A DNA stretch of 64,000 nucleotides from Halichondria panicea (Eukaryota > Porifera > Demospongiae > Suberitida > Halichondriidae): the NCBI RefSeq assembly GCF_963675165.1, contig NC_087392.1, positions 389,001 through 453,000 of the forward strand, in the 5' to 3' direction. The position numbers and the translations under genes are program-made. The notes beneath the pieces were generated by a model. It was not told the DNA's origin, did no database searches, and worked only from the letters and a program-made list of their open reading frames with translations. Position 1 is the stretch's first letter; every line of letters begins with the position of its first letter. This document shows positions 1 to 64,000 of this stretch, piece by piece.

Positions 1-266
1 TGGAGGAATCAGAGCATGACATGAACTAAATCAAGTACATGCTTCTGTATATAATTACCGTATCCTCGCGAAAATACGCCCACCTTTTTCTTCAAGCAGT
101 TTAGGCTATTAGGGGGCGGGCGCTTAATCGCGAACGGCGGCTTTCACTCGAATATACGGTACTTAAGCGGATATATTTTCGTGAGTTTCTGCTATTTCTG
201 CAAATGAGAGTGAAATTGTGTACTCGCAGATAATAGGAAAATGCAAAGAATCTCACTTTGTGAGTA

Positions 267-451
267 CCATATAGCGCGAAATTTTCGAGGCACTTATATT
301 TCGTGGATTGGCCTCTAAAAGCTATTTCGTTGCACAATGTTCGCGGAATGACTGCTTACCGGAAGCCACGCCTTTAAAATATTTGCATGTTATAGCAGGT
401 AATTCTAATTAAAGAAAATTGTTCGTGGATTTAATTTTCGCGCTATACGGT
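267..451. mobile_element. Family A inverted-repeat element (MITE-like)
   Basis: One of at least six copies of a 185-235 bp non-coding element in this window. Its ends are inverted: TATAGCGCGAAATTTTCG on the left and CGCGCTATACGGT on the right. The interior has the recurrent words CGTGGATTGGCCTCTAAAAG and GAAGCCACGCCTTTAAA. This copy has a decayed left end (CCATATAG for CCGTATAG). A shorter element with ends ACCGTAT and ATACGGTA lies just to the left (about 56-166). No protein is encoded. Non-autonomous DNA transposon by structure. Confidence 0.6.
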
Positions 452-694
452 AATTAGAAATGCTATGAAAACATTAATTTCACAACTTAGAAAACAGTGA
501 AAACGCAAACAAATCTACTTGTGAAAATGCCTGCCACCTTAAGGTATAACAATGTAGGCAGCCCTCAAGTCTGCATACATTCATTAGGATGCTAGCTTTA
601 TTTCTGTGTCTCACTCTGTTAATTGGTACACTTAGCAGTATTCTTGGGAGGCAAAACTTTACGAAACTGTTGCTTAATTACTTTCGCAAATGCA

Positions 695-855
695 GGGCTG
701 CATCCAGGATTTTGGATCAGGGGGAAAATTGGGCAATTTAAAAATGTAGGAGGGGCAAAGTCATCAGAATTATAGCAGTACAAATGAATCTGCCAGATCC
801 TAGGGGGGGTGGAACTGTGTACCTCCCTCGCCCCCCCCCCCTTAATGCAGCCGTG
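695..855. mobile_element. 161-bp insertion flanked by 7-bp direct repeats AAATGCA
   Basis: The left end reads GGGCTGCATCCAGG and the right end AATGCAGCCGTG, so the ends are partly inverted. The interior has long G and C runs. AAATGCA is present at 688-694 and again at 856-862. Related intron sequence near 47635 shows the uninterrupted site GCAAATGCACATGGG, which acts as an empty-site control. No coding potential. Confidence 0.65.
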
Positions 856-1012
856 AAATGCACAGGAAAATCCAAGTAATTATAGATCGCCAGAGAACAA
901 TAAAATCCAGTGTATATAATTATATGACAACTCATGAGCTAGTGGGATCAGCACTGTACACACACTTACAACACTGAGTGAGTTAACTATAACAACATGG
1001 ATAGAGACTAAC

Positions 1013-1135
1013 TTGGTTGGAGCATCTTGTGCTTGCAATTGTGGCAGGGAGGCAATTCGTGCAGTCTAGCCTCCCTGGGCACACACACACATGCTGCAGC
1101 TCCCAGTTGAGCACCTGCAGCAGTTTATTGATGCC
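1013..1135 (-). pseudogene. Relic of Cys-rich exon E1 (CXC-RRM family)
   Basis: The reverse strand reads ASINCCRCSTGSCSMCVCAQGG and then a TAG. The start codon is gone (ACG for ATG). One base is lost after the GG pair, which puts the remaining Cys codons out of frame. The donor is still gttagt. A single decayed exon with no RRM exons in register beside it. Confidence 0.7.
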
Positions 1136-1307
1136 GTGTCGGAGAGCTAGAGAAGATGAGGCAGTGGAGATGAGATGGTTGGTAGTGGCTGCACGACTCA
1201 GTTTTGCATGATTGGTAGAGCTGGAGAGAGGATAAAGCTGGAGAGAGATGAATTTATATGAGTCGAATTATCGATGTATCTTGCATGTAGTGTTACGTAT
1301 TATATGT

Positions 1308-1536
1308 ATAGCGCGAAATTTTCGAGGGGCTTAATTTTTGCAGATTTTGTGGGTTAGAATTCTACACAAAATTAAAGTCCCCGAAAATTGTTCTTTAATT
1401 AGAATTACCTGCTATAACATGCAAAGATTTAAAGGCGTGACTTCCGGTAAGCAGTCATTCCGTGAACATTGTGCAACGAAATAGCTTTTGGAGGCCAATC
1501 CACGAAATATAAGTGCCTCGAAAATTTCACGCTATT
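1308..1536. mobile_element. Family A inverted-repeat element
   Basis: Begins TATAGCGCGAAATTTTCGAG and ends AAAATTTCACGCTATT. The interior matches the 267-451 copy but is inverted relative to it, including GACTTCCGGTAAGCAGTCAT. Both termini have substitutions, so the copy is old. Confidence 0.6.
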
Positions 1537-1659
1537 AATTATGGTAGTTGCATTCAATTTAAGCCAATGTGTGTTGCAAATGTTTTGTGGTTTCTGTCAA
1601 TAGTGCCAGCACATCACATAACACTCACAAAACAGGAACATACACATTCATTTACATTT

Positions 1660-2174
1660 TTCCTTTATTTATGGCTTTGTCCGCCGATCCTTTGTTCCAA
1701 GAATGTGGCGAACGCAAATCCTATAGAGACAGTAAGTAATGGCTACATTATTGTGAGTGGATGGTACACGTACTGAACTAATCCCTTGGTCCACTCCACC
1801 CAGCAGGGATGATGACACACTTTATACAAGGCAGAGCAGTATAGCACAAGTTATAATCGATCGAACCACTATACCCTTAATAATGACTTACACTAATTTC
1901 CCCAAACTGGCGGAGGGCCTGGCTTTTGTCCCCTTTAGTGCAACCTGCAGGCAGGCCACCTAGGTAAACCTTCTTCGATTTACTCTGTGAGGGAGTAGAG
2001 GAACCAGTGACATGAACTCAAGTTGAGTCAATGATATTCAGCTCATAATTATTAGCCTATAATTATACATTATATAACATGCATGCAGATGCAACAACAA
2101 TACACATGCACATGGTCACTCACTGAGCATTCCTTAGGAGGAGAGGAGGAGCGGACAATCACACTAGCTGGTAC
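1660..2174 (-). pseudogene. CXC-RRM cassette, RRM part (E3-E6), frameshifted
   Basis: Read on the minus strand. E3 at 2174-2124 is open and phase 0 (VPASVIVRSSSPPKECS). E4 at 1984-1892 is intact, 31 codons, beginning SKSKKVYLGGLPAG, with a good acceptor (ctcacag) and donor (gtaagt). E5 at 1819-1783 encodes CVIIPAGWSGPRG but its donor has become attagt. E6 from 1720 starts GFAFATF, then shifts frame before the SADKAINK-like helix. No E7 was found. The same subfamily as the intact gene at 45-48 kb. RRM halves this clear suggest recent decay. Alternative: a truncated product using E4 only. Confidence 0.65.
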
Positions 2175-2366
2175 CTGTGGAGGAGTGCAGGGGTCAATGA
2201 CATGAACTCAGATAAATTTACATCATGTGTAACGAATGGCAAGCTAAAGAATTTTTATGCTGCAACTGTGGATGTGAAACAAGAGTTAAAACGCAGCTGT
2301 TATTAATTTATCATTATAGGGGCAAATCCAACATAGCACACTCTATGATAATATGGGACACTCACG

Positions 2367-2440
2367 CTGCATTTTTTAAGCCTCAGGGCCCAGCGTGGTA
2401 GCTAGGGCTGGAGGTGGGGCTGGTGGGTTAGGGAGTGGAG
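2367..2440 (-). pseudogene. Decayed linker exon E2
   Basis: Minus strand: TAACCCACCAGCCCCACCTC, then an in-frame TAG, ending in LRLKKCS followed by a good gtgagtgt donor. A deletion in the GPMA region puts the two halves out of frame. 2450-2570 holds another partial copy of the same Pro-rich sequence. The exon lies where E2 would be expected between E1 at 3.2 kb and E3 at 2.15 kb. Confidence 0.5.
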
Positions 2441-2681
2441 AGCCTGTTCAGTATACGAGGCAGTGGATGGAGCTGGTGAGATTGGGGGTGGGGCAGAGCC
2501 TGCTGGTGGGTTACGTCCTGTGGGTGAGGGGGCCCTACTTGCCACCAGGGTGATCACCTTCTTGTGAGAGGTTCTATATAATATATTATTGTGCTCAGTA
2601 CATGCAATGCAATAATAATGTAGACAGCATTTTGAGTGATTTGGCTAAATCAATTCACAATTATGGCATACAGTCGTCTAA

Positions 2682-3267
2682 TCATTTTTTATTTATTTCA
2701 ACCTGTGGACAGAGTGCGTGCACGGTGCCAGCTAGCACATTCATGAAAACCTGTAGGTAAAAACTTACCCATGTTCTTTTTCTTTATAGCCTTTTCGGCC
2801 ACGTTTTCTTTAGCATGGCAAAGGCGAACCCTAGAGACAGCAAGTAATGGTTCAGCTACTACAATATTGTGAGTGGCTGGTACTAACCCTCTTCCTTCCT
2901 TCCTTTTCTCCCTCCTGGTACGACCAGACTCTGTACAAGAGAGAAGTATAGCATAAGTTAATTTGTCAAACCACCACCCTTAATAATGACTCACGCTGGT
3001 GCCGCCAAAACAACGGAGGGCTCCCTGATATCCCCTTCGGTGGTACGTGCAGGGAGGCCTCCCAAATAAATTTCTATGGATGCCGTCTGTGAGGGGGTGA
3101 TCCCATGAAAATTACCCGCTATACGGTATAACAATATGGATAGAGAGACTAACCTGGTTTGTACAGCTGCTTCCAGGGTGGCATTTGGTACAAGGTGTGC
3201 CCCTCTGGGCACACACACAACTTTGGCAGGAGCCTTTTGTGCACCTGCAACAGCATGATATGGACAT
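2682..3267 (-). pseudogene. CXC-RRM cassette with intact E1 but damaged RRM
   Basis: E1 at 3267-3154 is fully open: MSISCCCRCTKGSCQSCV, then CAQRG and a second Cys cluster ending CTNQ, followed by gttagtct. It lies downstream of a conserved TATA-box promoter block (3391-3450). Only about 70 bp separate it from E4 (3086-2995, TASIEIYLGGLPARTTEGD), and that intron contains the end of a family B element, so E2 and E3 appear deleted. E4 has lost one base in the ALR codons and shifts frame. E5 (near 2945-2900) and E6 (near 2850-2785, GFAFAMLKK then frameshift) are also damaged. E7 at 2702-2682 reads VEINKK and stop. A short E1-only product is possible. A full RRM is not. Confidence 0.65.
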
Positions 3268-3390
3268 TGTCACGGAATAGAGCCTAGGTAGGTCAAGGTA
3301 TAGAGGGATGATCGATGCACTGAAGAAGCCTTACAGAGGGATGATCAATGACTGAAGAAGCCTTGTTGCTGATTGTTCAGCACTGCAAAA

Positions 3391-3450
3391 GTCCGCTCTT
3401 TTATAACAATTATGAGGAGAGGAAGTGGGCGTGGGGCCACAGCTACGTAC
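3391..3450 (-). promoter_or_regulatory. Conserved family promoter block (TATA plus GC/ETS-like sites)
   Basis: On the minus strand, GTGGCCCCACGCCCACTTCC is followed by CTC, a short spacer and GTTATAAAAGAGC. The same block precedes the E1 copies at 10681, 29385 and 47847. It contains a CCACGCCC box (SP/KLF-like), ACTTCC (ETS-like) and a TATA box about 135 bp before the E1 start codon. Confidence 0.6.
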
Positions 3451-3526
3451 ATGGGAAAATGCAATTTTTATAGACCACCTAACCCTCTATTAGATAGTGG
3501 GACTGCATGCACACACACAACACCGA

Positions 3527-3722
3527 GTCCGTATAACGGGTAAGTTTCGCGGGGTAAAAATTTGTAACTCCAAAAACGGTGGTTTTCGTGAGTAAATATT
3601 TAGTTTAGTCTCGTTACATGCACTGCATTCCATTCCAGTAAGCCACGCCTACGTTAAAATTTTGTGGAGGTCAGCTTGCCCATGAATATTTACCCCACGA
3701 AAATTACCCGCTATACGGTATA
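3527..3722. mobile_element. Family B inverted-repeat element
   Basis: Left end ACGGGTAAGTTTCGCGGGG, right end CCCCACGAAAATTACCCGCT, followed by ATACGGT. The interior includes CCACGCCTACGTTAAAAT. Other copies: 43994-44178 (complete), 7684-7766 (partial) and a remnant near 3106-3130. Short, non-coding, MITE-like. Confidence 0.6.
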
Positions 3723-3743
3723 ACAATATGGATAGAGACTAAC

Positions 3744-3850
3744 CTTATTTGTGCACCTGCCTCCAGTTGCTGCAAGGTGTGCCTCCCTGGGCACACACAC
3801 AGCTGTGGGTGGTATGAGGCCGTCATGCATCAGCAGCGTTTAGATGCCAT
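3744..3850 (-). pseudogene. Relic of Cys-rich exon E1
   Basis: Starts MASKRCC and then meets TGA. Downstream, the CVCAQGG-type and CSN-type words remain in another frame, followed by a gttagtct donor. It sits directly beside a family B element. Confidence 0.6.
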
Positions 3851-4208
3851 TATGGTACAGATAGAGAGAGATGATGCCGGGAACTGGAGTACTGCAGAGA
3901 GATGAACATGTAGTGGCTGCTGGCAGACACTGAGATTGCAGATATGAGTTGATTGTGCACTCCAAGTGGGCGTGGGGACAAAGCTGAATAGAGAGAATGT
4001 AGGGATACTGTGTATCAATGTGGATACCTAATTTAATTACCATGACATGCATTGCATAACAATTTACGAAACTGATTAATTTTGCAAATGGCACATGGGA
4101 AAATGCAATTTTTATAGACCACCTAACCCTCTATGACAACTCATGAGCTAGTGGGACCAGCACTGCATGCCCGCTATACGGCATATAACAACATGGATAG
4201 AGACTAAC

Positions 4209-4307
4209 CTTGTTTGTGCACCTGTAGCTCGTGCCAGGGATGCAGTTGCTGCCGGTCAGCTGTTGCACGTTCCAGACGTGTATTTGCAGCATATAGATAG
4301 AAGCCAT
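4209..4307 (-). pseudogene. Relic of Cys-rich exon E1 with internal deletion
   Basis: Minus strand MASIYML, then a frameshift. The segment that normally encodes CVCAQGGR is deleted, joining the GTCNS half directly to the tail. The donor gttagtct is retained. Closely related to the copy at 7911-7790. Confidence 0.55.
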
Positions 4308-4479
4308 GGGCCTGGTGTGTTGCGGCAGAGCTAGACGACGTTGAGGAGGTGAGATTTGGGGGGAAATCGATGTGGCAGATGCTGAGAGCTGGCAGACTTA
4401 ATTATTTTTGCAAATGCATGCACCAGAAAACAATAAAATCCAGTATATATATGACAACTCATGAGTTAGTGGGCCCAGC

Positions 4480-5480
4480 ACTGCATGCATGTTATATAGT
4501 ATAATTATCAGGACAAGTTGATGGGAATATAGAACTAACTGCGTTTATAGTATAAGCTTATATGCCACAATAAACTACGTCCTTACCTGACACCCGAGGT
4601 CCTGGTGTGGAGAGAGAGGGACTCCTCTAGCAATGGTGTGGACACTAGGACTGGAGTTTCCACCTCCAGGAGGTCCAAAGAAGCGTCTGGAGAACAAGAC
4701 AGTGATCTTTACTTGTGTCAGGCCGAGTCCCCTCAGGGGTGTAGTATATCGAGGCCACTATAGAGAGAGAGTTAAAGCTCATGCCACAATAAACTATAGG
4801 TCCTTACTTGGTATCCGAGGTCCACCAGACGAGTCTGCCAGGGGGTTGTGGGGAGGGGTCAGCTATAGAGAGAAGATATAGATAGAGTGTCAAAACAGTT
4901 AATAGTTTAATGCCGAGTAAGGGCACCAAACAAGATAACTAACTGTCTGTGAACTTCAGTACAATGCACTCACCCAACACAGGTGTCCCCCCCAGAGCTT
5001 CCTCTGCACTCCCCCAACACAGGTGTCCCCCCCCAGAGCTTCCTCTGCACTCCCCCAACACAGGTGTCCCCCCCAGAGCTTCCTCTGCACTCACCCAACA
5101 CAAGTGTCCCCCCCAGAGCTTCCTCTGCCTACGAGATGTGTACAGTAATAATGACAACATGATAGCCTCTCCAATCACCCGTCGCCTCTCTTTCCTCAGC
5201 AGATCACACACCTACAGGGGAGGATAAGAACATTAACAATCTGTTCATTGTCAAACAATTAATGTGGCCTTCCAGTTGTCACGGTGCGATTTGGGTATCC
5301 CATGCATTCGCAATTGTTCTAGCCATAATTATATACATGCAATGATTCCAGGCATGGGGAACCCACCACTTTCAACCCCACCAGCTGCCACAGGCCCGAG
5401 GCTTAGGGTCAAAAGATGTGTCCCGTATTACGTATCATTGAGTGTGGTATATAATGATATAAGTTAGTACATGCAGCATA
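4480..5480. repeat. 1-kb direct duplication, copy 1 (partner 8335-9135)
   Basis: Shares long near-identical stretches with 8335-9135, including TTATCAGGACAAGTTGATGG, the minisatellite below and a plus-strand E2-like stretch (PPAATGPRLRVKRC at 5375-5432). On the minus strand there may be exons of an unrecognised gene: 5216-5175 (VCDLLRKERRRVIGEAI after a ctgtag acceptor) and about 4880-4810 (LTPPHNPLADSSGGPR before gtaagg). Confidence 0.5.
4971..5130. repeat. Minisatellite, about 39-bp unit, four copies
   Basis: The unit contains CCCAACACAGGTGTCCCCCC followed by AGAGCTTCCTCTGCACTC, repeated about four times with C-run length changes. It produces long but meaningless reading frames on both strands. 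Confidence 0.8.
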
Positions 5481-5736
5481 ACAAATTATTAGCATATTAG
5501 CATGCTATATAGTCAGTACCAAAATGGGTTATGTATGTTAATTCAGTTCTTTCAATCTACTTGCCATCATGGTGATCATGCACCTTCTTGTGAGAGGTTC
5601 TATATATTGTGTACAGTGCATGCAACACAATGTAGACAGCATTTGAGTGATTTGGCTAAAATCAATTCACACACATATACGTACACACAAACACTCTAAT
5701 TAAAAATACAATTAACCAACACAAGTACATACACCA

Positions 5737-7611
5737 CTACTCTTTTTTTTTATTTCCACTTGCAGACAAAGTGCATGCATGGTGCCAGCACATCACACAA
5801 AATTCGAAAAACAGGAACAAATTAAAAACTTACACTTTTTCCTTTGATCAATATTTTTTTTCTTTTCTACTGCCATTCTTGCCGATTCTTCTGAAAAAAA
5901 TCTAGCGAAGGCAAACCCTGGAGACAGAAAGTATAATGGTTTACTTATACAATATTGTGAGTGGATGGTACTAACCCCTCCCTTCCCTTCGCCCAGGGAT
6001 GTCCACCGACTGCAGAACAGAGAAGTAAAGCACATGTTAATTTGTCGAACCACCATGCACTTAAAAATGACTCACGCTGGTTCCTCCAAAGCAATGGAGG
6101 GCACTTCGTATTTCCCCCTTTGTTGTCTTGGGAGGGAGGCCTCCCATGTAAATTTCTTTAGATGCTGTCTGTGAGGGGTAGAGGAACCAGTTATATATGT
6201 ATATTTAGCTCATTATTAAATATTATCTTTCAAAATAGTAACATGCATATAATTATATATATACGTTTCCTCGAGCATGAATATCATTGTGAATGCGTAT
6301 ATATATATAGTGGTTAGCTCTCTACAGATTTCTGTGTTAGAGTAGTATAGTGTCGTTGTTGGCTTTGTTCATGCGAGACAGTGACTGAAGAGTTATACAC
6401 AACTCCAATGCATCTTGTCGACCTATTGATAGGCATACTTTTTCCATTTAAAAAACTCGAGCCCCCCCCCCCCCCCCCTATTGTGAAATTGCTTCATACA
6501 CCACTGATACAGATATAGATATAGAACACGCACACATGCATGCCGATACAACATAAAACAAATCGTTTGCGCGGCTTGAATTTATACAAATAGGCAATCT
6601 TGTACTATATATAATTCAGGAATTCGAGCATAACTACATATAATACATGTATGCGCGCACATGCATGGTCACTCACTGAACATTTCCTCTTAGGTGGAGG
6701 GGGAACTAGCTGACTAGCGGGAACCTGTGGAGGGGTCAATGACATGAACTCAAGCTTAATAGTGCAGAGCACATGCATGCATGCCACGTGATAACTACAA
6801 TCAGACATGCATAACGAATGGCGTGCTAATGGTTGTTTTTATTTTGCTAACTGCATGTGGATATGAAACAATAGTATGTTATAGCCAATAATATACTTCT
6901 ATCATATAGGGGCGATTGCCAAGCGATTCCAATATATCACACTCTATATGATACTACTGGACACTCACGCATCTCTTGAGCCTCAGGGCCATTGGGCCCA
7001 GCGTTAGAGGTGGGGCTGGTGGGTTTGGGAGTGGAGTGGCCTGTGAGGGAATTGGAGGAATCACATGAACTAAATCAAGTACATGCTTCCGTACTATTGT
7101 ACTACAAACACCTAGTGATAACTGGTTCAGTCTTGTATACGATGCGAGTGCATAAAAACAGCTGCCATAATTATATACTAAACAGGGCTTCACCTATATA
7201 GCCTTACATGCACAGCTCAGTATAATCATACAGAATGATATAGGTCTGCATACATGAAGTAGTGGTAGCTTAATCCTGTACACTTGTATGGTTTTATTAT
7301 TTATTCTGAGCAGTATTCTCAGGAGGCAAACATTTACGAAACGAAGCCAATGCACACGAGAAAAAATAATAGACCACTAGTAATTTTATAGACCACTATC
7401 GACCATGCACCAGAGAACAAGTGTATAATTTTGAGTTATGACAACCCTAGTGGGACCAGCACTGCTTGCACACACACAACACTGAGTATTAACATGGATA
7501 GAGACTAACCTGGTTGGAGCATCTTTGGCTGTTGCAAGTTGTACACGGTGTGCTCCCCTGGGCACACACACACCCGCTACATACTCCCGTTGTACATCTG
7601 CAGCATGACAT
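5737..7611 (-). CDS. CXC-RRM gene, inverted twin of 29385-31280
   Basis: Seven exons on the minus strand: E1 7611-7510 (MSCCRCTTGVCSGCV..., ends CSNQ), E2 7040-6969 (ATPLPNPPAPP...LRLKRC), E3 6724-6677 (VPASQLVPPPPKRKCS), E4 6168-6076 (TASKEIYMGGLPPKTTKGE...), E5 6009-5976 (SVDIPGRREGR), E6 5917-5834 (GFAFARF), E7 about 5758-5737. E1-E4 are phase 0. E5-E6 join in phase 1 and rebuild RNP1 as RGFAFARF. E6 is 84 nt where the twin has 83, because of one extra A in a poly-A run. The E7 acceptor is moved one base (gcaag for gcag). Together these keep the EIKKK end in frame but lose the usual stop, giving a short extension. It is either a working gene with a changed C-terminus or very recently broken. 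The promoter lacks the usual GC block, because a family B element lies at 7684-7766. Likely a nuclear RNA- or DNA-binding protein. Confidence 0.65.
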
Positions 7612-7789
7612 GTTGATGTGAGGTAGGTGGCCGGTGGATGAGCAGTTGAAGAGCAGTTGAAGATAATATATAGTAGAGCCACGCCTACGTTAAAATTTCG
7701 TGGAGGTCAGCCTGCCCACGAAAATAATGAATATTTTACCCCATGAAAATTACCTGCTATACGGTATAACAACATGGATAGAGACTAAC

Positions 7790-7911
7790 CTTATTGGTGC
7801 ACCTGTAGCTCGTGCCAGGGATGCAGTTGCTGCCGGTTCTACCTTCTTGGGCACACACACACAGCTGTTGCACAATCCAGTCGTGTACTTGCAGCTGCAT
7901 TTAGATGCCAT
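7790..7911 (-). pseudogene. Relic of E1, TG-repeat frameshift
   Basis: Starts MASKCSCKYTTGLCNSCVCV, then shifts. The TG run that encodes CVCA has six repeats where intact copies have five. The second Cys cluster is therefore read out of frame, although the sequence remains and the donor gttagtct is kept. Confidence 0.65.
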
Positions 7912-8077
7912 GGGCCTGGTGTGTTGCGGCAGAGCTAGACAATGTTGAGGAGGTGAGATTTGGGGGGAAATCGATGTGGCAGATGCTGAGAGCTGGGATG
8001 GAGATGGCAGACTTAATTATTTTTGCAAATGCACCAGAAAACAATAAAATCCAGTATATATAAAAATCCAAGTATAT

Positions 8078-8298
8078 ACCGTATAGCGCGAATTTTTCGA
8101 GGCACTTATATTTCGTGGATTGGCCTCTAAAATCCATTTCGTTGCACAATGTTCGCGGAAAATGACTGCTTACCGGAAGCCACGCCTTTAAATATTTGCA
8201 TGATAGCAGGTAATTCTAATTAAAGAACAATTTTGTAGACTTAATTTTCGTGTAGAATTCTAACCCACGAAATCTGCGAAAATTTCGCGCTATACGGT
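8078..8298. mobile_element. Family A inverted-repeat element, near-complete ends
   Basis: Begins ACCGTATAGCGCGAATTTTTC and ends AAATTTCGCGCTATACGGT. It is the best-preserved copy with 27069-27263 and 47223-47453. Inserted next to the conserved intron-1 block of a cassette. Non-coding. Confidence 0.7.
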
Positions 8299-8334
8299 AT
8301 ATGACAACTCATGAGCTAGTGGGCCCAGCACTGC

Positions 8335-9135
8335 ATGCATGTTATATAGTATAATTATCAGGACAAGTTGATGGGAATATAGAACTAACTGCGTTTATAG
8401 TATAAGCTTATATGCCACAATAAACTATAGATCCTTACTTGGTATCCGAGGTCCACCAGACGAGTCTGCCAGGGGGTTGTGGGGAGGGGTCAGCTATAGA
8501 GAGAAGATATAGATAGAGTGTCAAAACAATTAATAGTTTATAATGCCGAGTAAGGGCACCAAACAAGATAACTTGTCTATGAACTTCAGTACAATGCACT
8601 CACCCAACACAGGTGTCCCCCCAGCACTCCCCCAACACAGGTGTCCCCCCCAGAGCTTCCTCTGCACTCCCCCAACACAGGTGTCCCCCCTAGAGCTTCC
8701 TCTGCACTCACCCAACACAGGTGTCCCCCCAGAGCTTCCTCTGCACTCACCCAACACTGTCCCCCCAGAGCTTCCTCTGCCTACGAGATGTGTACAGTAA
8801 TAATGACAACATGATATCCTAGCAACATACCTCCATCACCCGTCGCCTCTCTTCCCTCAGCAGTTCACACACCTACAGGGGAGGATAAGAACATTATAAT
8901 AATCTGTTCATTGTCAAATAATTAATGTGGGCTTCGGTGCGATTTGAGTATCCCATGCATTTGCAATTGTTCTAGTCATAATTATATACAATAATACGAA
9001 TGATTCCAGGCATGGGGAACCCACCACTTTCAACCCCACCAGCTGCTGCCACAGGCCCGAGGCTTAGGGTCAAAAGATGTGTCCCGTATTACGTATCATT
9101 GAGTGTGGTATATAATGATATAAGTTAGCACATGC
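8335..9135. repeat. 1-kb direct duplication, copy 2 (partner 4480-5480)
   Basis: Contains a shorter minisatellite (8596-8780) with the same 39-bp unit as copy 1. On the minus strand at 8872-8831 there is a clean short exon reading VCELLREERRRVME, bounded by ctgtag and gtatgt, which suggests a coiled-coil gene of unknown identity. A plus-strand E2-like stretch ending LRVKRC (about 9015-9075) has lost its gtgagt donor. Confidence 0.5.
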
Positions 9136-9363
9136 AGCATAAAAGCATATTAGCATGCTATTCGTTACAGCATGACCATTGGCCAATGGGTATGTATGTT
9201 AATTCTGTACCAATTTGAGTTCACGTCGTCGGTATACCTGCTAGTGCATCTGCCCCTCCTCTTAAGAGAAAGTGCCCAGATAATTGCAGCGCAGCATGGC
9301 ACGACCTCCAGCAATATCCCCACCAGCTATATCTGCATGGTTCCTCTATGCAACACTACCTCG

Positions 9364-9626
9364 AAGAAGGTACACTTGGGCGGAAGTTGTACCAAAGCCA
9401 ACATCACAGAGGCCCTTCGCCAGTTTGGGCCAATTAGTGTAATTCATATATTATTAAGGGTATATAGTTTGCAATTAACCAAGACACACAAAACTATAGT
9501 GATAGTATAATTATAATTCAAGATGAAACAATTATCGACAAAACAATGTACGATTAGGAAAATTTAGACACATTGGCCTTCCGGTGCCACCAGTGAGGCC
9601 CTCCGCCAGTTTGGCCCCACCAGCGT
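9364..9626 (+). pseudogene. Two decayed E4 (RRM first half) copies
   Basis: The first reads KKVHLGGSCTKANITEALRQ and ends with a weak gtaatt donor at 9438. The RNP2 Leu is replaced by Ser and no acceptor is visible. The second (9578-9626) keeps only GLP and ATSEALRQFGPTS with a one-base shift between them, then gtgagtca. Same subfamily as E4 at 45530-45438. At 9727-9763 an E3 relic has a TAG. Confidence 0.5.
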
Positions 9627-9966
9627 GAGTCATTATTAAGGGTATAGTCCTTCTATAGATGTCGTATGTATGTATGTATGCACTGCACTGAGTTCATGTC
9701 ATTGACCTCCTGCACTCCCTCCACAGCTACCCGGTAGTGTATAGTTCAAAAGAGGAGGTGTGCTGTGAGTGACCGTGCCATACATGTGCATGTGTATATG
9801 TGTTAATTTACATGCAGTATAATTATGCTGCTATTTGTAGTTTATAGCATTTGCATGCTATACTAAATTCAAAGGTTTCTAGTCGTGCATTGCCAAACGC
9901 TACAGTAAGATATTATATCATTGACTCAACTTGACTTCATGTCAATGGTTCCTAACTCCCTCACAG

Positions 9967-10352
9967 ACAGCATCCAAAAAAATTTATTTGGGTGGCCTAT
10001 CAGGCCTCACTGTAAGAGACGTAAAGGAGGCCCTCCTTCCCCTCTACGGGGAAAGCGTGAGTCATTATTAATGGTATAGTAGTTTAGTCGATTAACTTGT
10101 GCTATACTTCTCTGTTGCATATAGATGGTGATCATGCCAACACAGGGCTTCGGGTTTGCAACCCTACAAACATGTGCATGCCGGGGGGAGTGGACCGCGG
10201 GGTTAGTACAGTATACCATCCGCTCAAAATAATGTAGCCATTATATACTAATCTTGCTGTCTCCAGGTTTCGCCTTCGCTACATTTAAAAATAAAACATC
10301 TGCTCAAGAGGCAATAAAAAAAATTTCGTTGCAATTAACGGAAAAAAAGGAA
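9967..10352 (+). pseudogene. RRM exon set (E4, chimeric E5/E6, E6) without a matching E1
   Basis: E4 at 9967-10056 is intact (TASKKIYLGGLSGLTVRDVK...) with good splice sites. The next exon, 10125-10201, starts MVIMPTQGFGFATL and then runs into an E5-type end (GEWTAG) before gttagtac, so an RNP1-bearing exon is fused to the tail of a separate E5. E6 at 10267-10352 is open (GFAFATFKNKTSAQEAIKK...) but has a weak gttaat donor. Phases of the last two do not match, so the RRM is not restored as a unit. Confidence 0.5.
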
Positions 10353-10571
10353 GTTAATGTGCATGCATGCATGTTCCTGTTATGTGATGTGCTGGCACCA
10401 CATGCACATTATATTACTTTGTCTACGAAGCCATCAACTACATGTATTACAATGTACTGTGTATATACCGTATCTAGCGGGTTATTTTATCATCGAAAAT
10501 TACCGCAATCAATACTCATGTATTTGTACTGTGTGGGTGTTGGCTCATGTAAATTACTAGCAATAGTGGGG

Positions 10572-10620
10572 GTGTACGTAGCCCCACGCCCACTTCCGCT
10601 CATAATCGCTATAAAACCGA
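10572..10620 (+). promoter_or_regulatory. Conserved family promoter block
   Basis: GCCCCACGCCCACTTCCGCT, then CATAATCGCTATAAAACC. TATA box about 70 bp upstream of the E1 start at 10681. Same block as at 29245-29300. Confidence 0.55.
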
Positions 10621-10680
10621 GTCTACTATATACTTCAAATGTTCAACTGCTCATCCACCGGCCACCTACCTCACATCAAC

Positions 10681-10749
10681 ATGTCGTGCTGCTGCAGATG
10701 TAAAACTGGAGTTTGCAGCGGGTGTGTGTGTGCCCAGGGAGGCTTTTAA
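10681..10749 (+). pseudogene. E1 truncated after the first Cys cluster
   Basis: MSCCCRCKTGVCSGCVCAQG, then GF and TAA. The second Cys cluster and donor are replaced by unrelated sequence. Its promoter and 5' leader look intact, so a 22-aa peptide could still be made. No downstream RRM exons are in register. Confidence 0.55.
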
Positions 10750-10876
10750 TTGTTTATTATCCTCCATAATTAGCAGCCGAGGAGGCTATACATCAGTAAA
10801 TCATTATTAGTAGTACGTTACATTATGCTATACACGAATTCATGTCAATAAGAATGTTATCATCTCTTTTCTTCCC

Positions 10877-11149
10877 ATGTCCACAGAAGAACTATATGAA
10901 CCCCCTTTTTCCGACCCCTATGCAAGAAGGAACACACAAGGCAGTGCTCGAGATCTGATTGAAGTATTGCTGATGGGTAGGGGGAAGATGGTCTTAAAGC
11001 CATGCACAAAGGCGATTGATAAAAAAAAAGTCAGGTTTTGTGTGCGAGGACAAAACAATGGTACCTGCAGTTGTGAAGCCACAATGAGAATCCAGAGGTT
11101 TTGTACAGTATATGCCTTGGTGATCTCCAAATTAATGATAAATAATTAA
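10877..11149 (+). other. Unrecognised open frame, 90 codons
   Basis: Preceded by a plausible acceptor (tgtccacag at about 10886). The frame has a Cys/Lys-rich middle (KKKVRFCVRGQNNGTCSCEA). It resembles none of the family exons and has no clear donor. It may be an exon of another gene carried into the cluster, or chance. Confidence 0.2.
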
Positions 11150-11337
11150 GATAGTGTTTAAAACCGAGTGGACTCGACTATCTTCAACTGCCTCACATCA
11201 GAAAACTGCAACTATACACCTCACATCATGTGCTGGCACCACATGCATACACTTTATCCTCAGGTTGAAATTCAAGAAGTAACAGTACTGTATTAATGTT
11301 ATTATGATGCCAAGCCAAATCACTCAAAATGCTTGTG

Positions 11338-11585
11338 CTGTCTCCAGGGTTCGCCTTCGCCACTAAGAATCGCCCAATGAGGCAGTGAAGAAAAAATTTG
11401 TTTCATGCAGTTAAAGGAAAAAATGTAAGTTAATGTGCATGTCACTGCATCATCTCAGCTCGCATGGTATCTGCTATTAAATGCTGTAGATGTAGCACAG
11501 GAGCATGCCACAGATGTGTGTGCCCATGCATGGCAGACCTTGCAGCAATTGCATCCCTGGAACAAGCTCGAGGTGCACCAACAAG
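11338..11585 (+). pseudogene. E6 relic followed by frameshifted E1
   Basis: 11352-11434 is an E6 relic (FAFAT, then stops) with a good acceptor (gtctccag) and a gtaagtta donor. E1 at 11464-11585 starts MVSAIKCCRCSTGACHRCVC. The TG run has four repeats, not five, so the rest (GRPCSNCIPGTSSRCTNK) is in another frame. The donor is gttagtct. Confidence 0.6.
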
Positions 11586-11729
11586 GTTAGTCTCTATATA
11601 TATATGTATATATATATTCATGTTGTTATAGCTATGGCAGCATCCAAACAATCTATTTACGAGGCCTCCCTACTGACAATAAAGAATTGAGACTCTCAGC
11701 TCCACTGCTCTGGTCCGACTAGCGTGACC

Positions 11730-11903
11730 ATGTCGGCATGCTGCTGCAGATGCACAAAAGGATCTTGCAAAAGTTGTGTGTGTGCCCAGTTCCGTGACCA
11801 TGTCGGCATCATGCTGCAAATGCACGAAAGGATCCTGTCAGAGTTGTGTGTGTGCCCAGGCCGTGTACAAATTGCTTCAGCACCATGCAGCTGTACTAAC
11901 CAG
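11730..11903 (+). CDS. E1 variant with a tandem half-duplication, still open
   Basis: 58 codons from ATG to a CAG|gttagtct donor. The first half is canonical (MSACCCRCTKGSCKSCVCAQ). It is followed by a second partial E1 that is read in a shifted frame (FRDHVGIMLQMHERILSELC...) and returns to frame for the ending CSCTNQ. A relic of E4 with stops lies just before (11640-11713). If used, the next open exons downstream are E3 at 13413, E4 at 13631 and E5/E6 at 13792. Could equally be a relic that happens to stay open. Confidence 0.4.
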
Positions 11904-12027
11904 GTTAGTCTCTATGATATCGGTTTTAATCGAAGGAAAAAATGTAAGTTAATGCATGTGCATGTTCCTGTTATGTGATGTGCTGGCACCATATATGCAC
12001 TTTGTCCACACGTGGAAATTCATGTTA

Positions 12028-12096
12028 TTATGATGCTGTTTTTTTGGCTGATTTGCTACAAACAAATCTAGCAAACGCAAATACGCCTGTAGACAG
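12028..12096 (-). pseudogene. E6 fragment on the opposite strand
   Basis: After a tgtctacag acceptor the minus strand reads GVFAFARFVCSKSAKKTAS, an RNP1 and helix-2 start. On the plus strand at 12176-12214 lies the tail of a different E6 (QICGKT, then gtaagttt), matching the tail of the exon at 59738-59653. An inversion breakpoint inside E6-type sequence is likely. Confidence 0.45.
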
Positions 12097-12229
12097 TAAG
12101 TAAAGGCTTATATATAATAATGTGAGTGGGATGGTACTAACCTCTAGGCCCTCTCCCGGTTTTAAATGTGGCCACTGATCAAAAATGTATCCAAATTTGT
12201 GGAAAAACTGTAAGTTTGTTGTTCCTGTC

Positions 12230-12511
12230 TTGAATGATGGTGGATCCCAACAGATCGAAGTTAGTGTCACAAGAGAACGTGGCTACTACGCCAGCACCAT
12301 ACCCGCCATTGCTAAGAACAGCGAGGTCATACGATATGCTACCATCAGCAGGGGCAGTCAACAGGGGACAGGTTGCTTGGCAGGTGGGTTCGTTATTGTC
12401 CCATGTGTGGTCACCCTGGCACGTGCTGGTGGTGGATCCCAACAGATCGAAGTTAGTGTCACAAGAGAATGTGGCTACTACGCCAACACCATACCCGCCA
12501 TTATTATCTTG
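12230..12511 (-). pseudogene. Sushi/CCP-domain gene fragment
   Basis: The minus strand reads ATFSCDTNFDLLGSTTSTCQ, then GDHTWDNNEPTC and CPLLTAPADGSISY, then repeats GVVATFSCDTNFDLLGST. The Cys, Trp and NEPTC order fits a complement-control (sushi) module. A 75-bp stretch is present twice (12235-12310 and 12428-12505). No splice sites join it to a longer gene. It is embedded between two E6 tails of the CXC-RRM family, so it is probably a captured exon fragment. Confidence 0.6.
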
Positions 12512-12740
12512 TGAAAAGTATTATAATTAAAGGGAAAAGAGTAAGTTTTAATAGTTGTGTGAATGTTTATATAATGGCACTACCTGCACACTTTGTCCAC
12601 AGGTGGTAATCCAGAAAATAAAGAATAAATTCTATATACACAACCATGCAGTGAACATGTACCAAGGCAGAGGTTCTCATGACGTCCGCTTTAGAGCATA
12701 TGATTTCTACAAGCCGACATTTATCGGTCTGCAATTATAA
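12512..12740 (+). CDS. E6 tail and alternative long E7 exon
   Basis: An E6 tail (KSIIIKGKR then gtaagttt) ends at about 12541. E7 at 12603-12740 follows a tttgtccacag acceptor. It starts VVIQKIKNK, but instead of stopping after the basic residues it runs for 45 residues, ending FYKPTFIGLQL and TAA. A second copy of this tail (GACGTCCGCTTTAGT, then TTCTACAAGCCGAT) lies at about 56048-56126, so the long C-terminus is a shared variant. Confidence 0.45.
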
Positions 12741-13412
12741 GATCATTACAACCTTTTATAATTATAACACTAGAGCATTTTGGCTTGGAAAATCGATTCA
12801 TACTAATAATAATACGCATTAATTAATTTCAATCTGTGATTTTCAAAAGACGATGGTGTAGAAATATACTATTATAATTACTCTCGCAACCGAGAAGAAG
12901 TGTTTTTGGTTGAAACCCACCAGCCCTAGCTAGCTGGCGTGACCCTAGGCCTACGGCTTAAGCGTTGCGTGAGTGTCCCGTACAATCATATATATAGAGT
13001 GTGCTATGTTAGAATCGCTTGGCAATTGCCCCTATATAATGATAATAATTGTTAAATTATTGGCTATCAGTGGCATAGGAAAGGGGGGGCCCCCCCATAT
13101 AATTATTTGTAGGCTATTTTAAGTAGAGATGAATTTTCAAGCTGCACCATGAACTTTTTCCTATAAAAATTAGAGCCCCCCCCCCCATTGAGAAATTGCT
13201 TCCTACGCCATGCACTGGCTATATATAACAGCTGCGTTTTAACTCTTGTTTCTTAGCAGCCTAAAAACAATTATTAGCATGCCATTCGTTACTATATATA
13301 CGCATGATTGTATCAGTTATGAGGTTTTATTGGCCATGCATCAATGGGTATATGTATGTATGTATGCACTGCACTGAGTTCATGTCATTGACCTCCTGCA
13401 CTCCCTCCACAG

Positions 13413-13896
13413 CTACCCGCTAGTGTACCAAAGGTAAATTGTGCTGTGAGTGACCATACATGTGCATGTGTATATTACATGCAGTATAATTATGCTGCTA
13501 TGTGTAGTTTGTAGCATTTGCATGCTATACTAAATTCAAAGGTTAGTCGTGCATTGCCAAACGCTACAGTAAGATATTATATCATTGACTCAACTTGACT
13601 TCATGTCAATGGTTCCTAACTCCCTCACAGACATTGTCCAGGAAAATTTACCTGGGGGGCCTAACAGGCTTGACTGTTGGAGACGTGAAGAAGGCCCTCC
13701 TTCCCCTCTATGGGGAAAGTGTGAGTCATTATTAAGGGTATAGTAGTAGTTCAGTCGATTAACTTGTGCTATACTTCTCCGTTGCATATAGATGGTGATC
13801 ATGCCAACGAATGGCTTCGGTTTTGCAACCCTTAAAACCGCATCAGCAGCCGAGAAGGCTATAAAATCCGTCAGCATCATAATAAAAGGAAAAAGA
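13413..13896 (+). CDS. Open RRM exon set E3-E4-E5/E6 (fused type)
   Basis: E3 13413-13445 (LPASVPKVNCA), E4 13631-13720 (TLSRKIYLGGLTGLTVGDVK..., acceptor ctcacag, donor gtgagtca), then a single exon 13792-13896. That exon combines the usual E5 and E6 without an intron: MVIMPTNGFGFATLKTASAA, EKAIKSVSIIIKGKR, donor gtaagttt. All phase 0. The RNP1 octamer here is NGFGFATL. A plausible E7 is at 14166 (VKLQKRVV... running to a stop at 14336). The upstream E1 may be 11730. Likely part of a working gene, but its 5' half is uncertain. An E2 relic with stops lies at 12910-12973. Confidence 0.55.
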
Positions 13897-14019
13897 GTAA
13901 GTTTTAATAGTTGTGTGAATGCATGTTATATGATGTGCTGGCACCACGCACACACTTTGTCCACATGCATTGACTCGACTGAGTGGTGATGTTACTGGTT
14001 CCTTTACTCACAAAAAAGT

Positions 14020-14085
14020 ACATTTGGGCTGCAGGGACAATCAAAAATGACATCAGTGCTTTGGCCCCACTAGCGTGAGTCATTA
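14020..14085 (+). pseudogene. E4 relic
   Basis: Reads KKVHLGCRDNQK and then TGA, with ISALAPLA-type remains and a good gtgagtca donor. The body is shortened compared with intact E4 exons. Confidence 0.45.
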
Positions 14086-14218
14086 TAAGCTAGGGTATAG
14101 ATTTAAAAAATGATGTAAGTTAATGTGCATGTTCCTGTTTTGTGCTGGCACACACTTTGTCACAGGTGAAACTCCAGAAAAGAGTAGTATGTTATATAGA
14201 AACAGAGCATAATATTAT

Positions 14219-14709
14219 ATGCATATATCATCCCATCGCCTGGGTTCGGGTTCGCTACCCTGAAATCAGCTGCAGAAGCAGAGAAGGCTATAGCGGCCAA
14301 ACATGTTGTAATAAAAGAAAAAAGAGTAAGTTTTAATAGTTGGCACCACATTCGCAAAAGTGTCAGCTGACAATGACATCGTATACAGGGGAAAAATGAT
14401 TAAAAAAATGATGTAAATTAATGTGCATGTTCCTGTTTTGTGCTGGCACACACTTTGTCACAGGTGAAACTCCAGTATGTTATATAGAAACAGAGCAATA
14501 TTATATGCATATATGTATATAGATTGTGCTCATCCCAGCCCAGGGGTTTGCCTTTGCCACCCTAAAAAGCAAAGCCGCGGCTGAGAAGGCTATTGAAGCC
14601 AAAACTATTTTAATTAGTTTAGTTTTGGATTCGTTACTTTACAAACAAAAGCAGCAGCAGAGAAGGCTATTGAGGCTAAAAGCATTATAATTAAAGAAAA
14701 AAGAGTAAG
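14219..14709 (+). pseudogene. Tandem array of three further E5/E6 exons
   Basis: Copy 1 (about 14228-14325) reads IPSPGFGFATLKSAAEAEKA..., donor gtaagttt, but its acceptor is deleted. Copy 2 (14523 on) has a good acceptor (tatatag) and reads IVLIPAQGFAFATLKSKAAA EKAIEAK, then runs without a donor into copy 3 (about 14626-14705, FGFVTLQTKAAAEKAIEAKS..., donor gtaagttt). With 13792-13896 this makes four RRM second-half variants in 0.9 kb, as expected from unequal exchange inside one exon. Confidence 0.55.
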
Positions 14710-14756
14710 TTTTAATATAGTTGTGTGATGTGCTGGCATGTACGCACTTTGTTCAC

Positions 14757-14914
14757 AGATTGAAATCAGAGTAACAACTTCACGTGTAGTATTATTATTA
14801 GTTAATCATTATAAAAAGGGCCTCATCTTCTCTAGTGCTCTCTCCGGCATGGCATCAGTAAACTGCTGCAGGTGCACGACTGGGAGCTGCAGCGGATGTG
14901 TGCCTACCAAATGA
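14757..14914 (+). pseudogene. E7-like start running into a short E1
   Basis: After ttgttcacag at 14757 the frame IEIRVTTSRVV stays open into a short E1 (14849-14914, MASVNCCRCTTGSCSGCVPT K, then TGA). E1 lacks the second Cys cluster. A near-identical N-half is fused to a linker at 58784-58584. Confidence 0.4.
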
Positions 14915-14994
14915 GTTGTGTATAACTGCCAACAATGACACAATCTGAAGACAGCACCGGCCTCTAGATCTATCCTCTATCAGCTAGCTCCTAG

Positions 14995-15123
14995 ATGGTT
15001 TCCAATTCCAAGGGAACAACAAAGTTTTGCAGATGCACAACTGGCACATGCCTCAACTGTGTATGTGCCCGGGGAGGCAGGCCATGCAACAATTGCCTTC
15101 CTGGAGGCAATTGCTCCAACCAG
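14995..15123 (+). CDS. Intact E1, subfamily 2
   Basis: 43 codons: MVSNSKGTTKFCRCTTGTCL, then NCVCARGGRPCNNC and LPGGNCSNQ, donor gttagtct. Twelve-residue spacing between Cys clusters as in other intact copies. Subfamily 2 differs by an SK-rich N-terminus and ARGG for AQGG. Downstream on the same strand are EL at 15310 and E7 at 15754, but no intact RRM half lies between, so only a short protein could result. Confidence 0.6.
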
Positions 15124-15309
15124 GTTAGTCTATCCATAATGATAGTTATAGCTGCATTATACCCACCAGTGCGAGTCAAAAATCTGGCAAAAAAGCAACA
15201 AATAAAAAAAATATGTTTTCACTGACGGAAGTTATGATGTGCTGACCGTGCACACTTGTCCACAGGTACGTGGAAATTAAAGCATAAGAATTAATTATGT
15301 ATGATCCAG

Positions 15310-15363
15310 ACAGTCTCGATCCCAGAAGTGTCGTCGATATCCTCTAACCCAGCCACAGAAACC
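15310..15363 (+). CDS. EL linker exon (Ser/Thr-rich)
   Basis: 18 phase-0 codons between ...gatccag and gtgaggg. Near-identical copies at 17585-17629, 38771-38824 and (divergent) 27897-27932. In the complete gene at 45-48 kb an exon of this kind lies between E3 and E4. Its role is probably a flexible spacer. Confidence 0.5.
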
Positions 15364-16041
15364 GTGAGGGCCATGATGTTCCGTATTGTTATAATTAGTT
15401 GCATTCAAATGTTTAAGAAAGTGAAACCCTAGACAGCAGGTTACATTATTGTGAGTGTACGGTACACTGTATACTAACCCCACGGTACACTGTATACTAA
15501 CCCCGCGATCCTCTCCCATCAGGGATGACGACACACTAGTAGACGAAGAGCCTCACTGATATCGCCTTTATCAATAACATGTATTATATATGGTGGCACC
15601 CGCGTTCGTAACATTCAAACAAAAATCATCAGCTGAAAAAGCTATATCCAATAAAAATATTTAATATTAATGGAAAAAATGTAAGTTAATGCATGTTCCT
15701 GTTTTGTTCCTGTTATGTGATGTGCTGGCACCATGCATGCACTTTGTCCACAGGTTGCAATTCATAAAATAAAAAAGCAACAGTATACTGTATTAATATA
15801 TTCAGTATAATTATTATGATGGCAAGCCAAATCACTCAAAATGCTTGTGCATGATTGTATTCTTGACTTGCATCAGCGGATGTGGCCTGGAGGCAGACCG
15901 TTTGATTTCGTTGCCAAAGTGTAATTATAAGAAGAGAAAGTTCGACCAATTAACTTAATTGTGTTGTACAAAATAAAATTATAAAGTTATGTTGTACAGA
16001 GTGTGGTCGTACCAGGAGGGGGAAAAGGTTAAGAGCCTGGT

Positions 16042-16166
16042 ATCCAAGAAAGTGTTTTTGGGAGGTCTACCCCCTGTGTGTACAGTGAACGCTGTGAAGG
16101 TGGCCCTCCACTGCACTGCTTTGGAGCAGTAGGGGATATTAAGGAGGCCCTCCTTCGTTGTTTTGG
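16042..16166 (+). pseudogene. Chimeric E4 with duplicated helix 1
   Basis: Starts KKVFLGGLPPVCTVNAVKVA LHC, then frame breaks at a small insertion. The remaining sequence encodes a second helix (FGAVGDIKEALLRCFGATS) and ends ACTAGC followed by gtttgg in place of gtgagt. Two E4 exons seem to have recombined within the helix. Same structure in its copy at 18611-18738. Confidence 0.55.
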
Positions 16167-16499
16167 GGCAACTAGCGTTTGGGTATCTAAATTTCATTGC
16201 CAAGTGCGAGTCATTATAATTGTTATAAGAAAAAGAAGTTCGACCAATTAATTATTTTTATAATTTGTATAAATTAAGTTATCGGCTGACAAAGCTATGC
16301 AATAAAATTAAAGGCAAAAATGTCAAGAGGAGAAGAGGAACGAAGGACTATACAACTATCAACTAACTATCAGTAATTCTCCTTTGCCACTTGAAAGGGC
16401 CGCCGAAAAGGCTATTAAGAAAAACACGCACTTTTTTCATCAAAAAAGAGTAATGACTGTGTTGTATTGTTAGTAGAATAATAATTATGAATGAGCCAA

Positions 16500-16841
16500 A
16501 TCACTTAACATACTTCTACATTATGTTGCACGACATCTGCTCCGTCACAACCGCCTCGATACCTCCACAGCCACATCTTCAACAACACCAGTCACAACAA
16601 CCAACACAGCCACATCGTCCTCAACCAAGTCTACTATAATATACTCTACCATTGCACTGACTCTACCAGCTCTACCACCGTCTCAACCAGCTCTCAACTG
16701 CTCTTCAACTCATCCACCGGCCACCTACCTCACATGAACATGTCGTGCTGCAGATGCACAACGGGAGTTTGTAGCGGGTGTGTGTGTGCCCAGGGGGGCA
16801 CACCCTGTACAAATTGCAACAGCCAAAGATGCTCCAACCAG
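16500..16841 (+). CDS. Intact E1 with leader
   Basis: E1 is 16740-16841, 34 codons: MSCCRCTTGVCSGCVCAQGG TPCTNCNSQRCSNQ, donor gttagtct. It is identical in plan to the E1 of the complete genes. The upstream leader shares ACTGCTCTTCAACTCATCCA with the E1 leaders at 7.6 and 10.6 kb. Before that (about 16530-16640) lies a Thr/Ser-rich stretch homologous to the linker fused to E1 at 58784-58584. No intact E2/E3 follows before the next E1 at 17196. Confidence 0.6.
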
Positions 16842-17195
16842 GTTAGTCTCTATCCATGTTGCATGTTATAGCTATAGCTTAGTGTTGAACAATCAACTAT
16901 CTGAATAATATTATGGATGGACAAATTGCAACCAACAGTCCATGGCCAGCTGCATCTAGTGCAAGCAACATCAAGAGTTGGACACAGTAATATCTACAAG
17001 AATTTGTTGAAGGGCAGCGCAAAACTTAAGGGGAAAATAAGAAAAGTGTATGTTACGTGAATATGCTCGAAGAACACTTGGGTGGTCTTATAGCTAATAC
17101 ATTATTACCGGCTTATTGTTGAATAACAATATTGCCTTGCAGATCTAACAATGTACACAACAACCAACACAGCCACATCGATCATCTAAGCTCTT

Positions 17196-17330
17196 ATGGC
17201 CTCCAATTCCAAGGGATCAACAAAGTGCTGCAGATGCACAAGTGGCACCTGCCTAAGCTGTGTCTGTGCCCGGGGAGGAGGGCCCTGCAAAAACTTCCTC
17301 CCTGGAGCCCGTGGCAATTGTTCCAATAAG
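17196..17330 (+). CDS. E1, subfamily 2, with one Cys changed to Phe
   Basis: 45 codons: MASNSKGSTKCCRCTSGTCL, SCVCARGGGPCKNFLPG, ARGNCSNK, donor gttagtct. The conserved NCLPG Cys is Phe, which should weaken metal binding if the Cys residues are ligands. EL at 17585-17629 and E7 at 17961-17987 (VSIQKIKK, stop) follow. An E4 relic lies at 17366-17446. Confidence 0.55.
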
Positions 17331-17513
17331 GTTAGTCTATCCATAATGATAGTTAGCTGCATTTAAAAATAATACAAATGTACATAGGAGGCCTCCCTAT
17401 TGGTACCACAACAGGGATATCAGGAATGTTTTGCACCCACCAGTGCGAGTCAAAAATCTGGCAAAAAACCAACAAATAAAAAAAAAAGTGTTTTCACTGA
17501 CGGAAGTTATGAT

Positions 17514-19040
17514 GTGCTGACTGTGCACACTTGTCCACAGGTACGTGGAAATTAAAGTATAAGAATCAATTATGTATGATCCAGACAGTCTCGATTCCAG
17601 AAGTGTCGTCGATATCCGCCACAGAAACCGTGAGGGCCATGATGTTTCGTATTGTTATAATTAGTTGCATTCAAATGTTTAAGAAAGTGAAACCCTAGAC
17701 AGCAGGTTACATTATTGTGAGTGTACGGTACACTGTATACTAACCCCGCGATCCTCTCCCATCAGGGATGACGACACACTAGTAGACGAAGAGCCTCACT
17801 GATATCGCCTTTATCAATAACATGTATTATATATGGTGGCACCCGCATTCGTAACATTCAAACAAAAATCATCAGCTGAAAAAGCTATATCCAATAAAAA
17901 TATTTAATATTAATGGAAAAAATGTAAGTTAATGGATGCATGCATGCACTTTGTCCACAGGTATCCATCCAGAAAATAAAAAAGTAAAAAACTGCTCGGA
18001 CGATTTAATTTACAATGTGTGATGTGTGATGTTAATACTATACCTATGCTACTATACAATGTCTGCACGATTGTTGCTCTCAAGCTGAATATACATATAT
18101 AACTGGTTCCTCTACCCCTCACAGATAGCATCTAAAGAAATATACTTAAGAGGCCTCCTTTCCCACACAACGAAGGGGGAAATAAGAATTGCCCTCCATT
18201 GCTTTGGAGGAACCAGCGTGAGTCATTTTGGAAAAAATGTAAGTTAATGCATGTGCATGTTTTGTTCCTGTTATGTGATGTGCTGGCACCATGCATGCAC
18301 TTTGTCCACAGGTTGCAATTCATAAAATAAAAAAGCAACAGTATAATGTATTAATATATTCAGTATAATTATTATGATGGCAAGCCAAATCACTCAAAAT
18401 GCTTGTGCATGATTGTATTCTTGACTTGCATCAGCGGATGTGGCCTGGAGGCAGACCGTTTGATTTCATTGCCAAAGTGTAATTATAAGAAGAGAAAGTT
18501 CGACTAATTAACTTAATTGTGTTGTACAAAATAAAATTATAAAGTTATGTTGTACAGAGTGTGGTCGTACCAGGAGGGGGAAAAGGGAGGGGTTAAGAGC
18601 CTGGTATCCAAGAAAGTGTTTTTGGGAGGTCTACCCCCTGTGTGTACAGTGAACGCTGTGAAGGTGGCCCTCCACTGCACTGCTTTGGAGCAGTAGGGGA
18701 TATTAAGGAGGCCCTCCTTCGTTGTTTTGGGGCAACTAGCGTTTGGATATCTAAATTTCATTGCCAAGTGCGAGTCATTATAATTGTTATAAGAAAAAAA
18801 AGTTCGACCAATTAATTATTTTTATAATTTGTATAAATTAAGTTATCGGCTGACAAAGCTATGCAAAAAAATTAAAGGCAAAAATGTCAAGAGGAGAAGA
18901 GGAACGAAGGACTATACAACTATCAACTAACTATCAGTAATTCTCCTTTGCCACTTGAAAGGGCCGCCGAAAGGCTATTAATAAAAACACGCACTTTTTT
19001 CATCAAAAAAGAGTAATGACTGTGTTGTATTGTTAGTAGA
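17514..19040. repeat. 1.5-kb unit, direct copy 2 (partner 15238-16470)
   Basis: Starts like copy 1 (GTGCTGACTGTGCACACTTG) and contains EL, E6 relic, E7, chimeric E4 (18611-18738) and E6 relics in the same order. About 0.3 kb extra (17930-18240) brings in an additional E7 and an intact E4. High identity across non-coding parts points to a recent duplication. Confidence 0.65.
18125..18217 (+). CDS. Intact E4 (RRM first half)
   Basis: 31 codons, IASKEIYLRGLLSHTTKGEI RIALHCFGGTS, acceptor cctcacag, donor gtgagtca. Closest to E4 of the genes at 6.1 and 30.9 kb, but RNP2 has GG changed to RG. Only the last bases of an E6 (GGAAAAAAT, gtaagtt) follow before E7 at 18312-18368 (VAIHKIKKQQYNVLIYSV), so the RRM lacks RNP1. 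Confidence 0.5.
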
Positions 19041-19116
19041 ATAATAAGACACTGTACTCTAACACAGAAATCTATAGAGAATTAACCACTCTATATACAC
19101 ATTCACAATTGTATCC

Positions 19117-19183
19117 ATGGCGATTATAATTCATGAACAAGCACACTTATGCAATTGCCACGAGCTCAAAATGCACCAACAAG
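19117..19183 (+). pseudogene. E1 remnant (tail only), duplicated at 20166-20231
   Basis: ATG with a few codons, then CNCHELK and the E1 ending AACAAG|gttagtct. The first Cys cluster is absent. 19050-19420 and 20083-20400 are direct copies of each other (both begin AGACACTGTACTCTAACACA). Confidence 0.5.
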
Positions 19184-19395
19184 GTTAGTCTCTATATATA
19201 TTCATGTTGTTATAGCTATGCAGTGCTGGTCCCACTATATAGGCCCTATAGCTCATGAGTCATTGTTCTCTGGTATAAAATGCTCTAATTAACAGAGTGA
19301 GACACATAATTAAAAAAGTATGCTAGCATCTTAATGCATTATGTATGCAGACCGTTGAGGACTATATATAGCCTTTATATACTTGCTCTCTCCAG

Positions 19396-19578
19396 GGTTT
19401 GGATATGTGACATTTAAGTATGATGATGCGGCGAAGAAAGGCATAGAGAAAAATTAAATTTTTAAATGAAAACTGTAATCATCTCATCTCGATCGCAGCT
19501 AGACTCTACTAGATGGCCTCCAAAATTACAAAGTGCTGCAAATGCACAAGTGGCACCTGCCTCACCTGTGTAAGTTAA
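19396..19578 (+). pseudogene. E6 with perfect RNP1, then truncated E1
   Basis: E6 at 19396-19457 has a good acceptor (ctctccag) and reads GFGYVTFKYDDAAKKGIEKN, then TAA before the donor. The related exon at 55792-55715 continues further. E1 at 19513-19578 reads MASKITKCCKCTSGTCLTC, then VS and stop, because gtaagt replaces the CVCA codons. Confidence 0.5.
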
Positions 19579-19863
19579 TATTAATGTTTAGCTAATACTT
19601 ACTATAATATGTTGCACATTATAATTCCAAATACAGCACGAGGATACCGGGGATAGTATAGCATCTTCACCACTCATAGATGTCATCTTCATTATTGTTG
19701 TTTGCAATTGTTGATCAGCCACATCCTCGGGAACAGTGGGCGGTTCCATATTAGGGTTGAAGAAATTGACAGCCAAGGCTCCATTAATTTGACGAATCGT
19801 GCGTATACTAGGCTAATAATTATGAGCTGATATGTTATCACTGGTTCTTCCACCCCCTCACAG

Positions 19864-20061
19864 GCAGCATCCAAGAAAATTTATCTTGGGGGCCTATCAG
19901 GCTTAACTGTAGGAGACGTGAAGGATGCCCTCCTTCCCCTCTACGGGGAAAGCGTGAGTCATTATCCCATCCCATTGGGTTCGGGTTTGCTACTCTACAA
20001 AGCAAAGCCGCAGCAGAAAAGGCCATTGAAGCTAAAAGTATTCTAATTAAAGGAAAAAGAG
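19864..20061 (+). CDS. Intact E4 followed by a nearly intron-less E6
   Basis: E4 19864-19953 (AASKKIYLGGLSGLTVGDVK...) has good splice sites. Right after its gtgagtca donor the intron shrinks to about 20 bp and an E5/E6-type stretch follows (GFGFATLQSKAAAEKAIEAK SILIKGKR, then gtatga). The acceptor and the start of the fused exon are deleted. Probably recently broken. Confidence 0.5.
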
Positions 20062-20591
20062 TATGATATGATGTGCTGTCTCCAATAAGACACTGTACTC
20101 TAACACAGAAATCTATATAGAGAACTAATCAATTTAGATCTATATACGCATTCACAATTGTATCCATGGCGATTAATTCATGAACAAGCACACTTATGCA
20201 ATTGCCACGAGCTCAAAATGCACCCAACAAGGTTAGTCTCTATATATATTCATGTTGTTATAGCTATGCAGTGCTGGTCCCACTATATAGGCCGTATAGC
20301 TCACGAGTCATTGTTCTCTGGTATAAAATGCTCTAATTAACAGAGTGAGACACAGAATTAAAAAAGTATCCTATCTATCCAGACCGTTGAGGACTACATA
20401 CATTCTGGTATGATTATATCAGCTGCGTAAGGGAGACTCCATAGGTGAAGCCATGTTTATGTGTATCAGTATATATATATAGGGGGAAGGTTTTGCAGGT
20501 GCTATATGTATTTGGCATGCGTTTAATATGTAGACGCAATTTTTCTAGCCATGCATATACAATGACTTGCTTATTCACTGATTCCTCACAG

Positions 20592-20654
20592 CCTAACGTA
20601 ACTCTACCAGCAACCACGGGCCCCACGCTGGCGCTTAATGTTCAAATATGCGGG
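20592..20654 (+). CDS. E2 linker exon, diverged
   Basis: 21 phase-0 codons (PNVTLPATTGPTLALNVQIC G) between ttcctcacag and gtgagtgt. The usual basic LRLKRC end is LNVQIC here, so the positive charge is lost. The conserved intron-1 words (CAGTGCTGGTCCCACTAG) lie just after it. Confidence 0.45.
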
Positions 20655-20689
20655 GTGAGTGTGCAGCAGTGCTGGTCCCACTAGCTCAT

Positions 20690-21300
20690 GATTCATTGTT
20701 CTCTTGTGGTATATATAATTACTTGATGTGTATTTGCGTATGTCTAATACGAGGGTATCCATATAAGTGTACCAATTAAGAATGAGGCAAAAGTATATGC
20801 TAGCATCCTAACGCACTACTTCAATGTATGCAGACTTGAGGGCTGCCTATATATATAATACAACACAACATTCTGTATTAGTATGATTGGGTATCATTAT
20901 AAGGAAATACTCTATATATAGGTGAAGCCATGTTTGCGTATCGATAAGCAAACACAATGCAAACTCACAATTATAAATCACAAACCTCTTTGAACTAAGA
21001 ACAAGGATATTCGATTAGTTAATGTCAAAACTAAATACTGCCTTCTATAATATATTTGAATACAGAGGGCAGTATATAGATTAATTGTACCTCAAGTGCA
21101 GCTCAGCCACTGCACAAGTGAGAAGTGTCCTCCCTCAGTGCTGCATGCCGTTGATTCTTGCTTGGTCCTCCATGAATGGCATCAGAGAACTTGAGCCTGT
21201 ACCTGTGAGAAGAGAATAAAGTGAAAGTGGAGTATACTTGCATGTATACTAGTCTAGACTAATTTCATGCAAGCACAAACAATTCAGTGTTCACTCAAGC
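20690..21300. repeat. Direct duplication with 39250-40225
   Basis: Near-identical over about 0.55 kb: both carry TATGCTAGCATCCTAACGCA, TAAGGAAATACTCTATATAT and the CTCAAGTGCAGCTCAGCCAC block. The 39-40 kb copy is interrupted by an insertion (39357-39733) that is absent here. Confidence 0.75.
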
Positions 21301-21879
21301 ATGCAAAGAGCTAATGGGACCACAAGCTTACTACTCTAGCAAACCCACAGACCATAAGACACTACCTACTTGTCTGTTTGGAAGATAACAAGTGTAAGGG
21401 GTGCTGTTTATGCTCATACAGAGCCTGGATTTACACTGTTGTAGTTCGTATATGCATGCATGCATGCAGGCTATATTTAGTTTGTTATATAATGATATAT
21501 AGTTAGACTTAACTGCAATTAATTATACGTCCTCGACTATAACACAGTATGCACACGATACACGCAGACAGAGAAAAAGAGAACTAAAATGTTATAGCTT
21601 GTATAATGTTATAGCTTGTATACATGCACGTATAAGGTCCCTCACTTGAGTGCTGTCAAAGTTGTCTGGCACAGCACAATGAGTGTACAGTCATCATAGA
21701 TCCCTCTGTGCAGCGAGTCTGTCCTTTGGGTTGAATCATGAACTCTGTAAGAATAACAACAATGTTTACATTGCAGAATGCAGAATACAATGTAATAATA
21801 AAGGGCATAAATATAATTATCAGCACATGCACAATATTTTATAGGACAAAAAGTTGGATCTATGTGCCAAATATATACA

Positions 21880-22070
21880 TACAGTACTTACAGTGGGTGA
21901 GCTTTGGAGGCACCGCAGCGCCAGAGAGATACGCCGGCTTCATGGTGAGGCCTGTAAGCCATGAGGTAGAAATCAGATGTACGCATGCGCATTTAGACCT
22001 CATGTGCCACAGAGCTCGAATTAGTTGACGTCATGTGCATGGATAGCCTCGAACCCAGCCCCAGGCCACA
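21880..22070 (-). promoter_or_regulatory. Promoter-like block with NRF1-like and CRE sites and a short ORF start
   Basis: The minus strand holds TGACGTCA-type (TTGACGTCAT) and GCGCATGCGT motifs about 90-130 bp upstream of ATG AAG CCG, which reads MKPAYLSGAAVPPKLTH and meets a gtaagtac donor. The inverted partner is at 52740-52915 (+). A third copy of the ORF start is at 57123 (+, MKPVYLSGAAVPLELSS). The next conserved block (21635-21745, minus) carries CACTCAAGTGAGG. A split regulatory or gene remnant is possible. No full protein is recognised. Confidence 0.35.
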
Positions 22071-22143
22071 CTTAGTGCTCTAGGCCAGCCCCACCCCTTA
22101 TTTTCGCAGTAGTACGTACGTACCTGTACCTGGTCGATCAAAG

Positions 22144-22183
22144 CATAGATAGTAAAGGGAATACATTCCCTTTACTATCTATG
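22144..22183. mobile_element. 40-bp palindromic insertion with 7-bp direct repeats
   Basis: The insert starts CATAGATAG and ends CTATCTATG with an 18-bp perfect stem and 2-base loop. ATCAAAG flanks it on both sides (22137-22143 and 22184-22190). The inverted partner copy near 52637-52645 has the site only once and no insert. Confidence 0.75.
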
Positions 22184-24140
22184 ATCAAAGACTCCAGCTT
22201 ACTTTGGAATATTGGTGAGACCCAATGCTGGATTTCTGTGTGTGTGTTTTCCTCTTCTGTACTGTAGCCCATGACACAGCAACATAGGAGAGACATTTGT
22301 ACCGTTATCATTTAGTTTTATGTTCCCCGACCCCTCCCATTCCCTCACAAACCACTGGTCCCTATAGCTGTTCCCCCAGCCCCTCCTTCCTCACCTACAC
22401 AGCCTAGCAGAGAGCACGGGACGTACGTCACATGTGAGTGACCATGTTGTTATGTAAATGCTGAGAATGCTAGTCTAGGGTGAGACTTAAGTTGGGCAGA
22501 GCCCGACCGTCCCTGAGGTCGGGTTTCAAGCCTATGTAAGGATTTGTCTTTGCTGCAACTATATTTGCAGCCCAATCAGATTGCAGCATTTCTACTGTGG
22601 TCGGTGTCACGTCCGGTTGCGCAACCTCAAGCAAGGTAAAATTGGTTAACACCCGTACCCACTTCAGAATAATAATATTCATAGAATAAAATGATTATTC
22701 ATAGCTGCTTACAGCGTGTTACATAATTCAGCAAGACAAATCCTGACATAGGCTTGAAACCCGACCTCCCGTCAGAGACGGTCGGGCTCCGCCCAACTAG
22801 GTGAGACTGGCTATATAGTAGCAATTTGCAGCATTGGAGTCCCTAGAATTGGCTTAAGTGACAGGTAGATTTGTCTGCGATTTCACTGTTTAGCTCATTT
22901 TGCTAAATTCAATCGTAGCGTTTCTAAGTACTCGCAGTGGTTTTAATTATATTCATTGCATTTTCTAATTTTCTGCGAGTATAGATTTGCAATTTTACTT
23001 TCATTCGCAGAAATAGCAGAAAATAGCAGTAAACATGGTCGAATATCAACAATGAAAAAGACTGTGGTATACATTTTAGCACATCATCTGAAAGGCCTAA
23101 GCTTAATGTTATTGACACAACGGATAGAGGTCCCCTTCAAGTACTAACGTTATGGCCGTTCAATTTAATACTACTATCCACTCTTTCTAGGGGTTGGTAG
23201 ATTATGTTCGAGATAAACATTGCTATTCTTTTATGCTCAAGTTAACAGCTCAAGTTATCAAGAGTATAATAGAGAAGAGAGCATCGAACGTAGGAATACT
23301 GTACATCAGATGTATGCAGAGAGTAACGTGACTTCCTGTATCTGTCATGGGCTTGCACACTGAGCAATCAAGTGTGTGGGTGATGTAATCTACTTTCTGC
23401 CATCACTCACGCCAGTGTGCACATTCCATACTTGTATGACCTGTATCCAAAACCTGCCTATTATTCTCATAAAGGTGCCTACTATATATGCCAGCATAAT
23501 TCTCACTAAGAATGTGCTATTATGCTCAAAATAGTGCCAGCATAATCTACCAACCCTAAATCTTCCCCTTTTCTGTAATTTTAGTCGTCAATAATTGTAT
23601 AGCACACTACGTCTCAGACTCTGTTTCATCTGTAGGAGATTCTCAACTGTTTCCATCCACTTCCCCTCCTTCTCCACCCGAGACATCCATTGTAACTACG
23701 TGGACTGTATGCGATGGTTTGGGTTCCTGAGACCCTCTCCAAGTCGTGTGAGGATTGTGGTCATGTGAGGATTGTGTCGTACTGTGGAAGCCTCCAGAGA
23801 AAGAGACAGACATTCAGGTGGGTGAGTGAACAATTGTGTTCCTGATCAGTGAGATTGAGGTTTTTTTCGTTACAAGCATCACATCTTGTAGCCTCGGTCC
23901 TAGGCCGATTAAAAAAAAAACGAAGTTGAAAAATACGGCCTGGTATTGATTGTATCTGGGCATATTGATTGTATGTTACATTGCCAGCTATGGACACTCA
24001 GTCATACAACTAGTATCTGAATGCAAATTTTAGGGGGGATATCCCCTCCCCCCCCGTATGACACCATGTGTACCCTCCCATTGTACTAATATTTGATTTT
24101 TGATTTTTTTAAGTAAAGAACCCAGCTGTTTCATGCAATA

Positions 24141-24307
<167 letters not shown>

Positions 24308-24409
24308 AGCTGCTGGGACGAGGGTACAAGACTCTGAGCTACTACTACAAGAGATTGGAACATTTGCAAACGGAATGGGCCTGAATGGACTTGTTTTATT
24401 ATGGCAACT

Positions 24410-25145
24410 GGCTTTCAGTAGCAAAAAAATCTACTGAAAGCCAGTAGGATAGGAATGGCTGTACGTCCATTTCAAAGCTAAAAAGTTATGTTTGATGGTG
24501 TTCTTAGATCAGTGATTTGTTTCGGGCTATTTTATTTCATAGCTAAATTTGAGGTTGTACTACGAACTTCCGAGTTGGGATACGAATAATATAAATAGTC
24601 AGCTGCACAGAGAGATCAGTTCTCTGAGTAGTCTTTTGCTCTGAACATGTGAAGCAAGAAATCATCAACTATTAGTCTTGTTGTGTACTATACCATGCAT
24701 GTTGCTTAAGAAGGGGGTGGGGCTAGCTGGTCTGCCTGCAGCCCTTGTGACAAATTGACATCTAATGTGCATGCGTAGATCTGACCATGTGCTGCTCAAC
24801 AGGGCCAGAAAGAAGAGTACTAATGCCGGCGAATCCAACTCACCACGAACAACATTGAAGTCAACTGGTAAGTAGATTTGTTGTGTACATATATGCATAT
24901 ATGTAAAATAATTATGTGTGCTGATTAAAATTTAATTACGCCGTTTGTTACATTGTATTCTGCATTCTGCAATTGCAATGGATAACCAATTGTTGTTCTT
25001 GTTGTACAGATGTCTTCATGATTTAACCCAAATGACACCAAGATAACAGACCACTTGCTGCACATGCAGAGGGAGTTATAATGACTGTACACCCACTGTG
25101 CCAGACAACGTTGAAAGCACTCAAGTGAGGGAAATAAGGTACCGT
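24410..25145. repeat. Arm of an inverted duplication (partner 42560-43320)
   Basis: Both arms share, in opposite orientation, GTTCTTAGATCAGTGATTTT-type sequence, ATGTGCTGCTCAACAGGG-type and the ACTGTACACCCACTGTGCCA block that ends CACTCAAGTGAGG. The second arm has a 41-bp palindromic insertion (43173-43213) that is missing here at about 24545-24557. No assembled gene. Confidence 0.7.
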
Positions 25146-25398
25146 ATTACTAGAATAATTATGTTGCAGTTATTTATGTAGGATTATATATAGACACCTC
25201 CAATATTATTTCTGTCTGTGTTGCATGCATCTTTATATAATTATGTTGTGGCCCACTGATTGACTGTACCTGCACATCAGACATGCTTTATTGGCCTCTT
25301 TACTGCAACTCTACTGCAAGTATCAGTACCTGTGCATTTGGATTCTCAGCCACGTATAGACTACATCATCCATATGGCAGCTGTATCAGTAGATGCAG

Positions 25399-25460
25399 CT
25401 CTGGCTTTTGCCCGCAACTCCACCCCAATGGCCCTAAGAATTAGGGTAAAAAGATGTGAG
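25399..25460 (+). pseudogene. E2-like exon end
   Basis: ARNSTPMALRIRVKRCE followed by gtgagtgt. An acceptor is uncertain because the nearest AG gives a 62-nt exon. 25500-25940 holds no gene that I can see. 25840-25945 carries a TTCCAGGCC-type repeat end. Confidence 0.35.
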
Positions 25461-25964
25461 GTGAGTGTCCTTCGTTATTCGCTCAATCATCATTAGTGGG
25501 TGGGGATGGAGGCCTTGTCCCCACCCCTACTTCTGATACTTCCTCTAGCTCTAGATTGTCATCTGCAAGCGTTAATAGTCTTATTCGTTTAAGAGCCTGG
25601 AATTTTGATTGCTTTTTGAACGCCCACTAACTACTTCCTGTATAGCTTCCGCTGTAAAATTGTGCTGAGCTGGCACGCCCTTTTACATTGAAGTCATTGT
25701 AAAATCAATGCGTTTTTGCAGCCTCTGCATTCTGCAATGCATGCGCTATTATTCTAAATAAAGGAAGTTCTTGCTTTCACTCACTGCCCTTTGTGATGGA
25801 CTACATGTAGGACCAACACTGCCGGCCCTTGTCGACAGGTGTGTTGTTCTTGCAAATCTCTCTGCTTCTTGTTTTTTGGTTCCTAACCACGCCCAGATAC
25901 AATCAACACCAGGCCTAGCTAGAAACAACTCGGCCTGGAATCGAGGCTAGCTTATCGGAAGCCA

Positions 25965-26090
25965 CGCCTTTAAATCTTTGCACGTTACAGCAGATAATTC
26001 TAACAATTTTTGTGGGCTTAATTTTCGTGTAGGATTGCACCCACGAAATCCGCGAAAATTAAGCCCCTCGAACATTTCACGCTATACGGT
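25965..26090. mobile_element. Family A element, right part
   Basis: From GAAGCCACGCCTTTAAATC to CATTTCACGCTATACGGT. The left half is absent or replaced by the AATCGAGGCTAG repeat. Confidence 0.5.
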
Positions 26091-26144
26091 ATATGCATGT
26101 ATGCTCTGCACTTATGTCATTGACCCCTGAACCCCCCTCCACAG

Positions 26145-26192
26145 CTACCCGATGGTGTGATTGTCCTTCCTCCACCTAAGAGGAAATGCTCA
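26145..26192 (+). CDS. Intact E3 exon (NLS-like)
   Basis: 16 phase-0 codons, LPDGVIVLPPPKRKCS, between cctccacag and gtgagtga. The PPPKRK core fits a monopartite nuclear localisation signal. It precedes, rather than follows, the E1 at 26562, so it belongs to an upstream (lost) copy or to a rearranged one. Confidence 0.55.
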
Positions 26193-26561
26193 GTGAGTGA
26201 CCATACATGTGTGTGTATATAATTATAATTATGCGTGAGTGTTCTGTATTACAGTTATACACGCTCAAATTCCCGAACAGATAGAGGCTTTTATTTGTAG
26301 TTTGTAGCTTTTGCAAGCTATCATATAAATTCAAAGATGTTCTAGTCCCACAAACGTTATCAATAATTATAACATTTGTTTTATGTTTTTGTTTCTGCGT
26401 TATATAGATGTTTACCATGTATAATATATGTAATTGCCGAGCGTCTTAGCGCGCAGTAGTTATAGTGTATGCATGTATATCACGCTCAGGATGCGGAATT
26501 AGGTGTGGCTATACATTCGGTAATTACCTCTAAACTGATCTATACACGAAAAGAAAAGCCC

Positions 26562-27019
26562 ATGGCATCTAAATGCAGCTGCAAGTGCAGCACTGGCTCT
26601 TGCCACACCTGCGTGTGTGCCCAGGGAGGCAGGCACTGCACAAATTGCCTCCCTGCTACAAGAAGTAGCTGTACTAACCAGGTTAGTCTCTATCCATGTT
26701 ATTATATATAATATAGCTAAGTCACTCAGTGTTGTAAGTGTGTGTGCAGTGCTTGGCCGACTAGCTCATGAGTTAGTTGTCATAGAGTCTCTGGTGGTCT
26801 ATAATTTTCCCATGTGCATTTTCAAAAAATTAATTTGTTGGATGCGAGGAGTTTTCATGGTGCGTTCAATATAGACACAATTTTTCTAGCCATGCATATA
26901 AGCATACTGCTTGATTTAGTTAATTATTCATATCATGCACTGATTCCTCACAGCCTAATGCATCAACTCTACCAGCTACCACAGACCCCACGCTGAGGCT
27001 GGGGGTTAAAAGATGTGAG
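26562..27019 (+). CDS. CXC-RRM gene start: intact E1 and E2
   Basis: E1 26562-26681 is 40 codons: MASKCSCKCSTGSCHTCVCA, QGGRHCTNC, LPATRSSCTNQ, donor gttagtct. E2 26954-27019 reads PNASTLPATTDPTLRLGVKR CE with good splice sites (cctcacag, gtgagt), phase 0. Downstream E2-like exons (27319-27404, frameshifted; 27425-27514, donor ttgagt) and an E3-like stretch (27545-27602) are damaged. The next open E4 in order is only the partial one at 28.53 kb. A two-exon or alternatively spliced product is possible. Confidence 0.5.
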
Positions 27020-27068
27020 GTGAGTTTTCACGGTGCGTTCAATATAGACGCAATTTTTCTAACCATGT

Positions 27069-27263
27069 ACCGTATAGCGCGACATTTTGTGGGTTAGAAA
27101 TCTACACGAAAATTGTTCTTTAATTAGAATTACCTGCTATCATGCAAAGATTTAAAGGCATGGCTTCCGGTAAGCAGTCATTCCGCGAACATTGTGCAAC
27201 GAAATGGCTTTTAGAGGCCAATGCACGAAATATAAGTGCCTCGGAAATTTCGCGCTATACGGT
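27069..27263. mobile_element. Family A inverted-repeat element
   Basis: ACCGTATAGCGCGACATTTTG on the left, AAATTTCGCGCTATACGGT on the right. Inserted into the intron after E2 at 27019. Confidence 0.7.
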
Positions 27264-27896
27264 ATATAAAATAATATTGAAGCATGTACTTGATGTCATG
27301 CACTGATTCTCTCACAGGCTGGTCCTAACCCACCAGCTACTATCCCACCATCCAGCCCTAGCTGCTATCGGCCCAATTACACTAAGGCTGAAACGATGTA
27401 ACGTGAGTGTCAGCGCTGGTCCATGCCCCAACTCCCTAACCCACCAGCCCCACCTCCAACCCTAGCTACCGCGCGGGCGGGGCCCAATTACCCTGAGGCT
27501 AAAGAGATGCAGCTTGAGTGTCCAGTAGTATCATATAGAGTGTGCTATGTTGGAACTCCAACCACTACCCCAACTCCAATCCTGAAAGAGTAAGGAAATG
27601 TGTGGTGAGTGAACATGCAAGCATGCGTATTTGTGTCCTGTATATTATACATTCGTAAGAATGCAGGCTATGTTGAAATTGCCCCTATAATGAATTATTG
27701 GCTATAACACACAGCAGTATTTTAACATTTAACATTTTAACATGCAGCATAAAACGATTATTTAGCTTGCCATTCGTTACACATGCATGATGTACATTTA
27801 ATTATATATAGTGAGTGCTATAGCTATAGTATCATTAATTCAGATTCCAAGTATACACTTCTCGTAAATGTCACTGACATCTGCTTCCTTATACAG

Positions 27897-28200
27897 ACGA
27901 CCTTGACTACCCATGGAACATCAGTAGAAACCGTGAGGGTCATGTATAATCATTAATTCATACATGCAGATTCCAAGTATACACTTCTCGTAAATACACA
28001 TAATTATGAGTGTACAGAGTCAATTCCACCACCAGCACCATGCAGCTATATCCCCACCAGCTATAATTACAGTCTCCCCTCAGAAACCGTGACCCCACCT
28101 CCTCGACTAACCCAGCCACATCCTCCTCGACCAACCCAGCCACAGCGAACCCAGCCACAGTAATCTCCCTCCCCCCCCAGAAACCGTGAGGGCATGTATA
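27897..28200 (+). pseudogene. EL linker exons, one open and two damaged
   Basis: 27897-27932 reads TTLTTHGTSVET between tatacag and gtgaggg, phase 0. A second copy (about 28050-28098) and a third (28100-28190, with three AACCCAGCCACA repeats) keep the AGAAACCGTGA end but lack a clean frame. Confidence 0.4.
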
Positions 28201-28526
28201 TTGTATATGAATGCATGTAGTTCCGTATTATGTCGAATGCTTGTTAGCCATGTGTGTTGCAAGCGTTTTGTGGTCAGGTCAATATATATATATATAGGGC
28301 TGAAGGAGTTGACTTGGGGAATCTATTCTGCTACATGATTTTCTAAGTGTATAATTATACGATTTTCTAAGTAAGTGTACAAGTTGGATAGAACACTTTC
28401 TTTAGCCAATCAGATTGCAGTATTTGTGGCAAACATGATCTCTTCAACAAATCTGTATAATAAAATTTCAAGACAAAAATGTTACCTTACCACCCTTACA
28501 AGCAAAGCTGAGACTGAGGTTCCTCC

Positions 28527-28612
28527 ACCCCCTCACAGGCAGTGCCCTTACCTACGTGCGTGTACAACAGCAGGGGATATCAGGGAGGCTCTCCACTGCT
28601 TTGGAACCACCA
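28527..28612 (+). pseudogene. E4 relic
   Basis: Good acceptor (ccctcacag). The RNP2 half is scrambled. The helix TTAGDIREALHCFGTTSA is intact in one frame. The donor is gtgagc. One or more small deletions separate the halves. Confidence 0.45.
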
Positions 28613-28923
28613 GTGCATGTGAGCCATTATTAAGAGTGGTGGTTTGGCCAATTAAGTTATGTTATACTTCTCTGTTGTGCAGGTTAGTCACATGACCACC
28701 TCCAACAAGACCTTCTTTGAAGAGGTCCAATTAATGCTTTACTTGAGGAGGGTAACTGAACTAAAATAATATTTGTTGTTGCTTGTTTGTTCTTATCTTA
28801 TTGTTATTGTTGATTATCTTACTGTGGTTAAATTTTCCATTCTCCCCAACATTAATCTGACTTGTGTGATTATTGATCTTTACCAAGACTTGGTCCAAGT
28901 AGACCAATGTGACGGCCTATATA

Positions 28924-29038
28924 CGGTGAGGCCATGCGCCAGAGGAGGTACGACATCCGTGGACACACATTCCTTAGGTCAAAGTTCAGGAATGTGTGTT
29001 TAAGACACGCGGATGTCGTACCTCCTCTGCGGTGAGGC
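28924..29038. mobile_element. Fold-back hairpin flanked by 9-bp direct repeats
   Basis: 28940-28959 (CAGAGGAGGTACGACATCCG) is perfectly complementary to 29010-29029. A second 12-bp stem (ACACACATTCCT with AGGAATGTGTGT) closes a loop of about 14 bases. CGGTGAGGC occurs at 28924-28932 and 29030-29038. Fold-back transposon is the simplest reading. A transcribed small-RNA hairpin is the alternative. Confidence 0.55.
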
Positions 29039-29244
29039 AGTTTAACGGAGTTGAATGGACTTGTTTTCCAATATTTACACACATTTTAGCTGTGAACATT
29101 TGGATCTGGCAACAAAGCCATCAACTACATGTATTACAATGTACTGTGTATATACCGTATCTAGCGGAATCATCGAAAATTCAATACTCATAATTATTTG
29201 TACTGTGTGGGTGTTGACTCATGTAAATTACTAGAAATAGTGGG

Positions 29245-29300
29245 TGTACGTAGCTGTGGCCCCACGCCCACTTCCGCTCATAATCGCTATAAAAGAGCGG
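29245..29300 (+). promoter_or_regulatory. Family promoter block of the complete plus-strand gene
   Basis: GTGGCCCCACGCCCACTTCC, GCTCATAATCG, CTATAAAAGAGCGG. The TATA box at 29288-29295 is about 95 bp before the start codon at 29385. Conserved at four places in the window, always just upstream of E1. Confidence 0.65.
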
Positions 29301-29384
29301 GCAGTGCTGGTGCAGAACAATCAGCAATTAACTAAAACCGACTCGTCGAACTGCTTCATTGTGAACTGCTCATCTAACCACAGC

Positions 29385-31280
29385 ATGTCTGCCCTATGCT
29401 GCCGATGCAAGACCGGGCTCTGTAGCGGGTGTGTGTGTGCCCAGGGGGGCACACCGTGTACAAATTGCAATAGCCAAAGATGCGAAAACCAGGTTAGTCT
29501 CTATCCATGTTATTATAGTTAATACTCAGTGTTGTGTGTGTGCATGCAGTGCTGGTCCCACTAGGGTTGTCATAACTCAAAATTATACACTTGTTCTCTG
29601 GTGCATGGTCTATATAGTGGTCTATAAAATTACTAGTGGTCTATTATTTTTTCTCGTGTGCATTGGCTTCGTTTCGTAAATGTTTGCCTCCTGAGAATAC
29701 TGCTCAGAATAAATAATAAAACTATATACAAGTGTGCAGGATTAAGCTACCACTATACTACTTCAATGTATGCAGACCTATATCATTCAGTATGATTATA
29801 TTGAGCTGTGTAAGGCTATATAGGTGAAGCCCTGTTTAGTATATAATTATGGCAGCTGTTTTTATGCACTCGCATCGTATACAAGACTGAACCAGTTATC
29901 ACTAGGTGTTTGTAGTACAATAGTACGGAAGCATGTACTTGATTTAGTTCATGTGATTCCTCCAATTCCCTCACAGGCCACTCCTAACCCACCAGCCCCA
30001 CCTCTAATGCTGGGCCCAATGGCCCTGACTCTTAATATATGCGTGAGTGTCCAGTAGTATCATATAGAGTGATATATTGGAATCGCTTGGCAATCGCCCC
30101 TATAATGAAGTATATTATTGGCTATAACATACTATTGTTCATATCCACATGCAGTTAGCAACATAAAAACAACCATTAGCACGCCATTCGTTATGTATGT
30201 CTGATTGTAGTTATTACGTGGCATGCATGCATGTGCTCTGCACTATTACTTGAGTTCATGTCATTGACCCCTGCACTCCCTCCGGTCCACAGGTTCCCGC
30301 TAGTCTGTCCACAATACCCCCTCCACCTAAGAGGAAACGTTCAGTGAGTGACCATGTGCACGCATACATGTATTATATGCAGTTATGCTCGAATTCCCGA
30401 ATTATATATAGTACAAGATTGGCTATTTGTATAAATTCAAGCCGCGCAAACGATTTGTTTTATGTTGTATCGGCATGCATGTGTGCGTGTTCTATATCTA
30501 TATCTGTATCAGTGGTGTATGAAGCAATTTCACAATAGGAGGGGGGGGCTCGAGTTTTTTAAATGGAAAAAGTACGCCTATCAATAGGTCGACAAGATGC
30601 ATTGGAGTTGTGTATAACTTTTGAGTCACTGTCTCACATGAACAAAGCCAACAACAACACTATACTACTCTAACACAGAAATCTATAGAGAGCTAACCAC
30701 TATATATATATACGCATTCACAATGATATTCATGCTCGAGGAATCGTATATATATAATTATATGCATGTTACTATTTTGGAGGATAATATTTAATAATGA
30801 GTTGAATATACATCATGTATAACTGGTTCCTCCACCCCCTCACAGACGGCATCCAGCTCAGAAATATACTTGGGAGGCCTCCCTCCCCGAACCACGAAGG
30901 GGGAAATAAGAATTGCCCTCCAATCCTTTGGAAAAACCAGCGTGAGTCATTTTTAAGTGCATGGTGGTTTGACAAATTAACATGTGCTTTACTTCTCTGT
31001 TGTGCAGTCGGTGGACATCCCTGGGCGAAGGGAAGGGAGGGGTTAGTACCATCCACTCACAATATTGTATAAGTAAACCATTATACTTTCTGTCTCCAGG
31101 GTTTGCCTTCGCTAGGTTTTATAAAAAAAGCTCTGCAAAAATGGCGATAGAAAAAAAATGTATATTAATTAAAGGACAAAGTGTAAGTTTTTAATTTGTT
31201 CCTGTTTTTCGAATTTTGTGTGATGTGCTGGCACCATGCATGCACTTTGTCTGCAGGTGGAAATAAAAAAAAAAGAGTAG
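29385..31280 (+). CDS. Complete CXC-RRM gene, 7 exons, 153 aa
   Basis: Exons: E1 29385-29492 (MSALCCRCKTGLCSGCVCAQ, then GGTPCTNC and CENQ), E2 29977-30042 (ATPNPPAPPLMLGPMALTLN IC), E3 30293-30343 (VPASLSTIPPPPKRKRS), E4 30846-30941 (TASSSEIYLGGLPPRTTKGE...), E5 31008-31041 (SVDIPGRREGR), E6 31100-31182, E7 31257-31280 (VEIKKKE, stop). All junctions have consensus gt/ag. E1-E4 are phase 0 and E5/E6 joins in phase 1, rebuilding RNP1 RGFAFARF, which strongly supports the model. CDS 462 nt. Domains: Cys-rich module (res 1-36), Pro-rich linker, PPPPKRKR basic signal (about 68-75), RRM (about 81-153) with RNP2 IYLGGL. Role (inference): nuclear RNA/DNA-binding protein, Cys module perhaps zinc-binding. 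The Cys spacing is reminiscent of CXC/tesmin modules. A metallothionein-like module is the alternative. Inverted twin at 7611-5737. Confidence 0.8.
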
Positions 31281-31899
31281 TGACTGTAGTGTATGTACTT
31301 GTGTAGAGTAATTGTATTTCTAATTAGAGTCTTTGTGTGTAGTATGTGTGTGAATTGATTTTAGCCAAATCACTCAAATGCTGTCTACATTGTGTTGCAT
31401 GCACTGTACACAATATATAGAACCTCTCACAAGAAGGTGCATGATCACCATGATGGCAAGTAGATCCCCTCCAACCAGCTGGTTCAATTGTGAACACCCA
31501 CTCACTGACATACACCACACTTGCCAGTAGCCACCTTTGACCCAATAACGAACAACCCCTCCGAACTGGATGATGACTAAGCATCATGTCAGCTTTGGGA
31601 GTTCGGTTCTGCAAATCGATTCACTCTTCTTAACCTGAAGGCATTGAGGTGCATGTGTGCTGTCCTGCCGATATTTCAGGTATAGTCAATGGATGTATAG
31701 TTATTGGTATTTCGGAGCCAGTCATGCACGCTCATTGCAGGGACGACTCAGTCCCTAGTAGTACCGAGCATATTCAGTGAGGCCTTGTTAGATTTGTATA
31801 TCAGTATTTATTATGACTATATCATCACTTTATCACTTGAAGCCACTATATATACACCGTGTACGTGAACTGGTACAATAGTAGCCAGTTCAACCCCTG

Positions 31900-33668
31900 G
31901 CCTCCACCTCCGGGAGCTGAGCATGACCTCCACTTCTGGATGAGGACCGCCTCACTGACTTCCATTCTCATCTCTTGTTTAATGATGAAAAAAGAATCAT
32001 CTTCTGTTTTGTACCTAAAGTGAGTGTGTGTGTGGAGGGAGTGCTTTAGTAGCTATCTTAATTATTGTGATTGTCGATAACTCGAGTAGGTATCTAACAT
32101 ATGTATTATATAGTAATAGTATCATTTATCCAATGTCAAAATGTTTATGATTTTTTAGAAATAGGCCTTTCAAATGATGTGTTTTAATCCAAAATTTAGT
32201 CGAGACCATAATTTGTCATTAATTTTTTGCCCTTGGATCAATTTTCCATGGTATTGGGAAAATTGGCGAATCTCTTTCTAAGCTTTCCGAAAATCAGAAA
32301 ATGGTTGAAATTGGATTCAAGTTATGGCAGCTGAAAGAGTCCTTTAATCATTGAAGGGTTGACCATAATTATTTCAACATCCATAACCATTGATCCAATG
32401 TCAGCAATTTCCCCCGGCCCTCTCCCCTAGGTTGGTTGCAGGAACATGAAGCGTCTCATGCTATACATGAGTGACAGTCTACCAATGTACACTCTGGACT
32501 GTCCCTGGGTAGACTACAACAAGTAAGCTATCATAGGCTATAATTATTAGCTGCAGCATTGGAAGATGTAATTATATGTCATGCACAACATGCAGGTACA
32601 TGTAATAAAATATGCCTAAAATATTCCCAAGTTTTAATATTCAATTTCCTGACAAATTTGCTTTTAATATCCTAACGTGCGATTCTAGATGGTTATTTAT
32701 GTCTAGAGGTGGTTAGTACCAACCACCACCACCAACCACCATCACCCACACATGCACACACTCCACACCCACACACACCCTCACACTTCCCACAGGTTGC
32801 TAGTACGTTCCACGTTCTGTGTGCAGTGTACAAAGCTGTAGTGGCCAGAGAACCAGCTGAAAACTAGAAGCGTCTACTCTGAAATAATTTTCTCTCTCTC
32901 TCCTTCAACAAACGTAAGCAGTGATGGTGTATGACATCATAATTATTATGTACAGATCAGCGAATCTTTCAAGAAATTGGGAATTAAAGACACTTCACAA
33001 AATATTCTACTTGTTGCACTGCATTCAAATGAGGCTGATGCAAAGGTATCTCTTATTCAGTGCAGATCACTTATCAGGATAAGATCTTATCCTCACTCTC
33101 TTCTTCTGAAATTTATAAAGTGTACCAACGGAACAAAAGTTATGGCCGTTCAAAGATGTGGTATTAACCCACTCTCTTAATTCTATACAATAATAATGAT
33201 TAGTGATAATGATTGTTTTCTCATTCAGGCGTCTGATTTATTGGGCATGATTGAGGGTGACCTAACACCATTGCAAGGCATCCACTCGTGTAATAATACA
33301 CAGAGTATAATCAAGGTAACCATCTCAAAGCACACACCACAAAAATGTTTCGTAAGAGTTTTTGCCCAGTTTCTAAGTATTTTAATGTATATAGTTATAC
33401 GCAACACAAGGCGTTATAAAGACCTACACTTTTACTAGAACTTCTGCATGTCTTCATCAGATATCAACCAAATTAAGCTAGTAACGCGAACAGTGGAATT
33501 TATAGTCACTCACACCTTCACACACCTTCACACCCACACACCCACACACACACACACACACACACCCACACACACACACAGGAGTACAAGATTCCTCCTG
33601 AAGAGCTGGTGATATGCTCACTAGAGAACTGTGTAGTTACTAGGCTAGTCATCAAACACGTTACCTAG
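31900..33668 (+). CDS. TPRKB: TPRKB/CGI121-like KEOPS subunit (one frameshift)
   Basis: Exons recognised: about 31951-32019 (ending RIIFCFVPK, gtgagt; start not found), 32431-32522 (NMKRLMLYMSDSLPMYTL...), 32804-32913 (TFHVLCAVYKAV ... KTRSVYSEIIFSLSPSTN), 32956-33045 (ISESFKKLGIKDTSQNILLV...), 33229-33315 (ASDLLGMIEGDLTPLQGIHS...), 33582-33668 (EYKIPPEELVICSLENCVV..., stop). The order and motifs (FxxLxAxxKAV, KTRSxxSEIIFxLSP, ISExxKKxGI, IEG) match TPRKB/Cgi121, the KEOPS partner of the PRPK kinase in tRNA t6A formation. In the third exon the KAV and KTR parts are in different frames (net one-base shift, near an AGAGAA run), so this copy is broken or the base call is wrong. Confidence 0.65.
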
Positions 33669-34755
33669 GTCACCACCATTAATGTGTTATTGTTTTATTG
33701 TGTGGTGGCTATAATTATAATCATTATCATGAACTCTTGTCATTATCAACACCCACACGTTCTTTTCTTCCACTTCTCTAGATCTAATGGAACTCTATAA
33801 ACTTGCATATAGATGCCTTTTGAGTGGGCCAATAATAATGATGTCTCTATAATTATATAATCAAGGCATATAACTTTTTCAGTGCAGTTGGCAAACAATG
33901 AACGATTATAATTATATGGAATGGGCCTTGAATGGACTTGTTTTGCGACGGCATGTACTTGTAGCTACTTGTGCAATTTTATGTTGTGTGACGTTCACTC
34001 TTTTACCTATGCTAATATTTATATAGCAAGAATCACAATACGTACATGTACACGATTGTTTCTCTTATAAATTATTAGCAAAGCAATACTGCCTAATGAA
34101 AGACAAGTAGTACTCGCTTCCTAATCAAAGACAGTATAAGAAGTAGGACCCACCAATGCTGATAGTGCACTAGATTTTAATAAGTATTTAATACTTATTA
34201 AAATCTAGCACTATCAGCATTTATACTAAGTATAAAAAAAAACTACTGGCCAGTAGCAACTAAGGAACTACTACCACTGTAGTAGGGCTGCTGACTTTCA
34301 AATGAAAGACAGTAGGGCTGCCACCTAATGAAAGGTAGGAGGGCTACCACCTAATGAAAGGCAGTACGGCTACCACCTAATGAAAGGCAGTACGATCTCC
34401 TGCTGACTATCACAATGAAAGACAGTAGGAAGTGGATGACCAGTTTCCCGACCATGCACTACAGCTCCGGAGCCCCGGTTTATAACCCACACGCTACATG
34501 GGTGAACTGCAACAAGTCAATAACGTAGGAGGAAGGGAATCTTTGAGCCTCGATCTCAGGCCGCACTGAAGATGAGGCCTAGTATAATAGCCTAGATATA
34601 TCTAGCTAGCTGAGCACAGAAAAAACGTACTGATTATAAAGTATCAGGTACAGTGCTACGATCGAAAGAGTGGAATAATACAGCAAACAGAGAAGAGGCC
34701 TAAAGATTCTAAGGTACTGAACTGTATTAGGCTGGTATTTTATATAGAGTACAAT
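33669..34755. repeat. Non-coding stretch with hairpin and short tandem repeats
   Basis: No gene seen. 33895-33960 carries the GGGCCTTGAATGGACTTGTT repeat. 34157-34219 is a near-perfect hairpin (TGCTGATAGTGC, then TAGATTTTAATAAGTATT and its complement). 34256-34432 is a tandem repeat of about 27-bp units with CCACCTAATGAAAGG. The end has a TTCATTAG-type and GCCTCGATCTCAGGCC repeat (34546). Confidence 0.6.
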
Positions 34756-35591
34756 GTATATAGTTACCTGTACTCACTCTATTGTGTGTGTGGCTGACTG
34801 GTGTCAGTTCTCAGTGAGCGCCCCCTCAAGGTTCAAGGTCTGGGGGGTTAAGGTTCATGGTTCCCTGCTAGGGGTCAACGGAGGTTATCAGAAATCAGCA
34901 GAAAGTGAGTTAACGTTGATTTTTAATGTTGCGTCTCGGATCCCACAAGAGGCTAGGTTACTTGACCTTAGTTATTTTGCAGAGGGGGTCATTTTGCAGA
35001 GGGGGTCAAATTTTCTTTCGCCAATTTTGCGCAGAGATACAGCGCTTTTGTGTTAGCCTCGATACCATCAAGCGGCTTGTTCTCGAGGTCAACCCACGGC
35101 TGGCCTCAATACTTGTATCTCTGCTTCTGAAAAAAAATTTTTTTTGACCCCCCCTTGAATAATAATTAAGCTTATAGTAGTGTGCTGGAGAAGTTCGGAG
35201 AAATCCAATTAGTGACCTTAATTATCTACAGTGGTTCAGCCTTGATCCTCTGGTCGCGTCCTAAATGGAGGTAAATTTAGCCACACCCTAGCCTTCATTC
35301 TATGGCTACTGGAAAGCTAAGTTTTGAAATCGAGGCAGTTAGACTAGGTGGAGGAGCTACCTCCATGTTTCAACGTTCAAAAGAAATTAACATTGTGGCA
35401 ATACAGTAGTATAATTATACATACCTCCAATTGTATCGATCCTTCACAGTGGTCTCTCCAATACGTTTCACTTTCAACATCATCCTGCAATAATTATTTC
35501 TTTTCACATCAATTCTTTATAGTACCTACAAAGACTTACGACCACCATTTTGAGGTCATTCCAAGAGCTCTCTCACTATCTGCAGTCCAAG

Positions 35592-36912
35592 TCATGCCAA
35601 AAGAGAAAGGGGCAAGGAAAACAAAACGAACTGGGATGGTATCAAGTGGAATGAATTAGGACAAACTAAAGACTGGAGGTATACATTCCAACTGTGTTAT
35701 CAACTGATACTGATCACATGTACTCAGATTATGGACCAATAAATTTAGCTCGTGGAATGTGAATGGAATCAGAGCATGGATAAAGGTATCGTTTCCTCCA
35801 TGAATTACAATTATTAACCACCGCATTTTATACACTGTGTACAGAATGGTGGTCTGGAGTACATTGCAAGGGAAGACCCAGACATATTCTGTGTACAAGA
35901 AACCAAGTGTATTGAGAAAGAGCTTCCTATGGTAGGACAGCCACTGTACACACACACTCACCCCCCCCCACACACACACACACTCACCCCCCCCACACAC
36001 ACACACTCACCCCCCCCACACACACACACTCACCCCCCACACACACACACACTCTCACACAATCCCCCTCCCCCCACACACTCACCCCCCTCCCCAAACA
36101 CTCTCACACAATCCCCCCTCACCACACACACACTCACCCACACCCACACACACACACTCTCACACAACCCCCCTCCCCACACACACACATTCTCACACAA
36201 CCCCCCTCCCCACACACACACTCTCACACAACCCCCCCCACACACATACACACAGAACCAGCTCGGTATTCCTGGCTACCACGTCTACTGGCACTCTGCT
36301 GAGAAGAAAGGCTACAGCGGTGTGTAAAAGAAGATAGGTGCCTTTTGAACCCACTAACGTTAACGTTTTCTATATGCATGTTTTATTTTACATTTTGTCT
36401 CTGAACAAACAATCTGAGTTTGCGTTCCCTTTGTGTACAAGCATGTGTGTATTCTACGTGCAGATTTGAAGAACCCCAAGACAAACGCAAAGACAGCTGG
36501 TTTCACGCCTGAGGAGAGACAGGACTTCACAGAGCTACTGGAGGAGGGTTTTGTGGACACCTTCCGTCACCTGTATCCCGACCTCGCTGGAGCATACACT
36601 TACTGGTCATACAGGTTCAACGCCAGAGCCAAGAACACTGGCTGGTGAGTGCTCCCGCATTACTCTAGAAATAGAGTGTAATTTCAGTGTGTGTGAGCAA
36701 ACTGTACAGCTACAGCGGAACCATTATTTTTTATATAACAAAACATTTGCCATTATAATTATGTAGGAGGTGGGCTTTTTATATCGTAGATGGTTAGGAG
36801 TGGCCGTTAAGGTACATTACTGTTTAATATAAAATCATATTTATTTTTCTTCAGGAGACTGGATTATTTCGTGGTGTCTGAGCGGCTCCTCCCTCATGTG
36901 ACTGATTCGTAA
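35592..36912 (+). pseudogene. Broken APEX1 copy (AP endonuclease)
   Basis: Matches exon by exon the intact gene at 62487-60587, in opposite orientation. Present: part of exon 3 (to 35678), exon 4 35728-35785 ([11 protein letters not shown]), exon 5 35845-35931 (QETKC), exon 6 from 36256, exon 9 36464-36644, exon 10 36855-36912. Exons 7 and 8 are deleted: exon 6 runs from GYSGV into TAA and the last bases of exon 8. Exon 10 has lost 8 bases and stops before the catalytic SDHCP motif, whose His codon is also changed (GATTATTGC). The intron after exon 5 has grown into a 300-bp CA/C-rich array (35940-36250). Cannot encode an active nuclease. Confidence 0.85.
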
Positions 36913-37109
36913 GGAGGTGTTTGGGAGTGATTATTGCCCATTGGTGATTGGACTGACTGACCACGCCCACAAGAGAATGACGAACACTGAATTGATTGAC
37001 TATCACTAGCATTTAGCCATTATACAACCCAATGTTTGCATCAGATTTAATAACATAATAACAACAGTAATTAAGATAATACAAAGTCATGAATAATACG
37101 TGCAAACAA

Positions 37110-37445
37110 AATTTAATTACAGTGTACAAGTATGCTTCTGTTTATCATAATTCAGACATATTGCCACTGCCTTCCTGACACATCTATTGGCATCCTCCTC
37201 GTCCTCACCATGCACCACCACCAAGCAGCTGCTGGCCACCTCTTCCAGCAACCCTGGTCTGCTACTTGTGATGCTGCAAGCACAATATTAGACACACAGC
37301 ATAAATTAATTATGATTACAAAGAGAGCATGCACAGCTCTCACCCGTAGTGTCTTGGCATGTTCTACTAGCCCCAGTATCATTTGGGGTCTGCCCTCACG
37401 GTCAATGGAGTAGATAGAGGCCGCATCAGGTAGTACTATACAGCT
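37110..37445 (-). other. Two possible exons of an unrecognised gene
   Basis: Minus strand about 37430-37346 reads DAASIYSIDREGRPQMILGL VEHAKTLR before gtgagag. About 37278-37130, after tgcttgcag, reads ITSSRPGLLEEVASSCLVVV HGEDEEDANRCVRKAVAIC to a stop. Composition looks like real protein, but the phases of the two do not join simply. Further minus-strand frames lie up to 37760 (WVEIRQRIREPGVVGHAS). I do not recognise the family. Confidence 0.35.
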
Positions 37446-37969
37446 ACATGTAGTCGTCGCAGCTTGTCATTGGTATGAGTCCTGCATGAGAGGGGGACCC
37501 GTGAATATGATAGCATGCTACCATTAATAGGCAGTACCTATATAATTATTATAAAGAATGCACAAACACACGAGAGTTGTTGTTATAGTTGTGCTTTATC
37601 ATGTAGCTCTAATATCTGTCGTACCATACTCCTGTACTTGCATGTCCAACAACTCCTGGCTCTCTAATCCGCTGCCTGATCTCCACCCACCTTAGGGAAC
37701 AACCTAGATTCACACCGTATGTCCGCCACCCGTTCAAATCTAAATCAACCTGGGAGACCCCCCATAATTATAAGTTATCAAAAAAACACCTCAGACTACG
37801 GAAGATGGCTTCTTCCACCTTGACAATAAAGATCTCTATATACTAGACTGACAAACGACCCCACATTAGAAGCTAGCAGCCACATAAATTAGTGTGTATA
37901 TTATCATCATCCTCTGTCCAGTAAACACAAGTACTCACGGACCCTCACCCCCAAATCCCTCCAACCAGA

Positions 37970-38601
37970 GATAAAGTAAGGAAAGGGATTGGCAATGGTC
38001 GAAAAAATGTGACTATCCGTGATGCGCTACGTCATCGACTTTTTTTCATCTTTTGTAGCCTCCATTTATAGCTAAAAGTAAAAAAAACATGCTTAATAAG
38101 GAAATCAAAATCAAGAATTTATGCAGCCTAGTTGATCAACAGAGACGCAACAAAACTAATATAACACTTTCTCGTCCTTTACAGCCTCCATTTTAGCATT
38201 TTGGTTAAAACCATACAAAAGAAATTATAACCAAGCAGGCCAGTTCGATCGTCAACATAGACACAAATAAGCAGGATCTGTAGGCAAAACATCATTAATT
38301 TTGGCTACAGCAGTGCTTCTTAAAAAGGGGCACAGACCAATAATAACTAGTTTTCAAGCTCTAGAGCACCACAGTCAATTCTTCCACGCTTGGACTTCAC
38401 TTTAAATAAAGCACAGGACACGTGTAGCCTTACTATATGCAATTCTAAAGTCTCATGAGACTAATAACAAACTAAAAGTAATATTACTTCATTTCGCGGG
38501 CGTTGTGCCAGGAAATAGATGGTTGAGAGGAAATCAACATGAAATCAATGTGAAATGATCACGTGAGTTACTCCCGTTGCCAATCCCTCTATTACTCTAT
38601 C
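37970..38601. mobile_element. TIR-bounded element, about 630 bp
   Basis: Left end GATAAAGTAAGGAAAGGGAT TGGCAA. Right end, reverse-complemented, is GATAGAGTAATAGAGGGATT GGCAA. 20 of 25 positions match. No transposase frame was seen. Confidence 0.55.
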
Positions 38602-38699
38602 AGTCTGCTCCAACCCACCACTACGTGAGTATTACGTTCCAGCGTTAGCTATACACAGTTCTTGCTATCTATGATAGACGCGACTCTATATATGGGTAG

Positions 38700-39176
38700 A
38701 GGCTGACCGTGCACACTTGTCCACAGGTACGTGGAAATTAAAGTATAAGAATCAATTATGTATTATCCAGACAGTCTCGATCTCAGAAGTGTCGTCGATA
38801 TCCTCTAACCCAGCCACAGAAACCGTGAGGGCCATGATGTAGTGTTTCGTATTGTTATAATTATCAAACGGCGGTTCTAGTGTGTCATCATCTGATGGGA
38901 GTGGATCGCGGGGTTAGTACAGTGTACCATCCACTCACAATAATGTGGCCATGTCTCCAGGGTTCGCGTTCGTAAAGTTCAAAACAAATCATCAGCAGAC
39001 AAAGCTATTTCCCATCCCTCAGCACCGGCCATATTCATGGCATCAGGATCTGCTAGTTGCTACAGATGCAAAACTGGGTCCTGCAGCGGGTGTGTGTGTG
39101 TGTGTGTGTGTGTGCCCATGCAGGCAGGCACTGCACAAAGTGCATCCCTAGCACAAACTCAAAAAGCACCAACAAG
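38700..39176 (+). pseudogene. CXC-RRM relic cassette: EL, E5, E6 and an E1 with a 12-fold TG run
   Basis: EL 38771-38824 is open (TVSISEVSSISSNPATET). E5 (about 38884-38915) lost two bases and stops at VII. E6 (from 38962, GFAFVKFKTN) lost one base and runs into E1. E1 39037-39176 starts MASGSASCYRCKTGSCSGC, then the TG run has 12 repeats (39091-39114) instead of 5. A gain of 14 bases shifts the second Cys cluster (RHCTKC) out of frame. The donor is gttggt. 38610-38700 resembles the unit at 15238 on its right side only. Confidence 0.65.
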
Positions 39177-39356
39177 GTTGGTCTCTATAATTATATATAT
39201 GTATATATTATTATTCATGTTGTTATATAGCTATAGCTGATTGTGAGTGCATGTGTGCTGGTCCCACTAGCTCATGATTCATTGTTCTCTTGTGGTCTAC
39301 TTGATGTGTATTTGCGTACACCTAATATGAGGGAATCCATATAAGTGTACCAATTA

Positions 39357-39733
39357 CAGGGCCGTACATAGCTTAGGTTTGTAGGGGTGGAAAAATAACA
39401 GCTGAAAATTTTTCCTAAAAAAAAGGTCAACTGTTATTTCATATCCTCTGAGTATGGCAACTTCCAACTTGCTATGGCACTACTTATTAGACAAGGTAGC
39501 TTGAGCTAGAAAGGTACTCCTACTTCCAGAGGCGCAGTGGAGCTCAGATTTTACCTAAAAAAAAGGTCATCACTCGTTCTCAACAGTCAGCATGTGCATC
39601 AGATAGCCCTGCCCACATCTCAATTTCATGACATCATTCAATCGATAAAAGCATTGGGCATGTTTAGATCAGTAATTTTGGCAGATCTAGAATGCCAGGG
39701 GGGAAACTGCCCCCCCCCGTCTATATGGCCCTG
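39357..39733. mobile_element. 377-bp insertion, ends CAGGGCCGTACATAG / CTATATGGCCCTG
   Basis: Interrupts the 20.7-21.3 / 39.3-40.2 kb duplication. The first copy reads CCAATTAAGAATGAGG without it. ATTA is found on both sides (39353-39356 and 39735-39738). The reading frames inside are not recognisable. Confidence 0.7.
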
Positions 39734-40309
39734 GATTAAGAGTGAGGCAAAAGTATATGCTAGCATCCTAACGCACTACTTCAATGTATGCAGACTTGAG
39801 GGCTGCCTATATATATAATACAACACAACATTCTGTATTAGTATGATTGCGTATCATTATAAGGAAATACTCTATATATAGGTGAAGCCCTGTTTGCGTA
39901 TCGATAAGCAAACACAATGCAAACTCACAATTATAAATCACAAACCTCTTTGAACTAAGAACAAGGATATTCGATTAGTTAATGTCAAAACTAAATACTG
40001 CCTTCTATATATTTGAATACAGAGGGCAGTATATAGATTAATTGTACCTCAAGTGCAGCTCAGCCACTGCACAAGTGAGAAGAGCCCTCCCTCAGTGCTG
40101 CATGCCGTTGATTTTTGCTTGGTCCTCCATGAATGGCATCAGAGAACTTGAGTCTAAAAATACTGTACCTGTGAGAAGAGAATAAAGTGAAAGTGGAGTA
40201 CTTGCATGTATACTAGTCAGGGTGTCATACAGGGGCGGAAAGGGGGGATACCCCCCCCATAGCTCCAATTTCCCGCCCTTTTTTGCATTCAGGTACTAGG
40301 TTGTATGAC

Positions 40310-41178
40310 CAGGGGCGGATCCAGGATTTAGGGAAGGGGGGTTCTTACTTCTTGGCCGCGCAAAGCGAGTGTCACTCGGCGCATAGCGCCAAAATTTTTG
40401 GCTGACCACGCCCATTAATCAACCACATTTCCCTATATCTGAAAGAACACAAGGCAAAGCCATTCTCATGCTCTGGGGATAGTGATTGCACTTTCTTCTC
40501 TTTCAGGAGAGCACCAATGTCCATTGGCTGATCCTCAGCGGAAGATCTCGTTGCTTGCTTCGATGAACACGGAGGGGTGATGGAGGTGGCTGGTGGTTCC
40601 AGTGGAGAGATAGTTGTGACTGGAGGAGAGATGGTTGTGACTGGAGGAGAGACGGTGGTGGCTGGAGGAGAGACGTTGATGACTGGAGGAGAGACGGTGG
40701 TGGCTGCATGGAGGAGAGACGTTGATGACTGGAGGAGAGACGATGGTGGCTGGTGGTTCTCTTGAAGAGGAGACTGCATGGCTGTAGACTTGACGCATCA
40801 TCTAGATTATTATATTAGTCAATATAATTATTATAGAATTATAATTATCTATACAGTGTCTATCATTCAGTATGCAGTGCCATGAACTCTCCCTTACCTG
40901 AAACTTTACTCTTCTTAAACCAGGAGTCAATGGAGGATTGCAATCTAGACCTTTTGTTAGGATTCATGGCCAGGCTCAATTATCACTGCGACCATGTGGC
41001 TGGATGAGTCAATATAGCCAGCCCCACCCTCACATTATGCAGAGAGAACTTTGTACCCTATTGTCATGACAGTAAGCTAGCTAGCTAGCCAGGTCCTAGG
41101 TGTATTAAATATAAAGTATCAACTTAGTGGAAGGGTAGTTCGTACGAACCCAACGAACTACCTCTGGATCCGCCACTG
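40310..41178 (-). mobile_element. 869-bp transposon with GGCGGATCCAG termini and ATGAC target duplication
   Basis: Ends CAGGGGCGGATCCAGGATTT and CTCTGGATCCGCCACTG are inverted. ATGAC flanks both (40305-40309 and 41179-41183). It splits a repeat whose uninterrupted form is at about 23986-24030 (minus sense). On the minus strand it carries a two-exon frame. The first exon, 40975-40897, starts MNPNKRSRLQSSIDSWFKKS, with a gtaagg donor. It is followed by a Ser/Pro/Thr repeat exon (40800-40400, unit about 21-30 bp) whose three frames are all open, so the true frame is unclear. N-termini like SSIDSWFKKS occur in hAT-type and related transposon proteins (low certainty). Confidence 0.6.
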
Positions 41179-41799
41179 ATGACTGAGTGTCCATATAGCT
41201 GGCAATTTTACACAGGGTATTAAAATAACAGTTTACCTTTTTTTTTAGCAAAATGTTCTGGTTACTTTTCTTATTTTTGCCCTCTACTTCAAAATCCTGT
41301 ATGAAACCCTGCTAGTCTTACTAGTCTACAGGGTTTTGCAGAAATAGAGGGTGTAGAGCGTTCCTTATATGGATATCTAATGTTTACACATTGTGGTGTC
41401 ATAATATACACATTGTGGTGAAATGCTAAGTCTGATTGGGAAGCAACACAAAATGGCTTTTTTCTTGTGAAAAAATATCAAGGCATTATTTGGGATATAA
41501 GATGGAGAATTGCATCAGACAGAGCTGCTTGGACTATCTTATCAAAGTGTTGCTGAGAATCTTCCATCAACTGTTGTAGAATAGTGCCATGCTGACTTAG
41601 TCTACAACTTTATGGTTGACCACAGATAACCATATAAGGAACGCTCAACGCAAAACGCTTTTTTGTGGATATTGCAAAGATTCTGCAAAACCCTGTATAA
41701 TTTCATGCAAGCACAAAGAATTCGGTGTTCACTCAAGCATGCAAAGAGCTAATGGGACCACAAGCTTACTACTCTATAGCAAACCCACATACCATGCAT

Positions 41800-42383
41800 T
41801 AGCCTCGATTCCAGGCCGCTAAGAGAGGGCCTGGTATCGACTGTTTGCGCATGCGCCACCTATTACCCAGAAAGTGGGTAATTCGGATACCATTGTATTT
41901 TGCTCAGTAAAACAATGACGTCACAACGAACGGAAGTGGATTGAAGAAAGTGGATAGAAGTGTGATTGTAGCCCGTGTGATAGCATTCTAATAGCTACCC
42001 TTAGCCTACTATGTTAACAAAGGACTCACAGCCTGCAACAGTGTGGATAACAATCCTCTGAACGGAGGGGAAGGCTGACATGGACAATAGCCTATATGGA
42101 TAGGCCACGCCCATCTGACACTAACCTTGGTGAAAGTCGACTCTATCAGAAAGAAATTGCTGCTGTAACCAATACAGCTCTGTCTCTAGCTATATAGCTA
42201 GCTATATAGCTCTGTGTCTGACTTTATGAAGAGTATTCTTTGTCTGTATATGTTATTCAGGATATAATTCGGGTAAAAATTCAGTTTAATGGGAAACATC
42301 ACGGGAATATTATCCAATAATTTTGCGCATGCGCAAGCAGTCAGTAGCAGGCCTAATTGTTTAGGCCTTGTGAAGGAGGCTAA
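41800..42383. mobile_element. 584-bp element, TTAGCCTCGATTCC / AGGAGGCTAA ends, 8-bp CCATGCAT repeats
   Basis: CCATGCAT lies at 41792-41799 and 42384-42391. The related segment near 21345-21365 reads CCACAGACCATAAGACACTA with no insert. Two perfect GCGCATGCGC palindromes (NRF1-type) sit near the two ends (41847-41856, 42325-42334). The end sequence GCCTCGATTCCAGGCC recurs at 42809, 34546, 25938 and 44640, so this is a family. Confidence 0.65.
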
Positions 42384-42559
42384 CCATGCATAAGACACTA
42401 CCTATACTTGTCTGTTTGGGGTGATATAGTGTAAGGGGTGCTGTTCATGCACATACAGAGGTAAGGCCTGGGACGAAAAGGATATATACACCATAGTTGC
42501 ATGCACATTGGCAAAGCTTTTTAACCACAACATATTCTAGTAACACGTATACCTCATTT

Positions 42560-43320
42560 CCCTGATTTAAGTGCTTTCAACATTGTCTGAGTGTACAGTC
42601 ATCATAAAACTCCCTCTGCATGTGCAGCAAGTGGTCTGTGATCTTGGTTGTCATTTGGGTTGAATCATCTGTAACAACAATAACAACAATTGGTTATCCA
42701 ATTGCTGCATGCATTACAGAATGCAGAATACAATGTAACAAACGGCATAATTCAGCACACATAATTATTTTATGCATAATTAGATATAATTATGTACACT
42801 ATTTACTAGCCTCGATTCCAGGCCGATTAAAATACGTATTTTAATCGGTTGCTTTGTTTGGGTTGGCTTCCATGTTGTTTGTGAGTTGGAAGTACTTCTT
42901 TCTTGAGTAGCACATGGTCAGATCTACGCCTGCGCATTAGAGATGTCACAAAAAAAGATGTCACAAGGGCCGGCCTGCAGCCCAGCCCCACCCCTTCTTT
43001 TTTTCTGCAACATGCATGGTACACAGCAAGACTAATATAGTTGATGGTTTCTTGCTTCAAATGTTTAGAGCAAAAGAATACTCAGAGAACTGATCTCTCC
43101 ATGCAGCTGGCTATTTATACTATTCAGGGGACGGTATCTCATCGGATGTTTGTAATATATACAACCTCAAATCATAGATTATACTGTACACTCTGGAGTG
43201 TACAGTATCTATGCTCAAATTTAGCTATGAAATAAAATAGCCCGAAACAAAAATCACTGATCTAAGAACACCATCAAACATAACTTTTTAGCTTTGAAAG
43301 ATTGGACGTACAGCCACTCC
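42560..43320. repeat. Arm of inverted duplication (partner 24410-25145)
   Basis: See the partner. This arm carries the AACATTGTCTGAGTGTACAG-type block, AGATCTACGCCTGCGCATTA and the AGCCCGAAACAAAAATCACT end. A 41-bp palindrome (43173-43213, ends CATAGAT and ATCTATG) is inserted and flanked by CTCAAAT on both sides (43166-43172 and 43214-43220). Confidence 0.7.
43173..43213. mobile_element. 41-bp palindromic insertion with 7-bp direct repeats
   Basis: Starts CATAGATTATACTGTACACT and ends GTGTACAGTATCTATG. The stem is broken only by a 3-base bulge. The direct repeats are CTCAAAT. Same terminal bases and same repeat length as the 22144-22183 insertion. Confidence 0.75.
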
Positions 43321-43993
43321 TATATATCTTACTGGTTACAGCATTATTTTTTGTTTTAAAAATTTATTGCTTTTGCTGATTGGAAAATGGGGTTCTGAAA
43401 TCATCATTAATTTTGAGAGCAACAATCGTGCAGACATTGTATAATAGCATAGGTATAGTATTAAAAAAATCAACATCACACATTATAAATTATTGTTCTC
43501 TTTGTACCAAGTGTGTAAATGCAAAACAAGTCTATTCGAGGCCCATTCCATAATTGTTCTGTTTGCCAACTGCATTGTTGTACAATATCTTGTCAGTAGT
43601 ATAGCTCAGAGAAGTCATTTCTTATACCCTCGTCCGAGCAGTTGGCTATCTTGTTGAGACCACCCCTCTTTAGTTCACCTGGAGAGAGAAGAGGTAAACA
43701 ATATATGCATGCATGGGAGGACGGTGTAATGCATGTGGGAAGGTAATGAAGGTGTTGTGTGAAAACCTATAGTATTAAGTATTATGTACTTATAAGAAAA
43801 GTGAGATTTATGACTAAGATTGAGCCTTGTGGGGAACAACTGGGGTTAGAAATTGGATAGTTGCAGCAATCATATATAATTATGAAGACATACTGTGCTA
43901 TAAAATTGGCCGCTGCATGTTTCCTATACGAATCTGTTAGGTATATATATATATATATAATTATACATGTTATATAATTATTATAATTATTGT

Positions 43994-44178
43994 ATAGCGG
44001 GTAATTTTCGTGGGGGTAAAAAATTCGTTATCAAGCTGACCTACATGAAAATTTCCCCATGAAACGTAGGCATGGCTTACCATAACGCATGCAATGCAAA
44101 CAGTATTTATAGTCAGGAAAATCACCGTTTTCCATAAACGAATTTTACCCCATGAAAATTACCCGCTATACGGTATAT
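43994..44178. mobile_element. Family B inverted-repeat element, complete
   Basis: TGTATAGCGGGTAATTTTCG on the left, AAAATTACCCGCTATACGGT on the right. 43320-43990 and 44180-45080 hold no gene that I can see. Only AT-rich sequence, microsatellite TA runs and a CTGAGAGAAGTAG-free spacer are present. Confidence 0.65.
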
Positions 44179-45087
44179 AGTGCATATACATGGCTTCAAA
44201 TTATGTCGTAAATATATATTAAAGGTCTCAGGCACACTTCAACTAATTATAAGTGTATATACTATAGTACATAATAAATAGTATGTCAGAAATACCGATT
44301 TACTACCTCCTGGACCATGCAGTCAAGCATGATAGTGCAGTATATACACACGTTTCCCACGGTATACCCCTCAGAGTAGGACATGGTACAGCTTTAAAGT
44401 ACCTGAGAAAGCACAAAAAGGTGAACACTTACCAAACACATCATTATTGACAGTCTTATGTATATATAATAATATACCTTCAAGTTGAGAAGAGTGAATG
44501 GATTTGCAGACCTCCCAGAGCTGATAGGCATGTCAACCAGAAACTTTCTCTTATTATGTTCTCCTTTATAAGTACCAGGCCTATATAGTTGTTCGCCTAT
44601 ATAACCATATATAAAAGCGAACATGCACTCGGCATGGGATCGAGGCTAGTTGCATATATATAGGCCGTCGCCCGATATAGCGATATTTTGTTTCGACAAT
44701 TAAGTGAATCTCCTTAGTACATGCATGCCGCTGGTGTGTAATCTATCCCCCTCATCACATTTGGAGGGGGTGTGCATGAGTCGCTATTGCGTGCATTTGT
44801 CCAAGGTATACCTATATATATACACGCATATATAATAATTATAGGCCTATAAAACAATAATTGTGTGGATGCAAAATATAACGGCTGGATGTACTGGAGG
44901 GCCGGGGAGTATCAACCACTATCTGCCACATAGGGGGTGATTGTCTTCTTGTAAAAGGTTCTGTATATGCATATAATTATTACATACAACATGCATGCAT
45001 GCATTTTGAGTGATTTAGCTTGGCATCATAATAATTATATATAGTATTATAGGCAACATATGCACAGACAAACATTAATAAATTGAG

Positions 45088-47847
45088 TTACTTTTTTATT
45101 TTCCGAATTGAAACCTGTGGACAAAGTGCATGCATGGTGCCAGCACATCACATAACATTCACAAAACAGGAACATGCACATTAACTTACATTTTTTCCTT
45201 TAATTAAAACAAAATTTCTTTTTATTGCCTCTTCATAAGATTTTAAATTTTCAAATGTAGCGAAGGCGAAACCTGGAGACAGCAAGTATATAATGGCTAC
45301 ATTATTTTGAGTGGATGGTATACTGTACTAACCCCTTGGTCCACTCCCCCCAGCAGGGATGACGACACACTATATACAACAGAGAAGTATAGCACAAGTT
45401 AATCGATAGAACCACTATACCCTTAATAATGACTCACGCTAATGGGACCAAACTGGCGGAGGGCCTGGTTGATGTCCTCTTTCGTTGAACCTGCAGGCAG
45501 GCCACCTACGTGCACCTTCTTAGATTTACTCTGTGAGGGAGTAGAGGAACCAGTGACATGAACTCTATATAGTTGAGTCAATGATATATATTCAGCTCAT
45601 AATTATTAGCCTATAATTATAGTATACACACGATTCCCCAAATTAATGGAGCCTCGGCTGTCAATTCCTTCAGCCCTATATATATATATATATATTGACC
45701 TGACCACAAAACGCTTGCAACACACATTGCATGGCTGTATAACTAACATAATACGGAACACTACATGCAATTCTATATACATGGCCCTCACTGGGACTGT
45801 GGTGGCTGGGACCGTGACTGGGACTGTGTTAGCTGGGACTGTGGTGGCTGTGACTGGGACTGGGACTAAGACTGGGACTGTCTGTAAGGGAGCAAATGTC
45901 AATGACAACAGTCATATAAAATTATGTGTATTTACGAGAAGTGTATAGACTTGGTGTGCATGAATTAATAATACTATATAGCACTCACTATGGTAACCAC
46001 AACCACTTCAAGTATACAAGGCGCTAACAATAACAATGCTGAAAGGACATGCATGACTCAGGGATAATAAAATCACTTATTCATGTAAATTTCTGGATTT
46101 CACAGTTTGCAGTTTGTGACGTAGGTTGGACAAGAAGGCCTACTACGGTTTTTAAGTGGAGTTGCAGACTCTTCCTTGCTATACAGCCTATATAAAGCTA
46201 TAGCTCTTTCAGCTAGTGCGAAACTTTATTTTATTTTTGTGTATAAATATAGTAGATCAGTTTATAGAGGTAATAAAGATTACCGAATGTATACACTGTA
46301 AATAAGGATGTGTGGTTTTGACGCAGAGTGCGTGGCTATTGTGGCAAACGTGCGTTTTTTCTTGCATTTTTTCCTGATAGTTGCCACAATAGTCACGCAC
46401 TTGCGTCAAAACCACACACCATTTTTTACAGTGTAGCCACACCTAATTCCGCATCCTGAGCGTGATATACATGCATACACTATAACTACTGCGCGCTAAG
46501 ACGCTCGGCAATTACATATACATGGTAAACATCTATATAACGCAGAAACAAAAACATAAAACAAATGTTATAATTATTGATAATGTTTGTGGGACTAGAA
46601 CATCTTTGAATCCATACAATCTGGTATATAATTATTATAACAATTCGGGAATTCGAGCGTGCATAACTGTAATACAGAACACTCATGCATGCATATATAA
46701 TTATATATATACACATGCACATGCGCATGGTCACTCACAGCACACCTCCTCTTAGGAGGAGGGACAATCACTGATGGTACCTGTGGAGGGGGTGCAGGGG
46801 TCAATGACATGTGGACTCAAGTTAGTGCAGAGCATATACATGCATGTGTGTACCTAATTGGCCAATAAAACTGCATGAAGTAACAATCATGTGTAACGAA
46901 TGGCATGCATGCTAATAAATTATTTTATGCTGCTAACTGTGAATGTGAAACAATAGTTATAAATGCTGGTATTATAGCCAATAATTATACATAACACTAA
47001 TTAATTATTATAGGGGCAATTGCCAAGCTATTCCACACATGCATATATATAGCTAGCACATGCATGCACTCTAAGATAATATATTGACGTGACACTCACC
47101 GCACATCTTTTTACTCGGAGTGCCATTGTGGCAGGTACGACGCTTGTGGTGGTGAGGGCAGTGGCTGGAGTAGGCTGAGAGGAATAAGTGCATGACATGA
47201 ACTAATCAAGTATAATAATTATACCGTATAGCGCGAAATTTTCGAGGCACTTATATTTCGTGGATTGGCCTCTAAAAGCCATTTCGTTGCACAATGTTCG
47301 CGGAATCAGACTGCTAACCGGAAGCCACGCCTTAAATCTTTGCACGTTATAACAGGTAATTTAACAATTTTCGTGGACTTATTTTTGTGTAGAATTCTAA
47401 CCCACGAAATCCGTGAAAATTAAGCCCCTCGAAAATTTCGCGCTATATACGGTATACCATGACGCTTCTGTATTATATATTATAGTATATGCATGGCTAG
47501 TAATCCAATTTTATTAGCCAAACCACAATACATGCTACTTTTTAATTCTGTGCCTCACTCTGTTACTTATATGGAATTTTAATATGAGCAGTATTCTCAG
47601 GAGGCAAAAATTTACGAAACTGTTGTGCTTACTGCAAATGCACATGGGAAAATGCAAGTAATCAGTTATAGCTAGACCACCAGAGACTCTACACTGATCG
47701 AGTGAATTAGCTATATATATAATAACATGGATAGAGACTAACCTGGTTGGTGCACCTGCTTCCAGGGTGGCAGTTAGTACAAGGTGTGCCCCTCTGGGCA
47801 CACACACAACTCTGGCACGAGCCTTTTGTGCATCTGCAACAAGGCAT
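45088..47847 (-). CDS. Complete CXC-RRM gene, 8 exons, 183 aa
   Basis: Minus-strand exons: E1 47847-47743 (MPCCRCTKGSCQSCVCAQRG, TPCTNCHPGSRCTNQ), E2 47174-47100 (PTPATALTTTSVVPATMALR VKRCA), E3 46780-46739 (VPSVIVPPPKRRCA), EL 45881-45792 (Val/Pro/Thr repeat of TVPV type), E4 45530-45438 (SKSKKVHVGGLPAGSTKEDI...), E5 45369-45333 (CVVIPAGGSGPR), E6 45272-45190 (GFAFATFENLKSYEEAIKR...), E7 45114-45088 (VSIRKIKK, stop). CDS 552 nt with every exon boundary consensus. All phases are 0 except E5/E6 (phase 1), which rebuilds RGFAFATF. It differs from the 29-31 kb gene by a 30-residue linker between the basic exon and the RRM. The promoter block is at 47977-48040. The intron between E3 and EL holds a 140-bp MITE (46294-46433). 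The E1-E2 intron holds a family A element. Confidence 0.8.
46294..46433. mobile_element. 140-bp MITE with long terminal inverted repeats, TA-flanked
   Basis: CACTGTAAATAAGGATGTGT and ACACACCATTTTTTACAGTG at the ends. The arms share GTGTGGTTTTGACGCA and TGCGTG, CTATTGTGGCAA. TA on both sides fits a Tc1/mariner-type target duplication. It lies in an intron of the 45-48 kb gene. Confidence 0.65.
47223..47453. mobile_element. Family A inverted-repeat element
   Basis: ACCGTATAGCGCGAAATTTTC to GAAAATTTCGCGCTATATAC GGT. Sits in intron 1 of the complete minus-strand gene. Confidence 0.7.
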
Positions 47848-47976
47848 AATACAGCCTGGGTCCGGGTGTGTAGGACGTCGAGAGCTAGAGGTGCTATGAT
47901 TGCCGGATGAACAGAAGCCTTGTTGCTGATTAATTGCTGATGAACTGAAGAAGCCTTGTTGCTGCACTGCAAAAGT

Positions 47977-48040
47977 CCGCTCTTTTATAACAATTATGAG
48001 GAGCGGAAGTGGGTGTGGGGCCACAGCTACGTACACCCCC
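47977..48040 (-). promoter_or_regulatory. Family promoter block of the complete minus-strand gene
   Basis: Minus strand GTGGCCCCACACCCACTTCC, GCTCCTCATAATTG, TTATAAAAGAGCGG. Upstream, 48050-48360 continues the same 5' region seen at 29040-29240 and 10400-10560 (ATACGGTACACAGCAC, GTTGATGGCTTCGTTGCCAG), so the whole upstream region has been duplicated with the gene. Confidence 0.65.
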
Positions 48041-48467
48041 ATTGCAAATTTACATGGGTTAACACCCACACAGTACAAATACATGAGTCAACACCCACAT
48101 GCATGCACACAGTACAAATACTGTATATTTTCGTATGACTGCCTAACAATATTCGTACATGCAATTCAGGATAGGATAGTGACGTTGAACCTATTGCAAT
48201 AATTTTCGATGATACTCTGTAACACAAAAATTTCTACCATACCTGCTAGATACGGTACACAGCACAATGTAATACATATAGTTGATGGCTTCGTTGCCAG
48301 ATTCAAATGTTCACAGCTAAAGTGGGTGCAAGTATTGGAAAACAAGTCCATTCAAGCCTATTGTTCCAATCTCTTAGTGTAGTAGCTCCGAGAATTGATC
48401 TCTCGTACCTCACGAGCAGCTGGCTATCTTTTTGAGACCATCCCCCTCCTTAGTTCACCTGTGATGA

Positions 48468-48736
<269 letters not shown>

Positions 48737-48889
48737 GAGATAGAGGGACACTCTATTAAAGCAGCTGACCACGTTTCTTTGTCTTCTTTCAGAAGTTCTT
48801 TACTTATACAAGGGGGAGGGGTATGCACAGAGATACCATGTATAGTACATACACGCATACTTTCATCAAGTTTAGTGATAATCATAAGC

Positions 48890-51810
48890 TAAATTTAGTT
48901 CTTCAAATCAGACTTGAGGCCATTTCTGTGTAATGTATTTGGGCCTGAAACCAATGAATGAAAAACCCAAATAACAACAGCCCCGTCTTTATGGTTCAAT
49001 AGTCACAAAGACACCAAAGTCACAGGAAAATAATACTTATAGTATACGTCTCACCCCACTCTTGCTTGAGACATGCACATCAACCAGTTCTGCTGTCTTC
49101 TTGACTCTGAGAGCAGTCAGTCCACATCCACAGCAACCAGCCTTCACTTGAAACCCTCGAGTTTGAGGCCACTGTATGGATATGTCCCAGTTGTAAGTGA
49201 ATTGTATGTATGTGTAAATAATGTTTGTGTGCAACTGATTCAGAAGCATGACGTTGTACATGTCCATGTATAAAGTATGACCATAAACCGTGGTACCTTA
49301 CACCATTATTTTCTTGTCGCCTCTTTTTTCATTGCAACCCCTGAGTGGATAATAATAGCAGTCAACAGCTTATACACATGTTAGCCGAGATAGGCAGCAC
49401 TGACCTAAGCAACTTCATACTTTGATTGAAATGCTTGGAGACAAGATGCGAAAACAATTATTATTAGCAGCTCAGCAGAGTTTAAATTACTTACATCATT
49501 AGGCTTTCTTAGCTCAATCAATATAGAGCCCTCACACCTAGCTTATCATGCTACTATTAACACATTAGTAAGATTATACCAAGAGAATAGTTCATTAAAA
49601 AGAATACACAACTCTAAAACTGTACGTGCTATGTCTAACCTACGTCAAAACTACATGTGTTGTATGCAATGAATACCATTAGTGATGATTATCACTGATC
49701 ATGCCTTTCGTAGTGTTATAAGAATGAAATGGTTGGGGGTTACAATAGTGACCTAGGTCAGAATGCCTCCTGTGTACATAAACTTTTGCTCACAATTGTG
49801 TGATTGAAAAACATAGAGTGAAAGCCCAGCCAAAAAACTGATCCTAAACAGAGCTACAATGCAGCCCCTGGATGGATTATAGTCAATAGCTTACACAAGC
49901 TAGCCACAAGATTATTAGCAGTGCAGCAGAGTTTAAATTATACTTACATCATTGCCAGTCCAGAGGCTTACATCATTGCCAAAGTCCAGAGGCTTTCTTA
50001 GCTCAATCAATATAGAGCCCTCACACCTAGCTGTATCAGAGAGAAGAATTGAACACATTAGTAAGAGTACACCAAGAGAAGAGTTTATTAGGAAGAGTAC
50101 GAAACTCCGCTTAAAACAGTAGTAATTAATTAAGTGTTCATGTCTAATTATAACCTGCTACATGCTGTTGTCTGCAATGAATACCAGGTGTGATAATCAT
50201 TGCCTTCGTAGTATTATAAGTGATTGGGGGTTACAATAGTGACCTAGGTCAGAATGCCTCCTTGTGTACACATGGTGTCATACGGGGGAGGGGATATCCC
50301 CTCTGGCTTCAACCCCCCCTAAAATTTCAATTCAATCAAAAATCAAATATTAGTACAATGGGAGGGATATAGCATATAACGATACCATGTATAGTGCATC
50401 TACAACTTGAGTGATAATAATCTAGTTCTTCAAATCAATTGAGGCCGTTTCTGTGTACAAGTATTTGGGCCTGAAACCAATCATTAATATACTTTTTGAA
50501 TGAAGAACGCCCTTATTGAAATAACAACAGCCTCGTTTTTATGGTTCAAAGACACCAAATCATCTCACCCCATTCCAGTTTTGCTGTCTTCCTGACTCTG
50601 AGAGCAGTCAGTCCACATCCAAGCCTTCACTTGAAACCCATTTCGTGCCATTATTTTCTTGTCACCTCTTTTATCATTGCAACCCCTGAGTGGATAATAA
50701 TTACATAATAGCAGTCAACAGCTTAAACACATGTTAGCCGAGATAAGCAGCACTGCCCTAAGCAAACTTCATACAGCTTGATTTAAATGCTTGGAGACAA
50801 GATGCGAAAACAGCTCTTTAACATCATTGCCAGTCCAGAGGCTGCCTTAGCTCAATCAATATAGAGCCGTCACACCTAGCTGTATCAGAGAGAGAGTTGT
50901 AAGAGTGTACCAAGAGAAGAGTTTATTAGGAAAGAATAGTTCATGTCCAACCTACTACATGCTCTTGAATACCATTCGTGATGATTATCACTAATATTGC
51001 CTTTGGTCGTGTTATTTGAACCTAAAGTGAATGGGGTTAGTATTTGTGACGTAGGTCAGATCGATGCCTCCATCTGTACAGTATTGGAGTTGTGTACTCT
51101 TCCTTAACTCAAGTCTAGCCAAAACTGATCCTAAACAGAGCTACAATGCAGCCCCTGGGTGGATAATAATTATAGTCAACAGCTTACACAAGTTAGCCAT
51201 TGTGGTTGAGATAGGCAGCACTGCCCTAAGCAAACTTGATACAGTAGACTGCTCAGCTGAAATGCTTGAAGACAAGATGCAAAATAATTATTTAGCAGCT
51301 CAGCAGAGTTTAAATTACTAGCTTAGATCATTGCCAGAGGCTTTCTTAGCTCAATCAATATAGAGCCCTCACACCAGAGAGAAGAGTTGAAACATGCTAC
51401 TAACACATCAGTAAGATTATACCAAGAGAAAAAAGAGTACACAACTCCACTTAATTAAAACTGTACAGGTGGTAGGTGCTATGTCTAACCTACGTCAAAA
51501 CTACATGTGTTGTAATACCATTAGTGATGATTATCACTGATCATGCCTTTCGTAGTGTTAAATGGTTGGGGGTTACAATAGTGACCTAGGTCAGAATGCC
51601 TCCTGTGTACAATATCTAATAAACTTTTGCTCACAATTAATTGTGCGATTGAAAAGCATAGAGTGAATGCCCAGCCCAAACTGATCCTAAACAGAGCTAC
51701 AATGCAGCCCCTGGATGGTCAACAGCTTACACAAGTTATCCCACAAACAATGATTATTAGCAGCAGCAAAGTAAATTACTTACATCTTGTTTTTCTGTTT
51801 TTTAGGTTGA
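48890..51810. repeat. Degenerate tandem array, about five units of 0.4-0.9 kb
   Basis: Landmarks repeat in order: CAACCCCTGAGTGGATAATA or CAGCCCCTGGATGG (49338, 49861, 50682, 51148, 51700), GAGATAGGCAGCACTG (49390, 50740, 51210), GCTCAATCAATATAGAGCC (about 49512, 49996, 50850, 51350) and GACCTAGGTCAGAATGCCTC (49750, 50240, 51050, 51580). No coding frame survives across units. The array ends at 51815 where the inverted arm begins. Confidence 0.7.
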
Positions 51811-51814
51811 CATT

Positions 51815-53870
51815 ACCATTAGCTATAATTTTCTGCTATTTCTGCGAATGAAAGTAAAATTGCAAATCTATACTCGCAGAAAATTAGAAAATGCAATGAA
51901 TATAATTAAAACCACTGCGAGCACTTAGAAACGCTACGATTGAATTTAGCAAAATGAGCTGAACAGTGAAATCGCAGACAAATCTACATGTCACTTAAGC
52001 CAATTCTAGGGACTCCAATGCTGCAAATTGCTACTATAGCCAGTCTCACCTAGTTGGGCGGAGCCTTCAAGCCTATGTCAGGATTTGTCTTGCTGAATTA
52101 TGTAACACGCTGATAAGCAGCTATGAATAATCATTTTATTCTATGAATATTATTATTCTGAAGTGGGCCAATTTTACCCTGCTTGAGGTTACGCAACCGG
52201 ACGTGACACCGACCACAGTAGAAATGCTGCAATCTGATTGGGCTGCAAAGACAAATCCTGACATAGGCTTGAAACCCGACCTCAGGGACGGTCGGGCTCT
52301 CCCCAACTTAAGTCTCACCCGGACCCTAGACTAGCATTCTCAGCATTTACATAACAACATGGTCACTCACATGTGACGTACGTCCGTGCTCTCTGCTAGG
52401 CTGTGTAGGTGAGGAAGGAGGGGCTGGGGGAGTGGCACTGGGCCCAGTCTGGGGGCACAGATATAGGGGCCAGTGGTCTGTGAGGGAATGGGAGGGGTCG
52501 GGGAACATAAAACTAAATGATAACAGTACAAATGTCTCTCCTATGTTGCTGTGTCATGGGCTACAGTGCAGAAGAGGAAAACACACACACAGAAATTCAG
52601 CATTGGGTCTCACCAATATTCCAAAGTAAGCTGGAGTCTTTGATCGACCAGGTACAGTACAGGTATGTACGTACGTACGTATGTCCAAAATAAGGGGTGG
52701 GGCTGGCCTAGAGCACTAAAGTGTGGCCCGGGGCTGGGTTGAGGCTATCCATGCACATGACGTCAACTCATTCGAGCTCTGTGGCACATGAGGTCTAAAT
52801 GCGCATGCGTACATCTGATTTCTACCTCATGGCTTACAGGCCTCACCATGAAGCCGGCATATCTCTCTGGCGCTGCGGTGCCTCCAAAGCTCACCCACTG
52901 TAAGTACTGTATGTATATATTTGGCACATAGATCCAACTTTTTGTCCTATAAAATATTGTGCATATGCTGATAATTATATTTATGCCCTTTATTTGTATT
53001 CTGCATTCTGCAATGTAAACATTGTTGTTATTCTTACAGAGTTCATGATTCAACCCAAAGGACAGACTCGCTGCACAGAGGGATCTATGATGACTGTACA
53101 CTCATTGTGCCGTGCCAGACAACTTTGACAGCACTCAAGTGAGGGACCTTATACGTACATGTATACAAGCTTGCTATAACATTATACAAGCTATAACATT
53201 TAAGTTCTCTTTTTCTCTGTCTGCGTGTATCATGTGCATACTGTGTTATAGTCGAGGACGTATAATTAATTGTAGTTAAGTCTAACTATATAACGAACTA
53301 ACTATATAAATATAGCCTGCATGCATGCATGCATATACGAACTACAACAATGTAAATCCAGGCTCTGTATGAGCATGAACAGCATCCCTTATACACTTGT
53401 TATCTTCCAAACAGACGAGTAGGTAGTGTCTTATGGTCTGTGGGTTTGCTAGAGTAGTAAGCTTTTAGCTCTAATTTGCATGCATGCTTGGGTGAACACA
53501 AACTAATACAGACTAGTAGGTAGTGTCTGTGGGTTTGCTAGAGTAGTAAGCTTGTGGGGCCATTAGCTCTAATTTGCATGCATGCTTGGGTGAACACAAA
53601 TTATTAATTTCGTGCTTCCATGTAGTATACAAGTACTCCACTTTCACTTTCACTTTATTCTCTTCTCACATGTACAGTATTCAAGTTCTCTGATGCCATT
53701 CATGGAGGACCAAGCAAGAGAATCAACGGCATGCAGCACTGAGGGAGGGATCTTCTCACTTGTGCAGTGCACTTGAGGTACAATTAATCTATATACTGCC
53801 CTCTGTGTTTCATTATATAGAAGGCAGTATTTAGTTTTGACATTATATGTGGCCATTTTCTAAAAATGTA
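51815..53870. repeat. 2-kb arm of the inverted duplication (partner 21060-23140)
   Basis: Reverse complement of 21.06-23.14 kb. It keeps the empty site for the 40-bp palindrome (52637-52645). A plus-strand NRF1/CRE block lies at 52740-52840, followed by the MKPAYLSGAAV frame with a gtaagtac donor at 52910. A 115-bp stretch at 53440-53600 is tandemly duplicated (TTTGCATGCATGCTTGGGTG twice). Confidence 0.8.
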
Positions 53871-54690
53871 TTTCGTGAGGAACTATAATCAAATATTACT
53901 ATAATCAAATATGCGCAATAGCTAAGAGGTTTGGATGTTTGGTTTATAATTATGAGTTTCATGCGCATGCATCTCTTTTAGCAGGCCAGCATTCTTTGTG
54001 TTCATGGCCTGATACATAATTTTCGTCAAGTCAATGTCAATAATCGTGTAAGGTTTCTTCCCACAAAGATATTACTTGCATGTAATCGTAATTGTATTAT
54101 TAAATTAGTGGGCGGGAACAAAGCATATAATTATAGATATAATATAGGACGTGTAGTTTGTTAACTATCTATATATATCATTCAAGTTCTGTGAAGTGAT
54201 GCATGTGCATCACTTCATAGCTCTAATTACTATATAAATATATAATTATGAGTATTGTGGCCTTCAGGCGTTTAATTTGTGTATAGAAACATACCTTCGC
54301 AATTTTTCGACAGAAACCACAGCAGAGCGAGGGTATATAAATAGAATAGTGGACTACAACTTCTGAAATGATTAGGGGCTGTGTGGTGTGGGGGCGCATG
54401 GTTTAGGTTAGTCTCTGTTATAGTTAATTCACTCAGTGTTATGACAGTGCATACAGTGCTGGTCCCACTAGCTCATGAGTTGTCATATATTTAGAGCGTC
54501 CACCGTGTGCTTGACGAGGTCTGTGATTCACTTCTGAGAAATTTGGCTAGGTCTTCACCATCTTGAATGTTCTTGATATCTCCAGCTCACCAGCTAAAGG
54601 GAGTGTACATTTTGTGGCACCTATAATATAGATTTCTTTTCATAACTAACCACCTCATTCCAGGGAGGTAGTTGCTAAATATACATACTT
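53871..54690. other. No gene seen
   Basis: AT-rich, with a short perfect palindrome (GAAGTGATGCA, TGCATCACTTC at 54193-54218). The intron-1 conserved words (CAGTGCTGGTCCCACTAGCT) lie at 54455, following a GGTTAGTCTCTGTTATAG donor-like sequence. This suggests a lost E1 at about 54400. Confidence 0.5.
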
Positions 54691-55000
54691 TTTCCTTTAA
54701 TTATTCTTAATAGCCTTCTCAGCCGCGGTCACACTTCACACACACTCGCTGCTGCAGGACCCAGTTTTGCATCTGCAGCAACTAGCAGATCTAGATGCCA
54801 TGGATAATTATGGCCGGCCGGTGCTGAGGGATGAGCTTGGATAGAGACTAACCTGGTTAGTACACCTGCTTCTTGTAGCAGGGAGGCAATTTGTGCAGTG
54901 CCTGCCTCCCTGCTTTAATTATAATGCTTTTAGCCTCATGCAATAGCCTTCTCTGCTGCTGCTTTTGTTTGTAAAGTAGCAAACCCGATCCCAGCCCTAT
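54690..55000 (-). pseudogene. Two chimeric exons: E6 joined to E1, and E1 joined to E6
   Basis: On the minus strand, 55000-54853 starts as an E6 (GFATLQTKAAAEKAIA, then stop) and continues from ATAATTAAAG directly into the second Cys cluster of E1 (RHCTNCLPATRSRCTNQ) with a gttagtct donor. 54801-54700 starts as an E1 (MASRSASCCRCKTGSCSS, then ECV and stop) and continues into an E6 tail (ACCGCGGCTGAGAAGGCTAT). Neither is a working exon. Confidence 0.65.
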
Positions 55001-55505
55001 GCATAGCTGTGACCTGACACATGATCACCTCTTCTATAACGCCATGATCTCATTTATATACTTATTATTGCAAACCCATGGGATGGGATAATTCGATCCC
55101 AGCCCTTTTTGGCGGCCCTTTCAAGTGGCAAAGGAGAATTACTGATAGTTAGTTGATAGTTGTATAGTCCTTCGTTCCTCTTAACATTTTGCCTTTAATT
55201 TTTTTGCATAGCTTTGTCAGCCGATAATTTAATTGTGTTGTACGAATTATAAAGTTGTTGCGCGGAGTGTGATCATGCCATTATACTTTCTGTCTCCAAC
55301 ATTTGCCTTCGCCACATTAAAACATAATTAATTGGTCGAACTTCTTTTTCTTTTATAATGACTCGCACTTGGCAACGAAATTTAGATATCCAAACGCTAG
55401 TTGCAATGAAGGAGGGCCTCCTTACTGATACGCCCGGAGAGAGCCCACCCAAATGAACACCAGTTAGTGCATTCATGCCTGTGAATGATAAGAGCATAAT
55501 TATGC

Positions 55506-55619
55506 CTATACCGTATTACTAGAATGTTCTGCAAGCATCAAGCAATTGCTGCAGGGTCTGCCTCCCCGGGCACAGATACACTTTAGGCATATTCCCGTCT
55601 TGCATCTGCAGCAGGCCAT
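55506..55619 (-). CDS. E1-type Cys-rich ORF without donor, 37 aa (second copy 56827-56714)
   Basis: MACCRCKTGICLKCICARGG RPCSNC, then LMLAEHSSNTV and stop. All Cys positions are present. The usual CSNQ|gttagtct end is missing, and the frame ends in a ACGGTATAGG repeat. Both tandem copies encode the same peptide, differing by synonymous changes. It could be a single-exon Cys-rich peptide or a truncated E1. Confidence 0.45.
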   Translation of the reverse strand: MACCRCKTGICLKCICARGGRPCSNCLMLAEHSSNTV

Positions 55620-55714
55620 GTTGTGAGGGATGAGCTTGCAGGGGAGATCTAGACGCTGAGTGGAGGAGAGGAGTCGTGTCAGCTATACAGACATGCACGT
55701 CTTGTTGAGATTAC

Positions 55715-55976
55715 AGTTTTCATTTAAAAAATTTTTTTTCTCTATACCTTTCTTTGCCGCACCATCATCCTTGAAGGTCACATATCCAAACCCTGGAGAG
55801 AGCAAAGGCTTATATATAATAATGTGAGTGGGATGGTACTAACCTCGTTGCCCTCCTGCCATGTTTTATGGTATGATTACGCTCTCGATGGCTCCAAAGG
55901 AGTGGAGGGCCGCCTTCACATCTTTAATAAGACACCCCGGGGGTAAACCCCCTAAAAACACTTTCTTGAATGCTTT
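55715..55976 (-). pseudogene. RRM with fused E4/E5 and E6, one nonsense codon
   Basis: The fused exon 55976-55844 reads KAFKKVFLGGLPPGCLIKDV KAALHSFGAIESVIIP, then TAA, NMAGGQR. Acceptor acatgcag, donor gttagtac, phase 1. E6 55792-55715 continues GFGYVTFKDDGAAKKGIEKK, so the join gives RGFGYVTF, a perfect RNP1. The donor is weak (gtaatc). The tandem copy at about 57000-57100 has Lys (AAA) at the TAA position but TGA for the Arg codon before the join. Each copy is therefore broken by a different nonsense change. Confidence 0.65.
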
Positions 55977-57655
55977 CTGCATGTGAGAGAGTGGAGAGGC
56001 TAGGACATGAACTCAAGTAATTATACTCATAATTATAAGTATATACCGTTCTCATGACGTCCGCTTTAGTCCGTCTAGAGCATATGGATTTCTACAAGCC
56101 GATGTTTGTTGGACTGCAATTATAACATCATTTTATAACCTTTTAATTATAACACTAGAGCAAATTGACTTGGAAAATCGATTAATAATACGCACTCAAT
56201 CTGTGGAAAACCCCATGAAAACATGCGGGTAAAACTTACATTTTGTCCTTTAATTAATATATGCTATACTTCTCTATTGTGCAGTGCGTGTTTTTATTAA
56301 TAGCCTTTTCGGCGGCCCTTTCAAGTGGCAAAGGAGAATTACTGATAGTTAATTGATAGTTGTATAGTCCTTCGTTCCTCTTCTCCTCTTAACATTTTGC
56401 CTTTAATTTTTTTGCATAGCTTTGTCAGCCGATAATTTAATTGTGTTGTACGAATTATAAAGTTGTTGCGCGGAGTGTGATCATGCCATTATACTTTCTG
56501 TCTCCAACATTTGCCTTCGCCACATTAAAACATAATTAATTGGTCGAACTTCTTTTTCTTTTGTAATGACTCGCACTTGGCAACGAAATTTAGATATCCA
56601 AATGCTAGTTGCAACGAAGGAGGGCCTCCTTACTGATACGCCCGGAGAGAGCCCACCCAAATGAACACCAGTTAGTGCATTCATGCCTGTGAATGATAAG
56701 AGCATAATTATGCCTATACCGTATTACTAGAATGTTCTGCGAGCATCAAGCAATTGCTGCAGGGTCTGCCTCCCCGGGCACAGATACACTTCAGGCATAT
56801 TCCCGTCTTGCATCTGCAGCAGGCCATGTTGTGAGGGATGAGCTTGCAGGGGAGATCTAGACGCTGAGTGGAGGAGAGGAGTCGTGTCAGCTATACAGAC
56901 ATGCACGTCTTGTTGAGATTACAGTTTTCATTTAAAAAAATTTTTTTCTCTATACCTTTCTTTGCCGCACCATCATCCTTGAAGGTCACATATCCAAACC
57001 CTGGAGAGAGCAAGTATATATAAAGGCTTATATATAATAATGTGAGTGGGATGGTACTAACCTCATTGCCCTCCTGCCATGTTTTTTGGTATGATTACGC
57101 TCTGCAACATATTACGGCCTCACCATGAAGCCGGTGTATCTCTCTGGCGCTGCGGTGCCTCTAGAGCTAAGCAGCTGTAAGTACTGTATGGAACCCTCTT
57201 CCTTCCTTTCTACCAGAGAGGGTCACATTAACTGTGATGGCCCCTGGAGCTGCCGGTGTTCCTGGAGGTGATCCACTGCCAGTTGTCTGTGACTGAGGGA
57301 GTGGGGGGTCAGAGAACAGAGAACACCAGTTAGTGCATTCATGCCTGTGAATGATGAGCACATATACCCACTGGCATAACTTTGTTATTATTAGACATCT
57401 TCAGTTCAATTATAACATAATACGGAACACTACATGGTGGAGACTGTGGCTGGATTGGTCGAAGAATGTGCTGATGATGGAATTGACTCTGGGGACAACA
57501 CTGATAGGAAAGGCCATGAATAACATCAGTTTATAATCATCAAAATTATTCGGAGTGAGATGTGAAACAAGACTGCTGTTACACAGTATAATATACTAAC
57601 AATAATTATAGGGGCAATTGCCAAGCGAATAACGTATGTAATACGTGACACTCAC

Positions 57656-57739
57656 CGCACATCTCTTTATTCTGAGTGCCATTGTGGCGGTACTTGCCGG
57701 TACGAGGCCTGTGGTGGTAGTTTCAGTGGTTGGAGTAGG
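57656..57739 (-). CDS. Intact E2 exon
   Basis: 28 codons, PTPTTETTTTGLVPASTATM ALRIKRCA, acceptor ctgtgag-side cctcacag, donor gtgagtgt, phase 0. Closest to E2 of the 45-48 kb gene. No E1 in the right order lies upstream on this strand before 58784. Confidence 0.5.
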
Positions 57740-58047
57740 CTGTGAGGAATTAATCAGTTCATGACATGAATAATTAACTAAATCAAGCATACTTCCATAT
57801 CATTTTGTATACATGGCTAGAAAAATTGCGTATCTATAATTATATTGAACGCACCAATAATTTGTACTAACACAGTATACATATATACTATAACAATAAA
57901 TAACAATAATTATAGCAAGTGAATAACGTATGTAATACATGACACTCACCGAACTACTGTGTCTGTGCCCAGGGAGGCAGGCCATGCATAATTTTAATCT
58001 GAGACACCGGCCACTGCTTCTCTATATCCTTTCATCTCAGCTCCAAG

Positions 58048-58373
58048 ATGGCCTCCAGCTCCAAGGACATAATGAAGTGCTGCATATGCACAAGTGGCAC
58101 CTGCCTCAGCTGTGTCAGTGCCCGGGGAGGAGGGCCCTGCAACAATTGCCTTCCTGGAGCCGCTTTTGCCACATTTTGTAAAGAAAACTCCAGCTCCAAG
58201 GACATAACAAAGTGCTGCAGATGCTATGCACAAGTGGCACATGCCTCAGCTGGTACTGTATAGCTGATCTCGACTCTTCTCCTCGATCCACTCGGTGTCC
58301 GTCTAGATCTTCTATGGCCTGCTGTAGATGCCGAACAACTGGCACATGCCTAGAAAAATTGCGTCTATATTGA
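58048..58373 (+). CDS. Chimeric ORF: Cys module, RNP1, Cys module (71 aa), then E1 fragment
   Basis: 58048-58263 is a single open frame: MASSSKDIMKCCICTSGTCL, SCVSARGGGPCNNCLPG, then AAFATFCKENS (an E6 RNP1 start), then SSKDITKCCRC and a short tail to TAG. Two E1 exons are joined through a piece of E6, in frame. One Cys of the first module is Ser (CVSA). It is followed at 58314-58373 by another E1 start (MACCRCRTTGTCLEKLRLY). A tail of a further E1 lies at 57957-58000. Confidence 0.45.
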
Positions 58374-58583
58374 ACGCACCATGAAGCATCTTTTAACCCT
58401 AAACCTCATGTTTGCCTTTAATGCAGTAACGCAGTACTAAAGTTACTTCTTTTTTAAATACTTTAATTTCCATGATTCAGCTCATAACAATAGTAACATA
58501 TACACACGATTCCCCAAAGTAATGGAGCCTCGGCAATCCCTTCAACCTTATTGACCCACACATTGGCTAACAAGCGTCATGGA

Positions 58584-58784
58584 TTATAGCTGCTGTGACT
58601 GGTGCTGTGAGGACGATGTGGCTGTGTTGGTTGCTGTGACTGGTGTTGTTGAAGATGTGGCTATGGAGGTGGAGGTAGATATCGAGGCGGTTGTAAGGGA
58701 GCGGATGTCGTACAACACGCATTTGGTAGGCGCACATCCGCTGCAGCTCCCAGTCGTGCACCTGCAGCAGTTTACTGATGCCAT
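58584..58784 (-). CDS. E1 N-half fused to Thr/Ser linker, 66 aa ORF
   Basis: MASVNCCRCTTGSCSGCAPT KC, then VLYDIRSLTTASISTSTSIA and a Thr/Ser/Gln-rich end to a stop. The second Cys cluster is replaced by linker sequence related to EL (the CGCTCCCTTACA acceptor region of an EL is read through). Related half-copies: 14849 (E1 part) and 16530-16640 (linker part). Possibly expressed, no RRM attached. Confidence 0.4.
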   Translation of the reverse strand: MASVNCCRCTTGSCSGCAPTKCVLYDIRSLTTASISTSTSIATSSTTPVTATNTATSSSQHQSQQL

Positions 58785-58959
58785 GCGGAGAGTGCGCTAG
58801 AGATGAGATATGGTCGGAGAGTAGCAGTGGCGGAGAACTTTGCCAGGCAACGTACTTGAACTGTGCACTGCAAAGTCGCCCTTTTTAACTGAAATCAAAA
58901 AAAAGTAATGACTGTGTTGTATTATTATTCTTGCATGGTGCCAGCTGACATCATATGAA

Positions 58960-59165
58960 TTTCGAAAACATAAAAATTTCCTTTAATTAAAATTTATAGC
59001 CTTCTCGGCTGCTTTTTCTTTACAAAAGGTCGCAAACGCAAACCTAAATTTATTAATTTCCACCTGTGGACAAGTGTGCATGGTCAGCACATCGCATAAC
59101 ATTCAAGACAGGAACAACAATCTTACATGTAGGCCACCTAGGTGCACCTTCTTCGATTTACTCTG
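58960..59165 (-). pseudogene. E6 and E4 fragments
   Basis: 59165-59129: SKSKKVHLGGLH, an E4 start with good acceptor that breaks off into gtaag. About 59040-58975: FAFATFCKEKAAEKAINFN, an E6 with stop. 59170-59370 is a copy of 45540-45720, so this block is a partial duplicate of the region around E4 of the complete minus-strand gene. An E7-type acceptor (gtccacag) lies at about 59070. Confidence 0.5.
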
Positions 59166-59652
59166 TGAGGGAGTAGAGGAACCAGTGACATGAACTCTAT
59201 ATAGTTGAGTCAATGATATATATTCAGCTCATAATGATTAGCCTATAATTATAGTATACACACGATTCCCAAAATTAATGGAGCCTCGGCTGTCAATTCC
59301 TTCAGCCCTATATATATATATTGACCTGACCACAAAACACTTGCAACACACATTGCATGGCTAACAAACATTTGAATGGAACTAACATAATACGGAACAC
59401 TACATGCAAACATTTTATGCATGTGTAAAACTTGTTAGTGGGTGTGGTTTCTTGGCATCTTCTGAGGGCTCTCAGTGTGCATGCACCCGCGAAAATGTCC
59501 ATAATTATATATAATTATACACAATCAATTCATTCATTATACACGCACGCATATATAATATAATTATAAACTTTTTTTAATTTCTACCTGTGGACAAGTG
59601 TATCCATGGTCAGCATATCACCTAACATTCAAGACAGGAACAACAAACTTAC

Positions 59653-59738
59653 AGTTTTTCCACAAATTTGGACTGTTTTTTGAGCAGTGGCCTTTTGAGC
59701 CGATTTGCTGCATGTAAAGTTTGCGAATCCAAACCCGC
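59653..59738 (-). CDS. Open E6 exon with RNP1
   Basis: 29 codons after the phase-1 join: GGFGFANFTCSKSAQKATAQ KTVQICGKT, acceptor tgtctccag, donor gtaagttt. RNP1 is GGFGFANF. An E7-type acceptor (gtccacag) follows at about 59590. No E4 or E5 lies upstream within 1 kb. Its tail is found inverted at 12176-12214. Confidence 0.45.
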
Positions 59739-59829
59739 CTGGAGACAGTATAAGTAAAGAATGTGTGCTTTCCACAATTTTTGTCAGCCCGGTAGTTTTC
59801 TGGGTCTTTAAAGATTGTAGGGACATTCA

Positions 59830-60586
59830 TATACCATATATATATATATATATATAGTGTATATGAATGTACACCCTGGAAGGGTACATGATGACGAGTT
59901 TCAATGGATATTCTTTGGTGTCAGAGCACATGCATCCTGGTACAAAATTAATATTAATCTCATATAATCACACGCTTCTCCTACATTGTCCGTGATGATA
60001 ACCTATAATATATTCTCTCTCTCTCAGGTGAACTAAAGAGGGGTCTCAACAAGATAGCCAGCTGCTCAGACGAGGAGGCGAAAGATCAGTTTTCTGAGCC
60101 ACTATTACTATATACAAGAGATCGCATGGCGGAACGTAACTATGTGCATACCTTCAATTTCCACACTATAGCTCTGGTAATTGGTATTTGCTAGACTACC
60201 TGCATGTAGCTTATCATACCGAGTCTTAAAAGATTTGCTTTGAACATTAACTAGCTTAGTTATAGATTGTGTATATTATGATGTTAACTTTTACTGCTTG
60301 CTGTATAGTATTACATATGCGTATGCTTTATTAATATTCAGTACAATACCATACACATTAATCTTTGCTACTCTCAATTATATGAGCCGAAACAACAGCA
60401 TGCAGATCATAAAAGCCTACATATATAGTGAGCCAGCTAGCCAACGCTGACACACGTTAAAAAAACTAGATACACATGTACTATAATTATGTTGTTCTTA
60501 TACTACTTCACCAGAGAACAATTATTTTTCATTCATTATTATATTGATGATGCAAACAGTGGGTTGTATAAATGGCTACAATCAAT
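59830..60586. other. Non-coding spacer, no gene seen
   Basis: TA microsatellite at 59838-59862. 60020-60135 carries the AGGTGAACTAAAGAGGGGTC, AACAAGATAGCCAGCTGCTC repeat also found at 43.6 and 48.4 kb. The rest is AT-rich without features. Confidence 0.5.
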
Positions 60587-61688
60587 TCAGGGTTCGTCAT
60601 TCTCTTGTGGGTGTGGTAAGTGGGCGTGGTCAGTCAGTCCAATCACCAATGGGCAATGATCGCTCCCAAACACCTCCTTACGAATCACCACATCAGTCAC
60701 ATGAGGGAGGAGCCTCTCAGACACCACGAAATAATCCAGTCTCCTAAACAAAAAGAAATGTTAATTTATATTAAACAGTAATGTACCTTAATGGCCACTC
60801 CTAACTATCTACGGTATAAAAAGCCCACCTCCTACATAATTATAATGGCAAATGTTTTGTTATATAAAAATAATGGTTCCGCTGTAGTTATACGGCTTTG
60901 CTCACACCCACACTGAAATTACACTCTATTTCTAGAGTAATGCGGGAGCACACACCAGCCAGTGTTCTTGGCTCTGGCGTTGAACCTGTATGACCAGTAT
61001 GTGTACGCTCCAGTGAGGTCGGGATACAGGTGACGGAAGGTGTCCACGAAACCCTCCTCCAGTAGCTCTGTGAAGTCCTGTCTCTCCTCGGGCGTGAAAC
61101 CAGCTGTCTTTGTGTTTGTCTTGGGGTTCTTTAAATCTGCACGTAGAATACACACATGCTTGTACACAAAGGGAACGCAAACTCAGATTGTTTGTTCAGA
61201 GACAAAAAACGTGCATATAGAAAACGTAACATTAGTGAGTTCAAAGGTACCTATCTCTTTATGGGCCACATTGAGGTCCCCAGAGAGAATGACAGGTTTC
61301 TTGAGATCTAGTTTCTTCATGTACTCTCTGAGGTCCCTATCCCAGTCTAGCTTGTATGAGAGCCTCTTGAGGCCATCACCAGCATTAGGCACATCTATAT
61401 ATGTACACAGGGCACAAAATAACAGTAGGAATCTAAAATGAGAACCAACTTACAAGATGTAAGGAAGTAGAAGTGTTCATATTCAGCAGTGATGATCCTA
61501 CCCTCACAATCAAACTTCTCAATACCCAAACCATTGGTCACTGAAATTGGCTTCTCTTTGGAGTACAGCCTGCACAATACTTGTAACTAACCACACAACA
61601 GTTGGTGAATATGCCTCACCCCACACCGCTGTAGCCTTTCTTCTCAGCAGAGTGCCAGTAGACGTGGTAGCCAGGAATACCGAGCTGG

Positions 61689-61745
<57 letters not shown>

Positions 61746-62487
61746 GAGGGGGGTTGTGTGTGGGGGGGGGGTGAGTGTGTGTGTGTACAGTGGCTATCTT
61801 ACCATAGGAAGGTCTTTCTCAATACACTTGGTTTCTTGTACACAGAATATGTCTGGGTCTTCCCTTGCAATGTACTCCAGACCACCATTCTGTACACAGT
61901 GTATAAAATGCGGTTGGTTAATAATTGTAATTATTGAGGACAGAGAAAACGATACCTTTATCCACGCTCTGATTCCATTCACATTCCACGAGCTAAATTT
62001 CTTGGTCCATGGTCTGAGTACATGTGATCAGTATCAGTTGATAACACAGTTGGAATGTATACCTCCAGTCTTTAGTTTGTCCTAATTCATTCCACTTGAT
62101 ACCATCCCAGTTCGTCTTGTTTTCCTTGCCCCCATCAGCCTTGCCCCCATCAGCCTTGCCCTTCCCTTTGCTCACAGCCCCTCCATCAGTAGCTTCTGTC
62201 GTCTTGATTTTCTTCACAGGAGGAGGTGCCTGGGGCTATACGTACGTACGTGACTGTGTGAGGTGTGTGTGTCAGTGACGTACCTCCTCACTAGTGGAGC
62301 CAGAGCCTCCTTCTAAAGCAGCAGGAGCCTCCTGGTTTTGTGGGTGTTGGTATGAGGTAAAATAGCAGAGTATTCAGTAGCTAATAACAATCTCTAGGTT
62401 CTAGTGCAAAAGGCTGGATTTATTATCAAAGTAAGTTTTACACAGGATTCTATTAGGTAGAACCTTTCTCTTCCTTCCTTTTGGCAT
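60587..62487 (-). CDS. APEX1: AP endonuclease 1 (APEX1 homologue), 10 exons, 350 aa
   Basis: Cuts DNA 5' to abasic sites in base-excision repair, in the nucleus. Exons: 62487-62464 (MPKGRKRK), 62331-62284, 62229-62063, 62013-61956, 61889-61803, 61690-61620, 61569-61454, 61394-61251, 61136-60956, 60743-60587. All junctions are gt/ag and frames join. Lys/Gly-rich basic N-terminus (about res 1-65), then the EEP nuclease fold: [16 protein letters not shown] (metal-binding Glu), YVPNAG (active-site Tyr), GDLNVAH (catalytic Asp, Asn) and GSDHCP (catalytic Asp-His) near the end. Asn replaces the first Asp seen in human (NVDG to NVNG), as in many family members. The tail after the catalytic motif is about 20 residues longer than human. 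GT microsatellite in intron 5 (61692-61743). Start chosen because MPKxRK matches the family N-terminus. Broken copy at 35.6-36.9 kb. Confidence 0.9.
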
Positions 62488-62673
62488 GACTTGGACTGTA
62501 GATAGTGAGAGAGCTCTTGGAAACAGACGTAGACAGCGGCACAGCAAATACACAGGAGGAACGATCAATGGCCACATTGCATAGGGAAAATCCCTACCTG
62601 TAAGTCAACAGTGTGGAACTCTGTTAGGGAATATCCCTTCATCATTTTCTGCTGACAGTGGGCATTTCTGGCC
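62488..62673. promoter_or_regulatory. Divergent intergenic region between APEX1 and GET1
   Basis: 186 bp separate the two start codons, which face away from each other, so a shared bidirectional promoter is likely. There is no TATA box. An ATCAATGGCCACATTG stretch (inverted CCAAT/YY1-like words) lies mid-way. Confidence 0.45.
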
Positions 62674-63505
62674 ATGGATCTCCTGGAGAGTGTTGTGATC
62701 AACTGGAACCTCCTGTGTCTTGTCTTAGGAACAGTGCTGCTCACCAAGCTGCTCAGATTATGGAGTCCCAAGCTATGTAACAAAGTAAGTTTACTTGTCT
62801 ACTGGTTTAGATGCTGGAATACATTAATACATATGACATCTAGTTGGCGTATTGGTACACCTCTGAGCCTCCTGACTTGGTTAGCCTGAAGAGAGAAGTA
62901 TCAGATATAAAGCAACAGTTGCAGCATGTTAATATGATGGTGAGATGAAACTCGCTCTTTTTTGTCAGATTGTGTATGTACACTACTATCTGACAGGACA
63001 ATTTTGCAGATCATGCCAGACTTCAGAGGAGAATCAATCAGAAGGACAGAGAGCTTCAGGTGAAAGGTCTGTGCTATTGTAACTATAGATAGTTACCATT
63101 AACAAACCATATTCCTCAGAGAAGGGTCACAAGTCACGGTTGACGAAGCTGAGTGCCGTGTTGAGTGGAGGGAGTTCAGTGTTAATAGTGAGAGCACATA
63201 CATCCCTCTCTACCATTGCTAATTGTTGTCATGCCGTTTCGTAGTTTATAATGCGTATTGGTGTCGTCATGTTGAATCGTCGGAGACCAGTTGCCATTTT
63301 CCCCACTGAACTGTTCCATCCAGTGTCTCCACTCCTGGCCTTCCCCACTGGACAACCAGGTGAGGTGTATATATCCATACCTCCAAGTGCGTGGTCCCTT
63401 ATTGAGTGTTTCTCTTTCTCTGCAGGTGGTATCGGCTGTCCTCTGTGGGCTGTAGCCTGCTCTCAGTTTATAGATACTGTCATGCAATGTCTGAACGTTG
63501 TCTAG
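62674..63505 (+). CDS. GET1: GET1/WRB tail-anchored protein insertion receptor, 6 exons, 176 aa
   Basis: ER membrane receptor that, with CAML/GET2, takes tail-anchored proteins from TRC40/GET3. Exons: 62674-62784, 62844-62939, 62997-63059, 63122-63187, 63245-63359, 63426-63505. All join in frame. TM1 near res 7-29 (WNLLCLVLGTVLLTKLL), cytosolic coiled coil about res 48-100 with the family words VSDIKQQLQHVNMMDNFADHARLQRR-type (quoted in parts: IKQQLQHVNMM, FADHARLQRRIN), TM2 about res 100-122 (LSAVLSGGSSVLI...), then PVAIFP and LLAFPTG, TM3 with GGIGCPLWAVACSQF. Human WRB is 174 aa, so length fits. Exon 4 starts after TCAGAG (acceptor chosen for frame). Confidence 0.88.
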
Positions 63506-63718
63506 TTTTATTGTTGTACTTTTATAATACCATTAATTGTTTTTTGGTTTCAGTACTTTAATATTCTGGCGTAGTCTACAATGTATAATTTATTATGAAA
63601 GTAGTAACAGAAAACATTGCGATCTAACAGTTCCACTGTACATTTGCATGAGTATAGAACAGAAAATTTGAATAATTGTATCTATATAATTATATGAAAA
63701 TGGCTATAATGTTATTGT

Positions 63719-64000
63719 TCAGTCTTCTTCGTCCGATGATTCTACAAATCTATCATCCAGTAGGGGAGAATCTTTCCTGGGCATTTTCTGGATTCTAGCT
63801 GTGGTGTAGGGAACAGTCGCAAAATCGGCAGTCTCAGAATCGCTGGGGCATGAGAGCATCTGTTGGAAAACCTCATTACTAGGTTTGCCTGTACCGCTAC
63901 TAGTATTCAAATTTGTCGGGTCTGCACCAAATAACGGGTATGAGGATGATATGGAGACTGCAGGAAAGGAGGGTAGAGATATATCAAGTGGCTCCGAGCT
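63719..64000 (-). CDS. 3' end of an unrecognised gene (partial)
   Basis: Open minus-strand frame from the window edge to a stop at 63719: starts SEPLDISLPSFPAVSIS, includes YPLFGADPTN and FQQMLSCPSDSETADFATVP, ends KDSPLLDDRFVESSDEED. Acidic Ser-rich C-terminus, probably disordered. A CCTTTCCTGCAG stretch at about 63958-63969 could be the acceptor of the last exon. Tail-to-tail with GET1, 213 bp apart. Not recognised. Confidence 0.55.
   Translation of the reverse strand, partial: SSEPLDISLPSFPAVSISSSYPLFGADPTNLNTSSGTGKPSNEVFQQMLSCPSDSETADFATVPYTTARIQKMPRKDSPLLDDRFVESSDEED

Follow-up and report, generated by a model that had tools for sequence, protein, structure and literature searches.

The window analysed here is the whole 64,000-base stretch at bases 389001–453000 of contig C16, in a Halichondria panicea assembly of 131 Mb and 39 contigs. 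Two complete genes are predicted in it, gene A (29385–31280, forward strand), with seven exons and an open frame of 153 aa, and gene B (47847–45088, reverse strand), with eight exons and an open frame of 183 aa; GT and AG bound all 13 introns, 6/6 in A and 7/7 in B. The order described in a first-pass annotation, a Cys module followed by a Pro-rich linker, a basic PPPKRK exon and an RRM, is real in both genes, and their predicted products mark the two genes as intact members of a multigene family, each combining a single RRM with a Cys module and a Pro-rich linker that includes a basic stretch. The family is apparently undescribed and its members are small, probable RNA-binding proteins; no paper describing this architecture was found in the open literature, subscription papers and preprints being outside the scope of that search.

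In gene A the Cys module (E1) occupies exon 1 (29385–29492), followed by the Pro-rich linker of exon 2 (29977–30042), a basic PPPPKRKR stretch in exon 3 (30293–30343) that is likely to be a nuclear signal, the first RRM half in exon 4 (30846–30941), the RRM middle in exon 5 (31008–31041), RNP1 and the second RRM half in exon 6 (31100–31182), and exon 7 with the stop codon (31257–31280). Gene B, on the reverse strand, has E1 in exon 1 (47743–47847), the linker in exon 2 (47100–47174), a PPPKRR stretch in exon 3 (46739–46780), an extra Pro/Val/Thr-rich exon (45792–45881), the first RRM half in exon 5 (45438–45530), exon 6 (45333–45369), RNP1 and the second RRM half in exon 7 (45190–45272), and exon 8 with the stop codon (45088–45114). 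The Cys module contains eight or nine cysteines and is exactly one phase-0 exon in both genes. The RRMs match RRM_1 (PF00076) at 35.7 bits in A and 40.7 bits in B, against a curated cut-off of 20.7, and the closest solved structure to that of B is hnRNP A1 RRM2 (PDB, E 7.6e-13); with the RNP motifs kept, this is by homology an ordinary hnRNP A1-like RRM. However, A and B differ from the hnRNP A/B-type RRM proteins (hnRNP A1, DAZAP1, Musashi) in that they have a single RRM, lack a Gly-rich tail, start with a Cys module at the N-terminus and belong to a large copy array.

A promoter block lies upstream of both genes. That of A (29256–29300, forward strand) has GTGGCCCCACGCCCACTTCC and TATAAAAGAGCGG, a pair also present 5′ of B (47977–48024, reverse strand) and of a decayed copy, B′, and the block GTGGCCCCACRCCCACTTCC plus TATAAAAGAGCGG is found 5′ of all three. 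The TATA part occurs at three places in the window, only before A, B and B′, and the first part before these three and, with one mismatch, at 10578; the chance values for the occurrence of the parts are 0.10 and 0.01.

Broken copies and a second array

Window hits were scored by HMM at a threshold of at least 14 bits, with five dinucleotide shuffles as the null, giving 28 hits for E1, 16 for the first RRM half and 13 for the second; shuffled sequence gave no hits for any of the three, with a top score of 12.5 bits. In some cases a single frameshifted copy yields two E1 hits, and counted by eye there are about two dozen E1 places, the majority of them broken or partial. The many further E1 copies and RRM half-exons of the first-pass annotation are thus present. 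It had also given three genes the same exon chain, with gt/ag and correct phase at every junction, which is borne out for A and B, but not for the third, gene C (5737–7611, reverse strand). This is a broken A-type copy in which the last acceptor reads CTGCAA, ending in AA, an indel in exon 6 shifts the frame relative to A, and the promoter block of A and B is absent upstream. B′ (1600–3440, reverse strand) is a B-like remnant with the promoter block, E1 (3154–3258) and RRM halves at 1892–1984 and about 1664–1721. Forward-strand E1 copies include T1 (15022–15123) and its tandem relative T2 (17217–17327), copy D (16740–16841), which is open and has a 5′ flank in common with C, and a further open copy at 26562–26681.

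The family reaches beyond the window, with a second array of copies across C1:1.24–2.25 Mb. Genome searches with B and A gave 83 and 88 matches respectively at E up to 1, part of them outside the family, and in the C1 array 16 + 3 stretches were read. All seven near-complete A-type copies among these (g28, g30, g31, g32, g34, L051 and L053) have three disabling lesions in common, an insertion in exon 5, loss of the intron 5 acceptor and a deletion in exon 6, and six of the seven have also lost the intron 3 acceptor; L052 was too partial to score. Intact copies may lie elsewhere on C1, outside the stretches read. Genome searches with the E1 and R4 exons of A gave no near-identical donor, the best other match being 88 percent for each, and a shorter k-mer check on the loci examined also gave no donor for the A exons. 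To call the locus a factory for variants, as had been proposed, is therefore too strong, since most copies are broken and no near-identical donor of these exons came up in the genome. Searches of IMG/VR and GTDB contigs gave no confirmed relatives; both collections hold little or no animal DNA and are uninformative on other animals.

The Cys module and a retroelement

The E1 modules of A and B have no match in Pfam. For TCR/CXC (PF03638) there is no E1 match by hmmscan up to E 10, and none of its 37 matches in this genome falls inside either array, in a first pass that scored the best candidates only. Metallothionein (PF00131) likewise has no match to E1 of A or B, and matches three of ten element modules (described below) at a best E of 0.056; on these profile tests we reject membership of either family.

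The module does have relatives in this genome, where it heads long reading frames on C13, C15, C5 and C1. RVT_1 was found in all three of the element loci scanned, below the cut-off in L037 and above it in L039 and L050 (4.7e-13 in L050). Profile-profile comparison of the element modules with the array modules, using hand-picked sets of 10 and 11 respectively, gave an hhalign probability of 98.4, E 9.3e-15 and 53 percent identity, and an unselected search with a 42-residue element module recovered B at E 0.0098 and array copies at 4.3e-5. By these similarities, the Cys module of A and B and the module at the N-terminus of a dispersed reverse-transcriptase element are homologous. The architecture is apparently undescribed, as the first-pass annotation held, but the Cys module also occurs elsewhere in the genome, where it opens retroelement reading frames. 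A match of the element module to psalmotoxin (E 0.71) was dismissed as at chance level.

R2-homologous and Utopia-like elements are among those reported in Porifera (PMC13188248), and the element behind these reading frames may be akin to such R2/Utopia-like non-LTR retroelements, from which A and B differ in lacking a reverse transcriptase. The R2/Utopia clade pairs a reverse transcriptase with a restriction-like endonuclease; besides RVT_1 in L050, its C-terminal piece has no Pfam match, and an R2 protein in the PDB is matched only at E 0.034. The retroelement may have gained the module from a host gene, rather than the host from the element, or both may have it from a third source, which we regard as a real if lesser possibility, because the homology is symmetric and because in A and B one exon holds the whole module and nothing else. 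At E up to 1 the 42-residue query has 44 matching places, only part of them covered by the reverse transcriptase scan; with E at 1e-3 or below, 22 lie beyond the two arrays, which suits the element as the spreader, although this is not decisive.

Exon and intron histories

Several patterns emerge when the copies are compared. First, the exons of A and C differ at 62/449 positions (86.2 percent identical) and the introns at only 35/1397 (97.5 percent; Fisher p 1.8e-17), with the divergence shifting sharply at the exon borders. The counts are 54/383 in exons versus 36/1155 in introns for A–g30, and 51/383 versus 39/1149 for C–g30, with exon 2 (E2) and intron 2 (i2) dropped because they contain long indels and non-homologous sequence; when both are counted, i2 being homologous only in part, A–g30 gives 76/440 versus 114/1355, a ratio of 2.1. 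Secondly, further pairs were compared with their flanks where at least one flank was under 16 percent, and the first RRM half differs at 16/93 positions versus 5/148 in the adjacent introns for B–B′ and at 24/93 versus 1/68 for B–h30, and E1 at 17/109 versus 0/68 for T2–t33. The exceptions are distant pairs with k35 and k36, in which the 5′ introns are as diverged as the exons (24/58 versus 29/93 in C–k35). Thirdly, exon 5 is the same in A and C (0/34 differences), and its two introns are identical as well. Strong divergence between A and the C1 copies is also seen in the 5′ untranslated sequence upstream of E1, so it is not limited to coding sequence. Without E2 and i2, the three-way comparison of A, C and the C1 consensus is star-like in both exons (25, 22 and 19 changes, and 7 columns all different, of 382) and introns (15, 15 and 19 changes of 1159).

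The exon excess extends to silent sites. Silent differences per site in unchanged codons are 0.249 for A–C, 0.314 for A–g28, 0.260 for C–g28, 0.327 for A–g32 and 0.303 for B–B′, so that amino-acid selection alone is insufficient to account for the excess, and plain positive selection is rejected with silent sites about ten-fold above introns. By NG86, dS is 0.33 and dN 0.16 for A–C, and dN/dS ranges from 0.15 to 0.48 over nine pairs (0.35–0.48 among A-type copies). Because these old silent differences adjoin young introns, the exons and introns have different histories. An origin of the introns as dispersed repeats or introner-type elements is unsupported, since full-length matches to A-type introns 1 and 3 are confined to genes of this Cys-RRM family; a part of intron 3 of about 70 bases recurs elsewhere in the genome.

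Two controls bear on this reversal. Dead C1 copies were compared in ten pairs, of which three are undisturbed and serve as the control, with exon versus intron differences of 8/473 versus 21/1236, 11/473 versus 24/1236 and 7/473 versus 17/1441. The other seven show an exon excess raised by a replaced E1 in g34 (25–26 of 98) and by indel-disturbed E3 and E7 in g32, and with these removed the exons stand at 1.5–2.4 percent and the introns at 1.3–2.8 percent. Exons are thus not simply more mutable, and a higher exon mutation rate as such is unsupported. In an RRM gene that is duplicated on C4 and that we take to be SREK1-like, exons fall below introns in all three pairs (2/534 versus 97/2149, 11/533 versus 34/811 and 6/213 versus 18/362; the exons of L043/L044 lie outside these counts), so the reversal is no genome-wide property.

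Three other accounts of these patterns were weighed. Introns slowed by strong functional constraint, through regulatory or splicing elements, beside exons evolving at a normal rate would fit the equal rates of the dead copies, where constraint is gone, and the 66-base intron downstream of the exon for the first half of the RRM, an intron that is fairly conserved even in distant pairs (7/66 in B–k35 versus 34/93 in the exon). However, introns 1 and 3 of A and B align badly (158/384 and 102/240 differences, with many gaps), and Rfam has no family match within the window at gathering scores. Moreover, steady constraint predicts a constant ratio of intron to silent-site divergence, yet the short introns differ at 44/198 positions at dS 1.27 for A–B and at 3/198 at dS 0.33 for A–C. 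Homogenised introns fit this shift with age better, although the A–B dS is near saturation over 58.5 sites and the shift is moderate evidence, and we consider constraint unlikely. Somewhat less probable still is that the whole set is functionless debris of gene fragments, with the open frames of A and B due to chance or to a very recent loss of function: the abundance of broken window copies and the lesions common to the C1 copies favour it, but A and B retain all their introns and full frames, have a promoter block in common, and show between them a dN/dS of 0.32 over 92 codons. Least probable of the three is a mutational or templated process that places new variants in old introns of live copies, by hypermutation or by conversion with spliced cDNA or since-lost paralogues as donors; the sharp switch at exon borders, the raised silent sites, clustered multi-base changes in 11 of the 22 changed A–C codons, the excess of exon transversions (A–C ti/tv 30/32, versus 22/8 in introns) and a source of reverse transcriptase in the genome all agree with it, but exon 5, which should have been affected, and the last exon are spared, the donor search for E1 and R4 of A was negative, and only 12 of the 62 A–C exon differences are at a CpG, no strong bias.

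The reading we prefer, at a probability of roughly 0.5, is that of a birth-and-death family of probable nuclear RNA binders in which gene conversion has homogenised the non-coding parts and old, distinct coding exons have been kept, much as in MHC genes. The family would gain and lose members by duplication, as the broken state of most window copies and of all A-type C1 copies read would reflect. Gene conversion or recombination would keep homogenising the introns, TATA promoter and 3′ end, which are near-identical between copies, and selection would hold apart the coding exons E1, E2, E4 and E6, with their old differences, silent ones included. The identity of exon 5 and its flanking introns in A and C is as expected of a converted tract; no donor sequence or tract end was identified. 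Exons more diverged than introns, as in a diversifying (MHC-like) family, are found outside the k35/k36 pairs, although in none of the nine pairs is dN/dS above 1, and the pattern suggests that protein variety is being kept.

Introns of MHC genes are homogenised, and the likeness is that exons and introns of one gene can have different histories. MHC-Ap, for instance, is described as a mosaic gene whose exon and intron histories differ (PMC12674619). Here, however, there is no immunoglobulin fold, dN/dS is below 1 and the comparison is within one assembly only. Intron conservation beside diverged coding exons is also a feature of the conotoxin gene superfamilies, for which conserved introns and a rise of Ds and Dn in the mature-peptide exon are described (PMC3862624), although conotoxins are secreted toxins, and in A and B no signal peptide is seen and an RRM is present.

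Possible role of the family

The RRM and the basic exon point to nuclear nucleic-acid binding. Tentatively, the RRM might allow the protein to bind nuclear RNA, while the Cys module and RRM helices, which vary between copies, would meet a changing set of partners, perhaps among them the transcripts or proteins of retroelements with this module; the diversity suggests changing partners, and the module common to both suggests a retroelement as one of them. More speculatively, a host family that joins an element-derived Cys module to an RRM could have become an MHC-like repertoire with rapid turnover, its members acting as nuclear restriction factors that bind RNA and oppose that same retroelement, with diverse exons in continually homogenised introns. 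If so, an early-branching animal, a sponge, would have a diversifying intracellular RNA-binding repertoire sharing a module with an active-looking retroelement, and host–element conflict would have an instance outside the vertebrates and without KRAB. The reversal between exons and introns at silent sites would itself be a clean setting in which to study the division of a single gene, by gene conversion and selection, into segments that differ in age.

A second array, related Cys modules and the control gene on other contigs

A second array of the Cys-module/RRM gene family is located on contig C1 (1.24-2.25 Mb); it is larger than that of the window and is composed of repeated units carrying fragments that resemble gene A, gene B and the E1 copies T1/T2. 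A further E1-like module, PRRCCRCNGNAKCLRCACVREGSPCTSCLP, sits within a 146-aa frame at L064 (C5:505750-506000). Cys modules of the E1 type also form the start of reverse-transcriptase ORFs at loci L037, L038, L039 and L050, the last of which (L050:735-3995, C1:17033235-17036495) is a single 1086-aa frame without interruption. The duplicated RRM gene that served as a control (loci L046-L049, C4:6313501-6400300) is presumably SREK1-like.

Duplications and a dispersed repeat

Large inverted duplications in the window pair 21613-23024 with 51828-53171, and 35609-36906 with 60692-62132; identities are mostly >90 percent, and as far as seen they are separate from the gene family. A short dispersed repeat, with copies 83-89 percent alike and ends lying near ACCGTATAGCGCGAAATTTTCG, is present in the window (265-438, 1307-1535, 8075-8284, 25937-26093, 27084-27314, and 47220-47421 within intron 1 of gene B) and at L038 (2208-2412). 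Similar sequence is found in intron 3 of g32 and g34, dead A-type copies on C1.
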